NCBI GenBank assembly: GCA_002887195.1
Contig: PJAB01000005.1
Location: forward strand, 1 to 64,000
Length of the DNA stretch: 64,000 nucleotides
Reading direction: 5' to 3'
DNA from: Chrysochromulina parva
Lineage: Eukaryota > Haptophyta > Prymnesiales > Chrysochromulinaceae
The translations under genes and the position numbers were made by a program. The stretch's first letter is position 1, and each line of letters begins with the position of its first letter. Below are positions 1 through 64,000 of this stretch, in pieces. The notes below the pieces were generated by a model that ran no database searches, was not told the origin of the DNA, and saw nothing but the letters and a program-made list of their open reading frames with translations.

Positions 1-2220
1 CCGCCGCCCTCGCCCCCGCCCCCATCCCCCCCGAGACCATCGCCACCCCCGCCGATGCCGCCTCCACCTCCTCTGCCGCCCCCGCCAATGCGGCCTCCGC
101 CGCCGTTGCCAAGACGACCCCCACCTTCACCGCCGCCACCATCGCCGCCGCCCCCCTTTCTCCCGCCCCGGCCGCCGCCGCCCTCGCCACCCCCGCCAAG
201 CCCCCCCCCACCTCTGCATCCGGGTGGCGCAAAGCCGCCGCCCTTGAGGCCGCCGTCGCCGCCGCCACCGCCGCCACCGCCATTCCTCCCTCCCTCGCCT
301 GTGCCCAAGAAGCCACCACCGATGCGGCCGCCGCCATCGCCGCCACCGCCATTGTCGCCGACGCCCTCGCCGCCTCCTAGAGCACCGCTGGGCGGTCCGC
401 AGCGCCCGCCGCCGCCGCCCTTAAGGCCACCTCCGCCGCCGCCTCCGCCGCCTCCAGCCACGCCGCCGCCCCCTCCCTCGCTGCCCCCGCCCCCGTTGCG
501 GCCTCTGATGGAAGTGCTAGCCTCCCTCGCCGTGGGCGTCGGCTCTTTTGGCAGCGGAGGAGGAGGCACTGGCAACGCGACAACGATCGGCGATGTGGCG
601 GCCGAGCAGATGGCACAGGCGACGACGGCGGCAGCCACAGAGTTGGCGTCGGTACTTGCGACCGTGCCGTCGCTCAACGCCGGCGCCGCCCAGGCCGTCA
701 CGAGCGGTCTCTCCTCGCTGTTTGACTTGATGTCCGCCTCCGATGGCTCCAACTCCTCGGCAAGCGCCGCCGCGAGCATCGGCGCTGCCGTCGATCAAAT
801 GGCGCGCGCCGCCACCGTGGCTGCCCTTGCGGCAGCATCCAGTATTAGTCTGAACGGCAGCACTGGTGTCGCCGACCCCGTGGTGCTTTCCTCGCCCAAC
901 CTGAACATGAGCATCAACGTGCGCTCCGCCAGCGCGCTCTCCGCGGCACCGATCGCGGTAGACTCAGGCACAGGCATCCCCGCGGCTGTCGCGGTGCCAT
1001 CCGACCTCATGGGCAGCATCCCTGGATTCAACGCCTCGGTGCCGGTGGCGGCCGTTTTGCACACCTCGCTGGTCAACCTGCATGGCGGGCTGGGTGGGAG
1101 CGGCACTACTGCACGCCGCCGCCGACTCAGTGGCGCCAACGGGGGCCACGGCTTGGCGTCCGGTCCGACCATCTCGTTCAAGATCATTCAAGGGGGCTCG
1201 GAGCTCGTCGTGAATGGCGCGGCCACGCCGATCAGCATCAGCCTCGCGTACCAGTCGCCAGCCGCAGCCGCCGGCCGACCGCCGTGCGTGGGCGCCCCCG
1301 ACCCGTTGTCTGAGGCGGCGAGGGCGTGCGCCACGACCGTCGAGTGCCGCTACTGGGATGAAATCGAGAGCATCTGGTCGACCGACGGCTGCACCACGAC
1401 GTTGGGCGCCGACGGCTCCGTGGGCTGCTCGTGCGACCACCTGACTGAGTTCATCGCCTTCGAGTTCCCCACCGTTGTCCACGAGTTGCAGTCGCCGCCA
1501 CCATCGCCACCAGACGCATGCGCCCTCGCCGGTGGGTGCGCCATCGGGAGCCAGGGTACCCAGGGTATCCCGCCCTATGCCATCGGCTTACTGATCGGTT
1601 TCATCGTGGGAGGCGCCATCTTGGGCGTTCTCGTAGGCTTTTGCGTGGCCTTCGTCCGCAAGCCGAAAGTGCGGCCGTTGCGAATCGTGGTCGGACCGGC
1701 TCGAGGGTCGCAACCGAGCTACCTATCGACGCGGATGTTCATTCTCAGCCCGCCTCGGGTGGCGCCCGCCGCGCCGCTGGCGCCCGTTGCACAGCGGGCA
1801 AACGGTGCATCCACAAGCGACGTGGTCCGTCCTTTCGACGAGGGGGGTGCCCAAACCGACGACAACGTACGCCCTGTACCCGTTGCCGTCGAGAACGAGC
1901 GGGGCCTGGGTCAGGCTGGGCCTGAGTCCGTCACTGGGATCCCCCCCGACGAGATGCCCCCTCATTTGGCCTCTCCTTCCTTTGCCTCTCCTTCCGGCAT
2001 TCTGCTCCATTCATTCACGTCTCCTTCCGGCGATACGGTCCAGTCTTTCACCTCTCCTTCGCCCGTGAAGGTCGATGATCTGAGCGATGAGGATCTGGCT
2101 GAGCCAGAGTACGGCACGAACTACGAGGCAGGCGGTGCGTCCGGCACGTCCAGCCCACGTCGAGTGCTACCGAATACGCGCCTGCCGCGTAGTGGCCCTC
2201 TGCCAACGGCCGCTGACTAG
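1..2220 (+). CDS. GPS-motif membrane protein with proline-rich ectodomain (5' partial)
   Basis: The frame is open to the left edge of the window, so the true start and any signal peptide lie outside; the first in-window ATG is at 55. The first 150 or so residues are almost pure Pro/Ser/Arg, resembling extensin-like wall proteins. An Ala/Ser/Gly-rich region follows, then a GPS (GPCR proteolysis site) motif at about 1346-1455: two Trp (CRYWDEIESIW), paired Cys and CSCDHLTEF, where HL/T is the usual self-cleavage position. A hydrophobic span of about 27 residues (about 1570-1650) is the single membrane segment. The cytoplasmic tail carries three SFxSPSG-like repeats. In known families GPS motifs sit in GAIN domains of adhesion receptors and polycystins; here only one membrane span is seen, so it is not a 7TM receptor. 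A wall-attached sensor or adhesin is inferred. The GPS call is firm; the function is not. Confidence 0.75.
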   Translation, partial: PPPSPPPPSPPRPSPPPPMPPPPPLPPPPMRPPPPLPRRPPPSPPPPSPPPPFLPPRPPPPSPPPPSPPPPLHPGGAKPPPLRPPSPPPPPPPPFLPPSPVPKKPPPMRPPPSPPPPLSPTPSPPPRAPLGGPQRPPPPPLRPPPPPPPPPPATPPPPPSLPPPPLRPLMEVLASLAVGVGSFGSGGGGTGNATTIGDVAAEQMAQATTAAATELASVLATVPSLNAGAAQAVTSGLSSLFDLMSASDGSNSSASAAASIGAAVDQMARAATVAALAAASSISLNGSTGVADPVVLSSPNLNMSINVRSASALSAAPIAVDSGTGIPAAVAVPSDLMGSIPGFNASVPVAAVLHTSLVNLHGGLGGSGTTARRRRLSGANGGHGLASGPTISFKIIQGGSELVVNGAATPISISLAYQSPAAAAGRPPCVGAPDPLSEAARACATTVECRYWDEIESIWSTDGCTTTLGADGSVGCSCDHLTEFIAFEFPTVVHELQSPPPSPPDACALAGGCAIGSQGTQGIPPYAIGLLIGFIVGGAILGVLVGFCVAFVRKPKVRPLRIVVGPARGSQPSYLSTRMFILSPPRVAPAAPLAPVAQRANGASTSDVVRPFDEGGAQTDDNVRPVPVAVENERGLGQAGPESVTGIPPDEMPPHLASPSFASPSGILLHSFTSPSGDTVQSFTSPSPVKVDDLSDEDLAEPEYGTNYEAGGASGTSSPRRVLPNTRLPRSGPLPTAAD

Positions 2221-2933
2221 GTCGCTGTGCAAATCCGCAAAATCTCAGAACCCTCCCTTGTAGGATATCGCCAAACAGGACACTTGGCTCCGTTTTCCGT
2301 GTCCATCGCCGTGTGTGTAACACTGTGAGACATCGGCAGGGCCCTCCCGGGGGTTGATGATTGTGTGTTCGAGATGGTGTGTTCAACACGAAGTTGAACC
2401 TTTTCGGGACCTTTGCAAGCGGTCCCGTTGCCGCGGTTCTGGCCGGAGCGCGCAGACGGAACAGGGGGTAGGCGGTAGCCCATGGGGTAGCCAGGACATG
2501 GAGCCCGGCCCATGGCCGGCTCCCGTGTGGGGCTGTTTGATAACCTCAACATCCCTATTCACAGAGATGCGCAGCACAGAGAAGACAGGACATACGACGA
2601 CGAGACCAGCCACAGGACGGGACCGCGCAAGCAAAAGATACCGCACATCGCCGACGCGAGAACTGCGACGGGCAGGCTAACGGAAGAAATCAAGATCGGA
2701 CCGCAGATGATCGGCATGATTGAAAGAAGCGCTACACACGCACGGACGGCAGAGGCAGCGGCAGGACAACGACGCAATGCAACGACGGCAGAGATATGAT
2801 GACGGTTGACAAAACCCCACCCCCACCCCTCCCCCCACCCCCCACCTGATTGCCTATCACAATCCCGCCCGGTAGTATAGGGCAGCGAGCACCAGAGATC
2901 GCACTGTGTGCTGGGAGAGACCGACCTCACTAG
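2221..2933. other. intergenic region, no supported gene
   Basis: Between the GPS-protein stop and the dispersed repeat ahead of the SNF2 gene. It holds a C-rich run at about 2816-2850. Short open frames here show no domain or composition typical of the neighbours. Confidence 0.5.
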
Positions 2934-3064
2934 CGAAATTGAGTAGCCCGAGCGAGTGAGTACTCAGTACTTGTGTTGACCGAGGGGAGCGGAGCCGTCC
3001 TTTGAGACGGTGGTGGAGTGAGCGTGGAGGGACCGCGAAGAAACTGAACTGAACTGAACTGAAC
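2934..3064 (+). repeat. dispersed repeat, copy A
   Basis: This is the longest copy of a family seen four times in the window (others at 9606-9695 minus, 42042-42163 plus, 43845-43920 plus). The shared core contains GAGTACTCAGTACTTGTG, then TTGACCGAGG, then a hairpin CCGTC-CTTTGA-GACGG. The copy ends in AACTG tandem repeats. It ends about 90 bp before the SNF2 start codon and has the same orientation as that gene. A SINE/MITE-like element or a shared promoter/5'UTR module are both possible. Confidence 0.7.
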
Positions 3065-3154
3065 TTATCCATCGCAGCCGCCAGCACCATCGCCTTATTT
3101 TGCCGCCGCCTCGCGACGACTCTATGTTCGTGGCGAAATTCCGCAAAGACGAAG

Positions 3155-3862
3155 ATGTCCGCGGCCCTTCTGATCTCCGAGCTAAGGTTCGTCTCGGCCG
3201 AGCTTCGAGGGCTGGATGAGCCCGTCGAGGTGTTTGCACTCGACCCACCTAGGCGCATGAGCATGTCCGCCGCAGCGCCATGGGGCGAATTTTGGCGAGG
3301 GCTTCTTGAGGGTGAAGCGCTGCCATTGGAAAGGGCGGCAGGCATCGCTGTGCCCGAAGAAGGCGGCTTTCTGCTGCGGCCAATACCATCTGCCCGTGGG
3401 GATACCGGCCTATGGCATTCCGATGCTCGCCGGCGCATCTGCATCCCGCCGCGGAGCTGCCACATCGAAGCTGGGCTTCCACAGCCCCAGCCCATTTCCA
3501 ACGAGCTTTTCATCGAGATCCGATACAGCCTTCCGCCTTCGCTCCTCGCGGTCTTCGATTTTGCCGACCTGCGCTCGGGCGCCTTTCGCGCCTTTGCTCT
3601 GCCGCTTCCTGATGGCGAGCTACGCATCTTGCTCACGCTCGACGAGGCGGCGGTGGCTGCCATCCTCGCGCCCTACCCGTTGCCAGCGAAGCCGCCGCCG
3701 ATGAGCCCCGCCGATCGCTTCGAACGGTTCCTCGCTGCCGTGGCGGGGGCGCCACCGAGCGCACATTGGGCGACCACCGTCGAGGACGCCGTAGCTGGGA
3801 GCGAGGGCGGCGAGGGCGGTGAGGGCGACGGAGGCAGCGGCAGAAGGAACGGCAGCAGTGGC

Positions 3863-3941
<79 letters not shown>

Positions 3942-6900
3942 GCAGAGGCGACAGCAGCGGTGGTAGCAAGGTGAGGGACGGGAGCGGCAGCCTCTTCCCT
4001 CACCAAGCGCGCAGCGTCGCCTGGATGTCTCGGATCGAAGCAGCCGCCGCCGAAGAGCGCGTGATTCACTGTACGCCGTTGATCGTCGCTGGTCGCTCCT
4101 TTGGTAGCCATTACGACGTGGCCTTGCCCCGGGGGGGAGTTCTTGCGCATCCGCCGGGCGCGGGTAAGACGCGCATCGGGTGCACGCTGCTTGCGCGCTC
4201 GCCCGCGCCCACGCTCATCCTATGCCCTGCGCATCTGATCGAGATGTGGGCAGATGAGATCGGCACGGAGATCGGCAAGCGTGGTGAGGTCCTCCGGGGC
4301 CCCGCGCGCGCGCCCGACGACGAGGGCAACGAGGCGGTGGAAGAGGAAGAAGAGGAGCCTCATGCGCAGGCCAGGCGTGGTCGTGGAGTAGAGACGGGCT
4401 TGGAGGTCATTGGCTATGTGTGGCAGCAAGAGGCGCCAGCGCAGGCAGCTGCTGGCGAGGCAGGTAGAGTAACAGATGGAGCAGCGCTACTGTTGCTCGG
4501 CTTCCATGCTCTCGATCGCCTCGAGATCGCCGAGATCGACGACGAGATTGTGCTCCAGCCGCCCGCGGAGGCGACGTGGTGGGCTGTGCACTTGCGGGCT
4601 GCTCGTCTTGTAGTGGACGAGCCGCAGGATGCTTCCGCCGATGAGGTTGCAGTGCTGACCAAACTGGCTCGCTGTTTCGCGATACGCTGGCTCTGCTGCG
4701 GAACGGCGGGCGCGGCGACCTACCTGCTGGGAACGCTGCTACTCGGGCCAAAGGAGTGGCGCTCGGCAGTTACGGTTCATGAGTGGCGTGCGCAGCCGAG
4801 CTTACCACACCTCTTTCGGCACCGCTTCCTCCGTGATCCCGAGTGGGCATGCCTTCCGCGGCCGGAGCTGACCATCACTGATGAGCGCGTGACCGCTTCG
4901 CGCGAGGAGGCCCTCGAGGCACAGGTGGCGGCGCTCAGCGGCTACGTAGTCGACACCGTGCTGCTCCTCTCCTTTGGCCGTCAAGCGGCCGCCCTCGCCA
5001 TGACAGAGAGACGTCAGCTAGCACGCCAGCAGCTTGCGCGCCAACGTACGGCACGTGGCCAGCGGGCACACGGCCGGACGAGGCGCGGTGCGGCCAAGGG
5101 CGGCCTGGCAGTCACGGCGGCTCTCCACACTCACGATCCGGTCTGGGCACTGCCGCCAGATGAGGCGATTACGGGCCCTTTGGGGCCCGCCCCTACAGCC
5201 GAGGGGACGGCGGAGGTGGTGGCACCTGCTGCCGCCGACATGGAGGAGGGGAAGGAGGAGGACAAGGACGACGACGACGACGACGACGATGAGCACGAGG
5301 ATGAGGAGGAAGCGACGGCGGTGTTGCAGCCGCTGCTGCCCCAGAGCGAGTGGAGTGCGGTGGAGGCGCGATGCCGCCGACGTCTCGCGCGCGTCCAAGC
5401 CCGTCTGCTGAAGCTGCGAGCCCGCCGCGAGCGGGAGCAGCGTGCCTTTCAGCTTGAGGGTCCGCTTGGGCAGAGCGGCGTGCTCCACCGCCTCGCCTTT
5501 CTGGAGGGCTCCTCACTCGCGTTGCAGTGGAGGCTCCCCGCCCCTCTCGCCATTCGCGCCGCTCCCGCTCCCGACTCTGCCACCGTCGCCCCTGCGGTAG
5601 ACGCGGACCAGGTCGATAGCAATTGGACGGTGACCGACTCTGCCACCGTCGCCCCACCGGTGGACGTGGACCAGGGCGATGGCAATTGGACGGTGACCGA
5701 CTCTGCCACTGTCGCCCCACCGGTGGACGCGGACCAGGTCGATAGCAATTGGAAGGTGATTCCAGAGGCGACCCTTGCTGCCGCCGAGTGGAACGCTGAT
5801 CTCGCGAGCGAGATTGCCATCAGTGGGCCGCTGGCTCGACTACCCCATATGGCACGTAGGCCAGCCATGCACGACGCCGCGGCTGCCCCGGCGGCGAGCA
5901 GCGCTGGCGGCGCCGATTTGGGCGCGGCGGCGGCCGAGGCGGTTACAGGGGCCATCTACCTCATTAGCGAGGCGGAAGCCGCGGGTGACTTTTGCGATGC
6001 GGCCTGGCGCGCGGCGGCCATCGGAGGCATCGCGTTGCTTGTGGCTTGTGATGGCGAGGTCACGCGGCCAATGACCCGAGGCCGCGATAACGAGGCACCT
6101 CCGATCCCGGCGGCCATGCTCCCGGCGTCAGAGGCAGCACCCATTTTCGCATGCCTCACAGCATCATTGTTCGGAAACTCCGACCCAAGAGACAGCGCAC
6201 CGTCCTCAACCACCCTGCCGCCGCCCGCGCCGCCGCACGCCACCCTTCTTGTGCGCACCGTCGCTATAGAGGAGGACGCCGCGGGCGGCGGCGGTGGCGT
6301 CGATGAGGGGCGGATGGCCGACGTTGTGGCCCTCGACGACGCGAGTGAGCAGAGTGTCACCCAGCGCATCGTGCAGCTCGAGGCGGAAGAGAGTCGACTC
6401 GAGAAGGCCCTTCACTTCTCGAGCCAGCAGCAACGCGCTGCGGCCGAGCTGTCGCAGCCGCCGCCGACGACGACGACGGCTGGGGCGGGCGTGACGGGTA
6501 GCGAGGACGACACGGACCCCGAGCGCTCCTCCGCCGTGGTGTGCCCCATCTGCCTAGACCGGCCTGAGGCGGTCTGCGTGCTCCCCGAATGCTTCCACTG
6601 CCTTTGCCGAAGCTGCCTGCAACGCGCCGTGGCGGGCGGCACCTCGTTCCGCTGCCCCCTGTGCCGCATCAACGTCGAGAGCTGGCAGGTGTCCGTCTAC
6701 CGCACAGCACGCGCCTCTGAGCAGACGAGCCGGCCGCCGGACACGATGGCCATCGAGCTGGCCGTGTGGCGCCAGCAGCCGAGCAAGCTACAGCGCCTGC
6801 TCCAGCTCGTGCACACCGTGCTGCTCGAGGCGCCCGATGAGCGCGTGCTCATCTACACCCAGTGGCTTGCCCATGTCGAGCATCTCGGCACGCTCCTCGA

Positions 6901-7252
6901 CGCCGCGTGCATGCCGGCGCTTCGCATGAGCGGCAATCTCGGACATTGCATGCGCTGCCTGCAGGCCTTCGGCCGGCACGGGCAGCCGCGTGTGCTCATC
7001 CTCTCGTCGCAGCACCACAGCTCGGGCATCAACCTGCAGGCCGCGCGCAACCTCGTGCTGGTCCACCCCTACTGCACGCCCTCTGCCACTGCTCCGGAGT
7101 TCGTCTCCTTCAAGCAGCTGTGCGCCTTTGAGCAGCAAGCCATCGGGCGCATCCGCCGCTATCCGCAAGCCAAGCCTGTGCGTGTGTGGCGCCTCGTCGG
7201 GCGCGACTCTGTGGAAGAGGGTCTCTATCGCGGAGGCTTTGTGCGTGAGTGA
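3155..7252 (+). CDS. SNF2-family helicase-like ATPase with embedded RING finger (SHPRH/Rad5-like)
   Basis: 1365 residues in one exon starting at ATG 3155. The N-terminal helicase lobe has a Walker A-like GAGKT (HPPGAGKTR, about 4150) and LILCPAHLIEMW, followed by a Walker B variant VVDEPQ (about 4612). A C3HC4 RING finger (CPICLDRPEAVCVLPECFH...CPLC) lies at about 6544-6663. The C-terminal lobe follows, with LIYTQW, a LSSQHHSSGINLQAARN-type motif V and QAIGRIRR motif VI near 7140. RING insertion between the two SNF2 lobes is the arrangement of Rad5/Rad16/SHPRH/HLTF, which couple chromatin or DNA translocation to ubiquitin transfer. Oddities are a run of about 25 Ser encoded by pure AGC, an acidic Asp run and a three-copy 21-residue repeat, all outside the motifs. 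The DEPQ box departs from DEAH, so ATPase activity is inferred, not certain. Confidence 0.85.
3866..3940 (+). repeat. (AGC)n trinucleotide repeat coding poly-Ser
   Basis: About 25 uninterrupted AGC codons in the SNF2-RING gene give a serine homopolymer between the N-terminal region and the first ATPase lobe. Purity at the DNA level suggests recent expansion and length polymorphism. Confidence 0.95.
5573..5761 (+). repeat. 63-bp coding minisatellite, three copies
   Basis: Units start at 5573, 5636 and 5699, each beginning GACTCTGCCAC and encoding a 21-residue unit with DSATVAPxVDxDQxDxNW. The period is a multiple of three, so copy change would not break the SNF2-RING frame. Confidence 0.95.
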
Positions 7253-7311
7253 TGAACCCGCGACTATGTGGAGCGTTAACTCCCCTAATCTTAACGGTTA
7301 AACTTAATGGA

Positions 7312-7317
7312 AATAAA
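7312..7317 (+). terminator. candidate polyadenylation signal AATAAA
   Basis: A canonical AATAAA lies 60 bp after the SNF2-RING stop codon in a locally A/T-rich patch. Position fits a 3' UTR signal, but a chance hexamer cannot be excluded. Confidence 0.4.
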
Positions 7318-7766
7318 ACAAAAACACGACGCACAGAGCGGGTGCAACATTGGCGTACAAATCGCTCTCTATCGAAGTTCAGACAACGCGGCCTGCATGC
7401 GCACACGAGGGTCACGTCGGGTGCACGTCCTTCCAAAAAGGGCTACTTGGTGCGGTCGTCCAGCCCGCCGCGATCGAGGAGCAGCCCGGGAGCAGCTCCA
7501 CGGGCGGGGCGGCGCCGTACTGCACTCGAGCACGGGCATGTTCACATCGTCGACGAAGAGGGCGAGGCGCTTTTCCGGGCGGAGGGCCGAGTTGGGTGCG
7601 GGATGGCTGAGCTAGGCTGAGCGTCCATACGAGGCAGAAGATGAAGAGCGACGTGATCCCGCGGCTCGAGATCCGCTCTGACGAATCCTCCGCGTCGGCC
7701 GCCGCGCCAACCCCGCCTGCCGCGCCCTTGGTGTCCGCGCCGCTGCCGGCGGCTGCCCACGCTAGT
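7318..7766. other. convergent intergenic region
   Basis: It separates the 3' ends of the SNF2-RING gene and the minus-strand gene 7767-9473. Open frames on both strands look like GC-driven noise. I see no RNA gene. Confidence 0.4.
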
Positions 7767-9473
7767 CTATTGTGCGGTCCTTCGCCTCTTGCCTCTCTCG
7801 AGGAAATGAAGGACACACAGGCCAGCATGCTTCGCCTCAAGCAGGCATCCCTCTGCGAGACGGCATGCACTGTACGCCTCCCCCTCCACGAAGAACACTC
7901 CTCCAGAATGCTTGCACGAGCGACCCCGCGGCATGCGACATCTCTCGTGGTTGCCAATGGCGGTGAGCCCAGACGCGAATGAGGCGTCTGCGCCCGCGCG
8001 CAGCCACTCGCCGTTGTCCACGCCGTGGGAGGAGCCGATCTCGCTGTGATCTTGTTTGATCTCGCTGTGATCGTGGTCGATCTCGCCGCACTTGACGGCA
8101 AACGCGCACGTCCAGCCCACGTCTCCAACATCAAAGTGGGGCGGGCTCTGGTACTCAGAAGAGACGCCCACGTTGTTCACAATGAGGTCGTCTGACACCA
8201 CCCCTCCCGCGAGAGTTGTGTACAGGCGCTCACGCACGTGCGCCTTCTCGAGCGCTTCTTTGAGCTTGTCCATCGACGAGGGCATCAGGTCTCGCATGCG
8301 CGCGCTGATGCTCTCCCAGGTGGGCTTGAGAGCGGCGCCGCCGAACTGTGCCGGGCTGTCCATATGCACCACGTATGCGTCCAGGTCTGCCTTCCGATTA
8401 GCCACCTTCACGACGCTGGGTGAGCGCGTCTTATCCGGCGGCTGGAACGTGTTGCGCCGCCGGTCGTGCACCCCAAGCATCTCCATGCGCTGCTCACCAC
8501 GCCCGTCCAGGTGCAGGCAGCCCGAGCGCTCAGTCTCGTTGTTGTGCCGATGAAGCACAAACTGCCATTCCTTGGCCAAGAAGCCAAAGTGCGACCGCGC
8601 GTGGGATGCCGCTGCCGGCGGTAGGCCGCCGTCGACGCTGTACGCCACCAGCGCCGCTCGTGGGTGGTCACGGCCGAGCTCGGCGTCGTACAGCACAATG
8701 CGCCGCCACCGTAGGACGCACATCTCGGATTCGGAGTAGTCGAGCCGCGCGTGCGGCGAAGGCTTGTCCCGGAAGTGCCACACTGGCAGCCACACCGCGT
8801 CGTGCCACCGCTCACGCAGGTCATTGGTGCCAAGCTCGAGGAGGCGATTGTGCAGCTCGTGGCGCTTGGCTGGCTGCCCGCCTAGGCCCAGCACGGTGGC
8901 GGGCGTCTGCACCGCAAACGAAATGTGGGCCTCGCACTGCGGCTTGCGCTGCGCCTTTTCGTGATGGCCGGTGGTGCAGTGGCAAAGCGTGGCCCCGGCA
9001 AAGAGTGCGACGGCCCCGGGCGCCATCATGAAGAGTGGCATCCGAAATCTGCCGTCCGCAGCCTCATGTGCGAGGGTTAGGTTGGGAAAGCACAGATCTC
9101 CGCCACAGTGTGAGCGGCCGCCGGGGCAGAAGTCCTTGGCTAGGCTTGCAGATGGCGGCGGCAGCGGCGCCTTCTCGAGATGCTCACGCGTAGACTGTAG
9201 GAGGTCGTCGGATGGGCGCGTGGCAAGAGGGGGCGCAGCCGCTGTTCCCTGCTTTCCAGGGTCCGTCTTGAGATCGCACTCGAGAAGATCATTCACCTCT
9301 CCGCCGCCGAGTTCCACGCTATACAACGGCCGCCCCCCAGTTGGTGGCACTCGGCATGAAGTGACCGTGCCAGCAAAGCGGTACCCCGTCTCAGGTAACG
9401 CGACCGTAACCCGTGCGCCCACTTCGAATTTGGGCGGTGCAAGCTGAAGGCTCTCACGAATCGCCTGCCGCAT
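7767..9473 (-). CDS. unrecognised protein with Tudor/SH3-like N-terminus and Cys/His C-terminus
   Basis: 568 residues, ATG at 9473 and stop TAG at 7767. I do not recognise the family. Residues about 15-70 (KFEVGARVTVALPETGYRF...YSVEL) have the spacing of a small beta-barrel of Tudor/Agenet or SH3 type. The middle is rich in Trp, His and Cys without a catalytic signature I can name; SPPHFDVGDVGW could be read as a cupin/dioxygenase-like HxD but nothing else supports that. A heptapeptide tandem repeat (DHSEIKQ-DHSEI) comes from a 21-bp duplication near 8040-8090. The C-terminus has a Cys/His cluster ending GCLLEAKHAGLCVLH, like GLCxxH zinc-binding repeats of algal and oomycete proteins. Dispersed repeat copy B lies upstream, in sense. 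A chromatin or nucleic-acid role is only a guess. Confidence 0.6.
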   Translation of the reverse strand: MRQAIRESLQLAPPKFEVGARVTVALPETGYRFAGTVTSCRVPPTGGRPLYSVELGGGEVNDLLECDLKTDPGKQGTAAAPPLATRPSDDLLQSTREHLEKAPLPPPSASLAKDFCPGGRSHCGGDLCFPNLTLAHEAADGRFRMPLFMMAPGAVALFAGATLCHCTTGHHEKAQRKPQCEAHISFAVQTPATVLGLGGQPAKRHELHNRLLELGTNDLRERWHDAVWLPVWHFRDKPSPHARLDYSESEMCVLRWRRIVLYDAELGRDHPRAALVAYSVDGGLPPAAASHARSHFGFLAKEWQFVLHRHNNETERSGCLHLDGRGEQRMEMLGVHDRRRNTFQPPDKTRSPSVVKVANRKADLDAYVVHMDSPAQFGGAALKPTWESISARMRDLMPSSMDKLKEALEKAHVRERLYTTLAGGVVSDDLIVNNVGVSSEYQSPPHFDVGDVGWTCAFAVKCGEIDHDHSEIKQDHSEIGSSHGVDNGEWLRAGADASFASGLTAIGNHERCRMPRGRSCKHSGGVFFVEGEAYSACRLAEGCLLEAKHAGLCVLHFLERGKRRRTAQ

Positions 9474-9521
9474 GTGACTTGTGAGATTTTTTGGATTTTA
9501 CGTTCGGAATTTTTTTTCGTT

Positions 9522-9556
9522 CGGAATTCTAATTAGAATTCGTCTGACGAATTCCG
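9522..9556. repeat. nested EcoRI-site palindrome
   Basis: A perfect 18-bp palindrome GAATTCTAATTAGAATTC occupies 9524-9541. The outer CGGAATTC at 9522 is repeated inverted as GAATTCCG at 9549-9556, so two alternative hairpins can form. It lies about 50 bp upstream of the minus-strand start at 9473, in an AT-rich patch unlike the surrounding GC-rich DNA. Confidence 0.9.
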
Positions 9557-9605
9557 GATTTCAAGGTCCCTGAGACATGCAGAGAGGAGAGTCGGGCTGC
9601 TGAAC

Positions 9606-9695
9606 AGTCAGTCAGTCAGTTTCATCGCGCCCCCCCCCGCGCTCACCACACCGACGTCTCCAAGGGACGGCTCCGCTCCCCTCGGTCAACACAAG
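9606..9695 (-). repeat. dispersed repeat, copy B
   Basis: Read on the minus strand it starts TTGTGTTGACCGAGGGGAGC, continues GGAGCCGTCC and GGTGTGGTGAGCGCGGGG, and ends in GAAACTGACTGACTG. This matches copies A and D. It lies about 130 bp upstream of the minus-strand gene starting at 9473 and has the same orientation. Confidence 0.75.
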
Positions 9696-9837
9696 CTGCT
9701 GAAAAGTGCTGTGCATTGGTGCTGTGAGAGGAGGTCGCACTGTAAAGCCGTGAGGCTTGAAATTCCAACGCTTCCAACCGTTACCACTAGAACCGCGCAC
9801 GCACATATGCCTTTTGCGTCCGATGTCGGCAGCTCTC

Positions 9838-9857
9838 GTTCGAACCATGGTTCGAAC
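9838..9857. repeat. 20-bp perfect palindrome
   Basis: GTTCGAACCATGGTTCGAAC is its own reverse complement. The GGTTCGAA core recalls a tRNA T-loop or B-box, but no cloverleaf could be folded around it on either strand. Confidence 0.85.
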
Positions 9858-9977
9858 TGCCACCACCAAACTTCCGACGCAGCCGTTACAAGCTCGGAGC
9901 TATACCAAATCGATCGCGTTCCGCAGGAGCTCACATCAACTGCGGGATTCGCCCCCGGCGCCGCAATGCCCTTTCGC

Positions 9978-10025
9978 GGATTCGTCAACGCCCATTCGTG
10001 TGGATTCGTCAACGCCCATTCGTGC
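9978..10025 (+). repeat. 24-bp tandem repeat, two copies plus remnant
   Basis: Two copies of GGATTCGTCAACGCCCATTC plus GTGT/GTGC start at 9978 and 10002; a third, truncated start follows at 10026. It lies in the stretch between the 5' end of the gene at 9473 and the 3' end of the FHA-like gene. Confidence 0.85.
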
Positions 10026-10181
10026 GGATTCGTCCCCCTGATGCACCCAAGGAGCTACGCGTGCGACAGCACCGCCTGGGCGGGCTGGCGTCTCGTGTCC
10101 TTGATATGCTCTCGCTCTACGTGCGGCATCGCCAATCCCTTGCGATGAATTGGCGATGGAGCCTCCTCCTCTCGGCTCGCT

Positions 10182-11012
10182 TCAGTACCGAGGCGGGTAG
10201 CCCTGCTGTGGCGGGTAACCCTGCTGCCCATAGCCGCCCTGTTGCTGCCCATAGCCGCCAGCCTGCTGCCCATAGCCGCCCTGTTGCTGCCCGTAGCCAC
10301 CAGCCTGCTGCCCGTAGCCACCAGCCTGCTGCCCGTAGCCACCAGCCTGCTGCCCGTAGCCACCAGCCTGCTGCCCGTAGCCACCAGCCTGCTGCGCATA
10401 GCCACCGGCACCACCTCCCGACCTGTCAATCTGGCACGTGAAGACGTGCCCCTCAGGATTATTGACGTCCAAGCTGATCATGGTGCCGTCCGCGATCACT
10501 TTGCGCTGATCCTTTTGCAGCCACGCCCACGGAGTCATGTAGTTCTCACGTACTCCCGTTGGACCCCTGCCTATCGAGGTGACAGTGCCGGTGCCGTCGT
10601 TTCCGATTGTGATGATGCACTGCTGCCGTGACACGGTGTCTGGCATCGGCCCATCCGAGCGACCCAAGACCTGCTGCTCGCCGTTGCGTACGGTGTAGCA
10701 TGTGATCATGTTGGCAGAGCACACACGCCATGATGCCATGCCGCCCATGCCGCCGCCCATCTGCTGCGGAGCACCGTAGCCACCCTGCTGCGGATAGCCA
10801 GGCTGGGCACCGTAACCAGCCTGCTGGGGTGGTGCTCCATACTGCCCGCCGCCGTACTGCCCCCCGCCGTAACCAGCCTGCTGTGGTGGCGCTCCATACC
10901 CGTACTGCATACGGACTGCGGAAGTCCGCGGCGTCGCCCCAAGTGGCCCCGTGCGCAGCGCCATACTCTCTGGCATCACAATGGCCGCGAGGACGATGAC
11001 CCGTGGCACCAT
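10182..11012 (-). CDS. FHA-like domain protein with GYGQQ-rich flanks, probably plastid-targeted
   Basis: 276 residues, ATG at 11012. The first 38 residues look like a bipartite plastid presequence: a short hydrophobic stretch (VIVLAAIVM), then a Ser/Thr/Arg segment ending SAVRMQ, a typical mature-end context in red-lineage plastids. A GYGAPPQQ low-complexity segment follows. The central 100 or so residues match an FHA fold: LGRSDG (GRS), SRQQC (the SxxH/SRxH region, with Gln for His) and a late [10 protein letters not shown] strand. The tail is at least seven copies of GYGQQAG-type heptads coded by a 21-bp DNA repeat (about 10200-10400). FHA domains usually bind phosphothreonine; the missing His may alter this. 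Prion-like GYGQ tails commonly drive condensation. No catalytic domain is present. Plastid location is inferred from the presequence only. Confidence 0.7.
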
Positions 11013-11721
11013 CTCGTCGCGAAAAGCCCCCGATGAAGGCGCAGGGTGAGGAAACTGAAGGTGTGGATGGAGTGTGGGTGACCTTCGACGAGCCTTCTAA
11101 GACTTTGATCTGCGACGGCGAGATCGCGGTGCCTTTCACGAACTGTGTAGCGAGTTTCATTAGCCCGTTAAATAAGGTCCTGAAATTTAGGGTGGGGGGC
11201 AAGCAAGCAAGCTTGCTTGTAGGGGGCACCCATGAGCGGCACGGCCGGCTATACACGATTGAAGTCAAGTCAAGTCAAGTCACGTCGTTGTTGACTTTCA
11301 TGCTTCCGCGTTCGCGGACACCTTAGTTTGTAAGGCGAGGGCCCATTCCCTTGTCACCTGTGCTTGGGAATTGAATGCTGACCCAAATGGGTGCGAGTGG
11401 TCTGCTATTTTTCATGATTATAACGGCCCGATTCCCAGGTTAGGTATTTGAATGACGGGCCCTGTGAAAACCACAGAGCACAGTCACAGACGTTAGACCC
11501 GCGCCGTCCAATGTCAACTGGAGTACTGGACCCGGGACGACCCGCCGGTAGGCAACTTAAAGATACAGTACAGCACGGATTGCACGATGCCAGGGGTGTT
11601 CGGAGGGCCCTCAGGACGAGCTCAGAGCATGGCGCGGCGCACCTGGGGCTCGCGCCTCCGCGTACTTTGCGTATCCTTTGGGAGGCGCTGCTGCTGCCCG
11701 TGTTCGGGGGGGGTGCCGGAC
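11013..11721. other. intergenic region with (AAGTC)n array
   Basis: It lies between the FHA-like gene start and the kinase stop. It contains AAGTC pentamer repeats at about 11262-11281 and a 16-bp palindrome CAAGCAAGCTTGCTTG near 11204-11219. No coding frame here carries a recognisable domain. Confidence 0.5.
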
Positions 11722-13149
11722 TCAGAGCCTGCGGACTGTCGAGCTGCTGTCTTCACGTGTATACTCAGTCTCGAGCGTCGGGTGGGTGAAGGACAGATCG
11801 GGCAGTGCGGGCACGAACTGCCCGAGGGCGGCCATGAAGGCGAGCTCTGAGATGGCATCGGCAGGCGGGTCCGAATCAATCGAGTTCCCGCCGAGGGCGA
11901 CCATGCACGCCTCGTAGTCCACGGCCGTTCCGCCAGCGGCGCCCTCGCTGCTGTCGGCGCCCTGGCAGCGCCTCACCTCAGCCCACATGGCCTGCAGCGC
12001 GACGGAGGCGGCGGCATCTTCGATGCCCTCAAACAGCTCCGTGCCGCCACGCGCCAGGTTCTCGTGCTTCATGGCCACCTTGACAGCATCGGGCTGCCCC
12101 TTCCACGGTAGGCTCCCCGAGGCGAGGTCGCAGAGCGTGTAGACCAAACTCTCAAGGTCATCGGCTGGGCGCATCGTGCGCACGTTCGCGTCGGCCGCAA
12201 CGCTCGCGTACGTCGCCGTGCCCACCGGCCCGTACGCCTGCGCATCGTTCTCGTTCACCAAGCGCTGGGCCAACGTCGACGAGGAGATGTTCGTGCACGA
12301 GCCAAAGTCGATGAGGTGCAGCTGCGTCGGCTGCATCGACGAGCCAGCGCCGAGGAGAATGTTGGCCGGCTTGATGTCGTTGTGCACGTAGCCCGCGACG
12401 TGCAGCCGGCGGATCAGGCGCAGCATGCAACGCGCCACCCGTAGGAGCGTGGGGCCGCTCAGGCGCGTGAGCTGGCTCTGGCTCTGGCTCTGGCGCGTGC
12501 GCAAGAGGTCATCGAGCGAGGGGCCGAGCAGCGACACGACCAAGAAGCCGCCGGGCGAGCGTGGCCCGTCCGGCTCGTAGTAGAGCATCGTGGGGAACCC
12601 TGCCACGCCCGACATGACGGACAGCACGGACGCCTCGCGAGCGATCGCAAAGGCCTTCAGGCCAATCTTGACGGCGACCGAGCCGGTTGGCGTCACGCCG
12701 AGCAGCACCTCGCTCTGCGTGCCCTTTCCGAGCCGCTCCTTGATTATGAGCTGCTCGATGGCAAAGGGCGGCGCAGGTGATCTCGCCGGCACGACCTCGG
12801 CAGCTAGTGGTGGCGATGGCGCACGGGTCGGCACCACAACACCGGCCGGCGATTCCAACGGCGCCTCCAATCGCACGCCTGCATCGTACCACGAGGTCAC
12901 AGGCGGCGACAATCTCACGCCACTATCGTACCACGATTGCACCTCGTCGCCGGAGGACGGTATAGTGCCGGCCCCATCCCTCGAGCTGAAGTACGCACCT
13001 CCGAGGAAGAGGGCGGTGGTGCTCAAGAGATCGGGCAGGTTGAGGTTGAGAGTGGCGTCCGCGACAACGGTCGCGGTGCGTGGTGTGACTGGGACGAACC
13101 GCAGATGCGGCAGCGCGAAGCCGGCCGCGAGCGACGCGAGCTCCAGCAT
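11722..13149 (-). CDS. CK1-like protein kinase with N-terminal leader
   Basis: 475 residues, ATG at 13149. About the first 125 residues are not kinase: a hydrophobic leader (ASLAAGFALP) of plastid or secretory type, then a linker with two copies of SWYDxGVRL. The kinase domain starts at EQLIIKERLGKGTQSEVLLG with VAVKIG as the ATP-binding lysine, then LLGPSLDDLL (characteristic of casein kinase 1), HNDIKPANILL as catalytic loop and LIDFGSC as the DFG motif. The CK1 mark of HxDIKP(A/D)N is present. Catalytic residues look intact, so activity is expected. It is transcribed away from the giant PKS-NRPS gene, whose first ATG is 312 bp away, so the two may share a promoter region; a role in regulating the synthase is speculative. 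Confidence 0.8.
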   Translation of the reverse strand: MLELASLAAGFALPHLRFVPVTPRTATVVADATLNLNLPDLLSTTALFLGGAYFSSRDGAGTIPSSGDEVQSWYDSGVRLSPPVTSWYDAGVRLEAPLESPAGVVVPTRAPSPPLAAEVVPARSPAPPFAIEQLIIKERLGKGTQSEVLLGVTPTGSVAVKIGLKAFAIAREASVLSVMSGVAGFPTMLYYEPDGPRSPGGFLVVSLLGPSLDDLLRTRQSQSQSQLTRLSGPTLLRVARCMLRLIRRLHVAGYVHNDIKPANILLGAGSSMQPTQLHLIDFGSCTNISSSTLAQRLVNENDAQAYGPVGTATYASVAADANVRTMRPADDLESLVYTLCDLASGSLPWKGQPDAVKVAMKHENLARGGTELFEGIEDAAASVALQAMWAEVRRCQGADSSEGAAGGTAVDYEACMVALGGNSIDSDPPADAISELAFMAALGQFVPALPDLSFTHPTLETEYTREDSSSTVRRL

Positions 13150-13460
13150 TGAAAAGATTCCCTGTGAGCCTTTCGTCCACGATTTCCTTCGTTGGACGCC
13201 GAGAGACGTCGAGAAGCGTCCAACACGAACATGCTGAAAAAGGCAATTTGATTACTCCGAGATTCGTAACGGCTTTGTCTCGGAACACGGTGGAAACACG
13301 TCTCGGAACACGGCTTTGTCTCGCGATACGTGTGGAAAAGGTGTGCGACTTGACTTGACTTGACTTGACTTACTTTACTTGAGTTGACTTGACTTTGCAC
13401 ATCGCGCCCACTCCCACGTCGCGACAGACCGACCTCAGGATCGGAAAAGACGCCAGTCCA
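13150..13460. promoter_or_regulatory. divergent intergenic region (kinase / megasynthase) with (GACTT)n array
   Basis: 311 bp between the two divergent start codons. GACTT pentamers run from about 13347 to 13395, the reverse complement of the AAGTC array at 11262, so the kinase gene is bracketed by inverted arrays. CTCGGAACACGG occurs twice near 13275-13315. Promoter function is inferred from position. The reading frame of the megasynthase stays open to 13389 but has no ATG before 13461. Confidence 0.5.
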
Positions 13461-16400
13461 ATGCTATGCACGGACGGGCGTCAGCGTCTGCGCCACGCAA
13501 GGATGCGCGCCACAGCGGAGACCGCGTCCTTCTGCGCGTACGAGGTGGAGGAAGTGCTGCGCCTCCATCCGGGTGTGGCCGACCTTGTGGCTGCGCTGGT
13601 GCCGCATCCTGCTCATCACGGTGCGGTCGTGGGCGTGGCCTACGTACCAGCCAACGCTGCTTGCCATCTGACAGCAGCCGAGCTCAGCGCGTTTGGCAGC
13701 GTTGTGCTGGCACCGTTCATGCTCCCGCAACTGGTGATGCGCTGCCCAACCGAGCTTCCCGCCTCTCGGCCGGAAGTTGCAGAACTGCTCGCTCAGCTGC
13801 GGCCCATGGACGCCTGCCCCACGTCCACGAGCTACGAGCAGCACGTACTGCAGGCACTGCACTCACTTGGGCTTCCGGTCCATCCGGGCGGCGGCCTTGA
13901 AGACGCGCCTTTGATGCAGCTCGGAGTGGACTCTCTCAACACGGGCCGGCTGGTTCAGCTGCTCAACACAGCGCTCGCTCCGCGCCTCGCGCTGCGCCCG
14001 ACGGTGGTGTTCGACCACCCGACCATCCGCCAGCTCGCCAGCTACATCCACCACGAGCTGTGCGCACCGTCGGAGCTGCCTCGGCGCGTCGAGGGCACCC
14101 GCGCTACGGCACCGCCACACGCGATGCGCCTCGCTGGCTCCGCCATGCGCTTGCCCGGAGGCGTGACGCGCGCGGCGAGCCTTCAAGAGCTCTGCGCGAG
14201 CGCTGGCGATGGCATGCAGCAGCGCCCGACCGGCCGCGCAGCCGCTGCGCTCTCGAGCTTCGACGAGCGCATGCAGTCGGCGCCTCTGACGGCCGCTAGC
14301 TACGGCGGCTACGTGTACGGCGCCGAATACTTCGACGCCGCGAGCTTTGTGATCCCGGCCGGCGAGGTGTGGGAGATGGACCCGCAGCAGCGACTCCTAC
14401 TCGAGCTCGGCTATGCATCCCTCCACGACGCTGGTCAGCGCCGCGATCGGCTGCTCGGCTGCCGAGCGGCCGTCTTCGTCGGACTGATGAATGCGGACTT
14501 TGCTCTGCTCGCAGACTTAACTGCGAGGAGGAGGAGCAGCACATTGGGTGCAGGCAGCAGCGGCTACGGCAGCAGCAGTGGCAGCGTGTACGCCGCGACC
14601 GGTTCGCAGGGCTCCGTCGCGTCCGGCCGTCTCTCGTTCGTGCTAGGCATGCAGGGCCCAGCCGCCACCATCGACACCGCCTGCTCTTCCTCTCTGATGG
14701 CGCTGCATCTGGCACGTATCAGCTGCGAGCGCGCCACCGCTGTGGCACACGACCGTCACCCGCAGCCTTTGGCCGCCCTGGTGGCCGCCGCCAACCTGAT
14801 CTTGGTGCCCAACACGACGCTCATGTTCGCGCGTGCGGGCATGCTCTCCGCGGACGGCCGTTGCAAGACCTTCGACGCGCGTGCGAACGGGTACGCGCGC
14901 TCCGAGGCCATCGGGGCGGTGGCGGTGGAGGAGGCTGGAGGAGCCGAACATTTGGTGCTGGGCGGCGGGATCCTCCTCCACGAGGGCAGTCGCTGCTTCA
15001 TCGGGAGCAGCGCTGCCCATGCAGATGGCAAGAGTGCCAGCCTCACCGCCCCGAACGGCACGTCTCAGGCGCGCTTAGTGCGCGAGTGCCTCGGGGCCGC
15101 GGGGCTCACGTTGCTGCCGCAGGTCGAGACGCATGGCACAGGGACGGCACTGGGCGACCCGACTGAGGCTGGCGGTTTGGAGAGAGCGCTTGGCGCGACC
15201 GCTCCCATACTTGGCAGCCTCAAGGCGAATCTGGGCCATGCTGAGCCGTCCGCAGCGCTCGCCTCCATTCTGATGGTTCGTATGGCGCTCCACCAGCTCG
15301 CTGCTGTGGGGAATGGGAATGCTCAGCTGCGCGTGTGCAACGTGATGGTCGATCCGGCACTCCGTGGCATGAGGGCGCAGCTGCCCACGCAACGGCTGGC
15401 TGCGAGCGCACGCGCCAGGCACATCGGCGTCTCCTCCTTTGGATACAGTGGCACCATCGCCCATGTCGTGCTTCTGTGCGACGCGACGGCGTGGCTTGGA
15501 AAGCGTCACGGCACGCGGCCGCCATGCTTACGCTTTCGGCGGCGCGCGTTCCCGTGGTGGCCAGAGGCCGCACCGCCGAGCGCGCCGACCGAGCGTCCGG
15601 CCGCTGTCCGGACGACTTCGCCTTTCGCGCGCGCCACTTGCGGTCTCCTCGGAGCTTCCCCCCCACCACCTCTAGCAGACCATTTGCCGAGCGTTCCCGC
15701 TCCGCTGCCACCTCCAACGATGACTTCACCTTTGGTCGAGCAGCTCGCACTTCAAGCCGAGGCCTCAGCAGAGCTCTCCCTCTTGGCGCTCGGCGCGCTC
15801 GACACGCGCGGGCGCGAGCGAGGTCGCGATCTCGGTACGCTCGTCCGGGGTGATTGCCTCTTGATGACCTCTGATGACCTCTGATGGCCTCCCTCATCAG
15901 GTACGCTCGTCCGGCTGCTCTTCGATGAGAACACTGGCGTGGCGGTGCTGGAGCTCGCTGATCCGGCCCGCTTCAACACGATGAGCTGGCCCTTGGGTGA
16001 CGATATGCATCGCGCTGTCAACTTCTTGCGCGCACAGCCAGCGCTGAGAGCGGTGTGTTGGCAAGCCGCCGGGCGTGTCTTCTGCGCGGGCGCCTCGCCG
16101 CACACGCCTGGCGCGCCCACCTCCCTTGCCGGCCTGGCGCGCTTCATCTTTGATTACAAGGTGCTCGGGTTCGTCGAGCTAGCCAACTTGCCCGTGCCGG
16201 TCGTGTGCGCCGCGCACGGCGCCCTCGTCGGCGGCGGCGTGGCAATGTTCTTGCAGGCCGACGCACGCCTTGCCGAGAGCGAGGCCAGCTTTCAGCACGG
16301 GAATCTGTCTCGGGGCGTGTGCCCTGTGGCAGGCTTTAGCCGTAGCCTCAAAGCCATCGTCGGCACTGAGCGAGCTCTGGCCTTCTACTTGATGGATCAA

Positions 16401-19400
16401 CCCATCAGTGCCACGGCAGCAATGCAACTTGGGCTCGTGCATGAAGTCTGCACCGGTGTGACGTCGACCAAGCGACGCGCCGAGCAACTGTGCCACCTTC
16501 TGGTGACTCGCGGTCGAGCGTCAGACCTCGTCGCCTTGCGCCTTGCGACTGATGTGGAGTTGCTCGCTCGTGAAGTGGTCCTTCACACCGAGTGCCTGCT
16601 CGTCAACGGTGGCCTCCAACTGGCGCGTTCGATGGACTCCGGGCGCGTGCTCGATGGCATCGGCTCTTCGGTGGAGGCCAAAGTGATGCCAGTTCCGGCT
16701 CCGCTGCGCTCGCGCCATGCCGCAACTGCTCGCGACCACGTGGACTTTTGCATGGCGTGGAGCCCTCCCGCTTCCACATGCTGGGATGCATCGCCTGCAC
16801 AGGCGACGCTCGGTACGGCGCTCCGTGGAGCTCGGCAGCCAGTGGTGGCGCTGTGCCACGCGTCGGACGGCGTGCAGCGATGGACTGAGACGAGGCGCCT
16901 CGGCCTCATCCGAGTGGAGGGCGAAGCGGCTGAGCTGGCGATGGAGGCGCTGCGCCTTCAACGAAATCGGACTGCCCCCGCCACGAACCCTTCCAAGGCC
17001 GCTACTACCGCACGACCAGCTTCGGCAAGGGGCCAAGCGCCGATCCAGGCAGCCATCGTGGAACAATCAGGGGTCGTCGTACTCACTCTGCCCCGCGTCG
17101 CCTTCAATGTGGAGTCCATGTTGGCGTCCATTGCTTGGGTGGGCGCGGCGCTACGAGCGGTCGTCATCCACTTTGGCAACGAGTCAGCGGTTTCGCCGCT
17201 CGATGGCATGCGGCCCTCAGCACGCGACATCTTGCGTGTGCAGGACGCCATGGCGGCGCTGCACTCGTTTGGCGTACCCATCGTCTGCTCCGCCGACACA
17301 GAGCTCGACGGGCTCGCAAAGATTGTTTGGGAAGCCGCCGACTTTCGGATCGGATCCCCCCATAAGAACGCGTTTCAGGCGCAGCGGCAGGGCCTCCTGA
17401 CTCAAGTCCAACCAGCGGGCAAGAGCACCATGCATGCCGCAGTCGAGCGTGCCACGTGGTTGGCGCAGCATGCGGCGATCGGGCTCAAATGCATGCTAAG
17501 CCTCACTAGGGATCCTCCCTCTCCCACCCGCTCGATGGCGAGCGAGCGGTATCTGATGGCGAGCGAGCGGTATTTGATGGCGTTCCCGACCGGCAGCGGT
17601 CCCGAGTGCAACTTGCTCCTTGGCATGCTGTCCGCGTGCGCCGAGAGCAGAGTCCCACGGCTTCCTCGGAAGATGAGCACGAGTCCTTCAGTAGTCCCAG
17701 CCATCCTGCGCTCTCTGCGCCCCTCGAAGCCGTGCGCAGCCGGCGCCAAGACGGCGCGATTCGGCAGTGTGCGCGCCGTCGAGGTCTATGTGCCGCGCCA
17801 CTGCGTGCGCGCTGCTGGATGGGCAAGCGCGTCGAGGGCCAGCCTAGAAGGATCCACAATCGGCAGCAGCCTCGAAGGTTTGATGGAATGCTACAGTGGG
17901 TGCGGCGAGGACGAGGATGTGGTCTCCATGGCGCTGACCGCACTCCACCGGCTGATGCGCACCCAAAACCTGTCGCCCGAGCAGATTGGGTATTTGTGCG
18001 TAGGCTCGCAGACGGCCCTAGATCGGAGTAAGGGGATCAAGTCTGAGCTCATGGCTTTGCTCGAGTGTGGCGGCCAGGCTAGTGTAGAGGGTGTGGACGT
18101 CTACACCTGCCCTGGGCAGGAGATGGCCGCGCTTCAAGGATGCTTCCACTGGATCCAAGGAGCGCATTGGGACGGGCGATTTGCTGTGGCCGTCTGCTCG
18201 GACCAAACCGGCCCGGGCGGTGCGATGGCCTGCGCGGTACTCGTGGGACCTGCACTCTCCGAAAGGAGTCTCCCGCGCCTCGAACTACCCTGGGAGCTGC
18301 CATGCGCTCAATGGATGCCCATTCCCGAGGCGCGTCTCGAATGCGAGCTGGCGTCACAGCTCACGTTGATCGTACGTGTCGGCCCGAGGGTGTGTGCAGC
18401 GCGAGTCGCGAGCGCGGCACAGCGTATCGATGGTCAGCTGCTTCGGGCGCTCGATGCTCGAACTCCGCTCTCTGCCAGAGCTTACCTAGCCCTCTGCAGC
18501 AGAGGCAACGAGGGCCGTTTCGGGCGCGCCACTAGGGCGTTGCTCGGCTTCCCGCGCGACGCCTTCTCGCTCCGAGAGGTCAGCGCCCCACCGCGATCGA
18601 GCGCCCTGATGGCGCAGCCTTGCGAGGCGGCGAGCCGCCCCGCGCGCGTGTACGCGTACCATGGGATGGCATGCTTGCAGTACGTTACTCGGCCGCTTAC
18701 ATCACCGGCACGAAGGCTACTCGATCGCGATGAGGACCTGCAAGCGGTGTTGTCCAGCTTGCTTGGGGGTAGCAGCGAGCCAGACCCCGTGGCCACATCC
18801 AAGGCATCAGACGCTATGGCCGCCGTGCGCGAGGCCGTGGAGGTGCTTTTGCCCGGCATTAGTGCGGACCTTCCTTTCATGGAAGCCGGCATCGACTCGC
18901 TTGGAGCAGTTGAGCTGCGCAACCAGTTGATGGCACGGCTTGGCGACGGCGATCTGCTGCCGGAGACGGTCGTGTTCGACTTTCCCACCCTGCGGCAGCT
19001 GGAGCAGCACGTGCAGCAGCAGCAGCAGCAGGATCATGCGCGACAGCCGGCACCGAGAGAGTCGCATAGGTCATTGCACTCCATCCTCGCGCTTCTCAAC
19101 AGTGTGAGCCCGACAGTTGCGAGCCATCAAACGCAGGGCGTGCTGCCTGGCGCAATCGTCTCGGGGGTCAGCTGCAAGCTGCCAGGGTCCGTTGTCTCGT
19201 CGATTGCATTGCTCGAGGTTGCTGTCACCGGCCACGATGTAGTGCGTCAGGTGCCGCAGTCACGCTGGGAGGCACACCATCTTCCAGACTGGGTGGATGA
19301 GATGACCAGCCGGCGCACATGGCACGGGGCCTTCATGGTCGGTGCGGAGCTCTTTGACGCGGAGCGCTTTGACATCTCGGCTCGGGAAGCGCAGGCGACC

Positions 19401-22400
19401 GATCCCCAGCAGCGGCTCGTCTTGGAGATGAGCTACGAAGCGCTGCATGCTTCTGGCAAGCGCAAGCCAGAGCTTCTCGGGAGCTCAACAGGCGTCGCTT
19501 TGGGGATCTGCTGGAACGAATTCGTGCAAGTCCTCGAGCACAGCCCTCTGGGCCGAAGCGTCTACGCTGCAACTGGCGCAGCGCTTTCGATTGCCTCGGG
19601 CCGCGTCTCGTATGCACTTGGGCTGCACGGCCCGTGCATCTCGATTGAGACGGCGTGCTCGGCATCGCTCGTGGCATGCGGTTCGGCGCTCTCCGGCGTC
19701 ATCCAAGAGAATTGCGAGATGCACGTGGCCGCGGGAGTGAGCATGATGTTGCTCCAGTCGACTTCGGTGAGCATGGCCATTGCGGGCATGACATCGATCA
19801 AGGGGCGGTGCCACACATTTGATCGACGTGCGGACGGCTTTGTACGGGGAGAGGGGTGCTGTGCGCTGCTTCTCGTCGCGCGGTGCAAGCAGCCACCGGA
19901 GCCCTCAAACACAAACTTACCAACCATGCAAAGAGTCTCCGTTCGTCAAGATGGGCGAAGCGCGAGTTTGACGGCACCCAACGGCCAGGCGCAGTTGGGG
20001 CTGCTGCAGGCGGCACACGGTACTGGCACCACAGCCGCCTCGCTGTCTGTGGTCGAGACACATGGCACAGGCACCCCTCTTGGCGATCCAATCGAGGTGG
20101 GCTCAGTCGCCGCGTTCGTGCGCTCTCAGCGCGCCGATGGCGCACTCACTCCGAGTGGCATTAAGGCCAATCTCGGTCACACCGAAGCGACCGCTGGCAT
20201 GGCAGGGCTGGCATCGCTGCTCATCAGGCTCAACGGGCAGGCTCCTCCGAATGCGCAGCTCCGCGGACTGAACCCCCACGTGGCAGGAGCGCTGCGAGGC
20301 ACGAAGTGTGCTTTCGTGGTACAATCGGCCGTCGAGCGCGAGCAATCCGGAGGTGTGAGCTCGTTTGGGTACAGCGGCACGATTGCGCACGCGGTGCTCC
20401 AGCGCAGTGATTCGGGCGGGAGGAGCCACCACGTGACGCTTTCGCCGCTCACATATGTTCGGCGCTCCTACGGCTGGCGTGAGCAGCCACTTTCGCTTGG
20501 GCTGCGACACGTGTCATCCTCAGGTGAGACGCACCTGTTCCGCGCGGCCGTTGCCGGCCCGCTGCTCTCTGCTGTGGCCGATCACGTGGTGCAAGGTCGC
20601 ATCATCTTCCCTGGCTCGGGATACCTCGAGCTGGCACGCGCAGCAGCAAGTGTCGCTCTCTCAAAGTCGACTGCTCCGGCACTGTGTGACGTCGTCTTCC
20701 TGCAGCCGCTTGGCATCGAGGCGAGTGGCGTGCATCTCGACTGCAAGGTCGCAGGGGGCCGTTTTGAGGCGTGCAGCGGCGAGGTTGTCGCTGGTGGCAT
20801 GCTTATGGATGCGGCAGTACACTGCTCGGGTATCATGCGAGTATGCTCATATGACGAGAACAGGGGCTGGTTTGATCACGCGCTGGCTCGTGCTCACGTC
20901 GGTGCTCGCGCTTTCGAGATGAGCTCTTTGTACGACAGGTTCGATGCGATTGGCTTGCAGTACGGCCCCGGATTCCGCACTCTGGATCGGGCATGGGTCG
21001 AAGGCCATGGGCTGGCCACCGCTCGTCTTCGGAACCGCTCAGCACAGCCAGCTGGACACGTGCACCCGGCTGATCTGGATGGCGCGCTCTCCTTGACCAG
21101 TCTGGTCTCAGACAGGGGCCACGGCGGGATGCCGCGTTTGCCGTTCTCAGTGGACGAGGCGCGGCTGCATGGAGCCTCTGGCGAATTGTGGGCAGCCGTG
21201 GCGCGTCAAGGAGGCGAGGCAGTATCTGTCTTTCTCAGCTGCCGTGATGGTTCATCGCCGACCCGGCTTGATGGGTTCAAGTCGAGAGTGCTGCGCGCAG
21301 ATGCACTTGCACGGCGAGACCTGTATGTTATCAAGTGGCACAAGCTAGACTCCTCTGCGATGCGTCAGACCGATGGCACCGACGGCGGGATTGCAGTGCT
21401 TGCGACTGGCGCACAGGCATGGACGTCTCGTGCGGCTGCGGCGCAAACGGTTGCAAGTGGGCGTGCCGTGGCGGGAATAAGATGGCACGCCGTGGCGACG
21501 TTGGCGTCCTTGCAGCGGGGGCAGGCGGCGTGCAACGCATTGGCCGCGCTCGATGCTGCGTTTGCGCTGGTGCAGGCTCAAGCCGCCAGCGAAGCGCCAC
21601 CTGCCGTGTGGCTGCTCACGCTGGGCGCACAGCACGCAATGACTCGCATGCCGAGCATCACGCATGCTGGATCGTGGGGTTTGGCGCGAACGGCGCGCGT
21701 AGAGTCGTTGATTGCTGTGCTGTCCATCGATGGGCAAGCGAGGCCAGCGCTTGAGCGTGCAGCATCGCTTCCAGAGCCCGAGGCGGTGCTCATCAACTCG
21801 TCCGCAATCTCAGTTCCTCGGCTGACGGACTTTACGGCCCCACCAGATGGTCCCGTGCGTGTGCACTTGCACTCTCGCGGCGCAATCAGCAACTTGTCCC
21901 TCGAGCGTCAACCGCTCATGCGTGCGGAGAGCAGTGCCGAGGTCAAGCTACGCGTCCGGACTATCGGCCTCAACTTTCGCGATGTTCTCAATGTGCTTGG
22001 AGAGTATCCGGGGGAGCCCGGTCCTCCGGGAGCCGACGTGGCAGGCATCGTGATCGATCCCGGCGTGACACAGTTGCATGTGCGCCACGCGCCTGTCTTT
22101 GGGATGGCTCGTGCGCCCTTGGCGAGCTACGCCTACGCGGATGCCCGGCTTGTCGCCTGCAAGCCAGCGCCACTCTCGTTCGAGCAGTGCTGCACGCTGC
22201 CGGTGACATGGATCACCACACACGTGTCACTCGGGCGCGCCTTGCTGCGTTCGGGCCACAGCCTGGTGGTCCATGCTGCTGCTGGTGGTGTGGGGTTGAA
22301 GAGTCTGGAGTATGCTCAGTGGTTGGGCGTCAGCATCTTGGGCACAGCTGGGCGTCCGCATAAGCACGCGTACGTGCGGTCCATGGGTGCGCGTCTTCTG

Positions 22401-25400
22401 TGCAGCTCGCGCGATGCGTCGGCATTTGCCGCGGGCAGTGCACGCCTGCTCGAGTCGGGACGGTGCCACGCCGTTCTCAACAGCTTGTCCGGCGACTTCA
22501 TCAGCACGTCGTTTGCATGCCTGACCGAGGGTGGCGCCCTCGAGGAGATCGGCAAGCGAAGCATCTGGTCCACGACGCGGCACGTCGCAGCAGCGCCCTG
22601 CACAACGTTTGAGGCGATTGCGCTGGATGCTGAGACGACGAGGCAGCCTTGGTGGACGCAGCGTGTGCTCCTCCTGCTATCGACCCGCGCCAACTCCGGA
22701 GTGGTAGCAAGCCTCCCTCACCGCAGCTTCGACATGCGAAGCCAATACGAGTTTGCGTTCCGCTTCCTCCAAGGCGGCCACCACATAGGCAAGGTAGTGC
22801 TTTGTGAGCCGATGCGGGGAGCTAGTGCGCTCGAAGGCCAATCCAAGACGCAGCTCGTCACTGGCGGCACAAGTGGTCTAGGTCTGCTAACGGCTCGATG
22901 GCTCGCTGGGCGCGGTGCCAAGCGCCTCGCTCTCGCTTCACGCAGCGGCATGCTCGCCCGCACAGGTGACGCGGAGTGGAAGGCCCTGCAGGCCAGCAGC
23001 GCTGATGCGGTTCTTGAGCGGTGTGACACCTCCGACGTATCCCACAATCGGCGGCTTGCATCGGTGCTGCCATCAGTCGGAGGTGTGTGGCACGCAGCTG
23101 GCGTGCTTGCTGACGCCGTGCTGCCTCGACAGGACGCCAGCAGTCTCGTACGCGTGTACGCCCCCAAGGCGCAAGGCGCGTGGAGTCTGCACTCTGCCAT
23201 GCATACGAGGGCCATTGGATCTTTCGTGCTGTTCTCATCGGTGGCGGCGCTGCTAGGTGGCGCAGGCCAGGCGAATTATGCGTCTGCCAATGCATGTCTA
23301 GACTCTCTCTCGGCCTTCCGACGTCGCCACGGCCGTGCTTCACTGAGCGTGCAGTGGGGTGCATGGGCAGAGGTGGGTATGGCAGCACGGGGTGCGGCGA
23401 GCGAGCGGGTGGCGGCGATGTGGAAGGCGACCGCTGGCTTTGGACAGCTTAGCTTGGCACAGGGCTTGGCCGCACTCTCGACATTGTTAGAGGCGAAGAG
23501 CTCGGCAGTGGTTAGCGTCTTGCAAGTGACATGGAGCCGCTTCGTGGGCGGTGGTGCTGTTCCGCCGGCGCTCCTATCCATGCTCATATCTCCCCAAACG
23601 AACCTGAGGAACCTCGCACCCATTTCGGAGATGCATACGCCCAAGGCATCTCGACTCTCGTCGACAGCCCGTGCGGTATCCCTCGAGACGGTGCTCGAGC
23701 TTGTGAAGCAGACAGCGGCTGGCGCAGTCGATGCGGATGCTCCGCTGATGGAGGCGGGCATTGACTCGCTTGGCGCCGTCGAGCTGCGCAATCAACTCCA
23801 GGCTGTGGTGGGCGGTGATGTGCGCCTCTCTAGTACGCTCGTCTTCGACCACCCGACTGCGCGCCAGCTTGCAGAGGTGCTGCGGCCCAAAGCTTCGGAA
23901 TCGAGACGCCCCGATGCACTAACGAGTCAGGCTGATCTTGCTCCATCAATCTTGGCCGTTGGCGGCACGAGCGTATTGATGCCGGAGAATGTGACGTCAT
24001 TTAGTGCGGCGGGGTGCCTTGTGACCTGCGGGCACGATGCCATCGCAGAGGTGCCCGTCGGGCGATGGGATGTTGCTTCAGCGTCCTCGATGCCTGATCC
24101 GATTGGAAGCCGAATGCGATACGGCGGATTCGTGATCGGATGTGAGCTTGCTGACCACCGTGCATTCAACATCTCGGCTGCTGAGGCGGCGGCGATGGAC
24201 CCGCAGCAGAGGCTGCTCCTCGAGCACGGCTACGCCGCCTTGCACGATGCACGCCTCGATCGAGCGAAGCTCGGAGGCAGCTTGAGCGGCGTGTTCCTGG
24301 GGATCTCGGCGACTGACTTTGCCCAGGTGCTGGCTCTGTCGCCAGCAGGTGCGAGCGTGTATGCAGCCACCGGTGCAAGCCTCTCGATTGCCGCTGGCCG
24401 ACTCTCGTATGTGCTAGGGCTGCACGGCCCTTGCGTGTCGTGTGACACGGCTTGCTCTGCCGCCCTGGTGGCGGGCCACGCGGCGCTGAGCGCTTTGAAG
24501 CTGAAAGAGTGTGCCGTGGGCCTTGTGTCTGCAGTGATGCTGATGCTTTCTCCAGGCGCGGGCATGAGCTTTGCGATTGCGGGCATGACATCGGCGCGCG
24601 GTCGGTCGCACTCCTTCGATGCGCGTGCTGACGGTTATGCCCGGGGCGAGGCGTGCGGCGCGGTGGCGCTGCAGCATGTCGACGATGGTTACGCGTCTGT
24701 AAAGGTGCACGGCAGTGCAGTGCGGCAGGACGGTCGATCGGCAAGCCTCACGGCACCCAACGGGCAGGCGCAGCGAGGGCTTCTTGTCGCCTCGTGCTCA
24801 AGTGCCGGAGTCTCACGTGACTTGCTCAGCTTGGTTGAAGCTCATGGCACAGGTACGGAGCTGGGTGATCCCATCGAGGCGGGCGCTCTCGTGGCTGCGA
24901 TGCTTCAAGGTCGCAGGGGATCAGCACCTTTGGCAGCGAGCAGCATCAAAGCCAATGTTGGCCATGCGGAGGCTGCTGCAGGGATGACGGGTATGCTGAA
25001 ACTGGTGCTCGGCTTGCAGGCAGGGATGGCCGCGCCAAATGCGCAGCTCCGTGTGCTCAACCCTCACGTGCACGCCTGTCTGCATGGCTACGCCGATGGG
25101 GTGCTGCCAGTGCAAGCGGCGCGGCTACTTGCGAGTGAGATGGGCGGCGTGAGCTCATTTGGATACAGTGGCACGATTGCCCATGCGGTGGTCGGCCATC
25201 TCGTCGCAAGGGTTCCCGTGCCACCGCCGACCCACCTCTTGTACCGCCGTGTGGTGTTCGCATGGCAACAACGCTCGGTGGCTCCTTCAACGGCAAGCCA
25301 GGAATTGAGCCGAGGATCCCCTCCCGGAGCTGACCTTTATGACCAGCTCATCAGCCTTGTGCGTGCCATGAGTTGGAGTGACCAGCTCGACACGACCGTC

Positions 25401-28400
25401 CCACTGATACACCTCGGTATCGACTCACTCGGCTGGACGGAATTCGTCACGTCGCTGGGGAGCCTGGTGCACCCAAGTGCTGTTCCGGCCATCACCGAGA
25501 TGTATGGAATGTCGCTGGACGAGCTGTACGAGCACGTGGCCAACTTGCGGCCCTCCTCGGCAGCCTTTCCAGATCGCCGCGTGGGCACGCCACGTGGCGA
25601 TCTGGGGAGGTCGGCGCCCGCCACCCAAGGCGCGGCTGTGGAATCGCCCTACATTGAGCACAATCCGGTGGTCGTCATCGAGCGTGCAGAAGGGGCGCAT
25701 GTCCTTGGCACGAACGGCACGGACTATGTGGACATTGCCTGTGGTAGCGGAGCTCTGCTCTTTGGCCACAACCCGAGCTTCCTCAAGGATTGCCTCGAGT
25801 CCATGCTGACCAACTCGTCCTACGCTCTGGGCTTTGAAAATCAGCTTGTGGGCACCAATGCTCGTCGTCTTTGTCAGCTCCTCAATGTAGAACGGGTCAC
25901 ATTCGTCACCACGGGCACGGAGGCGACCACATTAGCAGCTCGGCTGGCCAGGCTCCATCGCAAGCGAAGCCGCATAGTGACCTTCGAGGGTTCGTACCAC
26001 GGGCACTTCGATGGGTTCCTTGGTAGACCTTCCTCGGATACCTCGACGGCGCCATCGTGCATCCCAGCTTCCATCGGGGTGCCCCCTTCGTTTGTGGACG
26101 AGTCGTCGCTCGTGGTTCTTGCGTACGATCACGAGGCGTCACTTCGGTACATCACTGAGCACGCCGACAGCCTCGCAGCCGTCTTTGTCGAGCCGGTGCA
26201 GGCTCGTCGAGACCTGAAGCGTGACCCGAGAGCCTTTCTGCACTCGCTCCGTGAGCTCACGCGGCATCACGGCATCGTCCTGATCTTCGATGAGGTCACC
26301 ACTGGGCTGCGTCTAGGTCTTGGTGGAGCCCAGGCGCGCTTTGGGGTTCAGGCGGATCTCGTAGCAGTCGGCAAGGCGCTCGGGGCAGGTAGCACTCCGA
26401 CCTGAAAACCTCTGATTGCCTCTGATTGCCGCTGATTGCCACTGATGATGGCCATTGATTGCCTCCCTCATCAGGCTTCCCGGTCGGAGCGGTCGGTGGC
26501 TCTGCGTACCTCATGGACGGCGTCGACGGCGGCGCGTGGGCGTTTGGTGACAATAGTTTCCCTCGGGCGACGCGCACATACTTTGCTGGCACGTTTTGCA
26601 AGTTCCCTCTCTCAATGGCCGCCGTCGATGCCGTCCTCCAGCGCCTCGAAGCAGAGGGCGAGGGCATCTACGCTGGCCTTGAGGCAGCGACAGCGCGATT
26701 GGCTTCAGAGCTGAACGCGTGGTGGGCGTTGCGTGCGTTTGCACCGCGCATCGATCACTGCGGCTCGATCTTCCGCTTCAACGTGCCAAAGGTCATTTCA
26801 AAGGCATTCACAGAAGGGCTGATCCGCAGGGGCATCTACTGTGTAGAAGGTCGTGCATGCTTCCTCTCCACCGCCCACTCGACCGACGATGTGCAACGCA
26901 TCATCCTCGCCGTGCAGCAGGCCACGGAAGAACTCCATCAGAGTGTACTTATTCCGCTTCGTGCCGATGCGCCCGCAGCTGCTTCGCACGGATCCCCCCT
27001 GCAGCTGGCTGCGGGTGTTCCTCTGCGGGACCGACTCCCCGTCTCAAGCCTGCAGCATCAGCTCCTGCTTCATCAGCAGCTTCACCCCACGAGCTCCGCC
27101 TACAACGAGCCCATTGCTGTGCCCCTAGGTGACTCGAACATCGGCACAATTGACGAACCCGAGCCGCTGGTCCGGGCGGCACTTCAGAGCCTCGTCCGCC
27201 GCCACGCAGTCCTTCGCACGTGTTATGGGATCAGCCCTGATCGCGAAGCTACCCGCCTGTGCCAAATCGTGCTGCCGTCGGACGGCTTCGTAGTTCCGCT
27301 CGTCGTCTGTTCGGATGCGGCTCAATGGGAGGAGCTCCTCCATTCCGAGCTCAGGTCTCCCTTCCGTCCCTTTGCTGCGCCCCCAATCCGTGCACTCTAC
27401 CGGGCCGTGGACCCAGCGCTCCTGGTCGTGAACGTGCATCATGTGGCCGTCGACGCCGTGGCGATGCACCTGATCCGCTCAGAGCTTCGTGAGCACTGCC
27501 TTGCCTTGGCTCGCGGTCAGACGCCGGCGGCTCTCGCGCCACTGGCTTACGAGTACGCGGACTTTGCCCAGCTCGAGGCCTCTCGTGCAGACGATCAGGA
27601 GGCGCTCGATTGGTGGGTGTCCAGGCTACAGGGCGTCTCGGAGCTGCTCACTCTCCCTGCGGACTTCCCTCGCCCACTTGTACAAGCGACGTCGGCCAGG
27701 CACGTGCCGCTATTTATCGGCGAGAGCCTCATGGCGCAGGTGACCACGCTTTGCCGAGCGTGTGGTGCAACGATCAACGCAGTTCTTCTCACCTTGTGGG
27801 CAGAGCTGTTGCACCGACTGAGCGACGACACGAGCGTCATTGTCGGCGTGCCACACTCTCTACGCCACGCGAAGAATCTCGAGCACGTGGTTGGTACCTT
27901 TGTCAACACGTTACCAGTACGCTTGGACCGGCAGCACGGCACCGTACTCGAGGCGATTCGCTACGTGCAGCACGAGGTGGGCGATGCCCTTCAGCGTGCG
28001 CATGTCCCTCTCCACCGTATCATCCACGCGTGCGGTAAGTCGTCGCGGTCCGCCGCCTACTCGCCGCTCTTTCAAACGATGTTTCATGCGACCAACGACC
28101 AGGAGGCTGATGCGCTCGATGCAACAGTTGATGAGCCGACGGTGAAGCTGGATCTCGAGGTGGAGTTCCTGTACAGCCACGACAAGGCTCGAGGCAAGAT
28201 GATCTACGATCCGGCGATCTTCACGGCAGAGACTGCGCAGCGATGGGCAGCGTTCTTACTGCACCTCATACAAGAAGCGACAGCCCATCCCGATTCCAAA
28301 TTGGGGGAGGTCCAAGCATACGACGACGGCGAGGCCGAGCGGGTCCTGCCGCAACTCAACGCCACCGCCGTCGACTTTGGCGAAGCAGCGACCTTGGGAA

Positions 28401-31400
28401 TCCACGACCTCGTCGACTATTCGTCCAATCGTGTGGCGCTCGAGTGGGGAGAAGCAAAGATGACCTATAAGGAGCTCGGCCGCTGCTCGGATGCCGTGGC
28501 CGCGTGGCTTCGGGCGCACGAGAGCTCCTCCAGAAGCGTTGTGGCTCTTCAGTTGCATCGATCCCTCGAGCAGATCGTGGGTCTCTTGGGAGCCCTCAAG
28601 TCAGGCTCGGCCTACCTTCCCCTCGATCCCAAGTGGCCTCTTGAAAGGCGCAGGTACATGGCACGCGATGCGACGTGCGAGCATCTCCTGGCGCAGACGG
28701 TCTACGTCCATGAGTTTGAAGGCTGGTTTGAGGGAGCGATCCTGCGCCTGGACGACGCTCGTACCGTACCGCTCACTACGGGTCCAGAGATGCCAAGGCC
28801 GCGAAAGCAGCCGGATTTAGCGTACATCATGTTCACGTCCGGGAGCACTGGGAGACCGAAGGGGGTCATGGTTCCCCACGCCGGCGTCGTCAATCTTTTG
28901 CTAGGCGCCCGGCGGCGCTACGGTGCAGCAGAGAATGCGATCTTTGGAATGCCTACGCCATACACCTTCGATGTCTCCGTGTACAACATCTTCAGCTCGC
29001 TCGCTGTGTTCCGTGGGACCTGCCGTCTCCTCGCCGATGGGTCGCAACTTGCCACGCCGACCCGGGGAGAGCATTGGACGCATCTTGCGGCGGTGCCGTC
29101 CATCCTCGCCGTCTCACGCCTTCCTCCATCTGTGGAGCACGTTCAGGTGGGGGGGGAAGCACTCACGCAGCCGGCTGTGGATTCCGTGCCCAAGCACGCG
29201 ACTTTGTATAACTACTACGGGCCGACAGAGGCAGCCATCTGGGCAACGCGGAGCATCGTCTCGAGAGACAGCCCTGCGCGGCTGTCTCTCATCGGCTCCC
29301 CACTACCCAATGTCACGTGCTTCGTCGTTGATCTCGAGACACGCCGCCTCGTGCCCATCGGTGTGTACGGTGAGCTCTGGCTGGGGGGCGTGCAAGTGGC
29401 GCGAGGCTACCTCAACCAACCCGAGCTCACCGCCGAGCGATTCATCATCAACCCGTGGGCTCATGCAGATCCCTCCGGGCGCGGGATCGTCTATCGCACC
29501 GGAGATAGAGCTCGCTGGTGCGCCAATGGCGAACTTGAGTTTGGTGGCCGAATGGATTTCCAGGTCAAGTTGCGCGGCCAGCGTATCGAGCTCGGCGAGA
29601 TTGAGCACGCTCTGCGTGCGCAGCCTGGAGTGCACGAGGCGGTGGTGCAGCTCTGGACCGAAGGCATCGAGCCGAGCCTCATTGCATACGTGACCCCGAA
29701 GGAGATAGTAGGCGGCGATGAAGCACAGCCCCTGAGCCAAGTTCCAGCTCTCGAGGGTTTGCGCCAGACACTGCCGGTATATATGCTGCCCAGCCTGATC
29801 ATCGGTCTCAATGCATGGCCGCGCACTGCAAGTGACAAGATCGACCGGAACAAGTTGCCGGCACCCATCGTGAAGACCTCACAGCCTGCGCCACTAGTGG
29901 CCGCTCGAGAGGAGATAGATGGCCTCGGCGGCACCATCGTCCAGACGGTCTCGGAGCAGCTTCGGCGCCATCTAGCCTCTGATGTCGCCCTCGATGCGCC
30001 GCTCATGGATGCCGGTCTCAACTCGTTGCAGTCTGTGGTTCTTGTCTCCCAGCTGGCAGACCTTTTCAAATTGTCGTTGCCCGCCACACTGCTGTTTGAA
30101 GCCCCAACGACGCGGCTTCTCTCCGAGTATCTCGCGGGCTGCGTGAGTGGACGCAGTGCACCAAACGCAGCGCCAACGACTCGGGCCAGAGTGGCTGCGC
30201 CCGTGCCTTTGGGGCCCGTTGCCATCGCGTCTGCCAACCACCGCTTTCCGGGTACTGGTAGCGGCGCTTTGCGTATGCTGTCTCAAAGCTGCGACGTGAT
30301 TTGCGAAGTGCCACCAAATCGGTGGGATGATGACCATCCCTTTCGAGAAGGGTCGGAGGCAGTGGGCAGCCGTGTGCGTTACGGTGGCTTCCTGTGCGGA
30401 CACGACCTCTTCGACGCGTCCATGTTCAACGTGGCAGCCGCCGAAGCTGTGGCCATGGATCCACAGCAGCGTCTGCTCCTTGAGCAAGCGTATGCTGCGC
30501 TACACGCTGCCGAGGTTGTAGGCCCGAGACGCTCCGATCGCGCCAATCTCACAGGCGTCTTTGTGGGTCTCACGGCCTTCGAATTCGCCTTCATGCTTGC
30601 CACGCGCCCGGGGAACGCGTACACAGCCACCGGAGCAGACGCTTCCATCGCATCTGGCCGGATCTCGTACGTGCTGGACCTGCATGGCCCTTGCATCTCC
30701 TACGATACCGCATGCTCGACTGCTCTGGTCGCCACGCACGCTGCAGTGCGCACCATCCAGCAGTCCGAATGCCATGCAGCCGTATCCGCAGCAGTCAACC
30801 TCATGCTCACACCGATTGCTTCATGGAGCTTAGCTCTGGCGGGGATGACCTCGGCTCTTGGGCGCTGTCACACTTTTGATGTGCGAGCGGATGGATACGT
30901 GCGAGGTGAAGCGTGCAGCGCCATTGTATTGCAGTCTAGTTCTGGGCTGGTCGGCGTGGGAGGGAGCACGGTGGGTGGGAGCACCGTTCGTCAGGATGGA
31001 CGCTCTGCGAGCCTCACGGCGCCGAATGGTCAGGCGCAGTACGAACTGATACATACGGCCCATGCCGAAGCTGACGCCTCCTCTGCAGATGGTCTGGTCG
31101 CTCACGAAGCGCATGGCACAGGCACAGCCTTGGGTGATCCGGTCGAGGCCAAATCTTTGGCGGTAATTGGGGCGCGTCGGGTTGCCATCGGCGGTGTGAA
31201 AGCCTGCCTTGGTCACACCGAAATTGCAGCCGGGCTAGCAGGCTTGCTGTCTGTTCTTCAGAGTTTGTGCAGCCGAATCACAGCGGCGAACAGTCATCTA
31301 CGTGTCATGAATCCTCACGTCCGAAATGTGACGAATCCGAGGGATGCATACGGCACGCACCTTGCAGCACTTTGGGGCATGCACGATCGATGTCTCGGGT

Positions 31401-34400
31401 GTGTGAGCTCCTTTGGATACAGCGGCACCATCGCGCATGCCGTACTCTTTGGCAGCATGCCCCCACCTGGTCAGAGGCCGGTTCATCTCACCTTCCGAAG
31501 GCGAGCGTTTCCATGCAGCCAGACGTCCGAGCGCGAGGCCGCCCTCCTCCAGGAGTCTTCCGGGAGCAAAGACAGGCTACCATGGCTCTATAGCATGCAA
31601 TGGAGCTGCGCATCCGAGCTTGCCGAGCTGAAACCTGTCGGGGCGTCGATTCTCGTAATAGGGCCATCCAACGCGCTGCCTACGCATCCCAATAGGCTCG
31701 CCAACGCATCTGCGTGTGATGCATGCCTGCTCTATGCCCCGCGCTCCGCGTTGGCTGTTCACGATCTTGGGCTGCTCGAATGTGTGCTTTCGTTGCTGCA
31801 AGTGTTCCAAACGAATCAGCATGCACCCCCTCTATGGCTATGCACCCTCGGAACTCAGCTCGAATGCTCGAGGAGCACACATGCTGGCCTGTGGGGTCTG
31901 GCGCGGTCTGCCCGAGCGGAGCTTGCGAGCTTGCGCCTCGGGTGCCTGGATGCTCCTCTCCAACAAGCGATGCCTCTCGCGGGCTACGAGCACCTGCAGC
32001 TGCCCGGAGGCCACATCGACGGACTGAAGCAGGCGTTCTCGTTCGAACCCGAGGCTTGCTTCGCTTCGGGTACGATGCACGTTCCCCGGCTTGTGCACCT
32101 GTCCGAGTTCCCAAGGTGCACGCTAGTGGGGCTGAACAGCCTGAGGCAGGAGTTGATCGCACACGTCACCGCCTCGGCGGCAAAGATAGACTTGCAGCAG
32201 CTGATGCGCTCGTATTCGATGCTGATCGCCCTCTGTAACCAGTACATCTCGGACGCAATGAGTAGTAGCCTGAGGCTCGACTCGCCTCTGTGGCATCACC
32301 GCTTGCTGCGCGCGTGGCTTGCCACGCAGCATCCAACGTCCATGTTATCCAAGGCTCGCGCCCTTGCAGCCGCCAAGGAAGAAGGATCGGCTGAGCTTGC
32401 TTTGGCCGTCCATTGCGGTGAACGCCTCGTCGACGCGTTGAACTGCACGATCCCGTATCAGGAGTTGCTCTTCCCCGGTGGATCGATGGAGATGTTGAGG
32501 CCCGTGTACGAGGACGCGACGATCAGCCAGTTTTACAATGGCTGCATGCAGGCTGTGCTGCAGGCCGTCCTCAAACGCCAACCAAGGCCGCAGCCGATGG
32601 TGGCGCTGGAGGTGGGCGCCGGGACGGGCGGCACTACATCTGTCCTCTTGCCTATCCTCAATGGCCGCTGCGAGCGCTACGTGTTCACGGACGTCTCTCG
32701 CGTGTTCTTGGTCCAGGCGCAAACTCGCTTTGCAGCCTTCTCCTTTGTCCAGTACTCCTTGCTCAACATCGATGCAGACCCACGCCGGCAGGGCTTTGCT
32801 AGCGCTCAATTCGACTTGCTGATCGCCACCAACTGTCTCCATGCCACGCCTCTCATCCGCACCACACTCTGCCACTGCCACCAACTCCTCCAGCCGGCGG
32901 GATTGATGGTCGTGAACGAGGCTCTCACGACCGATGCGTTCACGCAGATGACGTTCGGACTGACAGACGGCTGGTGGCTTTTCCACGAAAGCCGAGACCC
33001 GGAACGGCTTGGTCAATCCAGCCCCATGCTCAATTGGAGGCAGTGGGAAGGGCTTCTCAGGGACACAGGATTTCGTCAAAGCCACTGCATGCAAGGCGGC
33101 GGCGCTCTCCGGGGCCATGCGGTCATCGTAGCAGAAGCTTCCGCGGCCCACATAGCTGCAGACGCCCGTGCAACTCGCGGGGGGATTCGTGTCATCACGG
33201 GCGGGTTGGGCGGTCTTGGCCTGATCGCTGCACGAGTGATTTGGGACACGGTGGCGCCAAGCAGCCTGGTGCTCATGTCTCGATCGGGCCGATTGTGTGA
33301 CACAACCGGTGCTGCCCTGTGGATGGGCAGGTGCCGCGCAGTGCGAGTCACGGCGTGCGACGTCGCAGACGACACGAACCTTCGCACATCTCTGATTCAA
33401 CTCATGTCTCCGTCCAAACGGCTGAATGGAGTCACTCATCTCGCCTCCGCGTTTTCCTCGGGCCAGCTAGGAGCGTGGCAATCAAACGCTCTCCAAGCCA
33501 TGTACGGCCCCAAAGTTCATGCGGCTCAAACACTGCACGCGGCGTTGCGAGGCACCAAGCTGGATGATTTCGGCCTCTGTGGGTCTGCTGCGAGCGTGTT
33601 GGACTTTTACTCGAAGCATCAGGCACCCTACGCTGCGGCGAACAGCGCCATAGCCTCTCTCGCCACCTTCAGAAGAGGTGAGGGGCTCAAGAGCACTAGC
33701 ATCGCGTGGGGTGCCTTGGCGACGACGGCCGGCGATCAGAAGGACACTTCGTTTGGCTCTCTCAGCCGCCTGAACGGTCTGGAACTCATCGATCACGCGC
33801 TCGTCTGCACCGTCCTCGCACGGTCGCTCGTTTGCAACGAGAACGTCGCAGTGCTCCAGGCTCACTGGTCTACAGTCATCGCATCCCACCGCAGTGGATA
33901 CCTTCACTCGCTCACTGCACTGCACAGAGCCCCCCTTCCTTTGCTCCCCGTCTTAAGGTCGGTGTCGGTGACGAGAATGCCAGCATTGAGCCTTCAGAGC
34001 ATTCTTCAAATGGTCATGAACAGCACGAGCGCTGCGATTGAACCTGATACACCTCTGATGGAAGGCGGAATGGATTCCCTCGCCGTCGTGCATCTTCGCA
34101 ATGAGCTGCAACGTGCTGTGGGGACCGAACGCAGCCTCCCGCCCACTCTTGCAATCGATTATCCTACCGTGCGTACGCTATTCGAGTATCTAGTCCCGCA
34201 GCAGACCCATGCAGAGCCCATCATGGCACCGTCTAGAGTTTCTAGCCCTCGATCCTCAACCGTCGCCGGGGTGCGCGGTGTGAGCTCAGCTCTTCCTGGG
34301 GGCGCTACCTCCCGAGATGCATTGTGGATGCAAAGCGCCGGCGGTGTCGATTCGATCTCATACCCACCCCCAACACGACCAGAGCAGTCTGATGGCTTTC

Positions 34401-37400
34401 CGGTGGGCTTGCTTGGCTCCATCACGCTCTTCGATAACTCCGCCTTTAAAATTTCGGCTGCCGAGGCAACGCTCATGGATCCTATTCAGCGCCTGCACCT
34501 CGAACGGGCATATGAGGCTTTCTCGCGGAGCGAGAGCTCACACTGCGTGGCGTCGCACCGTGATATCGGCGTCTTTGTTGGCATAGATAAGCTCGACTTC
34601 GTTGACGTCTTGGCCTCACTTCCCGTGAGTGCTTTTGAAGTCACATCTAGCGGGCTGCCAATTGCTGCAGGTCGGGTGTCATACGTGCTTGGTTTGCAAG
34701 GGCCGTGCGTGGCGAACAACACCGCGTGTGCGTCGGCCTTGGTTGCCGTGCATTCTGCACTGTCCGCCTTGCAGCGACAGGAGTGCTCCGGAGCTCTCGC
34801 TTCGGGTCTGAACCTCATCCTCGTGCCAAGTGTGACGATCGCCTTCGCCCGAGCTGGCATGATCTCTCTGTCTGGCCGCTGTTTCACCTTCGACCAGCGA
34901 GCGGATGGCATGGGAAGGGGCGAGGCATGCTCGACCGTGCTCCTCGAAGATGCCGAGGTGCAAACGAGCGTGAGTGGGGCCATGGTTCGGCAGGATGGAC
35001 GTAGCGCAAGCCTCACGGCGCCCAATGGGCCTGCACAACTTGGTTTGTTCAATGCCGTAATGAGCGCGGCTTCGGTTGGCATCAACGGGCCAGGTTGGTA
35101 CGAGGCACATGGGACGGGCACCAAGCTCGGCGACCCCATAGAAATGCGCTCGTACAGTGCCGCTGTGGCTGGCCGAGGTTGTGTATCCGTCGGATCGCTC
35201 AAGGCCACCACAGGGCACACGGAGGGTGCGTCTGGACTCCCGGGGCTTTTGCGAGCTGCCCTTACACTCGGCACGAGGACGACGTTTCCAAACGCACAGC
35301 TCCGTGTAGTGAGCTCTCACGTGGCTGCAGTCCTGAGCCAAGCCGTGTGTTTGCCAGTGCAAGCTGGGCCCCTTTGTACTGAGGGGGTCGCTATGGTGAG
35401 TGCATTTGGTCTCACTGGAACGATTGCAAGCGCAGTCCTGGCTCGTCATGGCTCCGGAGCTGATGACAGGGCGTGGAACCGAATTTCATATCGACGCCGC
35501 GCATTTCCATGGCTTGGTGACTCTGGCGATAGATTTGGCAAGCAGCGTACTGTAGGAGCCGGTGCATCGGCTACATACACTGCGTGCTGGACGATAGACT
35601 CTGAGCGTACACCTCTGCCTCCCGTCGTCGCCGTTCTCGTCGTTGGTTCAACTAAGTGCGGCTCAGCCTTTGTGACAGCACGTGCCCCGAGCACGGTGGC
35701 CGTGCTGCTTCGTCAACACACGACGCGGGCGTCGCATGAGATCCGCGAGCTGGGGCTTGTGCTAGCGCTCGCTCAGAAGGTCTCACGCGAGCGACTGAGC
35801 TTGCTTGTTCTGAGTGGCTCGACCCACGGTGGAGCGGTGAGCTTGGCACGCGTCGTGCGGCTCGAGCTGACGGCGCTCACGGTGCGTAGCGTCGCTGCAT
35901 CGGAAGGTGCCAAGACACAAGCCGTCGCTCGTGCGTTGTTGCATATGGGCAATGCTGAGGCGGAGGTGTCGTGGAGCGGCGGCGGCACGCGGCTCGTGTC
36001 TCGTCTTCGGAAGAACGTCGCGCACAGCAGTGGCCGTCAAGATGCGATGAGGAGCAGCGGGTCGTATGTGATCACGGGCGGGCTCGGAGGGCTGGGAGTG
36101 CGAGCGGCTGGGCTGCTGTTGAAGCACGGCGCGCGGCGTGTGGTGCTCTCGTCGCGCAGCTGCAGGCTGAGCGCGGCGGCGGTGGGAGTGATGGCAGAAG
36201 CTTGCGTGGTGAGCTGCGACGCTGCATGCGGCGCCCAGATTCGAGCGTTGCTGCAGTACGAGCCGACGAGCGGCGTGTTGCACGCAGCAGGCGAGAACGC
36301 GACGGGGTTGGTGAGCGACGTGACGCTCGGCGGCATGATCCACGTCGGCGCCGCCAAAGCCGTCGGCGCGTGGCACTTGCACTGCGGCTCGGCATCGACG
36401 CCTCTGGAGTGCATGGTTTTCTTCTCGTCGGTGGGCTCCGGCCTTTCGAACGTTGGGCAAGCGAGCTACGCCGCAGCAAACGGCAGCCTTGACGGTCTCG
36501 CACTCTGTCGGCGGAAGATCGGAGTTGTGTCGCTCGCTGTGCAGTGGCCGATGGTTGGGGGCGCTGGAATGGGCGCTGCTGGGTACGCTCTGCTCGCATC
36601 GCGTAAGATGTCGATGGTGGGCATGTGCGGGATCTCGCTTGAAGAGTACGCAGCGTGCCTCGCGGCGCAGCTGAGCGTGTGCGATCGTGGGCTTGAGCGG
36701 AGCGTGCAGCTCGTGCATCGGTCCGAGGTGCGAGAGCTGCTGAGCGACCTGTCGGATGCGTCGGAGCGTCGCTTCGAAGAGCTCGCGGCGTACGAGCGCC
36801 GTAATGAGCGTGACCAGAGCTCTGCGTTGGCAGCGCCGGCATCGCGATCATCATTCGCAGAGAGTGTTGGCGCGCTGCCTGTGAGCGAGCGGCGGGCGCA
36901 TGCGGAAGCAGCCGTGTTGCGGCTTGTGGAAGCGCTGGTGCCGGGTGAGCGGGTGGCGCTGAGAGCGGAGTCACCGCTGATGGAGGTGGGTATCGACTCG
37001 CTGGCGGCGACGGAGCTTGCATCGCGGCTGCGCGCTCTGGCAGGAGTGCCTTTATCTGCGACGCTCATCTTTGAGCATCCAACGGCGCGAGCGGTGGCAG
37101 CTCACGTGCTTGATCAGCTGGGGGAGGCGCGTGCTACGTCTGTTGGCAGGGTGCCGAAGCTGGCGAGCGCTGGTGGTGTCGAGATCAGGGTTGTGAGCAG
37201 TTCTGGCCGTTGGCCCGGCGGATGCAGCAGTGAAGCGGCCTGCGCGCAGCTGACGAGTGCGCTGGGCGACGCGGTGGGCAGCGTCCCTGTCGCACGGTGG
37301 GTACTGTCTCTCGCAGTGGACGTCAAAGAGCTCACGAACGTGCAGGCTTCGTGCGTCCTTCATGGCGGCTTCCTCCAAGGCGCGCACCACTTCGACGAGC

Positions 37401-40400
37401 GAGCTTTTGAGATCTCGACGGAGGAGGCGTATGTGATGGATCCTCAGCAGCGTCTGCTGCTTGAGCATGGATACACCGCTCTGCACGGCGCTTGGCACCG
37501 TCGATCTTCTCTCTTGGGAGCCGAGTCTGGGGTCTTTCTCGGCATCGAGCGACCGGATTGGATCTTCGCTCAGCCACTCAAAGCTCGTGCTTCCACGTAT
37601 GCGATGACAGGTGACAATGTCTCTGTCGCGGCCGGACGGCTGTGCTTTGTCCTCGGGCTGCAGGGTCCGTGCTCGAGCATAGACACGGCATGCGCATCGG
37701 CACTGACGGCGGCGCACTGGGCTTCGTTCGCGGTCAAGGGAGGCGATTGCACCGATGCACTCGCGCTCGCGGTAAGCCTGAAGCTCGTCCCACATGGTAC
37801 GCTTGGCTCGGCCGCAGCAGGAATGCTTTCAGTGGACGGGCGTTGCAAGACGCTGGATGCGCGCGCCAATGGCTACGTTCGCTCCGAGGGCGTGGGTGCG
37901 CTCGTCATGCAGTGTGGCGGCGAAACAGGTTTCTTGTTCAGCGGCAGCGCGGTTCGAAGTGATGGGAGGTCCGCGAGTCTCACGGCGCCAAACGGCTCGG
38001 CGCAGCGTCTGTTGCTGCTTGCGGCCCTCGGCCGTTCGAATGCTTCCCTCGACGAGTGGAGTTATGTTGAAGCGCACGGAACCGGTACGGCGCTCGGGGA
38101 CCCGACGGAGGTAGGTGCCATAGCCGCGGTCCATGCGACGCGCCCCTTACCTTTCGTGGTAGGTGCGGTCAAGGCGAGTGTCGGACACGCCGAAGCGGCC
38201 GCGGGGCAGCTCGGTCTGCTACAGCTGCAGCAGGCTCTGCAGGGCGGTGCCGCTGGCAACGCTCAGTTGCGACAGCTCAATCCGCACGTGAGTGCTCACC
38301 TGCATGGCTCCGCTTCGCGCCACGTGCTGCCCGCACAGAGGGTAGCCACTCGTAGCGCCATGGGGGGCACGAGCTCCTTCGGCTACAGTGGGACGATCGC
38401 GCACGTTGTTCTTGTCCTTAGGTCCAGTTCGAAGCCTCTGCCTCGCCCGGCAAACGGGCTCCGATTCCGGCGGAGGTCGTTCTCGCTGTCTGGCGAAGCC
38501 CTGCCACCAGCGGACCCAAGCTGGAAGGCGCTTGTGCAGCCGTCGCTAGGGATCTGGGATGCACCTCTGATCTCTTCGGGCCTGACATCTGTCGGTGCTG
38601 TTCGTCTCGCCGCTCGCCTTCGCGCCTTGACCAATTACACCTTGTCACCTACTCTCGTCTTCGAATGTCCCACAGCACACGCCATCTCAGATCACCTCCA
38701 TCACCTCGGGGTCACGATGAGGGCCGATGTGCTGCTGGGAGTGGTAGACGATGTCCTGAACCGGCGACCGACGCCATCTCCGAGGGCATCTCCGAGGGCA
38801 TCTCCGGAGATGAGGGGGAGATCCGGACCCCTCACCCCATCCCCACCCGGCACCTCCATCTTGCATGCGATCCCCGATGACTTTGTGCTCCACGAGGAGC
38901 CCGAGGATGTAACCACCTTGCTGCTGCAGCGTCCCCTGCCAGCCTTGGGCCCTCACAACCCCCCCGGCCCATCCAGCCGACCCACTGGGCCCATCCAGAG
39001 CCCCTACCTCATCGATACTCTCAAGCACCCCAAGGAATATTGGTACGCCGTCCCCACCGACGTCGCGGCCGCCCAATGGTGGTTCAGAGCACATTGCAGC
39101 CTTCGAACGGTGGTCGCCTGTGATGAAACCGGGCGCTGGCGCTGGAATGGGCAGCGCAGCGAAGACGACCTGCCGCAGTTTGAGTCGCCTCGGCAGCTGG
39201 ACGACCTCTCGAATCTCGTCTATTTTTGCCACGGGGACAGGATGCTCCACTTGCACCACTTGCTCTTCGACGGGTTCGCCCTTCGCTTCCTTTCCGATCA
39301 AACGGGCACCTGGCACACGGCCGAAGCTGACCACCTAGTGTCGATGGAGTACCATCAGTACCGGACTGACGAGATGCTCGGCGACGTCTTTCGGGTGGTT
39401 TCGACGCCCCTTTTCCGAGCCGAAATGATCGCAGCCAATCGGGCATGCAATTGCTACAAGGCCGAGAGTCTCGTGGTCCCACCCGGCATGCCCGCACTCG
39501 TGAATCGGATCAGCAAGGAGAACAGAGTGCCGCTGGCCGAGGCCTTTTACGCAACGGTCATCGTGCTGACGCTCGAAGCTCTCGGTGTGCGGCTCGGGCC
39601 ATTCTTGCTTACGGACAACTGCCGCGACTCGAGCAACAGCAAGATCTTTGGGATGGTTCAACGGGAGTATGGTGCGATCTTCGAGCACGAGCCGGCCCTG
39701 CCGTTTGACGAGAATGTTCGGCGCGCTCTGAAGACCATGCAGTGCCTGGCACCCATCTATCGCCGTCTCTTTGCCGAGTATGCCTTTGGAGAATTCGGAG
39801 AGCTCTACGACGAGAATACGTACGATGGAGTGCAGCTCAACTTCCTCGGCTACGACGGAGTGGAGCGGCCAGACGGCGACATACTCGGGCCGTCGCCGAT
39901 CGGGGACCACCTCCCGTGGGAGAACTGCTATGAAACTGCCATGGAAGCTGCCATGGAGGAGGCGTCAGGACCCTTCGACTTCTCCTCCAACCTGTACTGC
40001 CACCTTCAAGGCGGGGAGCTCTCGGTCTGCGGGCGGGAAACCAGCGTCCTGTGGTTTGTGCAGACAGTGTGGCCCTTGCTCCTCGACCACGCCGAGCCCC
40101 CGCCATCCTCTGCCCCCCCGCCACCCTCTGAGGCTGGATCATCGTCTGAGTGGTTCGGTCCCCCGGCCTCATCCCCTCCGCCATCGCTGCCGCCGTCGCC
40201 GCCTCCGGCCTCGCCCGTCTCATCGCCCCGGCTATCCTCCGAGCCATCTTCCCTGCAGCCGGCTCTCGCATTGCCCGCGCGCGCGAGCCCAATGCCCACG
40301 ACGGCGCTCTCGAGGCCTGCTGCACGCCCTATCCGACCGTACGACGTCGCAGGCGTGTCACCCGAGCTTTCTCCGAGCCTGCTGGCTGCGTACCAAGCCG

Positions 40401-41740
40401 CCCATGTGCAGTCGAAAGCCTACGTGGCGAGCGCGCGGCCGAGCCTGAGCGATAACCGGAACATTGCTAACTTCTGCCTCCCGTTCAAGGAGGCATGCCA
40501 TCCAATCGTGGGCGCGGCGGCCGCGGCGGGAAGCTGCCACGTCATCGACGCCGATGGGCACCGGGTCATTGACCTCGCGGGTGGCTTCGGCGCGGTCGTC
40601 TACGGTCACAATCCACCATTCGTGAGGGATGCCGTGTTGGCCATGGTTCGCAACGACCAATGGGCCCTTGGTTGGGAGCATGGTGTGACCCGAAGGAATG
40701 CTGCAACGGTCTGCCGCCTCACCGGCATGGAGAGCTGTGTCTTCGTGACCACGGGCTCCGAGGCCACCACACTCGCCTACCGCCTCTGCCGGATCCACAC
40801 CGGGCGCTCGAAGGTAGTCGTCTTCGAGAACTCGTACCACGGCCACTTTGACGCCTTCCTCGGCTTTCCAGCCGACCCGAGCGCGCCGGGTTTGTGCTCG
40901 CCTGTGGCACCGGGCATCCCAGCCTCCTACACGCAGGATCTCATCGTCTTACCTTATGACACGGAGGCCTCGCTCGCGTACATCGACGAGCACGCCGCGA
41001 AGATTGCGGGAGTCTTTTGCGAGGCGGTGCAGAACCGCAATCCCGGCTTGGTTCCCAAGCCCTTCCTCGAAGCCCTGCGCCAGCTCACTGAGCGCCGGGG
41101 CATCGTCTTAGTGTTCGACGAGGTCGTCACAGGCTTCCGGGTCGCCGCGGGCGGGGTCCAGGAGAAACTTGGCATCCGCTGCGACCTCTCGTGCTATGGC
41201 AAGGCTCTTGGAGGGGGCTTTCCTGTGGGCTGCGTGGCCGGGCCTCGCAACATCTTGGCGCGGGTGAGCGGTGGCAACGAGCTTCGTGGCGGCGACGCCC
41301 ACGACGACGCGCGATCCTCGGTGCCCACGACGACCTATTTGGAGACGACCTATTTTGAGGGTACGTTTCATAAGCACCCACTTGCCATGGCTGCTGTGGG
41401 CGCCGTGCTGGATCACATCGTGGCTCACGGAGACGCGCTCTTCCCGGAGCTCGATCGCTTAGCGGAGCACCTAGCCTCGAGTCTCAATGCCTGGTGGGCT
41501 CAGCAGGGGCTCGCCCTGCGCATCGACCACTTCGGCTCGATGATTCGATTCCAGGTGCCCCCGCGGCTCAATCTCGTCTTCTTTCAGACTCTCCTCCAGA
41601 ATGGGGTCTACTGTTGGGAGGGGCGGACATGCTTCCTCACCACGGCGCACACGCAAGAGGATGTGGACGAGATCATCGCGGCGTGCAAACGGACGTCTCA
41701 CCAGCTAGCCGAGGAGGGAATCGCGATCCCAGCGAGCTGA
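13461..41740 (+). CDS. giant hybrid trans-AT-type PKS-NRPS megasynthase (three exons)
   Basis: Exons 13461-15834, 15901-26388 and 26475-41740 join in frame across two GT-AG introns. This gives about 9,375 residues from the first ATG (a second ATG is at 13503). Domain order: AL C-lobe remnant-ACP; KS1-ECH-ECH*-HMGS*-ACP; KS2-DH-ER-KR-ACP; KS3-ACP-AMT1; C-A-PCP; KS4-cMT-KR-ACP; KS5-KR-ACP; KS6-ACP; C-like-AMT2-stop. All six KSs keep the catalytic Cys and both His. Eight carrier domains keep the phosphopantetheine Ser. There is no AT (no GHSxG) and no TE, reductase or terminal cyclisation C. Known assembly-line logic predicts a mixed polyketide-peptide amine, with malonyl supplied by a separate acyltransferase. 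Six KSs share GTIAH or a variant where most bacterial KSs have GTNAH, which argues for an algal lineage rather than recent bacterial transfer. The product is unknown. The starter domain is truncated, and release is unexplained. Confidence 0.9.
13521..14070 (+). other. loading region: acyl-ligase C-lobe remnant and ACP1
   Basis: EVEEVLRLHPGVADLVAAL resembles the C-terminal lobe of AMP-binding ligases, but the large N-lobe with the ATP motifs is absent. It is followed by an ACP with GVDSL at about 13923. The 311 bp upstream cannot hold the missing 400 or so residues. Confidence 0.6.
14130..19020 (+). other. module 1: KS1-ECH-ECH*-HMGS-like*-ACP2
   Basis: KS1 spans about 14130-15480 with DTACSSS (Cys codon 14682), HGTGT and NLGH. 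A crotonase-fold ECH domain spans about 15915-16600 with both oxyanion-hole segments (FCAGAS, HGALVGGG). A second, degenerate ECH-like domain is at about 17050-17520 and lacks the Gly-rich loop. An HMG-CoA-synthase-like domain (about 17760-18690) has VEVYVPR, SKGIKSELM and HWDGRFAVAVC. Counting from SK and WDGR, its usual Glu is Gln (VGSQT) and the usual Cys position is Pro, with a Cys one residue earlier. ACP2 has GIDSL at about 18888. Confidence 0.75.
15835..15900 (+). other. intron 1 of the megasynthase, introner-like
   Basis: 66 bp, GT...CAG, phase 1. The 14 bases GTACGCTCGTCCGG at 15835-15848 (start of intron) are repeated perfectly at 15901-15914 (start of exon 2). The interior is GACCTCTGAT-type repeats and ends GGCCTCCCTCATCAG. 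Removing it links KS1 to the ECH domain in frame. Confidence 0.9.
19140..23890 (+). other. module 2: KS2-DH-ER-KR-ACP3 (fully reducing)
   Basis: KS2 has ETACSAS (Cys codon 19656). DH has HVVQGRIIFPG (HxxxGxxxxP) and HPADLDGALS, with Ser where Gln/His is usual. A structural half-KR (WGLARTARVE) precedes ER, which has GLNFRDVLNVLG and HAAAGGVGL for NADPH. KR has TGGTSGLG and the Lys/Ser/Tyr/Asn set ending NYASANACLD. ACP3 has GIDSL near 23758. A saturated two-carbon unit is predicted. Confidence 0.85.
23950..26960 (+). other. module 3: KS3-ACP4-aminotransferase 1
   Basis: KS3 has DTACSAA (Cys codon 24453). ACP4 has GIDSL near 25414. AMT1 is a class III PLP aminotransferase of the glutamate-1-semialdehyde type: TTGTEATTLAARLAR, SYHGHFDGF, IFDEVTTGLR (PLP-binding Asp) and GKALGAGFPVG (Schiff-base Lys). 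The intron at 26389 interrupts the Lys motif. KS-ACP-AMT ahead of a C domain is the mycosubtilin/iturin order for making a beta-amino acyl chain. Confidence 0.85.
26389..26474 (+). other. intron 2 of the megasynthase, introner-like
   Basis: 86 bp, GTAGCA...CATCAG, phase 1. Splicing restores GKALGA-G-FPVGA of the aminotransferase. The interior is five CTGATTGCC-type units and it ends GATTGCCTCCCTCATCAG, almost the same as intron 1. No clean direct duplication flanks it; CTCCGACC just inside the donor is inverted relative to GGTCGGAG just after the acceptor. Confidence 0.9.
27010..30140 (+). other. module 4: NRPS C-A-PCP
   Basis: The C domain has HHVAVDA (HHxxxDG with Ala for Gly). The A domain has FTSGSTGRPKGVM (A3), FDVSVYNIF (A4), NYYGPTE (A5), YRTGD (A7), GRMDFQVKLRGQRIELGEIE (A8) and TASDKIDRNKLP with the A10 Lys. 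It is therefore probably active. By motif counting the first pocket residues are Asp, Val and Tyr; I did not derive the full code. The PCP has GLNSL near 30014, Ser kept. Confidence 0.9.
30200..34200 (+). other. module 5: KS4-cMT-KR-ACP5
   Basis: KS4 has DTACSTA (Cys codon 30713). A half-KR (HAGLWGLARSARAEL) precedes a C-methyltransferase with EVGAGTGGTTSVLLP (SAM binding, about 32610). KR has TGGLGGLG and a shortened active-site segment with YAAAN. ACP5 has GMDSL near 34068. An alpha-methyl, beta-hydroxy unit is predicted. Confidence 0.85.
34260..37120 (+). other. module 6: KS5-KR-ACP6
   Basis: KS5 is the most divergent: MDPIQRL for MDPQQRL, NNTACAS around Cys codon 34727 and GLTGTIAS for GYSGTIAH; catalytic Cys, HGTGT and TTGH remain. 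KR has TGGLGGLG and FSSVGSGLSNVGQASYAAAN. ACP6 has GIDSL near 36990. Confidence 0.85.
37180..38710 (+). other. module 7: KS6-ACP7 (non-reducing)
   Basis: KS6 has DTACASA (Cys codon 37691), HGTGT and SVGH. ACP7 is weak: PLISSGLTSVGAV keeps Ser but has Thr in place of the usual Asp, so pantetheinylation should be tested. No reductive domain is present, so a beta-keto thioester would remain here. Confidence 0.75.
38990..41740 (+). other. terminal unit: divergent C-like domain and aminotransferase 2
   Basis: About 39000-40090 encodes a domain whose only strong signature is HHLLFDG (HHxxxDG at 39254), pointing to the condensation / CoA-dependent acyltransferase superfamily; the rest is unlike the C domain of module 4. 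A Pro/Ser linker (about 40090-40350) follows. Then comes a complete class III aminotransferase: TTGSEATTLAYRL, SYHGHFDAF, VFDEVVTGFR, GKALGGGFPVG. The protein ends 40 or so residues after it, at TGA 41738. No TE or reductase is present. Confidence 0.8.
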
Positions 41741-42041
41741 ACCCGCTGAGCGCTCGGACGCTCTTGATGAGCGAGCCACTTCTGTGAATAATACAACAGT
41801 TGAGAGGAACTTCGAACTAGAGAGAGAGAACAGCTTTGTGAGTCAGTTACGAGTATCCAAAGCAGCCTCGCGACACAGAGCGCGGGGAGTTTTACTGTTT
41901 TTGGGGGCTGAGTTAGAGATATAGATATAGAGAACGCGCACGCCGCGCAACCCCCTGCGCCCCACGCCGGAGCGCCACACCGGCACCGCACAGGCAGCAC
42001 ACAAAGACACAATGCAGGGACGCGCGGACGGGGAGTCACAG
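41741..42041. other. 3' flank of the megasynthase
   Basis: No gene is supported. A patch of AGAGAT/ATAGAT simple sequence lies at about 41915-41937. No clear polyadenylation hexamer was found close to the stop. Confidence 0.4.
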
Positions 42042-42163
42042 TGAAATTGAGTAGCACGTGCGAGCGAGTACTCAGTACTTGTGTTGACCGTGGGGTGCGG
42101 ACCCGTCCATTGAAACGGTGGAGCGTTGAGCCTGGAGCGTCGTTGGACTGCGACGAAACGGAC
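42042..42163 (+). repeat. dispersed repeat, copy C
   Basis: It aligns with copy A over its length: GAAATTGAGTAGC, GAGTACTCAGTACTTGTG, TTGACCGTGGGG, then CCGTCCATTGAAACGG, in which the stem is kept in changed form, and an end GAAACGGACCGACC. It lies about 270 bp upstream of the next start codon, in sense. Confidence 0.75.
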
Positions 42164-42433
42164 CGACCATTCATAGTCGTCTGATGGTGCGTCGCAATTA
42201 CTGGGTGTGCACAAAGCGGAAGGCTAGGAACCACCCTTCCGCTCGACAGCGACAAGCTCTAGCCACAGACCGCTCGTCGGTGCGCAGTGCTCTCGGCCAA
42301 TCGCCCGCTGCAAACTCCCTGGCAGCCTTTCCTCCTCCCCGGTCTGTAGCTGCGGCCGCTGAAACACAGCTCAACATCGTGCTCGTCCTCTTTCGGTTGC
42401 TCGCAGGTTCTGCGCGCGCCTGCGTTCGGAAAC

Positions 42434-43240
42434 ATGCCTGGCAGCGGCAAGGAGCCCGAGGTGGTGGAGCCTGCCCTCCGCAACGCACATCTTGCCTTCC
42501 GCGCGATCGCGCGCCAGCGCCTCAAGCGTCTGCAAGCCGCTGGTGTCGAGGCCGACGCCGCCTCATCGCAGCTGCTTGATGACTTGGTGGTGGAGCCGCA
42601 CCACCGGAACAGCATACCTCCGGCGGCTGCCACCGACGCCAGCAGCCTGAGCAGCAGCAGCAGCAGCAGCAGCCCATCTCTTCAGCACGTGGTCGCGAGC
42701 ACCGGGGCGAGCCCGGCGCACGCCGCCAAGATCCTGCAGCTACGGGACGAGATCAGCCGGCTGCGGAGGGAAGGCCACTCGACTGTGAGCCTGATCGAGC
42801 GGCTTAAGGAGCGGCTGCAAGAGGCGGGCGAGTTCTCAGCAAGTGCGGATGAGAACGGCGGCGCGTGGCGCTCGAGTAAGAAGCGACGCGTGGCGGACGA
42901 GGGGCCACTGGGCGATGGGCCCCCCGGCCAGCGCCTCCCAGACCAGCCAGTACACTGGGACTCGGCGACGCCGCCTCCGCCCCAACAGAGCGTGGGCCTC
43001 GGCGGTGCCCACCCGTCCCTGTGCCTGAGCGAGCCGACGCGCTTGCAGGCGCGCACCGACTACGCCTTCCCTCCGCAGCGCTGGGGATCTGTGCCCTCGT
43101 CGCCCCGCTCGTGTCCCGCGGACGCCAAGCGCCCGCTCGACGACGGCTTCTCGGAGAGCGTGACCTCGCTGCTGCAGCTGAAGAAGCTCAAGCTGCGCGC
43201 GAACGCGACCAGCGCCTCGAGCCCCACGCGCGACAGCTGA
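42434..43240 (+). CDS. hypothetical nuclear-type coiled-coil protein
   Basis: 268 residues, ATG at 42434. I do not recognise the family. A poly-Ser run (AGC codons near 42650) is followed by a charged helix of about 35 residues with heptad-like Leu/Ile (KILQLRDEISRLRREG, then LIERLKERLQEAG), probably a short coiled coil. A basic patch SSKKRR suits a nuclear import signal, and a second basic stretch with Leu (LLQLKKLKLRA) lies near the end. The remainder is Pro/Ser-rich and probably disordered. A DNA-associated or regulatory role would fit but nothing shows it. Codon use and GC match the neighbours. Confidence 0.5.
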   Translation: MPGSGKEPEVVEPALRNAHLAFRAIARQRLKRLQAAGVEADAASSQLLDDLVVEPHHRNSIPPAAATDASSLSSSSSSSSPSLQHVVASTGASPAHAAKILQLRDEISRLRREGHSTVSLIERLKERLQEAGEFSASADENGGAWRSSKKRRVADEGPLGDGPPGQRLPDQPVHWDSATPPPPQQSVGLGGAHPSLCLSEPTRLQARTDYAFPPQRWGSVPSSPRSCPADAKRPLDDGFSESVTSLLQLKKLKLRANATSASSPTRDS

Positions 43241-43844
43241 GCTGCACGCCCACGGGCGTGCCCCTTGTCGCGGCCGTGAGCGTGACGTCGCTCCCTCTCA
43301 GAGCCTTTGACACTCCAACGGCTCCGCTTCCCCCTTCAATGATGGCGCCCCTTCCGACCGCGTGATCTCGGCGCCTTCGCGTGAGGGGGGCTCAGGCGAC
43401 ACGTGTATCATTCTTCCCTCTCGCACATACTCGCACATAAGAGGCAACCTCTCCTCTCGCCCCTCCTCACCGTCGACAGTCGCGAGCGACACAGACTGGG
43501 GGCCGGCCGCGTCTTTATCGTGCTCGTGTATAGGATAAAATCAAAAATACCTTCGTAAGCCGCTAAATTCTATTTTAAATTGCACGTGGTCACGCCTGGA
43601 GGAGGCCACTGCACAGTGTGCGCGCACGCATTGAAGTTCCTACGACGCCGGCGCCAATCGACCGGTTAATATTGGGGATCGGGCAACGGGCACTGTCGAG
43701 CCTTTCACGACTTGAAACTCCAGGTTACCCGGTTTTTCGTTTTGTACGTATGGCGTGCGTATCCGTAAATATCGAGGACGTTTCATATATCCTTATCGAC
43801 CGAATAACAATAAGAGTCGATAAAAAGACACAGTGAATACCTCG
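43241..43844. other. intergenic region with an AT-rich patch
   Basis: 43525-43590 and 43735-43835 are clearly AT-richer than the surroundings. No gene, RNA fold or mobile element is recognisable. Confidence 0.4.
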
Positions 43845-43920
43845 GATTGACCGAGGGTGCGGAGCCGTCCTTTGAGACGGTGGTGTGGTGAGCGCGGGGG
43901 GTCTGACTGGCTGACTGACC
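43845..43920 (+). repeat. dispersed repeat, copy D
   Basis: GATTGACCGAGGGTGCGGAG, then CCGTCCTTTGAGACGGTGGT, GTGGTGAGCGCGGGG and CTGACTGGCTGACTGACC match copies A and B. The 5' part of copies A and C is missing. It lies 3' of the minus-strand gene at 44133. Confidence 0.75.
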
Positions 43921-44132
43921 TCGCGCCTGCCCACTTCGGCACGGACCGCTGGCGCCTGCTGAAAGGGGACGAGCGTCGACGTGAGCTGGAAGAGGGCCGC
44001 CCGGCGGGGGTTGTGCCGTGCATGTGTTGGAGGGATGTCGATGGACGTGAGAGGCAGACGAGTCCGCTCAGCAAGCCTTTGGGCAAGACCGCGGCGGGCG
44101 AGGCCGCTGTTCCTCGCTCTCCTTCTCGCTCT

Positions 44133-45371
44133 TCAAGGGCACGAGCCAAAGAAGCCACTGCCGAAGGCGTCGTGCGTGCCCTTGGAGAGGGTGGAGTCAG
44201 ACATCGATGAGGCGCCTGCGAGCGCACACGTCGGGGACGACGTTTGCGTCGCAGGAGACCACTGCGAGGACCAAACGCCCGATGGAGACGAGGGAGACTG
44301 CTGCCCTGACGAGGAAGGCGCCGTGGCGAGCACTTGCATGCGAGAGGGGAACGGCTGCCCGAATCGCTGTGGCGTTACATGTACGACGTCAGCTAGGGAA
44401 GGCTGTGGACGCGCCAGCCCATACAGCGTCGTGTCGGGCGGCGGGAGGGCGGTGTCGGCGCCGGTGGACAAAAGAAACTCCGCCGTGGCCTCCGGGACAT
44501 GCGAGGCGTTGAGTGGCACGGCGCGTCTTGCCACGCTACAAGGCCACGCAGGCCACCAAGCCGCCGCGGCGGCACTGTCGCCGCTGCCGCCCGGCACAAG
44601 CGAGGGAGGCAGCGAGGGAGGCAGCGACGGGGGCAGCGATGGGGGCATGGCGGTGGCGTCGAGCCGGAGCGCCCGGTAAACCGAGTTCGTGGCGAGGGCG
44701 ATCGGGGAGCCTTGGTCACCCATATTTGGGTCACCCATCGTCGCGTCCTGCATCCCGGGATCGTCGTGGGCGGCGACGGCGGCGCCGGCATCCGTGGAAA
44801 AGTCGTGGCCGCTCGAGCCTGGCGATGGGAAGGTGATGTGGTTGGAGATGGGCGAGGCCTGAGCCGAGAGCACCGGGAAACTGCGGCTGCTGCTCGCTTC
44901 GCAGCGCCTCCCGTCCGAAATCGTCGGCGAGAGCGACGGCGGCGACGAATGATGCGAGAGACCGTCAGCCATCGACTGCTGCGAGAGGCGGTGCACGTCC
45001 TGCTGCTGCTTGAGGAAGGCGGACAGCCGATGCCGATTCAATTCGGTTGGCAATATTCTCTCAAAGCCCAAGCGGTTCTCGAACGAGGATCCGAAATCCT
45101 CGTGGGAGGAAGTCACGCAGGGGATCATCTCGCTCGCTTCGAGGCGCGGACGCTTGGTGATGACGGCGTCCTCGGGCGGGGGCATGGGCGGTGGCCCGCA
45201 GAAAAGCCCACTCAACCGAGGAGAGGACAGGGTTGAGGCCTTCTCAAGGCAAACTGCGACCGGGTTGGTTGGTCGCTTGATCGTGCGCGGCGAGATAGGC
45301 TTCTCCTCGCCGCCTTCAACTCGGCTGGAGAGGCTCATGAACTCGAGCTCCTCCTCTATGCAGGACGGCAT
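44133..45371 (-). CDS. hypothetical disordered Ser/Pro-rich protein
   Basis: 412 residues from ATG 45371. No domain is recognised. The N-terminal third has several basic-Pro patches (SPRTIKRP, ITKRPRLE, the latter like a nuclear signal) and a short helix with LSAFLKQQQDVHRLSQQ. The middle is Ser/Pro-rich. A fourfold PPSL repeat, coded by a 12-bp DNA repeat near 44600-44645, is followed by an Ala/Trp segment. Composition and SP/TP sites suggest a nuclear, phosphorylated, unstructured regulator, but that is inference. The gene is divergent from the CDPK (213 bp between starts), so they may share a promoter. A 232-residue frame on the opposite strand overlaps its 3' half and is less convincing. 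Confidence 0.45.
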   Translation of the reverse strand: MPSCIEEELEFMSLSSRVEGGEEKPISPRTIKRPTNPVAVCLEKASTLSSPRLSGLFCGPPPMPPPEDAVITKRPRLEASEMIPCVTSSHEDFGSSFENRLGFERILPTELNRHRLSAFLKQQQDVHRLSQQSMADGLSHHSSPPSLSPTISDGRRCEASSSRSFPVLSAQASPISNHITFPSPGSSGHDFSTDAGAAVAAHDDPGMQDATMGDPNMGDQGSPIALATNSVYRALRLDATAMPPSLPPSLPPSLPPSLVPGGSGDSAAAAAWWPAWPCSVARRAVPLNASHVPEATAEFLLSTGADTALPPPDTTLYGLARPQPSLADVVHVTPQRFGQPFPSRMQVLATAPSSSGQQSPSSPSGVWSSQWSPATQTSSPTCALAGASSMSDSTLSKGTHDAFGSGFFGSCP

Positions 45372-45583
45372 CAATCAGTATCGGCTGATTGATGACGGGG
45401 GCTCGGTGGACTGGCACGAGCAAGCCCCAAGCGCGGGGTCAAACACTTTCGCATCACGGATGCAATCACGAGTGAGGCAGCCAACAATTTTTCCCCACCA
45501 AGACAAATGTTCCCCTTGCGCAGGGTACATGTACATGTACACGAGGAAACTCATGGCTATGGATTGGTCGAGGTGTCAACGGC

Positions 45584-47197
45584 ATGTTGGATGTTTTTGC
45601 GCGCAGCCAAACAACGAAACTTGCTTTTGGTGAGAACCTCCGTGAGGCTGTCTCGCGCAACCAGCGTCTTGCACAGCCGCAGCTCATGTTCTGTTGCGCT
45701 GGCGCAGACGACGACGTGGCCGCCAGCGAGTCCAAGGGCGCGAAGTTTGCCAAAATCGAGATCAAAGGTTGGAAGGTCGACCCCAATCCCATCGGCGAGG
45801 GCGGGTTCGGCGCCGTGCACCTTTGCACGGAGGTGAAAACAGGCAAGCGGCGCGCGTGCAAGGCAATGCGGCTTCCCACGGCGCAAGATCGCGATGACTT
45901 CCGCCACGAGGTGGCGGTTCTGAAAGCTACCGGAAAGCACAAGAATATTTGCCACTGCATCGATGTCGCCGAGGACGCTCGGTATGGCTACCTGGTGATG
46001 CAGTCGTGCACAGGCGGCGAGCTCTTCGACCGGATCGCCGCGCGGAACTGCAGCGAGAAGGACGCGGCGATGGCCATCGTCGACGTCCTCGCGGCGCTCA
46101 ACCATTTACACACGAAGCGCATCATCCACCGCGACATCAAGCCGGAGAACCTGTTGTACAAGGACAAGCAGCCCGGCTCGCCTCTCAAGCTGATCGACTT
46201 CGGGCTGGCGATCCAGCTGCAGCCGGGCCAGCGCGAGACCGAGGTGTGCGGCACCACCTCGTACATGGCTCCGGAGGTGCTGCGCGGCAGCTACTCGTTC
46301 GAGTGCGACATTTGGTCGCTGGGGGTCATCTGCTTCTTCATGCTGAGCGGCAAGCTGCCCTTTCCGGGGCGCTCGGACGAGGAGAAGGAGGCGCGGATCC
46401 TCCGCGGCTCGTTCTCGTTCTCGGAGAAGCAGTGGAACTCGATCTCCGATGAGGCCAAGGACTTCATCAAGAAGATCCTCAGCGCGGACGAGTCGAAGCG
46501 CATGAGCGGCCGCAAGGCGCTGTTGCACCCATGGGTGACGAACCGTGCCAAGTACGCGGACAAGTTTGTGCCCAAGGAGGTGGCCGAGAGCGTCAAGCGG
46601 TACGCGCAAGCGCATCGGTTCCAGAAGGCCGTGCGCCATTCGATGGCGACGAACCTCACCTCGAGCGAGCTCCACAAGCTGCGAAACATCTTTGAAGGTC
46701 TCGATACGGAGGGGCACGGAACGATCACGATCGCACGCCTCAAGGAGGTGCTCGAGGCGGAGGCGGCCGAGACGGGTCAGAACCCCTTCGGGGGCATCGA
46801 CCTGTCCAACTTCGACATCGACGGCGATGGCGAGATCGATTGGCAGGAGTTCGTGGCGGCCATCATGGACGACCACGAGCTGCACAATGAGGAGAACCTT
46901 GCCAAGGTCTTCCGGCAGCTCGATGTCGACAGCAGCGGCACGCTCTCCCTCACGGAGATCAGCACGATCCTCGGCAACGAGCACCAGTTCTCCCGTCAGG
47001 TGCTCGAGGCCGTCAAAAGGAATCGCGGCACGGGGGATGGGGTGGAGACGATTCAGATGACCTTCGACGAGTTCAAGAACCTGATGCTCTCAAAAGGCGA
47101 CCTGTCATCGGTCTCCAAGAAGCGCAGGCGCGACACGATCAAAAACTTTTCGTTCTCGGAGGTACAGACCGACGAGAACGCCGAGCAGAATGTCTGA
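45584..47197 (+). CDS. calcium-dependent protein kinase (CDPK)
   Basis: 537 residues from ATG 45584; an alternative start at 45686 (MFCCAG) would expose two Cys for acylation. The kinase domain runs from IGEGGFGAVHL with CKAM as the ATP Lys, through HRDIKPENLLY and LIDFGLA, to TTSYMAPEVL and DIWSLGVICFFML. A junction segment of about 40 residues leads to a calmodulin-like tail: EF-hands DTEGHGTITIARL, DIDGDGEIDWQEF and DVDSSGTLSLTEI, and a fourth, degenerate loop (RGTGDGVETIQMTFDEF). The second loop has all Ca-binding positions; the first and third are plausible. CDPKs of plants, alveolates and other protists turn Ca2+ signals into Ser/Thr phosphorylation. No intron is seen. Confidence 0.95.
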   Translation: MLDVFARSQTTKLAFGENLREAVSRNQRLAQPQLMFCCAGADDDVAASESKGAKFAKIEIKGWKVDPNPIGEGGFGAVHLCTEVKTGKRRACKAMRLPTAQDRDDFRHEVAVLKATGKHKNICHCIDVAEDARYGYLVMQSCTGGELFDRIAARNCSEKDAAMAIVDVLAALNHLHTKRIIHRDIKPENLLYKDKQPGSPLKLIDFGLAIQLQPGQRETEVCGTTSYMAPEVLRGSYSFECDIWSLGVICFFMLSGKLPFPGRSDEEKEARILRGSFSFSEKQWNSISDEAKDFIKKILSADESKRMSGRKALLHPWVTNRAKYADKFVPKEVAESVKRYAQAHRFQKAVRHSMATNLTSSELHKLRNIFEGLDTEGHGTITIARLKEVLEAEAAETGQNPFGGIDLSNFDIDGDGEIDWQEFVAAIMDDHELHNEENLAKVFRQLDVDSSGTLSLTEISTILGNEHQFSRQVLEAVKRNRGTGDGVETIQMTFDEFKNLMLSKGDLSSVSKKRRRDTIKNFSFSEVQTDENAEQNV

Positions 47198-48564
47198 CTA
47201 TCGGGCTCGCCTGCGGATTTTCGGCCTCCCGGACATGTGTGACGCACACGTGTAGGTGGCCGTCTAAACGCAAGCGAGCGATCGTCAATAACGAGGTGGA
47301 GCGCATCGTGGTGGCGGCACCTGGTGCGTGGGGTGGGCAGTGAGGCACTCGTTCGATGGGTTCCATCCCCGATCAGGAGCCCCGGCCGCCGGGAGGTATC
47401 ACAATGACGCGGCATGGCGCCATGCCACAATGACGCGGCATGGCGGCATGCGCATGCCACGACGACAATCTGGAGTTCGAGATTACAATCGTGCGTGCGG
47501 AGGTGTGTGCGACCACGTGCGTGAGACGCGCATGTGGGGACATGCGCCTCGTCTCGCGTCCGCGCAGAGTGAGGTCTGTCGACCGAGCGGTGCTCTCGCG
47601 CCTATGAAGACCGTCTTCTCCTAGAGACCATCATAACACAGTGTGTAAGAACGTGCAGCCGCCGGCGGGGAGCCGCGCAACCGTAGTATTGCCGGTGCTA
47701 TCATGTATCGCTGTAAGCGATTGTATCGCGGCTATCATGTGCGTGTGTGACTGTCCTCTGCCGTCGAGTGTGTGAGATGGCTCGAGAGATGGCGCTTGGC
47801 TGCAGTCGGAGCCGCACACACACGCCGCCGGGACCGAACGCTCTACCGGCGTACCCGGGGCCCGGGGGGGGCCCAGGGCCAGGCGACAGCGCGACACCCG
47901 GCGCAGGCGCCGCGCCGCGGATGGCGTGCTTGCCGGCGCTTAAGCAGGTTAAGCGCGACCCGGTCGGACGCGGCCGCTGCTCGCCCGGGCGCATCCGTAG
48001 GCCGTACACACGCGGCACGCGGCCTCGCGGGCCGGACCACACGGGACCTGCGTCCGGTCGCGGCGGCGTGGAGCGGGTTTGAGCGGGGGGGACCCACCCC
48101 CGGCGCCCGGCCGGCGGCGCCTCGGGCCCGGGCGCGCGGTCGACGCGGTCGGGGCGGGTCCGGGACCCGCGTGTACACGATCATGTACGATTGTACTCGA
48201 CGAGTTTTCGACGGCGCGTACCCGGCGATAAAAGCATGGATAAAAGTCGGGTGGCGCGGCACGCCGGACCGGGCGGCTCCGGCTCGACGACGGGCCTGAA
48301 CAGCGAAAGTAGCAATAACGTGTGTCCGTAAAACAACCGCGAGTAATTTTGCAGTTGCTCGCGGTCTGCGATGCTGTCGCAATGCGACGCCTATACTTTC
48401 GCGAAAGAGAACATTACAATTGTGCCGGGAGTTGGAATGTGGGTGTTGCAGCCAGCCGGGCCTGCGAGGAGCGCGTGCCCGTGAACGCCGCCGCCGCCGC
48501 CGAGGTCGACTCCCCTACCAGAGAGACCCTGTCGGGTGCATGGTCGGGTGCTCCGCAGACTTTC
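47198..48564. other. long intergenic region, very GC-rich in its centre
   Basis: About 1.37 kb between the convergent CDPK and LHC-like genes. A 26-bp direct duplication starts at 47401 and 47427 (ACAATGACGCGGCATGGCG...). 47850-48180 is extremely GC-rich, whereas 48330-48425 is AT-richer. No coding frame, rRNA or tRNA is recognisable. Confidence 0.5.
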
Positions 48565-49191
48565 TTACTTGGCAAGCAGCAGGCCACCGACGCCGATGTT
48601 GACCACCTCGAGGATGTCCATGCCGCTGGCCATGGAGGCCGAGACGACGGCGATGAGGCCAAGCATTGCCAAGCGGCCGTTGAGCATCTCGGCGGCGGGC
48701 GTCAGGCCGCTCTCAAGCGGCACGAAGAGGCCGTACGGCTCCTCATCCGTCTCACCGTCGAGCAGCGTGAGCGTGTCGCCAAGCACCTGCGGGCCAAAGG
48801 CAGCGGCCGCGCTGACCGCGAGCGCGTGCACGTGCACCATCATGATGACGGCGCGCTCGGTCGAGATGTACTGGTTGAGGCCGAGCTGCGCCAGGCCGCC
48901 CCAGTCCTTGTACTGCAACGCCACGTCTCCGCTCGGGATGAGCCCGTGGGACTTGGCGTAGCCAGTCGCCACGATCATGACCCAGCCAAACATGGCGTGG
49001 CGGCCGTTCCACCGCTCAGCCTTGACCGTCGGGCCAAAACCGTACTTGGCGAGCCACGGGAAGTCACCCTTGAACTGCTGCATGCCGTTCTCGAATACAG
49101 TCATCTGCGGCGCCGCTGTCTGCTTCACCGCAGGGCGGAGAGCCACGCCAGGGGCCTGGAAGGCGAGTGCAGAGACGGCGAGGGCGAGCAT
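48565..49191 (-). CDS. LHC-superfamily chlorophyll-binding-like protein, plastid
   Basis: 208 residues, ATG at 49191, stop TAA at 48565. The leader MLALAVSALAFQAP resembles the signal peptide plus an A-F transit cleavage motif used by complex red plastids. The mature part starts near PQMTVFENG. Three hydrophobic helices follow: ERWNGRHAMFGWVMIVATG, a middle one (VIMMVHVHALAVSAAAAFG) and AEMLNGRLAMLGLIAVVSA. Helices one and three carry the ExxNxRxAM chlorophyll-binding motif characteristic of the family. Which subgroup it belongs to (LHC-like, RedCAP or antenna) I cannot decide by eye. It is head-to-head with the Tan1-like gene with 238 bp between start codons, a likely shared promoter region. 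Confidence 0.9.
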   Translation of the reverse strand: MLALAVSALAFQAPGVALRPAVKQTAAPQMTVFENGMQQFKGDFPWLAKYGFGPTVKAERWNGRHAMFGWVMIVATGYAKSHGLIPSGDVALQYKDWGGLAQLGLNQYISTERAVIMMVHVHALAVSAAAAFGPQVLGDTLTLLDGETDEEPYGLFVPLESGLTPAAEMLNGRLAMLGLIAVVSASMASGMDILEVVNIGVGGLLLAK

Positions 49192-49429
49192 CAGATCTGC
49201 GAGCGCCAGGCGAACCGGTGGTGAGCTTCGGTCGAAGGGAAGAAGGGGCCATTACAGCATACCGAGCAAATGAAAGAGATCTATTGAGCTCAGCTCGTGC
49301 ACTTGTCGGCGGAAAAAATAGGGCAATCGAGACGAATCCGGGTTCGTCCCGTGACCAAGAACGGACTGTGTCGACTCGTTTTGTCTCTGTTTTCTCGGGA
49401 GTTTGTCGCGTCGACTTCTCCATCCAGCC

Positions 49430-50326
49430 ATGTCGGGCACCGTGGAGAAGCGCGCGGCCCCTGCTGGTGGCGGCGGCGGAAAGCGCCACAAGGGTGCGTA
49501 TGTGCACAGCAAGCACACGGGACGCGGCGCGTCACAGCTTGGGCCAGGCATGCGCGGCGTGCTCATCACGTGTGACGTACACATGGAGAAGGCTGCCATC
49601 GGCGAAGCCTTCCGTCTGATTGATGAGCTGCTCGAGACCGAAGGCAGTCATGCATCTGCTGACACGAAGCCGGTGGCGGAAACTCCCGCCCGTGCCATTG
49701 CCGCCACGACGGCCGGCGATTCGCTCGCCGCGGAACTCGCAGCGCTGCAGCAGCAGAAGCCTTCAGTTAGCGACGCAGCAGACGATGCGAAGCCGACGCG
49801 GCCGTACACGATCGCGCAGACCGGCTGCCACGGAAACGTGTTCATTCGACTGATGGATGGTCTCGACCCGGTGCGCCTCGTGGATCGAGCATTGGAGCAG
49901 GCCTTAGCGAGTGGCACAGCTGGAGCGCGGCACATCGTTCGGATGATGCCCGTGCAGCTCTGCGTCTCCGCGCACAAGGTCGATGCGTTTGCGGATGCCG
50001 TCAAGCCGCTCGCGCACGCAGCGCTGAACGGCTTTGGCGGTACGTACGCCGTGCAGTGGCGCCGCCGCAACAATACCACCCTTGATAAGATGAGCATCAT
50101 CGACACCGTCGCCAAGCAGGTGGGCGCTGCCGTGCCTCAAGCGACTGTCGATCTGCGAAACCCCGAGGCTGCCGTGTGCGTCGAGGTCATAGCGGCCACG
50201 GGTCTCGTGAGCGTGCTGCCTCGATGGCGGGAGCTGCTCCAGTACAATCTGCGAGCGTGTGCTGCCGCCAAGGCAGAATCAGTGCCAGGGTCGGAGTCGG
50301 TGGCTGCACGAGCAACTCCCGACTAA
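49430..50326 (+). CDS. TAN1: THUMP-domain tRNA acetylation adaptor, Tan1/THUMPD1-like
   Basis: 298 residues from ATG 49430. The N-terminal region has the family's KR-rich start and a GVLITCDVHMEKAAIGEAFRLI strand-helix as in Tan1, then a disordered Ala/Asp insert. The THUMP domain follows: HIVRMMPVQLCVSAH, YAVQWRRRNNTTLDK and VDLRNPEAAVCVEVI, the classic tail of THUMP. In yeast and animals Tan1/THUMPD1 brings the acetyltransferase Kre33/NAT10 to tRNA-Leu and tRNA-Ser for ac4C12. It has no catalytic domain of its own. Length agrees with yeast Tan1. There is no intron. Confidence 0.85.
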   Translation: MSGTVEKRAAPAGGGGGKRHKGAYVHSKHTGRGASQLGPGMRGVLITCDVHMEKAAIGEAFRLIDELLETEGSHASADTKPVAETPARAIAATTAGDSLAAELAALQQQKPSVSDAADDAKPTRPYTIAQTGCHGNVFIRLMDGLDPVRLVDRALEQALASGTAGARHIVRMMPVQLCVSAHKVDAFADAVKPLAHAALNGFGGTYAVQWRRRNNTTLDKMSIIDTVAKQVGAAVPQATVDLRNPEAAVCVEVIAATGLVSVLPRWRELLQYNLRACAAAKAESVPGSESVAARATPD

Positions 50327-50607
50327 GCACCTCACTTTCCCGAGTCTGGCGCCGAGGCCAGCACTCTGTCCCGGGTCTCTCCTGTCTCGGGCAGAGAGGA
50401 GGCTACAGTGCCTACTATAGGCGCGTGTACTGTACTGGGTGTGTGGTGCCCGCGGCGCGCGAGGGCTATTTCTCGGCGGTCGATGTGTCGGGACCAGAGG
50501 ACCACGGATGTGCTGTTTGTTACTTTGTTTGTGACCACTGAAACTGACGTATGTGACGTATGTGAGAGGTGAGAGAGTGTGAGCACAGCCTCTACAATGT
50601 GTTCTGA

Positions 50608-51543
50608 TCACAGTCGTAACAAAAATCTAGGTCCTACTGGTCCGAGGGCGCGACCATCTTGCCTGCCCGGGTTGACTGCTGCCACGGCCGCCGCCAAGTC
50701 CTCTTCCGCCTTCTGGGCCGCGCGTTCCTCGACCGTGACGGCTGCGTCCGCCAGCATATTTGCAAGCTGCTCCTGGCCAGCCGCGAGCACCTCCTCGATC
50801 GCCTCTTCGGTGAGCCCGCCGCCCTCCTTGTGTGCGTCGGCCTCTGCCTTCCTTTCTTGGAAAGCAGAGATGATGGTTCGCGACACTGACGACTTTTGGC
50901 GCACGATTCGAAAACGGTCACCCAGCGTGATGTACTTGGCCTTCGTGTCCAAGTCAACCGCACCGCCTGCGCGTTTCCACGGGTCTGCGCTCGGGTCCCT
51001 CTCCAGCGATTCGCGCACTGCATGGCCTCGATGCAGCTTTTGTATGGTTGTGGCGGCAGCGCCCGTCACTCGCCGAAAGCTCCCGCTTTTTTCAACGCTC
51101 GTTGGTTGTGATGAGGTGGCCGGCTGCGCGGGCATATTTATGGAGTTGGCGAAGCGGATGGCGTTGATCGCTGCCTTGAGCCGCGCCAACAGGCTGGCTT
51201 TCGACTCATCGATGGGAGCAACCAGTGGGCGAGGGACTGAATCATGCTCATCCTCCAGTGCCGCGGCAGAATGGTGCGCCGGCAATGGCAACCCGGCCTC
51301 CACGACTGAGATTATGCCGGCGTCCTCTACGCTCGCACATTGCTCAGCCTCCTCTTCCGTGAGCATGTGCGAAGTCACAGCAGCACCAAGTGAAACGCGC
51401 TTCTTTGCTTTCCCCTTTGCACCGGGCTGGCTTGCTCGTTGACTTCGCTGCGACCGATGAGACACTGGGCCGCCGCTCTTACGTTGTGCCTGATCTTTGC
51501 TGCTTTGCGTTGCAGTTGTTCTGGTCGGTTTTGCGGCTTTCAT
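50608..51543 (-). CDS. IQ-motif protein of unknown function
   Basis: 311 residues from ATG 51543. The first 60 residues are basic and Ser/Gln-rich, ending GAKGKAKKRVSLG, like a nuclear or nucleolar signal. One IQ motif (TTIQKLHRGHAVRESL) at about residue 180 suggests binding of calmodulin or a myosin-light-chain-like protein. The C-terminal quarter is a charged Ala/Glu helix (EEAIEEVLAAGQEQLANML and following), probably a coiled coil. Nothing else is recognisable. The convergent Tan1-like gene ends 281 bp away. Confidence 0.65.
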   Translation of the reverse strand: MKAAKPTRTTATQSSKDQAQRKSGGPVSHRSQRSQRASQPGAKGKAKKRVSLGAAVTSHMLTEEEAEQCASVEDAGIISVVEAGLPLPAHHSAAALEDEHDSVPRPLVAPIDESKASLLARLKAAINAIRFANSINMPAQPATSSQPTSVEKSGSFRRVTGAAATTIQKLHRGHAVRESLERDPSADPWKRAGGAVDLDTKAKYITLGDRFRIVRQKSSVSRTIISAFQERKAEADAHKEGGGLTEEAIEEVLAAGQEQLANMLADAAVTVEERAAQKAEEDLAAAVAAVNPGRQDGRALGPVGPRFLLRL

Positions 51544-52350
51544 GGTCGCGGCCACTTTGTACCCTCGTGAGCAGGCGCCTTGCCATCAATTTTGATTCGC
51601 GAAGTTGACACTTCAGTCAAGTTCGTGAAAAGTTCAAGTTCAAGGTGGAACTGTAAAGGGCAACAACCATGGAGTGGAAGGCTTTTGCCATCAACCTCTT
51701 GACTTTTCCGGGTCTCACAACAAGAAAATGAATCGGTCAGCGGCAGTCGTCCGTCTCTGCTCCTCATTTGCTCCTGTTGATTCATGATCTTGTTCATGAT
51801 TGGGGACGAGTGGCACGGCAGTTGTATACGGTCCGATGTCCGCGTCTCTCCCCCGCACCCGCGTCTCGAATGTGTCACGGCCGTGAGCTCCGATCACCCA
51901 TGGCCGGGCGGATCGGATGCGGGATGGACCGCGCCCGAGGGCGTGCGCCGTGCCCGTGGTTCGGCCCCGCCACGCGAAACGGCACGCCCCAGCCGCGAGC
52001 CCCAGCCGCGGAGCCGGGTGAGGGAGAGAGGCGGTCGCGGCCGGGCGGCGCTCGTGGCGCGGGCTGGGGCTGGAACGCAACGCAACACCACAAAGGGATG
52101 GCAGGGATGGGGGCGACGCGAGGGAGCACGCCCCTGCGGCGCGGACGCCTCAACTATCACGGTCACATGCACCACACCCTTTGCTACCCCCTTGGAAGCT
52201 TTCCAGTGATTGCCATCCTGGCTCTGCTCTGCTGTGCTCTTGCGCTGTCTTGGCACATTCAACATCAGAAGCCATGGCGTAAGCTTCAGGCGTCCTCCCA
52301 ATCTTGACCCATGTCTTGTCCTCTACCAGGACTCGCGCCACGCGCAACAA
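51544..52350. other. intergenic region, no supported gene
   Basis: About 800 bp between two minus-strand genes. A plus-strand frame (51768-52307) ends in a hydrophobic stretch, but the rest is compositional noise. No RNA gene is recognisable. Confidence 0.4.
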
Positions 52351-53108
52351 TTAGTCCTTGAAGGGCATCTTGCCGGCAGCGGCCACGTTTGCGTAAAGGA
52401 CGGGCGTGCTATTCTTGCAGTCGGCGACGCCCGGCATGGCTAGCACCTTCGTGTTGACCGCTGCCAGGAGCGGGCATGCCGCGAGCACCGTAGCCATGCG
52501 CGCCTCGCCGAACAAAAACTCACACCTGAGGGGCGAGTCGACCGGAGGCCCATCAGCGCGCAGCAATTGCAGCAACGGCTGAGGCGTGCGCGGGGTGCGA
52601 GCGAGGTGCGAGGTGCGTACGTGGCAATGGCGTTCACAAGGAGGAAGTCGCAGTATGATATTTTGGCGCCGACGAGGAAACCGTCCTTGCCATATTTCTT
52701 AGCACACGCTTCCAGCACGCCGAAAAACTGTGCGAGGCGGCCCGACAAAAAGGCTTCCACTTCTTCCCACGAATTGGCATCTTTCCGGGCTTTGTAAGCT
52801 TCCGACCACACGTCGGCGATGTCGAGCGCGATCTTGAGCGCCTCGGCGCGCAGGCCCGTAGGCGGCCTGAAACCCACTTCGGTGCCGAGCCACTGCGCCG
52901 CAGCCGTCGTTTGTGAGATCATCTTGCCAGTCTGATCGTGCCCAAGCGCCGGCGCCGCAAAGCAGGTCGGGTCCTTGACCTCGCTCCAAGGCGCGCGCTT
53001 CCACTTGGCCTTTGACGCCACAAGCATCATCTCCAGCCCCTGGGAGCGGCCGGTAAAGCCTTCATGGTAGTATACTGTAAACTCTCCGCACGGCACGGTG
53101 TTCGGCAT
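52351..53108 (-). CDS. glutathione S-transferase-like protein (two exons)
   Basis: ATG at 53108, last exon 52578-52351. The thioredoxin-like half has TVYYHEGFTGRSQGLEMML, a Trp/Lys segment and ISQTTAAAQWLG, which aligns with the QSxAIxxYL of sigma-type GSTs. The all-helical half has LKIALDIADVWSEAY and GAKISYCDFLL, like the DxxxAD(F/W) region of GSTs. The frame then breaks, and the true C-terminus (AVNTKVLAMPGVADCKNS, like the usual LPxVKxY end) is read in another frame after an acceptor CTCAG at 52579. A phase-0 donor GTGAAC at 52637 (59-bp intron) gives about 232 residues; GTACGC at 52620 is a stronger-looking donor but the wrong phase. The catalytic Tyr may be one of YY in the first strand. 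Confidence 0.75.
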
Positions 53109-53900
53109 GTCTAAACTTCGGTGGAGTCGTGCGTTCCCATGTGGTCGTACTGGCGCGGAAGTCCAAAAAAGGATTTCCCACAAATCTCACAACACACAGC
53201 AAGCAATTAAGCAAGTCAAGACTGTGAAGCACGGTCACGTCAGTCAGTCGAAATCAGAGCAAGCGTGCGTCACAGCTCACAGGCGTCAGAGACGCGGACC
53301 GATTCGCGGCCCAGATCCGAGATCGGTTTATTGCGGCAAGGACCGTCCTTCAAGGAGTCAGATCAATAGTCAAGTAACAAGTCAACTACGGACTATATAT
53401 CTATATATGCCTACGCCAGTGCCGAAGTACCGCGCTCACGCTGCGCACGCGACCTCTCACCTGTCACACACTCAACACGCAACACTTCACAGACTGGACA
53501 GACAACACACCGCAGTGTGCATGCGCGGCACCCCGGCCGCCGATGCACGAGCCGCTGCCAGTGCCTCCCAGTCCCACAGTCTCGAGTGCCAGGGTCCGCG
53601 CACGGCTACACGCCCCTGCCCCCTGGCGCCCGGGGGCAGAGGCCCTGGCCCTGCACAATGAGGCACAAGGCCAAGGCCACAACGCACATGGCACAAGGCT
53701 CACACGCGCGCTCTGGAACTCTGTACCCTAACACACTCGCCGCCTGCAGCTGCACGCGGAGGCTAGGCGGCGTGACACACCTAAAAGGCACACGCTCTCG
53801 TGAGTGGTGCACCGTGGTGTGGCGGGGAGCACCATCGTATTCGAGATTCGAGATTGACCTGGACAGGTTAGGACAGGTGCCCCACACTCTCCCCACAATC
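53109..53900. other. intergenic region, no supported gene
   Basis: About 790 bp between the GST-like start and the K+ transporter stop. It contains a TATATATCTATATATG patch near 53393 and GC-rich stretches with imperfect GCCCTGGC repeats. Frames here have no domain. Confidence 0.4.
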
Positions 53901-56447
53901 TCAAGCTGTGACGTCGGACCTAGCCAATCCGTGATGAGGCGGAGTTGGCAGGTATCTCCTGCGTGTCTGCTTGCTGAACTTCCACGTCATCGCGAAGGGG
54001 AAGTTGCGTACCCGTCCATACAACGCCACGATGAGTACAATCCATCGACCCCACGTCGACAGATCGTACGTGAACCCGACGCCCGACACGCCAGGCTGCT
54101 TCGAGCCCAGAGAAAGCCCAACGTTGCCAAACGCGGAGCACAACTCAAAGAGGCCACGCCACGCAAAGGATATGGTGTGCCCGCACTGGCTACCCTCAAC
54201 TCCCGGTTCAAACATCTCAGCCATGTACTCTGACCTCCCGTAGACCGGGCAGGTGCCAGAGAGAAGTACCCAGGCAATGGAGAGCAGTGCCATGTCCATC
54301 TCAAGCGTCGGCGCCGTCAGAAAGTCAGCGAGGAAGGAGACCACGGAGCGGACAGGCGGCCAGGCGTGCGCCCAGAAGAGCTCACGGCACGAAACCCTTT
54401 CTTTGCGCGCGAGCCGAAACTCGATCGCCTCATCACTCTCATCCCATGCTCGTCCACCCTCGCGACGAAAGAAGAACGATCTGAGCTCCCTCACCCGCTC
54501 CCTCGTCGGGCTCCTAGATAACGACGCTGCCCTAGTCGACGCGTTCCCGCTCAGCCTATTCGATGAGTTTCCGACGCGAAGGTTGGCCAGAGACACCGCG
54601 ATCGACATGCTGATCCGCCGGGCATTCTCTTCCGGGCTGAGCTTGTGGTTTCCCGTCGGGTCGCCCACCGAATGCTTTCTGCGTTTCCGAGTCCCGCTGA
54701 ACGTATCTCTCACCGAAAGTTTGTGTGGTGTCGGCGCGAGCACCATGCACACGTTGAAGAGAATGATGACGTTCACTTCATACGCATTCAGGTCGACGGT
54801 TTGGAACCCGGAGTGGCGTGCCTGCACGGCCATGTACGCCCCCTGCTGATCGCTGTTGAAGTCGGAGGGTGAGGAGGCATGATAAAAGATGACCTGCAGG
54901 AGGAAGAGAGTGAGCTGCGTCAACAAGAGGGAGGTCGTCTGCTGCTGCGAGAGTAAGCCTGAGTAGAGTCGACGCCCACTCAGGAGCAGATGCTGCGCAT
55001 AGATGCGCCGCCATGAGGTGACAGGGGATACGTAGAAGACGACAGCGATCGCACCCCGGATCACGAGGGGCGACATCAAGTTGCCGGCGAGGACGAGCAG
55101 GGCGAGGACGGTCAGGACGCCGCCCCGGCTCACGTAGGCCATGAGCGAGGATGGCTCGAGGGAGAACCCACAGTTGTTGAACGCGGAGATGGTGAGGAAC
55201 GCCGCGTGGCCTGCGACGTTACAGGGACGCGGCTCTGCCTGGTTGGCCGCGTCCGCGTAGCTGCAAGAGCCGCGCTCGGACTCAGCCAGCACGGCGAACT
55301 CGCCGCAGAGGGCCAAGAAGCCGATGACGTGCACGAGCACAAAGCAGGCAAAGATCAACTGGAGGAGGAGTCGAGTCGACTTGAGCTCGATGAGCCACTC
55401 GGGGATGGGTTCTGTTATGGCGTCGATGGGTGGCACTGGCAGATTGCGCACGGCCACGTTGGGCGTGAAGCGCCGTCGCAGCGCGTTGTAGTGCGCCACC
55501 ATTGGTATGGCCGCGAGCAACCATGGCGATCCGAGTAGGATCAACAACGCAACGACGACCTGGCTGCCCCAGTGGAGGGCGGTGAGATTGAATGGGGTCA
55601 GGCCGGTGCTTGTCACCGCGTTCACGGCGATGAAGAACGCGTCGAAGTAGGCGAGCGGCGTGCGCCCGCTCTCGATCCCAACGAGCACGCCCGCGCCGAT
55701 GCAAGACACCACAACGAAGTACACCAGCACGATCAACTTGTACGGAAGGATGTGCGCGTGCAGATGCAGCTCGTCCATTCGTTGGATGTAGGGGGAGGGC
55801 AACGGATGAGAAATGGAATTGGCCTCGAGAGCGTCCTGTGCTTCCCCGATCGCGTGGGCAACGGTAGCCTTCTCGGGGGTGTCCCATCTCACCCCAGCGG
55901 TCTTGGCTTGGGCCTTGGCTTGAGCGTCTTCAGCGGCGGGCCGAGCATCGGCTGCTGCCTTCGACTTCGAGGTGCGCTCAAACGAGAGGCGCGCCTTGAT
56001 CACTTCGCCGGCAGCAGTTGCCGTCCTTGCCGCTGCTCCCGAGATCTCTCGGGCCCAGCTCTCCATCGGCGACGGCGGCCGCTGGGGCGCTGGCACTGGC
56101 TGCGGGGGGGATGGCTCTGACGCCGGCGTGTCCTGAACCGCCTTGGCGGCCGCGACTTGAGCTACGGCCTTTCCTGTGGCCTGCGTCGCCGCATGGGCTT
56201 CATCTGAACGCGCTGCGACTCGTGTCTCTGGCTTCGCTCTCACCGGTGTAGCCGGTGTAGCCGCCGCCTCGGCGCGGTGGGGAGCCGCAGACGCAGCCCC
56301 TATCTCGATGCGATCCGTCTGTTCGATGGCGCTCTCCAATATTTTGGGTTTGGGTGGCCCCCAATTCATCAGCGTCTCCAGCACATTTTGAACACGTCCT
56401 GCGCTCGGAGGACTCGGAGGCGCTGTCCTGGTCGGATGCATTGGCAT
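53901..56447 (-). CDS. Trk/HKT-family potassium transporter
   Basis: 848 residues from ATG 56447. The first 220 or so residues are an Ala/Lys/Glu/Pro-rich cytosolic tail. The membrane part has paired-helix (M-P-M) repeats with three visible filter segments: AVNAVTSTGLTPFNL, TISAFNNCGFSLEP and SAFGNVGLSLGS, each with the conserved Gly of the K+ filter; the first repeat may use AVTSTG. A long cytosolic loop rich in Arg/Ser (SVRDTFSGTRKRRKHS and following) separates the second and third repeats. The third loop ends in a TM helix with basic RVRNFP, as in Trk proteins. Trk/HKT proteins move K+ or Na+ across the plasma membrane. No intron is seen. Confidence 0.9.
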   Translation of the reverse strand: MPMHPTRTAPPSPPSAGRVQNVLETLMNWGPPKPKILESAIEQTDRIEIGAASAAPHRAEAAATPATPVRAKPETRVAARSDEAHAATQATGKAVAQVAAAKAVQDTPASEPSPPQPVPAPQRPPSPMESWAREISGAAARTATAAGEVIKARLSFERTSKSKAAADARPAAEDAQAKAQAKTAGVRWDTPEKATVAHAIGEAQDALEANSISHPLPSPYIQRMDELHLHAHILPYKLIVLVYFVVVSCIGAGVLVGIESGRTPLAYFDAFFIAVNAVTSTGLTPFNLTALHWGSQVVVALLILLGSPWLLAAIPMVAHYNALRRRFTPNVAVRNLPVPPIDAITEPIPEWLIELKSTRLLLQLIFACFVLVHVIGFLALCGEFAVLAESERGSCSYADAANQAEPRPCNVAGHAAFLTISAFNNCGFSLEPSSLMAYVSRGGVLTVLALLVLAGNLMSPLVIRGAIAVVFYVSPVTSWRRIYAQHLLLSGRRLYSGLLSQQQTTSLLLTQLTLFLLQVIFYHASSPSDFNSDQQGAYMAVQARHSGFQTVDLNAYEVNVIILFNVCMVLAPTPHKLSVRDTFSGTRKRRKHSVGDPTGNHKLSPEENARRISMSIAVSLANLRVGNSSNRLSGNASTRAASLSRSPTRERVRELRSFFFRREGGRAWDESDEAIEFRLARKERVSCRELFWAHAWPPVRSVVSFLADFLTAPTLEMDMALLSIAWVLLSGTCPVYGRSEYMAEMFEPGVEGSQCGHTISFAWRGLFELCSAFGNVGLSLGSKQPGVSGVGFTYDLSTWGRWIVLIVALYGRVRNFPFAMTWKFSKQTRRRYLPTPPHHGLARSDVTA

Positions 56448-56723
56448 GCACACGCTCCCGCTAAGTGCGCCGACGGGGCTGGACAGCGTCAGCGGGTGGT
56501 GCTTTCAGCCGAAGCTTTTGCATCGCCCAAAGATCTCCTTTTCGCACCCTTGGACAAGTTTCGTCTTCAAATTCCCTCGTGTAGGGAATCGACCGACCAC
56601 GGAGGTCCTCTCGTCCCCGTGTATGTCAACTACCGAAACACATTCTTGCGGCATCCTGTGAAGATTTATTTGAGTATGAATATTGGATATTGAGTTTGGT
56701 CTGTGCGTGTTGGTGTGTTGTGA

Positions 56724-59160
56724 ATGATTAGGAACTGGCGACCACGCGCCCCGAGAATGGCGGCGGCGGTCCAGGCGGCGGCGGTCCAAGTCCCAGCCTT
56801 TCGGCGCGGAGAGATCGTCGAATGCTTCTACCGCATGGGCTGCGACGACGGTGGCTACTTTCCGGTCGCGACGATCTCGGCCGGCACGCTGCGCCCACGA
56901 TTCGGCCGTACCGATGGTTGGATGACAGCGCGCGTAGACGAGGACTGGCCGCCGCCCCCGCCCGCGCCTGGAATCCCGCCGCCGGGCACGGCGTCGCGCA
57001 TCCGCGTGCGCCACATGCACCCGTTCTGGAGCAACCGGCGCGGCGAGCGCCTTGACCCATTTGAGGACCGGGACATGGTCGTCTTCATGCTGCCCTCCGA
57101 CGTGCGCCGGCCCGGTCAGGGATACCAGCCGGCGCTCTCGCTGCTGGTCATGCGCTGGGGCGGTGAGCAGACCCAATTCAACGTCGAGCAGTGGGGCGCG
57201 GCCAGCGCCTCCGTCTCCGACACATACGTCGAGGCCGTGCTCGACCAGACGCTCTACCAGCGGCTAGGGCCTAATTACGAGGTCATCTCGGCGTTCATCG
57301 AGAGCGGAGCGGACATGCTCAAGCTGCAGCCGAGCGCTGTCGTGCAGCTCATGCACGGCCGCCATCTGTGCGCGCTCTACTTCCTCTGGCCGGTGATGGC
57401 GCAGGACGGTGGCGACATCGAGCAGAGTGGCATGGTCAACCAGAGCGCCTACTTCAGCACGCTGAGAGCGTTCGAGGCCGCGGGCGTGCCGACGCGCTTC
57501 CCGCACGCGTCGCATCTGTATGAGACGCTGCTCGCCAAGGACTGGCAGGCCTCGCTCTGCCTCTTCCCGCGGCTGCGCATCCCACCGACGGTCATCGTCA
57601 ACCGGGCGGCGGTCGTGCGCTCCCCGCGCACCGCTGCCACGCATGTACTCGAAGCGCTCAGCCAGTGCCGCAGCATGCGTTACGAGAGCGACAGCGCGGA
57701 GCCCGACTGCCTGCGGCCGATGGAGGGCGAGATCCGCAAAGGCGTCGTCAAGCTCGGCTTCGCGTGGGAGGCGGCCCACGTACGCATCTTCCGGGAGGCT
57801 GCCTCTGATGGCCTCTGATGGCCTCTGATGGCCTCTGAGTGCCTCTGAGTGCCTCTGAGTGCCTCTGAGTGCCTCTAATTGCCTCTGATGGCCTCTGAGT
57901 GCCTCTGAGTGCCTCTGAGTGCCTCTGATGGCCTCTGATGGCCTCTGATGGCCTCTGAGTGCCTCTGAGTGCCTCTGATGGCCTCTGATGGCCTCTGAGT
58001 GCCTCTGAGTGCCTCTGATGGCCTCTGATGGCCTCTGAGTGCCTCTGATGGCCTCTGATGGCCTCTGATGGCCTCTGATGGGCCTCTGAGTGCCTCTGAT
58101 GGCCTCTGAGTGCCTCCGAGTGCCTCTGATGGCCTCTGATGGCCTCTGATGGCCTCTGAGCACCTGCGAGTGCCTCCCTAATTAGGTACGCATCTTCCGG
58201 GGGGAAGCACAGCTCGCCGAGGCCATGCAAGGACTGGTCACCACCCAGGGTGTCGAGTCCACCGCAATCCTCGTGCAGGACTTTTGCAAGAACCACTTTG
58301 AGCTACGCTGCTTCGTGGTCAACGGGCGCATCGAACACCTGATCTATTCCACCTTCGAGCGGGTGGATCCGGACGGCTACCTACGCGACTTTGTAAAGCT
58401 CGAGCGATCTGCCGCAATCGCGACCTGGTTCGCGAACGATAGCGTCGCTATGGAGGATGCGGAGCGGAAGGCGAGCCGGCTCGTGCGCCACTGGCTCACG
58501 TGGCTACGCTGCCGCAGCGCCGAGCCAACGGTCGCGTTTCGATGCGACCTTCTCATCACGCGCGCCGGGCCTGGCAAGGCTGAGGTGAGGGCCATCTGAT
58601 TGCCATCTGATTGGGTCTGATTGCATCTGATCGACAAGTAGGTGATTGTGTCTGATTGCGTCTGATTGGGTCTGATAGCATCTTGTCGACACGGAGTGTA
58701 CCCTTCATCAGGTCAGGGCCATCTGATTGCGTCTGATTGCATCTGATTGCATCTGATTGCGTCTGATTGCATCTGATTGCGTCTGATCGACACGGAGTGT
58801 CCCCTTCATCAGGTGCACACTCTGGAGCTCACGGAGATGGGCTTCTCGATGCTCGCGTGGCCCGAGGGGCCACACACGGTCTTCAACGCGCTCATCGACT
58901 CCTTCTTCGCCGACATCGAGCCCACCGCGGCCGACCAGAGCTTCCTGGCCGCCTCACCGAGTGCCCGGAGCGACGCGCCGCGCACCTTCGGGGGAATCGG
59001 CGGGCACGAAAGCAGCCCCGCCAGTGAGGTCTCGCCGATCCCGGAAGGGAAGGGCAAGGGCGGAAAGCCGAAGAAGCGCCATAAGAAGGGCGGCGGCGGC
59101 GGCGGCAAGGATGGCGGCAGCGGTAGCGGCGTCGCGGACGGCGGAATGAGCAGCTCGTAA
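56724..59160 (+). CDS. ATP-grasp-like protein (three exons)
   Basis: Exons 56724-57779, 58186-58584 and 58813-59160 join at phase 0 to give 600 residues. The N-terminal part has a small barrel-like segment (RRGEIVECFYRMGCDDGGY) and a Pro run. The core suggests an ATP-grasp fold: TVIVNRAAVVRSPRTAATHVL, then VVKLGFAWEAAHVRIF, then ILVQDFCKNHFELRCFVVNG, then VAFRCDLLI and EVHTLELTEMGFSM as the metal-binding end. No substrate can be named. The C-terminus is a Gly/Lys-rich tail (PKKRHKKGGGGG) that may be a nuclear signal. Both introns are unusual and described separately; their junctions fall inside the fold, so splicing is needed for function. Confidence 0.65.
57780..58185 (+). other. intron 1 of the ATP-grasp-like gene: minisatellite introner
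   Basis: 406 bp, GT...TTAG, phase 0. The 16 bases GTACGCATCTTCCGGG at 57780-57795 recur perfectly at 58186-58201, the first bases of exon 2. The interior is about 35 units of GCCTCTGATG or GCCTCTGAGT (10 bp), ending GAGTGCCTCCCTAATTAG. Confidence 0.95.
58585..58812 (+). other. intron 2 of the ATP-grasp-like gene: tandem composite introner
   Basis: 228 bp, phase 0, of three head-to-tail GT...AG units: 58585-58641, 58642-58711 and 58712-58812. Units one and three start GTGAGGGCCATCTGATTG and GTCAGGGCCATCTGATTG; units two and three end CCCTTCATCAG. The interior is TCTGATTGCA-type decamers. Only removal of the whole stretch keeps the frame (KAE-VHTLEL). Confidence 0.9.
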
Positions 59161-59376
59161 AATGATCTTTTATGTCCCGGGTCCCGGCGCGATGGCAGGT
59201 GCGACCGCACGTCCACACCCGGACGGAAACCATACCATGCGTGAGTGTTTTTGGGTTCGGAGCGCGATCGGTGTGAAACATTTCGTGAGAAAAAAACGGT
59301 TTCACAGCCAATGTTTATAATTTGACACCCAAGACACCGGCCGGGCGCACATAATTCCTATACGTGTTGGCGACGA

Positions 59377-62181
59377 ATGCCGAACTCAATCGACTACATC
59401 AAAAGAGGGCGCGGTTGGCGTGGCCGCGGCCGTGGCCGCGGTCGCGGCGGCCGCGCGAGCCACGCCGAGTGGACCTCATCGGGTGGCATGGCCGGGAGCG
59501 CCGTCTTTGCCGGCGCGGCGGCCAGCTTGGCCGGCGCGGCAGGTGGCAGCATCCCTGCGCAAGTGCCGAGCGAGGAGGCTATCGACGCGTCCCTCACGCT
59601 TCCTGAGCTGCGGAACCACGAGGCGGCCATCCTCACGGCGACGCGCGCGGGCGAGGACGCGCTCGCCCGGCTGCAGACGCTCTACAAGAAGGTGCGCGCC
59701 AAGATGTACCGCGACCACAAGCTCGCAGTGATCGCCGAGGACAATGCGAAGCTGCAGCAGTTCCAGGGCGGCTGCCCGAAGCCTAAGGAGGCGTCCCTCG
59801 CGAGCAAGGAGGAGCTCGACCGGCAGGCCGACTGCCTCCAGAAGGAGTCGAGCATGATCGACAATTCAGATATCGGCCTTCAGATGCGCCGCCACCTCCA
59901 GCTGCCGGTGGCGCCGCTGCCGGCGGGCGCGGTGTGCGCGCCCTTCCGGCAGGTGGACATGTCGCAGCTCTCGCTCCGCACGCGCACGTGCCTCGGCCGG
60001 GCGGGTGACGCGCGCTGGACCGCGGAGGGTCTCGTCGACGCACCACCAGCGACGATCGACGGCGCTGCGCCGGGGCTTGAAGGTCCAGCGGCGAAGCTCG
60101 ACGGCGCGCGTGCCTTGCCCACGCTGGGCGGTGGTGCCGGGATCGGGGCCTACAATGGCTCGTCATCCGCCTCCCCGTCGGCGAGCGAGTGCGGTCGGCG
60201 CTGGGTCGGCACCGCAGAGACCCGTTGCCTCCTCGGCAGCAAGAATCTGGTCTTCTTCGGTAACTCGGTGGTACGTCGCCAGATGTACACCCTGCTCGAT
60301 CTGCTCGCTGGGCCAGCGGCGCACCGGCAGCTGACCAATTTCACGGACGTCGAGGTGCCCACCTTCAAGGACGCGAGCGCGCTCGCGCGCTCGTGGATCT
60401 GGGACCAAGACAACATGACCCGCGGCTACCACGCGTCGCAGCTCTTCACAGTTGACCTGACCACCGGCGAGCACCGCTTCTCGATGCCGCACACCGAGCC
60501 GATCTGTGGGCTCAAGGACTCGCACTCGGTTTTCAACCCGGGCCGGCTGCATCAGTGGCGCGATCCCGGCGGCGGCGGCGGCTCTGAGCCCATATTAGGC
60601 AACTGGCGTAGTACAAAATGGGCCGGGCGGGAGTGGCGCCCCTTAGTCTCCTTCCGGCTGCTCGTGCCGGCGGAGGAGCTGGCCGCGATGCAGATGCAGC
60701 ACGCAGGCAAGGCGGCGATGCAGTGCGGGCTGCGCACGCTCTCCTGGGCGGGCTCCCACCCCGACGGCGTCCTGTACGTGCCTCCGGGCGCCGAAGGCAT
60801 CGCGGGCGGCGCTGCGCTGCTCGCCAGCACGGCTCCAGGAACGACCGAAAGGCGGCGCCGCCGGCGCGGCGGTGGAGGCGGCGGAGGCGGTGGAGGCGGT
60901 GGAGGCGGCGCTGGCGCCACGGCGGCTGAGGGGCTCGGTAGCGGCCTAGCGACCCGCGTGCGCGCGCGCCTCTTACGTGAGCTCGAGGCCTTCTTCTCGA
61001 CGCCCGAGTGGAAGCAGAAGCTCGGAGAGCCGCGCCATTGGATGGCCAACGTCTCCGTCCACTATGAAGAGGAGCCTGCGGATCGCTACGCGGACGCGGG
61101 CGCGGGCAGCGTGGGCAGCGCCCTTAGCGCCCTTGCCGGCGGCCTACGCAGGCGCCGCCGGCAGGTGTTTTCGTCGACGGAGCCCAACGCCTGGCTCTAC
61201 TTTCCCACTTATCACGGCGAGCGCGAGTCCTTCAACGGCTTCTGCGAGGACAAGGCGTGTGAGTGCACCGGCAAGATCGCCTCCTGCGCTCGCCACCCCG
61301 AGTGCCGCGGCAGACACGTGTGCAAGCCGTTTGCGCCTGGCTCGGCGATTTGGGTCGAGGCGGCGCGTGCGTTCCAAGCAGCCCTGGGTGAGAAGAGCAA
61401 GTTGCTCGGGTACGGCATCAGCCGGCCGAAGCTCACGCCGTTTTACGACGACTGCTGGGCCTTCCGGGGGCGCTGCCAGGGCCACCGTCCGTGCCGCGAG
61501 CCCGTTGACCAGGCATGGACGTGCCGCGCGACGGCGATGCTTTGCGTTGGACGCACATGGGCCGATGCGCTCGCGTCCGCCAAAAGTTGGATCCCCGCAG
61601 GCCACCCATCCATGTCGATGCTCTACTTGTACGATGGGCAGACATCCGAACTGCTCGACGAGACCTTCCGCACGTGGGGCCCACAGGTGGGCGGCCTCAA
61701 TGTGGACCCAGCAGCCCCGCATGCAAGTGCTCACCACGGCGCCCCCCCCCCTTCCCCACAGTCCGTCGGCTACGGCGCCGACGCCATCATCTTTGGACCG
61801 CAGTTTGGAGCCTTCCACGGCGCGTCCGCATGGAGGAGCACGCTCGGCGGCATGCGTGCGGCTCTGCGCACTTCAGATGCATGCCTCGGCCGACGCACGC
61901 TCACCATCTTCCGCTCGCCCGCGTTCAACTTCGACCCGGTCAACACCTTCCGGCAGCAGGCGGCCTTTTCGCGCCACATGCGCCCTCTCGTCGAGGAGGC
62001 GGGTATGGTGTACGTCGACAACTACCCTGCCACCTACGATGCTGTCTTCCAGCAGACGCCGCATGCGATCAAGTTTGCCAAGAATTCGGCATTCCACTAC
62101 CTCAACGCGGGGCGCTACCTGATGGCGCAGATTCTGCTCCATGCCATCCGGCTGCTCGCGCCCGCCGCGCGCCTCCAGTGA
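59377..62181 (+). CDS. SGNH / PC-esterase-like protein with poly-Gly insert
   Basis: 934 residues, ATG at 59377. The N-terminus is an RGRG-rich tract (RGRGWRGRGRGRGRGG), then a helical segment. The hydrolase region starts with NLVFFGNSVVRRQMYTLLDLL, a variant of the GDSxxR/GNSxxR block I motif of SGNH and PC-esterase proteins (TBL, NXPE). The end carries FHYLNAGRYLMAQILL, which fits the block with catalytic His. Cys-rich stretches (DKACECTGKIASCARHPEC) lie between. A Gly homopolymer (about 60870-60910) sits in a loop after TERRRRRR. Known members acylate or deacylate glycans at the cell surface or Golgi. Asp of the catalytic dyad is not obvious. The RG tract is unexpected for a secreted enzyme. 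Confidence 0.6.
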   Translation: MPNSIDYIKRGRGWRGRGRGRGRGGRASHAEWTSSGGMAGSAVFAGAAASLAGAAGGSIPAQVPSEEAIDASLTLPELRNHEAAILTATRAGEDALARLQTLYKKVRAKMYRDHKLAVIAEDNAKLQQFQGGCPKPKEASLASKEELDRQADCLQKESSMIDNSDIGLQMRRHLQLPVAPLPAGAVCAPFRQVDMSQLSLRTRTCLGRAGDARWTAEGLVDAPPATIDGAAPGLEGPAAKLDGARALPTLGGGAGIGAYNGSSSASPSASECGRRWVGTAETRCLLGSKNLVFFGNSVVRRQMYTLLDLLAGPAAHRQLTNFTDVEVPTFKDASALARSWIWDQDNMTRGYHASQLFTVDLTTGEHRFSMPHTEPICGLKDSHSVFNPGRLHQWRDPGGGGGSEPILGNWRSTKWAGREWRPLVSFRLLVPAEELAAMQMQHAGKAAMQCGLRTLSWAGSHPDGVLYVPPGAEGIAGGAALLASTAPGTTERRRRRRGGGGGGGGGGGGGGAGATAAEGLGSGLATRVRARLLRELEAFFSTPEWKQKLGEPRHWMANVSVHYEEEPADRYADAGAGSVGSALSALAGGLRRRRRQVFSSTEPNAWLYFPTYHGERESFNGFCEDKACECTGKIASCARHPECRGRHVCKPFAPGSAIWVEAARAFQAALGEKSKLLGYGISRPKLTPFYDDCWAFRGRCQGHRPCREPVDQAWTCRATAMLCVGRTWADALASAKSWIPAGHPSMSMLYLYDGQTSELLDETFRTWGPQVGGLNVDPAAPHASAHHGAPPPSPQSVGYGADAIIFGPQFGAFHGASAWRSTLGGMRAALRTSDACLGRRTLTIFRSPAFNFDPVNTFRQQAAFSRHMRPLVEEAGMVYVDNYPATYDAVFQQTPHAIKFAKNSAFHYLNAGRYLMAQILLHAIRLLAPAARLQ

Positions 62182-62234
62182 CGAAACTCTCAGGGGAACC
62201 ACTGCCTCCAGTGACGAAACTCAGGGGAACCACT
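62171..62234 (+). repeat. direct duplication at the 3' end of the SGNH-like gene
   Basis: GCCTCCAGTGACGAAACTC(TC)AGGGGAACCACT occurs twice in a row. The first copy contains the gene's stop codon (CAG-TGA); the second is in the 3' flank. Confidence 0.85.
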
Positions 62235-62602
62235 CGAGGCCACCGAAGGCCGCGGGGCTATTCTTACACGGCCGCGTAGCTCTTGTGCTGGAGCTGCTGC
62301 GCGCAAGCCGAACACGACATGGGAAGCACGACCTTTGGCCCGATTTGTGAGATGTCCGTCCGCCGCGCAGAGTCCGTGAGCAGAGTCGCAGCCTCCACGC
62401 TCAGCAGAGGAACTGCGGTCTGCGCACTCGGAGCTGCGCACTGCGGTCTTGCAAGCGCTCCGCGGCGCGCGGGGCCCCGCCGGCGGCGCGCGGTCGCCGG
62501 TGCCGCGGGACCCTTCCACGGGACCCGCTATCGTGCGTTTTTTAAGAGACAGGGTCGCAAACAGACTTTTCCAGATAAAAGCAACGATTTTCGCGGACGC
62601 GC
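62182..62602. other. convergent intergenic region
   Basis: It separates the SGNH-like stop from the 3' end of the roadblock gene. No gene is supported. Confidence 0.4.
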
Positions 62603-63337
62603 TCACAAGACGGTGCCAGCCGCCGCTCGCAGCACGGAGCGCGCGGCGCTTGTCACCGGCGCGTCGGTCGCATCCGTCACCGTCTCGGGCGACGGGTCCT
62701 GGAACACGCAGATGGCAAAGGCGCCATTTGCCTCCAAGCACATGAGCAGCTCATACTTGCGCGTGCGCACGCAGAGCATCTGCAGCTCGTCACCCTCGTG
62801 CACCGCGGCGCAGCTCTTGGCGCGCTGCAGCAGCGAGAGCGTCGGGCCGGCAAGCTTGGCCGCCTCCTCGAGCGGCATCGTCGCGCGCACGATCAGGCCG
62901 TCCTTGTCGACGATGAGCACGCCGAACACGCCGTGCACGAACGAGAGGCGCTGCATCGTCTCGTCGATCAGCCCGTGCGTATCAATGTCAATCTCCTCGT
63001 CGACGACCCCGCTCGACGCGCCCAGGCCCACCGAGGCGGATGAGCGGTTGAGCATGGGCGACTCAGGCTCGCCCGGGAAGTCGTACGGCACATCGTGGCC
63101 GTAGCCTTTGGCGTCAGCCGCAGGCGGCGTGAAATCATCGAAATCGCCGCCGGCAGCGAGCGGATCGGCATCAGCGTCATCCGCCAATCCATCGTAGGTG
63201 CCGGACACGTATGTGTCTGCCAGCGGAGGCTCCTCGATGCCGATCCCAGGCATCGTCAGGGGCGCGTCGAATTCGTCTCCCATGTTCGGAGTCTGATCCA
63301 CGCGTGGCAAGGCGTCCTCATCGTCTCCGAACTCCAT
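62603..63337 (-). CDS. roadblock/LC7-domain protein with acidic N-terminal extension
   Basis: 244 residues, ATG at 63337. The first 110 residues are acidic and disordered (Asp/Glu/Gly/Pro). The remaining 120 or so form a roadblock/LC7 fold: DETMQRLSFVHGVFGVLIVDKDGLIVRAT and then ELQMLCVRTRKYELLMC and AICVFQDP, the alternating helix-strand-strand order of DYNLRB-type light chains. Usual members are only about 100 residues. They dimerise in dynein intermediate-chain complexes or in GTPase regulators (Ragulator-like, MglB-like). Haptophytes have flagella, so a dynein role is plausible, but the extension is not typical. Confidence 0.8.
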   Translation of the reverse strand: MEFGDDEDALPRVDQTPNMGDEFDAPLTMPGIGIEEPPLADTYVSGTYDGLADDADADPLAAGGDFDDFTPPAADAKGYGHDVPYDFPGEPESPMLNRSSASVGLGASSGVVDEEIDIDTHGLIDETMQRLSFVHGVFGVLIVDKDGLIVRATMPLEEAAKLAGPTLSLLQRAKSCAAVHEGDELQMLCVRTRKYELLMCLEANGAFAICVFQDPSPETVTDATDAPVTSAARSVLRAAAGTVL

Positions 63338-64000
63338 TTCTCAGGGTCGAGGCGCCGCAGCGGCGCAGAAAGCGTCCGAAGGCTGTGCTAAATGTGACAT
63401 GCGTTTGCGAATCGCGCGCCGGTTTGAGTTTCACAGGTTCAGAGCGAGTGTGAATGGGTCTGCCGCGGTACAGTCAGCGGGGAAATTTGCCCGCGGTGGG
63501 CGCGGATCGCCCACTTTCAACCCCATTCATACAACGGTTGTCGCGCATTGCGAAATTGTCTTTTTCAAATTAGTGGATAGTGCGAAGCTGCGAACTCAAT
63601 TGTGCGAACTGCGAATCAGTTACGAATCAGTAGCTATTCGATTACCCGGCACATCTCGTCCGCCCGGGCAGCTGCCACGGAGAGGGAGTCGCGCACACCA
63701 CACAGGGATCCACAGCACATCGTAGGGCATGCGCGCGAGACATCCATACGGACATCCAGTCCACATCGAGGTGCCAAATGCCTCGCCCTGGGCCGACGTC
63801 CGCGTAGGGACGCGGGCGCATCGCACGAACGTGCTCGTGTGCGCGTGTCCTGCCCTAGCCCTCAGAGCAGCGTGTGCCTGGAGGCACGCCTACACGCCTG
63901 CGTGTGCCGCCTGCACGCCAGGTGGCTGCGGCTAGATCGAGGTCCCCTCATCACGACCTGCCGCTCGTCTCCAGCTCCGGCCGAGGCTCGGGCGCCGCGG
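63338..64000. other. right end of the window, no supported gene
   Basis: No domain-bearing frame is seen to the window edge. 63540-63650 is AT-richer; GC rises again after 63660. Confidence 0.4.

Follow-up and report, generated by a model that had tools for sequence, protein, structure and literature searches.

The window analysed here is a 64,000-nt stretch of contig PJAB01000005.1 of the freshwater haptophyte alga Chrysochromulina parva, which carries on its + strand a very long megasynthase coding region. An ORF scan gave three open frames (13383-15884, 15885-26405 and 26459-41740), and removal of two introns (15835-15900 and 26389-26474) joined them into one frame of 9,375 residues with a single terminal stop. 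The two in-frame splices between three long exons predicted in a sequence-only reading were thereby borne out, and the exon edges it gave (15834/15901 and 26388/26475) were correct. The features are as follows.

13461..41740, +: whole coding region; exons 13461-15834, 15901-26388 and 26475-41740; 9,375 residues
13461, +: predicted start codon, first in-frame ATG
13542..13769, +: adenylation C-terminal lid (AMP-binding_C) without core; Pfam 22.3 bits, below the cut-off of 24.5
13899..14048, +: ACP1; Pfam
14124..15476, +: KS1; Pfam
15835..15900, +: intron 1; 66 nt, GT-AG, decamer repeats; 15-nt direct repeat 15834-15848 / 15900-15914
15927..16505, +: ECH (crotonase); Pfam
17019..17726, +: putative second ECH-like stretch, weakly conserved; conjectured from its position and from relatives
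17769..18251, +: HMGS-like domain; Pfam HMG_CoA_synt_N; Gln in place of the catalytic Glu, changed Cys motif
18800..18980 (edges approximate), +: ACP2; motif AGIDSL at 18885
19152..20402, +: KS2; Pfam
20508..21308, +: DH; Pfam and HxxxGxxxxP motif
22287..22802, +: ER, zinc-binding dehydrogenase part; Pfam 31.7 bits against a cut-off of 31.8; nucleotide-binding motif
22848..23372, +: KR1; Pfam
23715..23879, +: ACP3; Pfam
23964..25205, +: KS3; Pfam
25380..25457, +: ACP4; motif LGIDSL; weak in Pfam (E 0.15)
25659..26962 (3' edge approximate), +: AMT1, class III aminotransferase interrupted by intron 2
26389..26474, +: intron 2; 86 nt, GT-AG, decamer repeats; ends CCCTCATCAG
27029..28342, +: condensation domain; Pfam, HHVAVDA
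28424..29413, +: adenylation domain; Pfam
29936..30133, +: PCP; Pfam
30200..31453, +: KS4; Pfam
32606..32905, +: C-methyltransferase; Pfam
33185..33721, +: KR2; Pfam
33990..34150 (edges approximate), +: ACP5; motif GGMDSL at 34064
34244..35452, +: KS5; Pfam
36059..36556, +: KR3; Pfam
36959..37108, +: ACP6; Pfam
37166..38428, +: KS6; Pfam
38549..38698, +: ACP7; Pfam
38855..40162, +: HHxxxDG domain; HHLLFDG at 39254; condensation-like by motif only
40523..41620, +: class III aminotransferase AMT2, C-terminal; Pfam

The gene is already known and has been in print since 2015-2020. The accessible part of O'Neill 2020 (PMC7073580) names PJAB01000005, PJAB01000008, PJAB01001513 and PJAB01001579 as PKS contigs of C. 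parva, and its Fig. 4b presents a hybrid NRPS-PKS on PJAB01000005 in C. parva and on JWZX01003258 in C. tobinii, which has, like the window, two aminotransferases and a methyltransferase, with ECH and HCS in the domain key of the legend. In C. tobin, three contiguous ORFs make up the locus according to the accessible text of Hovde 2015 (PMC4580454), where it is presented as the first PKS-NRPS hybrid from an alga; in Fig. 8 of that paper (PKS 1-3) a stop lies between ORFs 1 and 2 and ORF 3 is frameshifted, matching the frames of the window, and the legend key comprises AMP binding, HT (crotonase), condensation, adenylation and an 'AT' that is amine-transferring according to the text. Hovde 2015 has three ORFs and lists no HMGS in that legend, whereas in the window two introns join the ORFs into one. 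The gene is one of the large haptophyte PKSs of unknown product already in print, and the details added here on the PKS itself are modest; its intron family is the better and newest lead.

Comparison shows the three exons to form a single predicted gene. At the first junction, the relative P0012 (2,809 residues; 60% identity in the best local alignment, which covers 26% of the query) continues as one uninterrupted frame through the break, spanning the adenylation lid, KS1, ECH, the HMGS-like domain and KS2 up to DH, with GRDLGSLVR at the break compared to GRDLGTLVR in the spliced window. An alternative donor of intron 1 at 15850 is also in frame (51 nt, five extra residues); the donor at 15835 is favoured because the 66-nt intron gives a length equal to that of P0012. 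At the second junction, AMT1 after splicing (KALGAGFPVGAVGG) runs gap-free against AMT2 (KALGGGFPVGCVAG), all 16 gap positions of this alignment (46% identity, 415 columns) lying elsewhere. Exons 2 and 3 have 99% identical database counterparts, P0010 and P0013, which represent clusters with 35 and 76 members, respectively, indicating that the frames are not due to chance. P0010 (99%) and P0011 (91%) start after intron 1 and P0011 stops where intron 2 starts; judged from these frame ends, the introns appear to be common to the window and P0010/P0011.

It could be argued that the locus encodes three separate genes with interacting proteins, as the accessible text of Hovde 2015 (PMC4580454) has it for C. 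tobin, and the stop and the frameshift that separate the three ORFs would fit such an arrangement. However, P0012 crosses the first break in one frame and matches on either side of it, the second break falls inside an aminotransferase that is whole only once spliced, both gaps are GT-AG, and the 3' end of the second gap occurs at 2,887 genome places with up to two mismatches, so that three genes are very improbable. Bacterial contamination was also rejected, given the introns, the eukaryotic neighbours (a CDPK-like kinase and a kinase frame) and the counterparts in clusters of 35 and 76 sequences. We are therefore confident, though short of certain, that the window holds one nuclear gene for a single-chain, AT-less modular PKS-NRPS with the module scheme proposed below. 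The earlier claim of a single gene gains support from the P0012 read-through and the ungapped AMT1/AMT2 alignment, and that of a PKS-NRPS in a eukaryotic nuclear gene is likewise supported. It can be tested whether a single transcript covers the 'three ORFs' of the earlier publication.

An HMM search of the joined protein recovered in Pfam every domain that had been named from the sequence (six KSs, C, A, PCP, two Aminotran_3, ECH, HMG_CoA_synt_N, a methyltransferase, DH, ER and three KRs) and no AT. The earlier inventory had missed the N-terminal adenylation lid, the possible second ECH-like stretch, ACP4 and the HHxxxDG domain. The order in the first half is A-lid, ACP, KS1, ECH, HMGS-like, ACP, KS2, DH, ER, KR, ACP, KS3, (ACP) and AMT1, followed in the second half by C, A, PCP, KS4, cMT, KR, ACP, KS5, KR, ACP, KS6, ACP, the HHxxxDG domain and AMT2. 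A condensation-adenylation-carrier unit thus stands in line with KS modules in Pfam, making the protein a PKS-NRPS hybrid. Eight carriers were counted, seven by motif and ACP7 by Pfam, in a motif scan that also gave three matches inside other domains. AMT1 directly follows ACP4, and the HHxxxDG domain stands between ACP7 and AMT2. An NCBIfam search, which took in AMT2 and not AMT1, placed AMT2 nearest to glutamate-1-semialdehyde aminomutase models.

The N-terminal lid gave weak matches to the C-termini of acyl-CoA synthetase models, and the same segment is found near the start of P0012; the adenylation lid alone remains at the starter end in both proteins. No AMP-binding core for it was found on the contig (10 upstream frames; 14 of 28 candidates scored), and a lost adenylation core upstream was rejected, the directly upstream frame being an antisense protein kinase. 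One ECH is firm in Pfam; the stretch at 17019-17726 had no match above chance in Pfam, NCBIfam and PDB searches, and the same searches gave neither a family match nor a credible structure match for the HHxxxDG domain. Single-sequence structure models of the two were uninformative (mean pLDDT 42 and 36, respectively). Pfam found no thioesterase in the joined protein, and Rfam gave no match on the window.

Module chemistry, as well as the AT partner and the release step, was assigned from knowledge of the families. Module 1 (ACP1, KS1, ECH, the second ECH-like stretch, the HMGS-like domain and ACP2) would start the chain, and module 2 (KS2-DH-ER-KR-ACP3) would install a fully reduced unit. In module 3 (KS3-ACP4-AMT1) a beta-ketone may be converted into a beta-amine, after which C-A-PCP would add one amino acid. 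Module 4 (KS4-cMT-KR-ACP5) is predicted to provide an alpha-methyl beta-hydroxy unit and module 5 (KS5-KR-ACP6) a beta-hydroxy unit, while KS6-ACP7 and AMT2 may supply the last, aminated unit. The chain yielded no thioesterase match, and release or transfer is therefore probably the role of the HHxxxDG domain beside AMT2, a candidate by motif only. Malonyl groups would be delivered by a free-standing acyltransferase, for which the protein encoded on contig C2179 is a likelier candidate than that on C702.

The proposed third module has a bacterial parallel in the mycosubtilin/iturin synthetase A proteins, which, like the window, place an aminotransferase between a KS-ACP unit and a condensation domain. 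In mycosubtilin, a beta-amino acid is formed before the NRPS step by the order KS-ACP-aminotransferase-C. Unlike the window, these synthetases are bacterial and cis-AT and possess an active N-terminal ligase. A search with the C-terminal part as query (1,176 candidates scored; lengths 0.55-1.75 times the query) returned 46 proteins, one 99% copy and 45 non-self matches, among them P0024, named 'iturin family lipopeptide synthetase A'. All 45 list aminotransferase, KS and condensation domains, with approximately 40-50% of the query covered, and 44 of them list an AT as well, so the closest counterparts in bacteria for this part of the protein are of the cis-AT type.

The HMGS-like domain in module 1 scored 104.9 bits with the eukaryotic model TIGR01833, compared to 30.3, 19.6 and 18.5 bits for the other three matching HMGS models, and shares 39% identity over residues 11-170 of the stretch with the genome's own HMGS on contig C459. 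By eye, Glu, Cys and His motifs are all retained in the C459 enzyme. The general-base Glu of its GTET motif is replaced by Gln in the window (GSQT), with Gln also in P0010 and P0011 and Asn in P0012, and its ACYGG cysteine motif reads TCPGQ in the window, TYPGQ in P0011, where the Cys is lost, and GCAST in P0012. Only the N-terminal HMGS domain was detected in Pfam; a C-terminal one was not found. Among nine further HMGS relatives, drawn from the 8,000 best candidates scored, four (P0002, P0004, P0006 and P0007) keep both the Glu and ACYGG and four (P0001, P0003, P0005 and P0009) have lost the Cys motif, P0008 having no residues there. P0001, named as a Promethearchaeia archaeon MAG fragment, carries an HMGS-like domain with 48% identity over 47% of the query and is probably algal contamination of the archaeal bin.

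The accessible part of O'Neill 2020 (PMC7073580) proposes active beta-branching for two E. huxleyi megasynthases, and an active cassette of this kind might likewise be sought in the ECH/HMGS block of the window. The ECH is strongly conserved to P0012, and P0002, P0004, P0006 and P0007 retain both the Glu and the ACYGG cysteine motif. Against this, the window itself has Gln for Glu and TCPGQ for the cysteine motif, its 91% relative P0011 lacks the Cys, and no C-terminal HMGS domain was matched. In addition, the Cys and both His residues are invariant in all six KSs of the window, so the chain contains no Cys-to-Ser decarboxylating KS. An active cassette here is thus unlikely: loss of the catalytic Glu makes beta-branching doubtful and does not support a working beta-branch cassette. 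The HMGS-like domain is probably catalytically dead, with no beta-branch expected from it, and we read it as a decayed, still conserved copy of a once active haptophyte domain. Given the motifs kept in P0002, P0004, P0006 and P0007, and a sequence upstream in P0002 that by eye resembles the second ECH-like stretch, intact cassettes may exist elsewhere. How branching predicted from HMGS domains in haptophyte megasynthases compares with a reading of the active sites is a testable question.

No AT was detected in the gene. PF00698, run against six frames of the whole genome (45 Mb, 2,199 contigs), gave four matches, none of them on C5, the contig of the window, and the 9,375-residue protein contains no G[HLF]SxG motif; a hidden AT was rejected on the former result. 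Together with the Pfam annotation of the protein, these results bear out the earlier statement that no AT motif occurs anywhere. Two of the four matches lie in frames of 3,162 and 3,015 residues (C921 and C1513, respectively), and two, in frames of 388 and 533 residues (C702 and C2179), are free-standing AT genes in which the GxSxG serine is kept, as judged by eye. The genome search for a free malonyl-CoA acyltransferase suggested in the earlier reading thus yielded C702 and C2179 as candidates. The N-terminal extension of C702, which differs from that of C2179, could in our estimation be a plastid leader. The genome also gave two PPTase matches.

The accessible part of Shelest 2015 (PMC4661987) reports that almost all of approximately 30 multimodular algal PKSs have no AT, and that of Davison 2023 (PMC10366177) describes AT-less multimodular PKSs of C. 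taylorii, all with an adenylation-like N-terminus. The window shares with these the lack of AT in the modules, the single multi-KS chain and the ligase/adenylation-type N-terminus, of which it keeps the lid alone, and goes beyond them in its NRPS module, two aminotransferases and HMGS-like domain. For C. leadbeateri, AT-less PKS contigs with ATs encoded as individual enzymes are reported in the accessible text of PMC12190008. By contrast, O'Neill 2020 (PMC7073580), as far as accessible, states an N-terminal AT for all haptophyte PKSs, a general statement from which the window departs and which does not hold on C5, where no AT match was found. The sequence-only reading had called the system unusual and trans-AT-like as in bacteria. 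It was right in that the gene is AT-less, eukaryotic and nuclear, but AT-less multimodular PKSs are usual in algae, the hybrid was already published for both Chrysochromulina species and the KSs score nearer to bacterial cis-AT enzymes.

KS matches in the genome were found on C5, C8, C1513, C1579 and other contigs; the four numbers given agree with all four PKS contigs that O'Neill 2020 names for C. parva. A profile of the six window KSs was searched against the PDB, and among the best 60 of 149 matches CurL, DEBS and MAS scored 411, 361 and 360 bits, ahead of PksL (326), an 'AT-less polyketide synthase' (322) and PksJ (314). We take CurL and DEBS to be cis-AT and PksL and PksJ to be trans-AT systems; by profile score, the window KSs are nearer to bacterial cis-AT than to bacterial trans-AT enzymes. 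Within the same 60, entry 7zma reached 561 bits, but this score covers two KS stretches, and the single-KS entries 7zmc and 7zm9, also named 'Putative polyketide synthase', scored 284 bits.

A KS tree of 96 rows contains a clade (support 100/100) that unites the six KSs of the window with two from P0012 and two from contig C88, and within which KS1 and KS2 each pair with their P0012 counterpart. Of 12 KS matches elsewhere in the genome, eight entered the tree and four fragments (C1579 twice, C117 and C1031) were left out; KS5 and several genome KSs sit on long branches, which weakens single placements. Three of the eight bacterial rows without an AT (L054, L069 and L075) are among the neighbours of the clade, with weak support (87/71), in a tree that holds no named trans-AT reference. 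Four AT sequences of the alga served to look for an AT within 1.2 kb after the KS at the 80 bacterial loci, and one was present at 68, absent at eight and cut by the contig end at four, in a set drawn by a word search that favours DPQQRL-type KSs. Descent of the KSs from a bacterial trans-AT lineage via horizontal transfer would be consistent with the absent AT, the profile matches to AT-less KS structures and the three neighbours without an AT within 1.2 kb. Nevertheless, it seems improbable in view of the higher scores of CurL, DEBS and MAS among the best 60 of 149, the AT behind the KS at 68 of 80 bacterial loci, even if the search words favour that type, and the fully supported clade of its own formed by the ten KSs of the window, P0012 and C88. 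The two C88 KSs (C88:694-6006; L010 and L012) lie near the end of a 44-kb contig without an AT match and probably belong to a second AT-less PKS, cut off.

Around the gene, the neighbours scanned (TrkH, THUMP, GST and Roadblock, with SNF2/RING just below cut-off) do not make up a biosynthetic cluster. A CDPK-like kinase with EF hands is encoded at 45476-47194 (+).

Both introns of the gene look like members of a genome-wide, introner-like family ending CCCTCATCAGG. Intron 2 ends GATTGCCTCCCTCATCAG, and this string with the following G occurs with up to two mismatches at 1,475 + 1,412 = 2,887 genome places, a count of many copies that refers to the 19-nt 3' end motif; the reversed motif as control gave 0 and 0 places genome-wide. 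A direct repeat of 15 nt is present at the edges of intron 1 and none at intron 2. A flank repeat of at least 10 nt was observed in 15 of 35 distinct copies sampled from fetched loci, mostly chosen for exact motif matches, compared to 2.7% with flanks swapped. Several of the sampled copies are tandem arrays with a period of approximately 65-76 nt, and in these, duplication of the array may account for the repeat lengths. An open-frame comparison for 31 copies gave a weak signal, with mean frames of 624 nt spliced, 404 nt unspliced and 478 nt for a control splice; nine of the 31 gained more than 300 nt on splicing.

We tentatively suggest, at somewhat less than even chances, that an intron-less 28-kb frame was invaded twice by an undescribed introner-like family of thousands of copies and that an active haptophyte HMGS branching domain decayed in place to a non-catalytic but still conserved one; the comparison with P0012 shows gain for intron 1 alone. 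The family so conceived may be marked, at the same tentative level, by a tandem decamer body and a 3' splice site of its own (CCCTCATCAG); its copies would often lie between direct repeats of 10 to more than 20 nt, longer than the duplications of 3-9 bp described for certain other families of introners. No description of this family was found in the accessible introner literature, subscription papers and supplements aside. The accessible part of Gozashti 2022 (PMC9860276) reports introners from a MAG of Chrysochromulina sp. that carry a 5' splice site and have 4-bp duplications, and these are arranged differently. The family may represent intron gain on a genome scale, and one gene, as seen in the window and in P0012, offers alleles with and without the gained intron for comparison.

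Further intron-like sequences were observed elsewhere. At C43:43001-48000 (L115), a tandem array of an intron-like unit with a period of approximately 65-76 nt lies around 2713-2984, its units starting GTCCGCGAGGCTCC (one GTCCGCAAGG) and ending CCCTCATCAG. In the window, two diverged intron 3' end motifs (up to 4 mismatches) are located at 58168 and 58795 (+), within decamer repeats.
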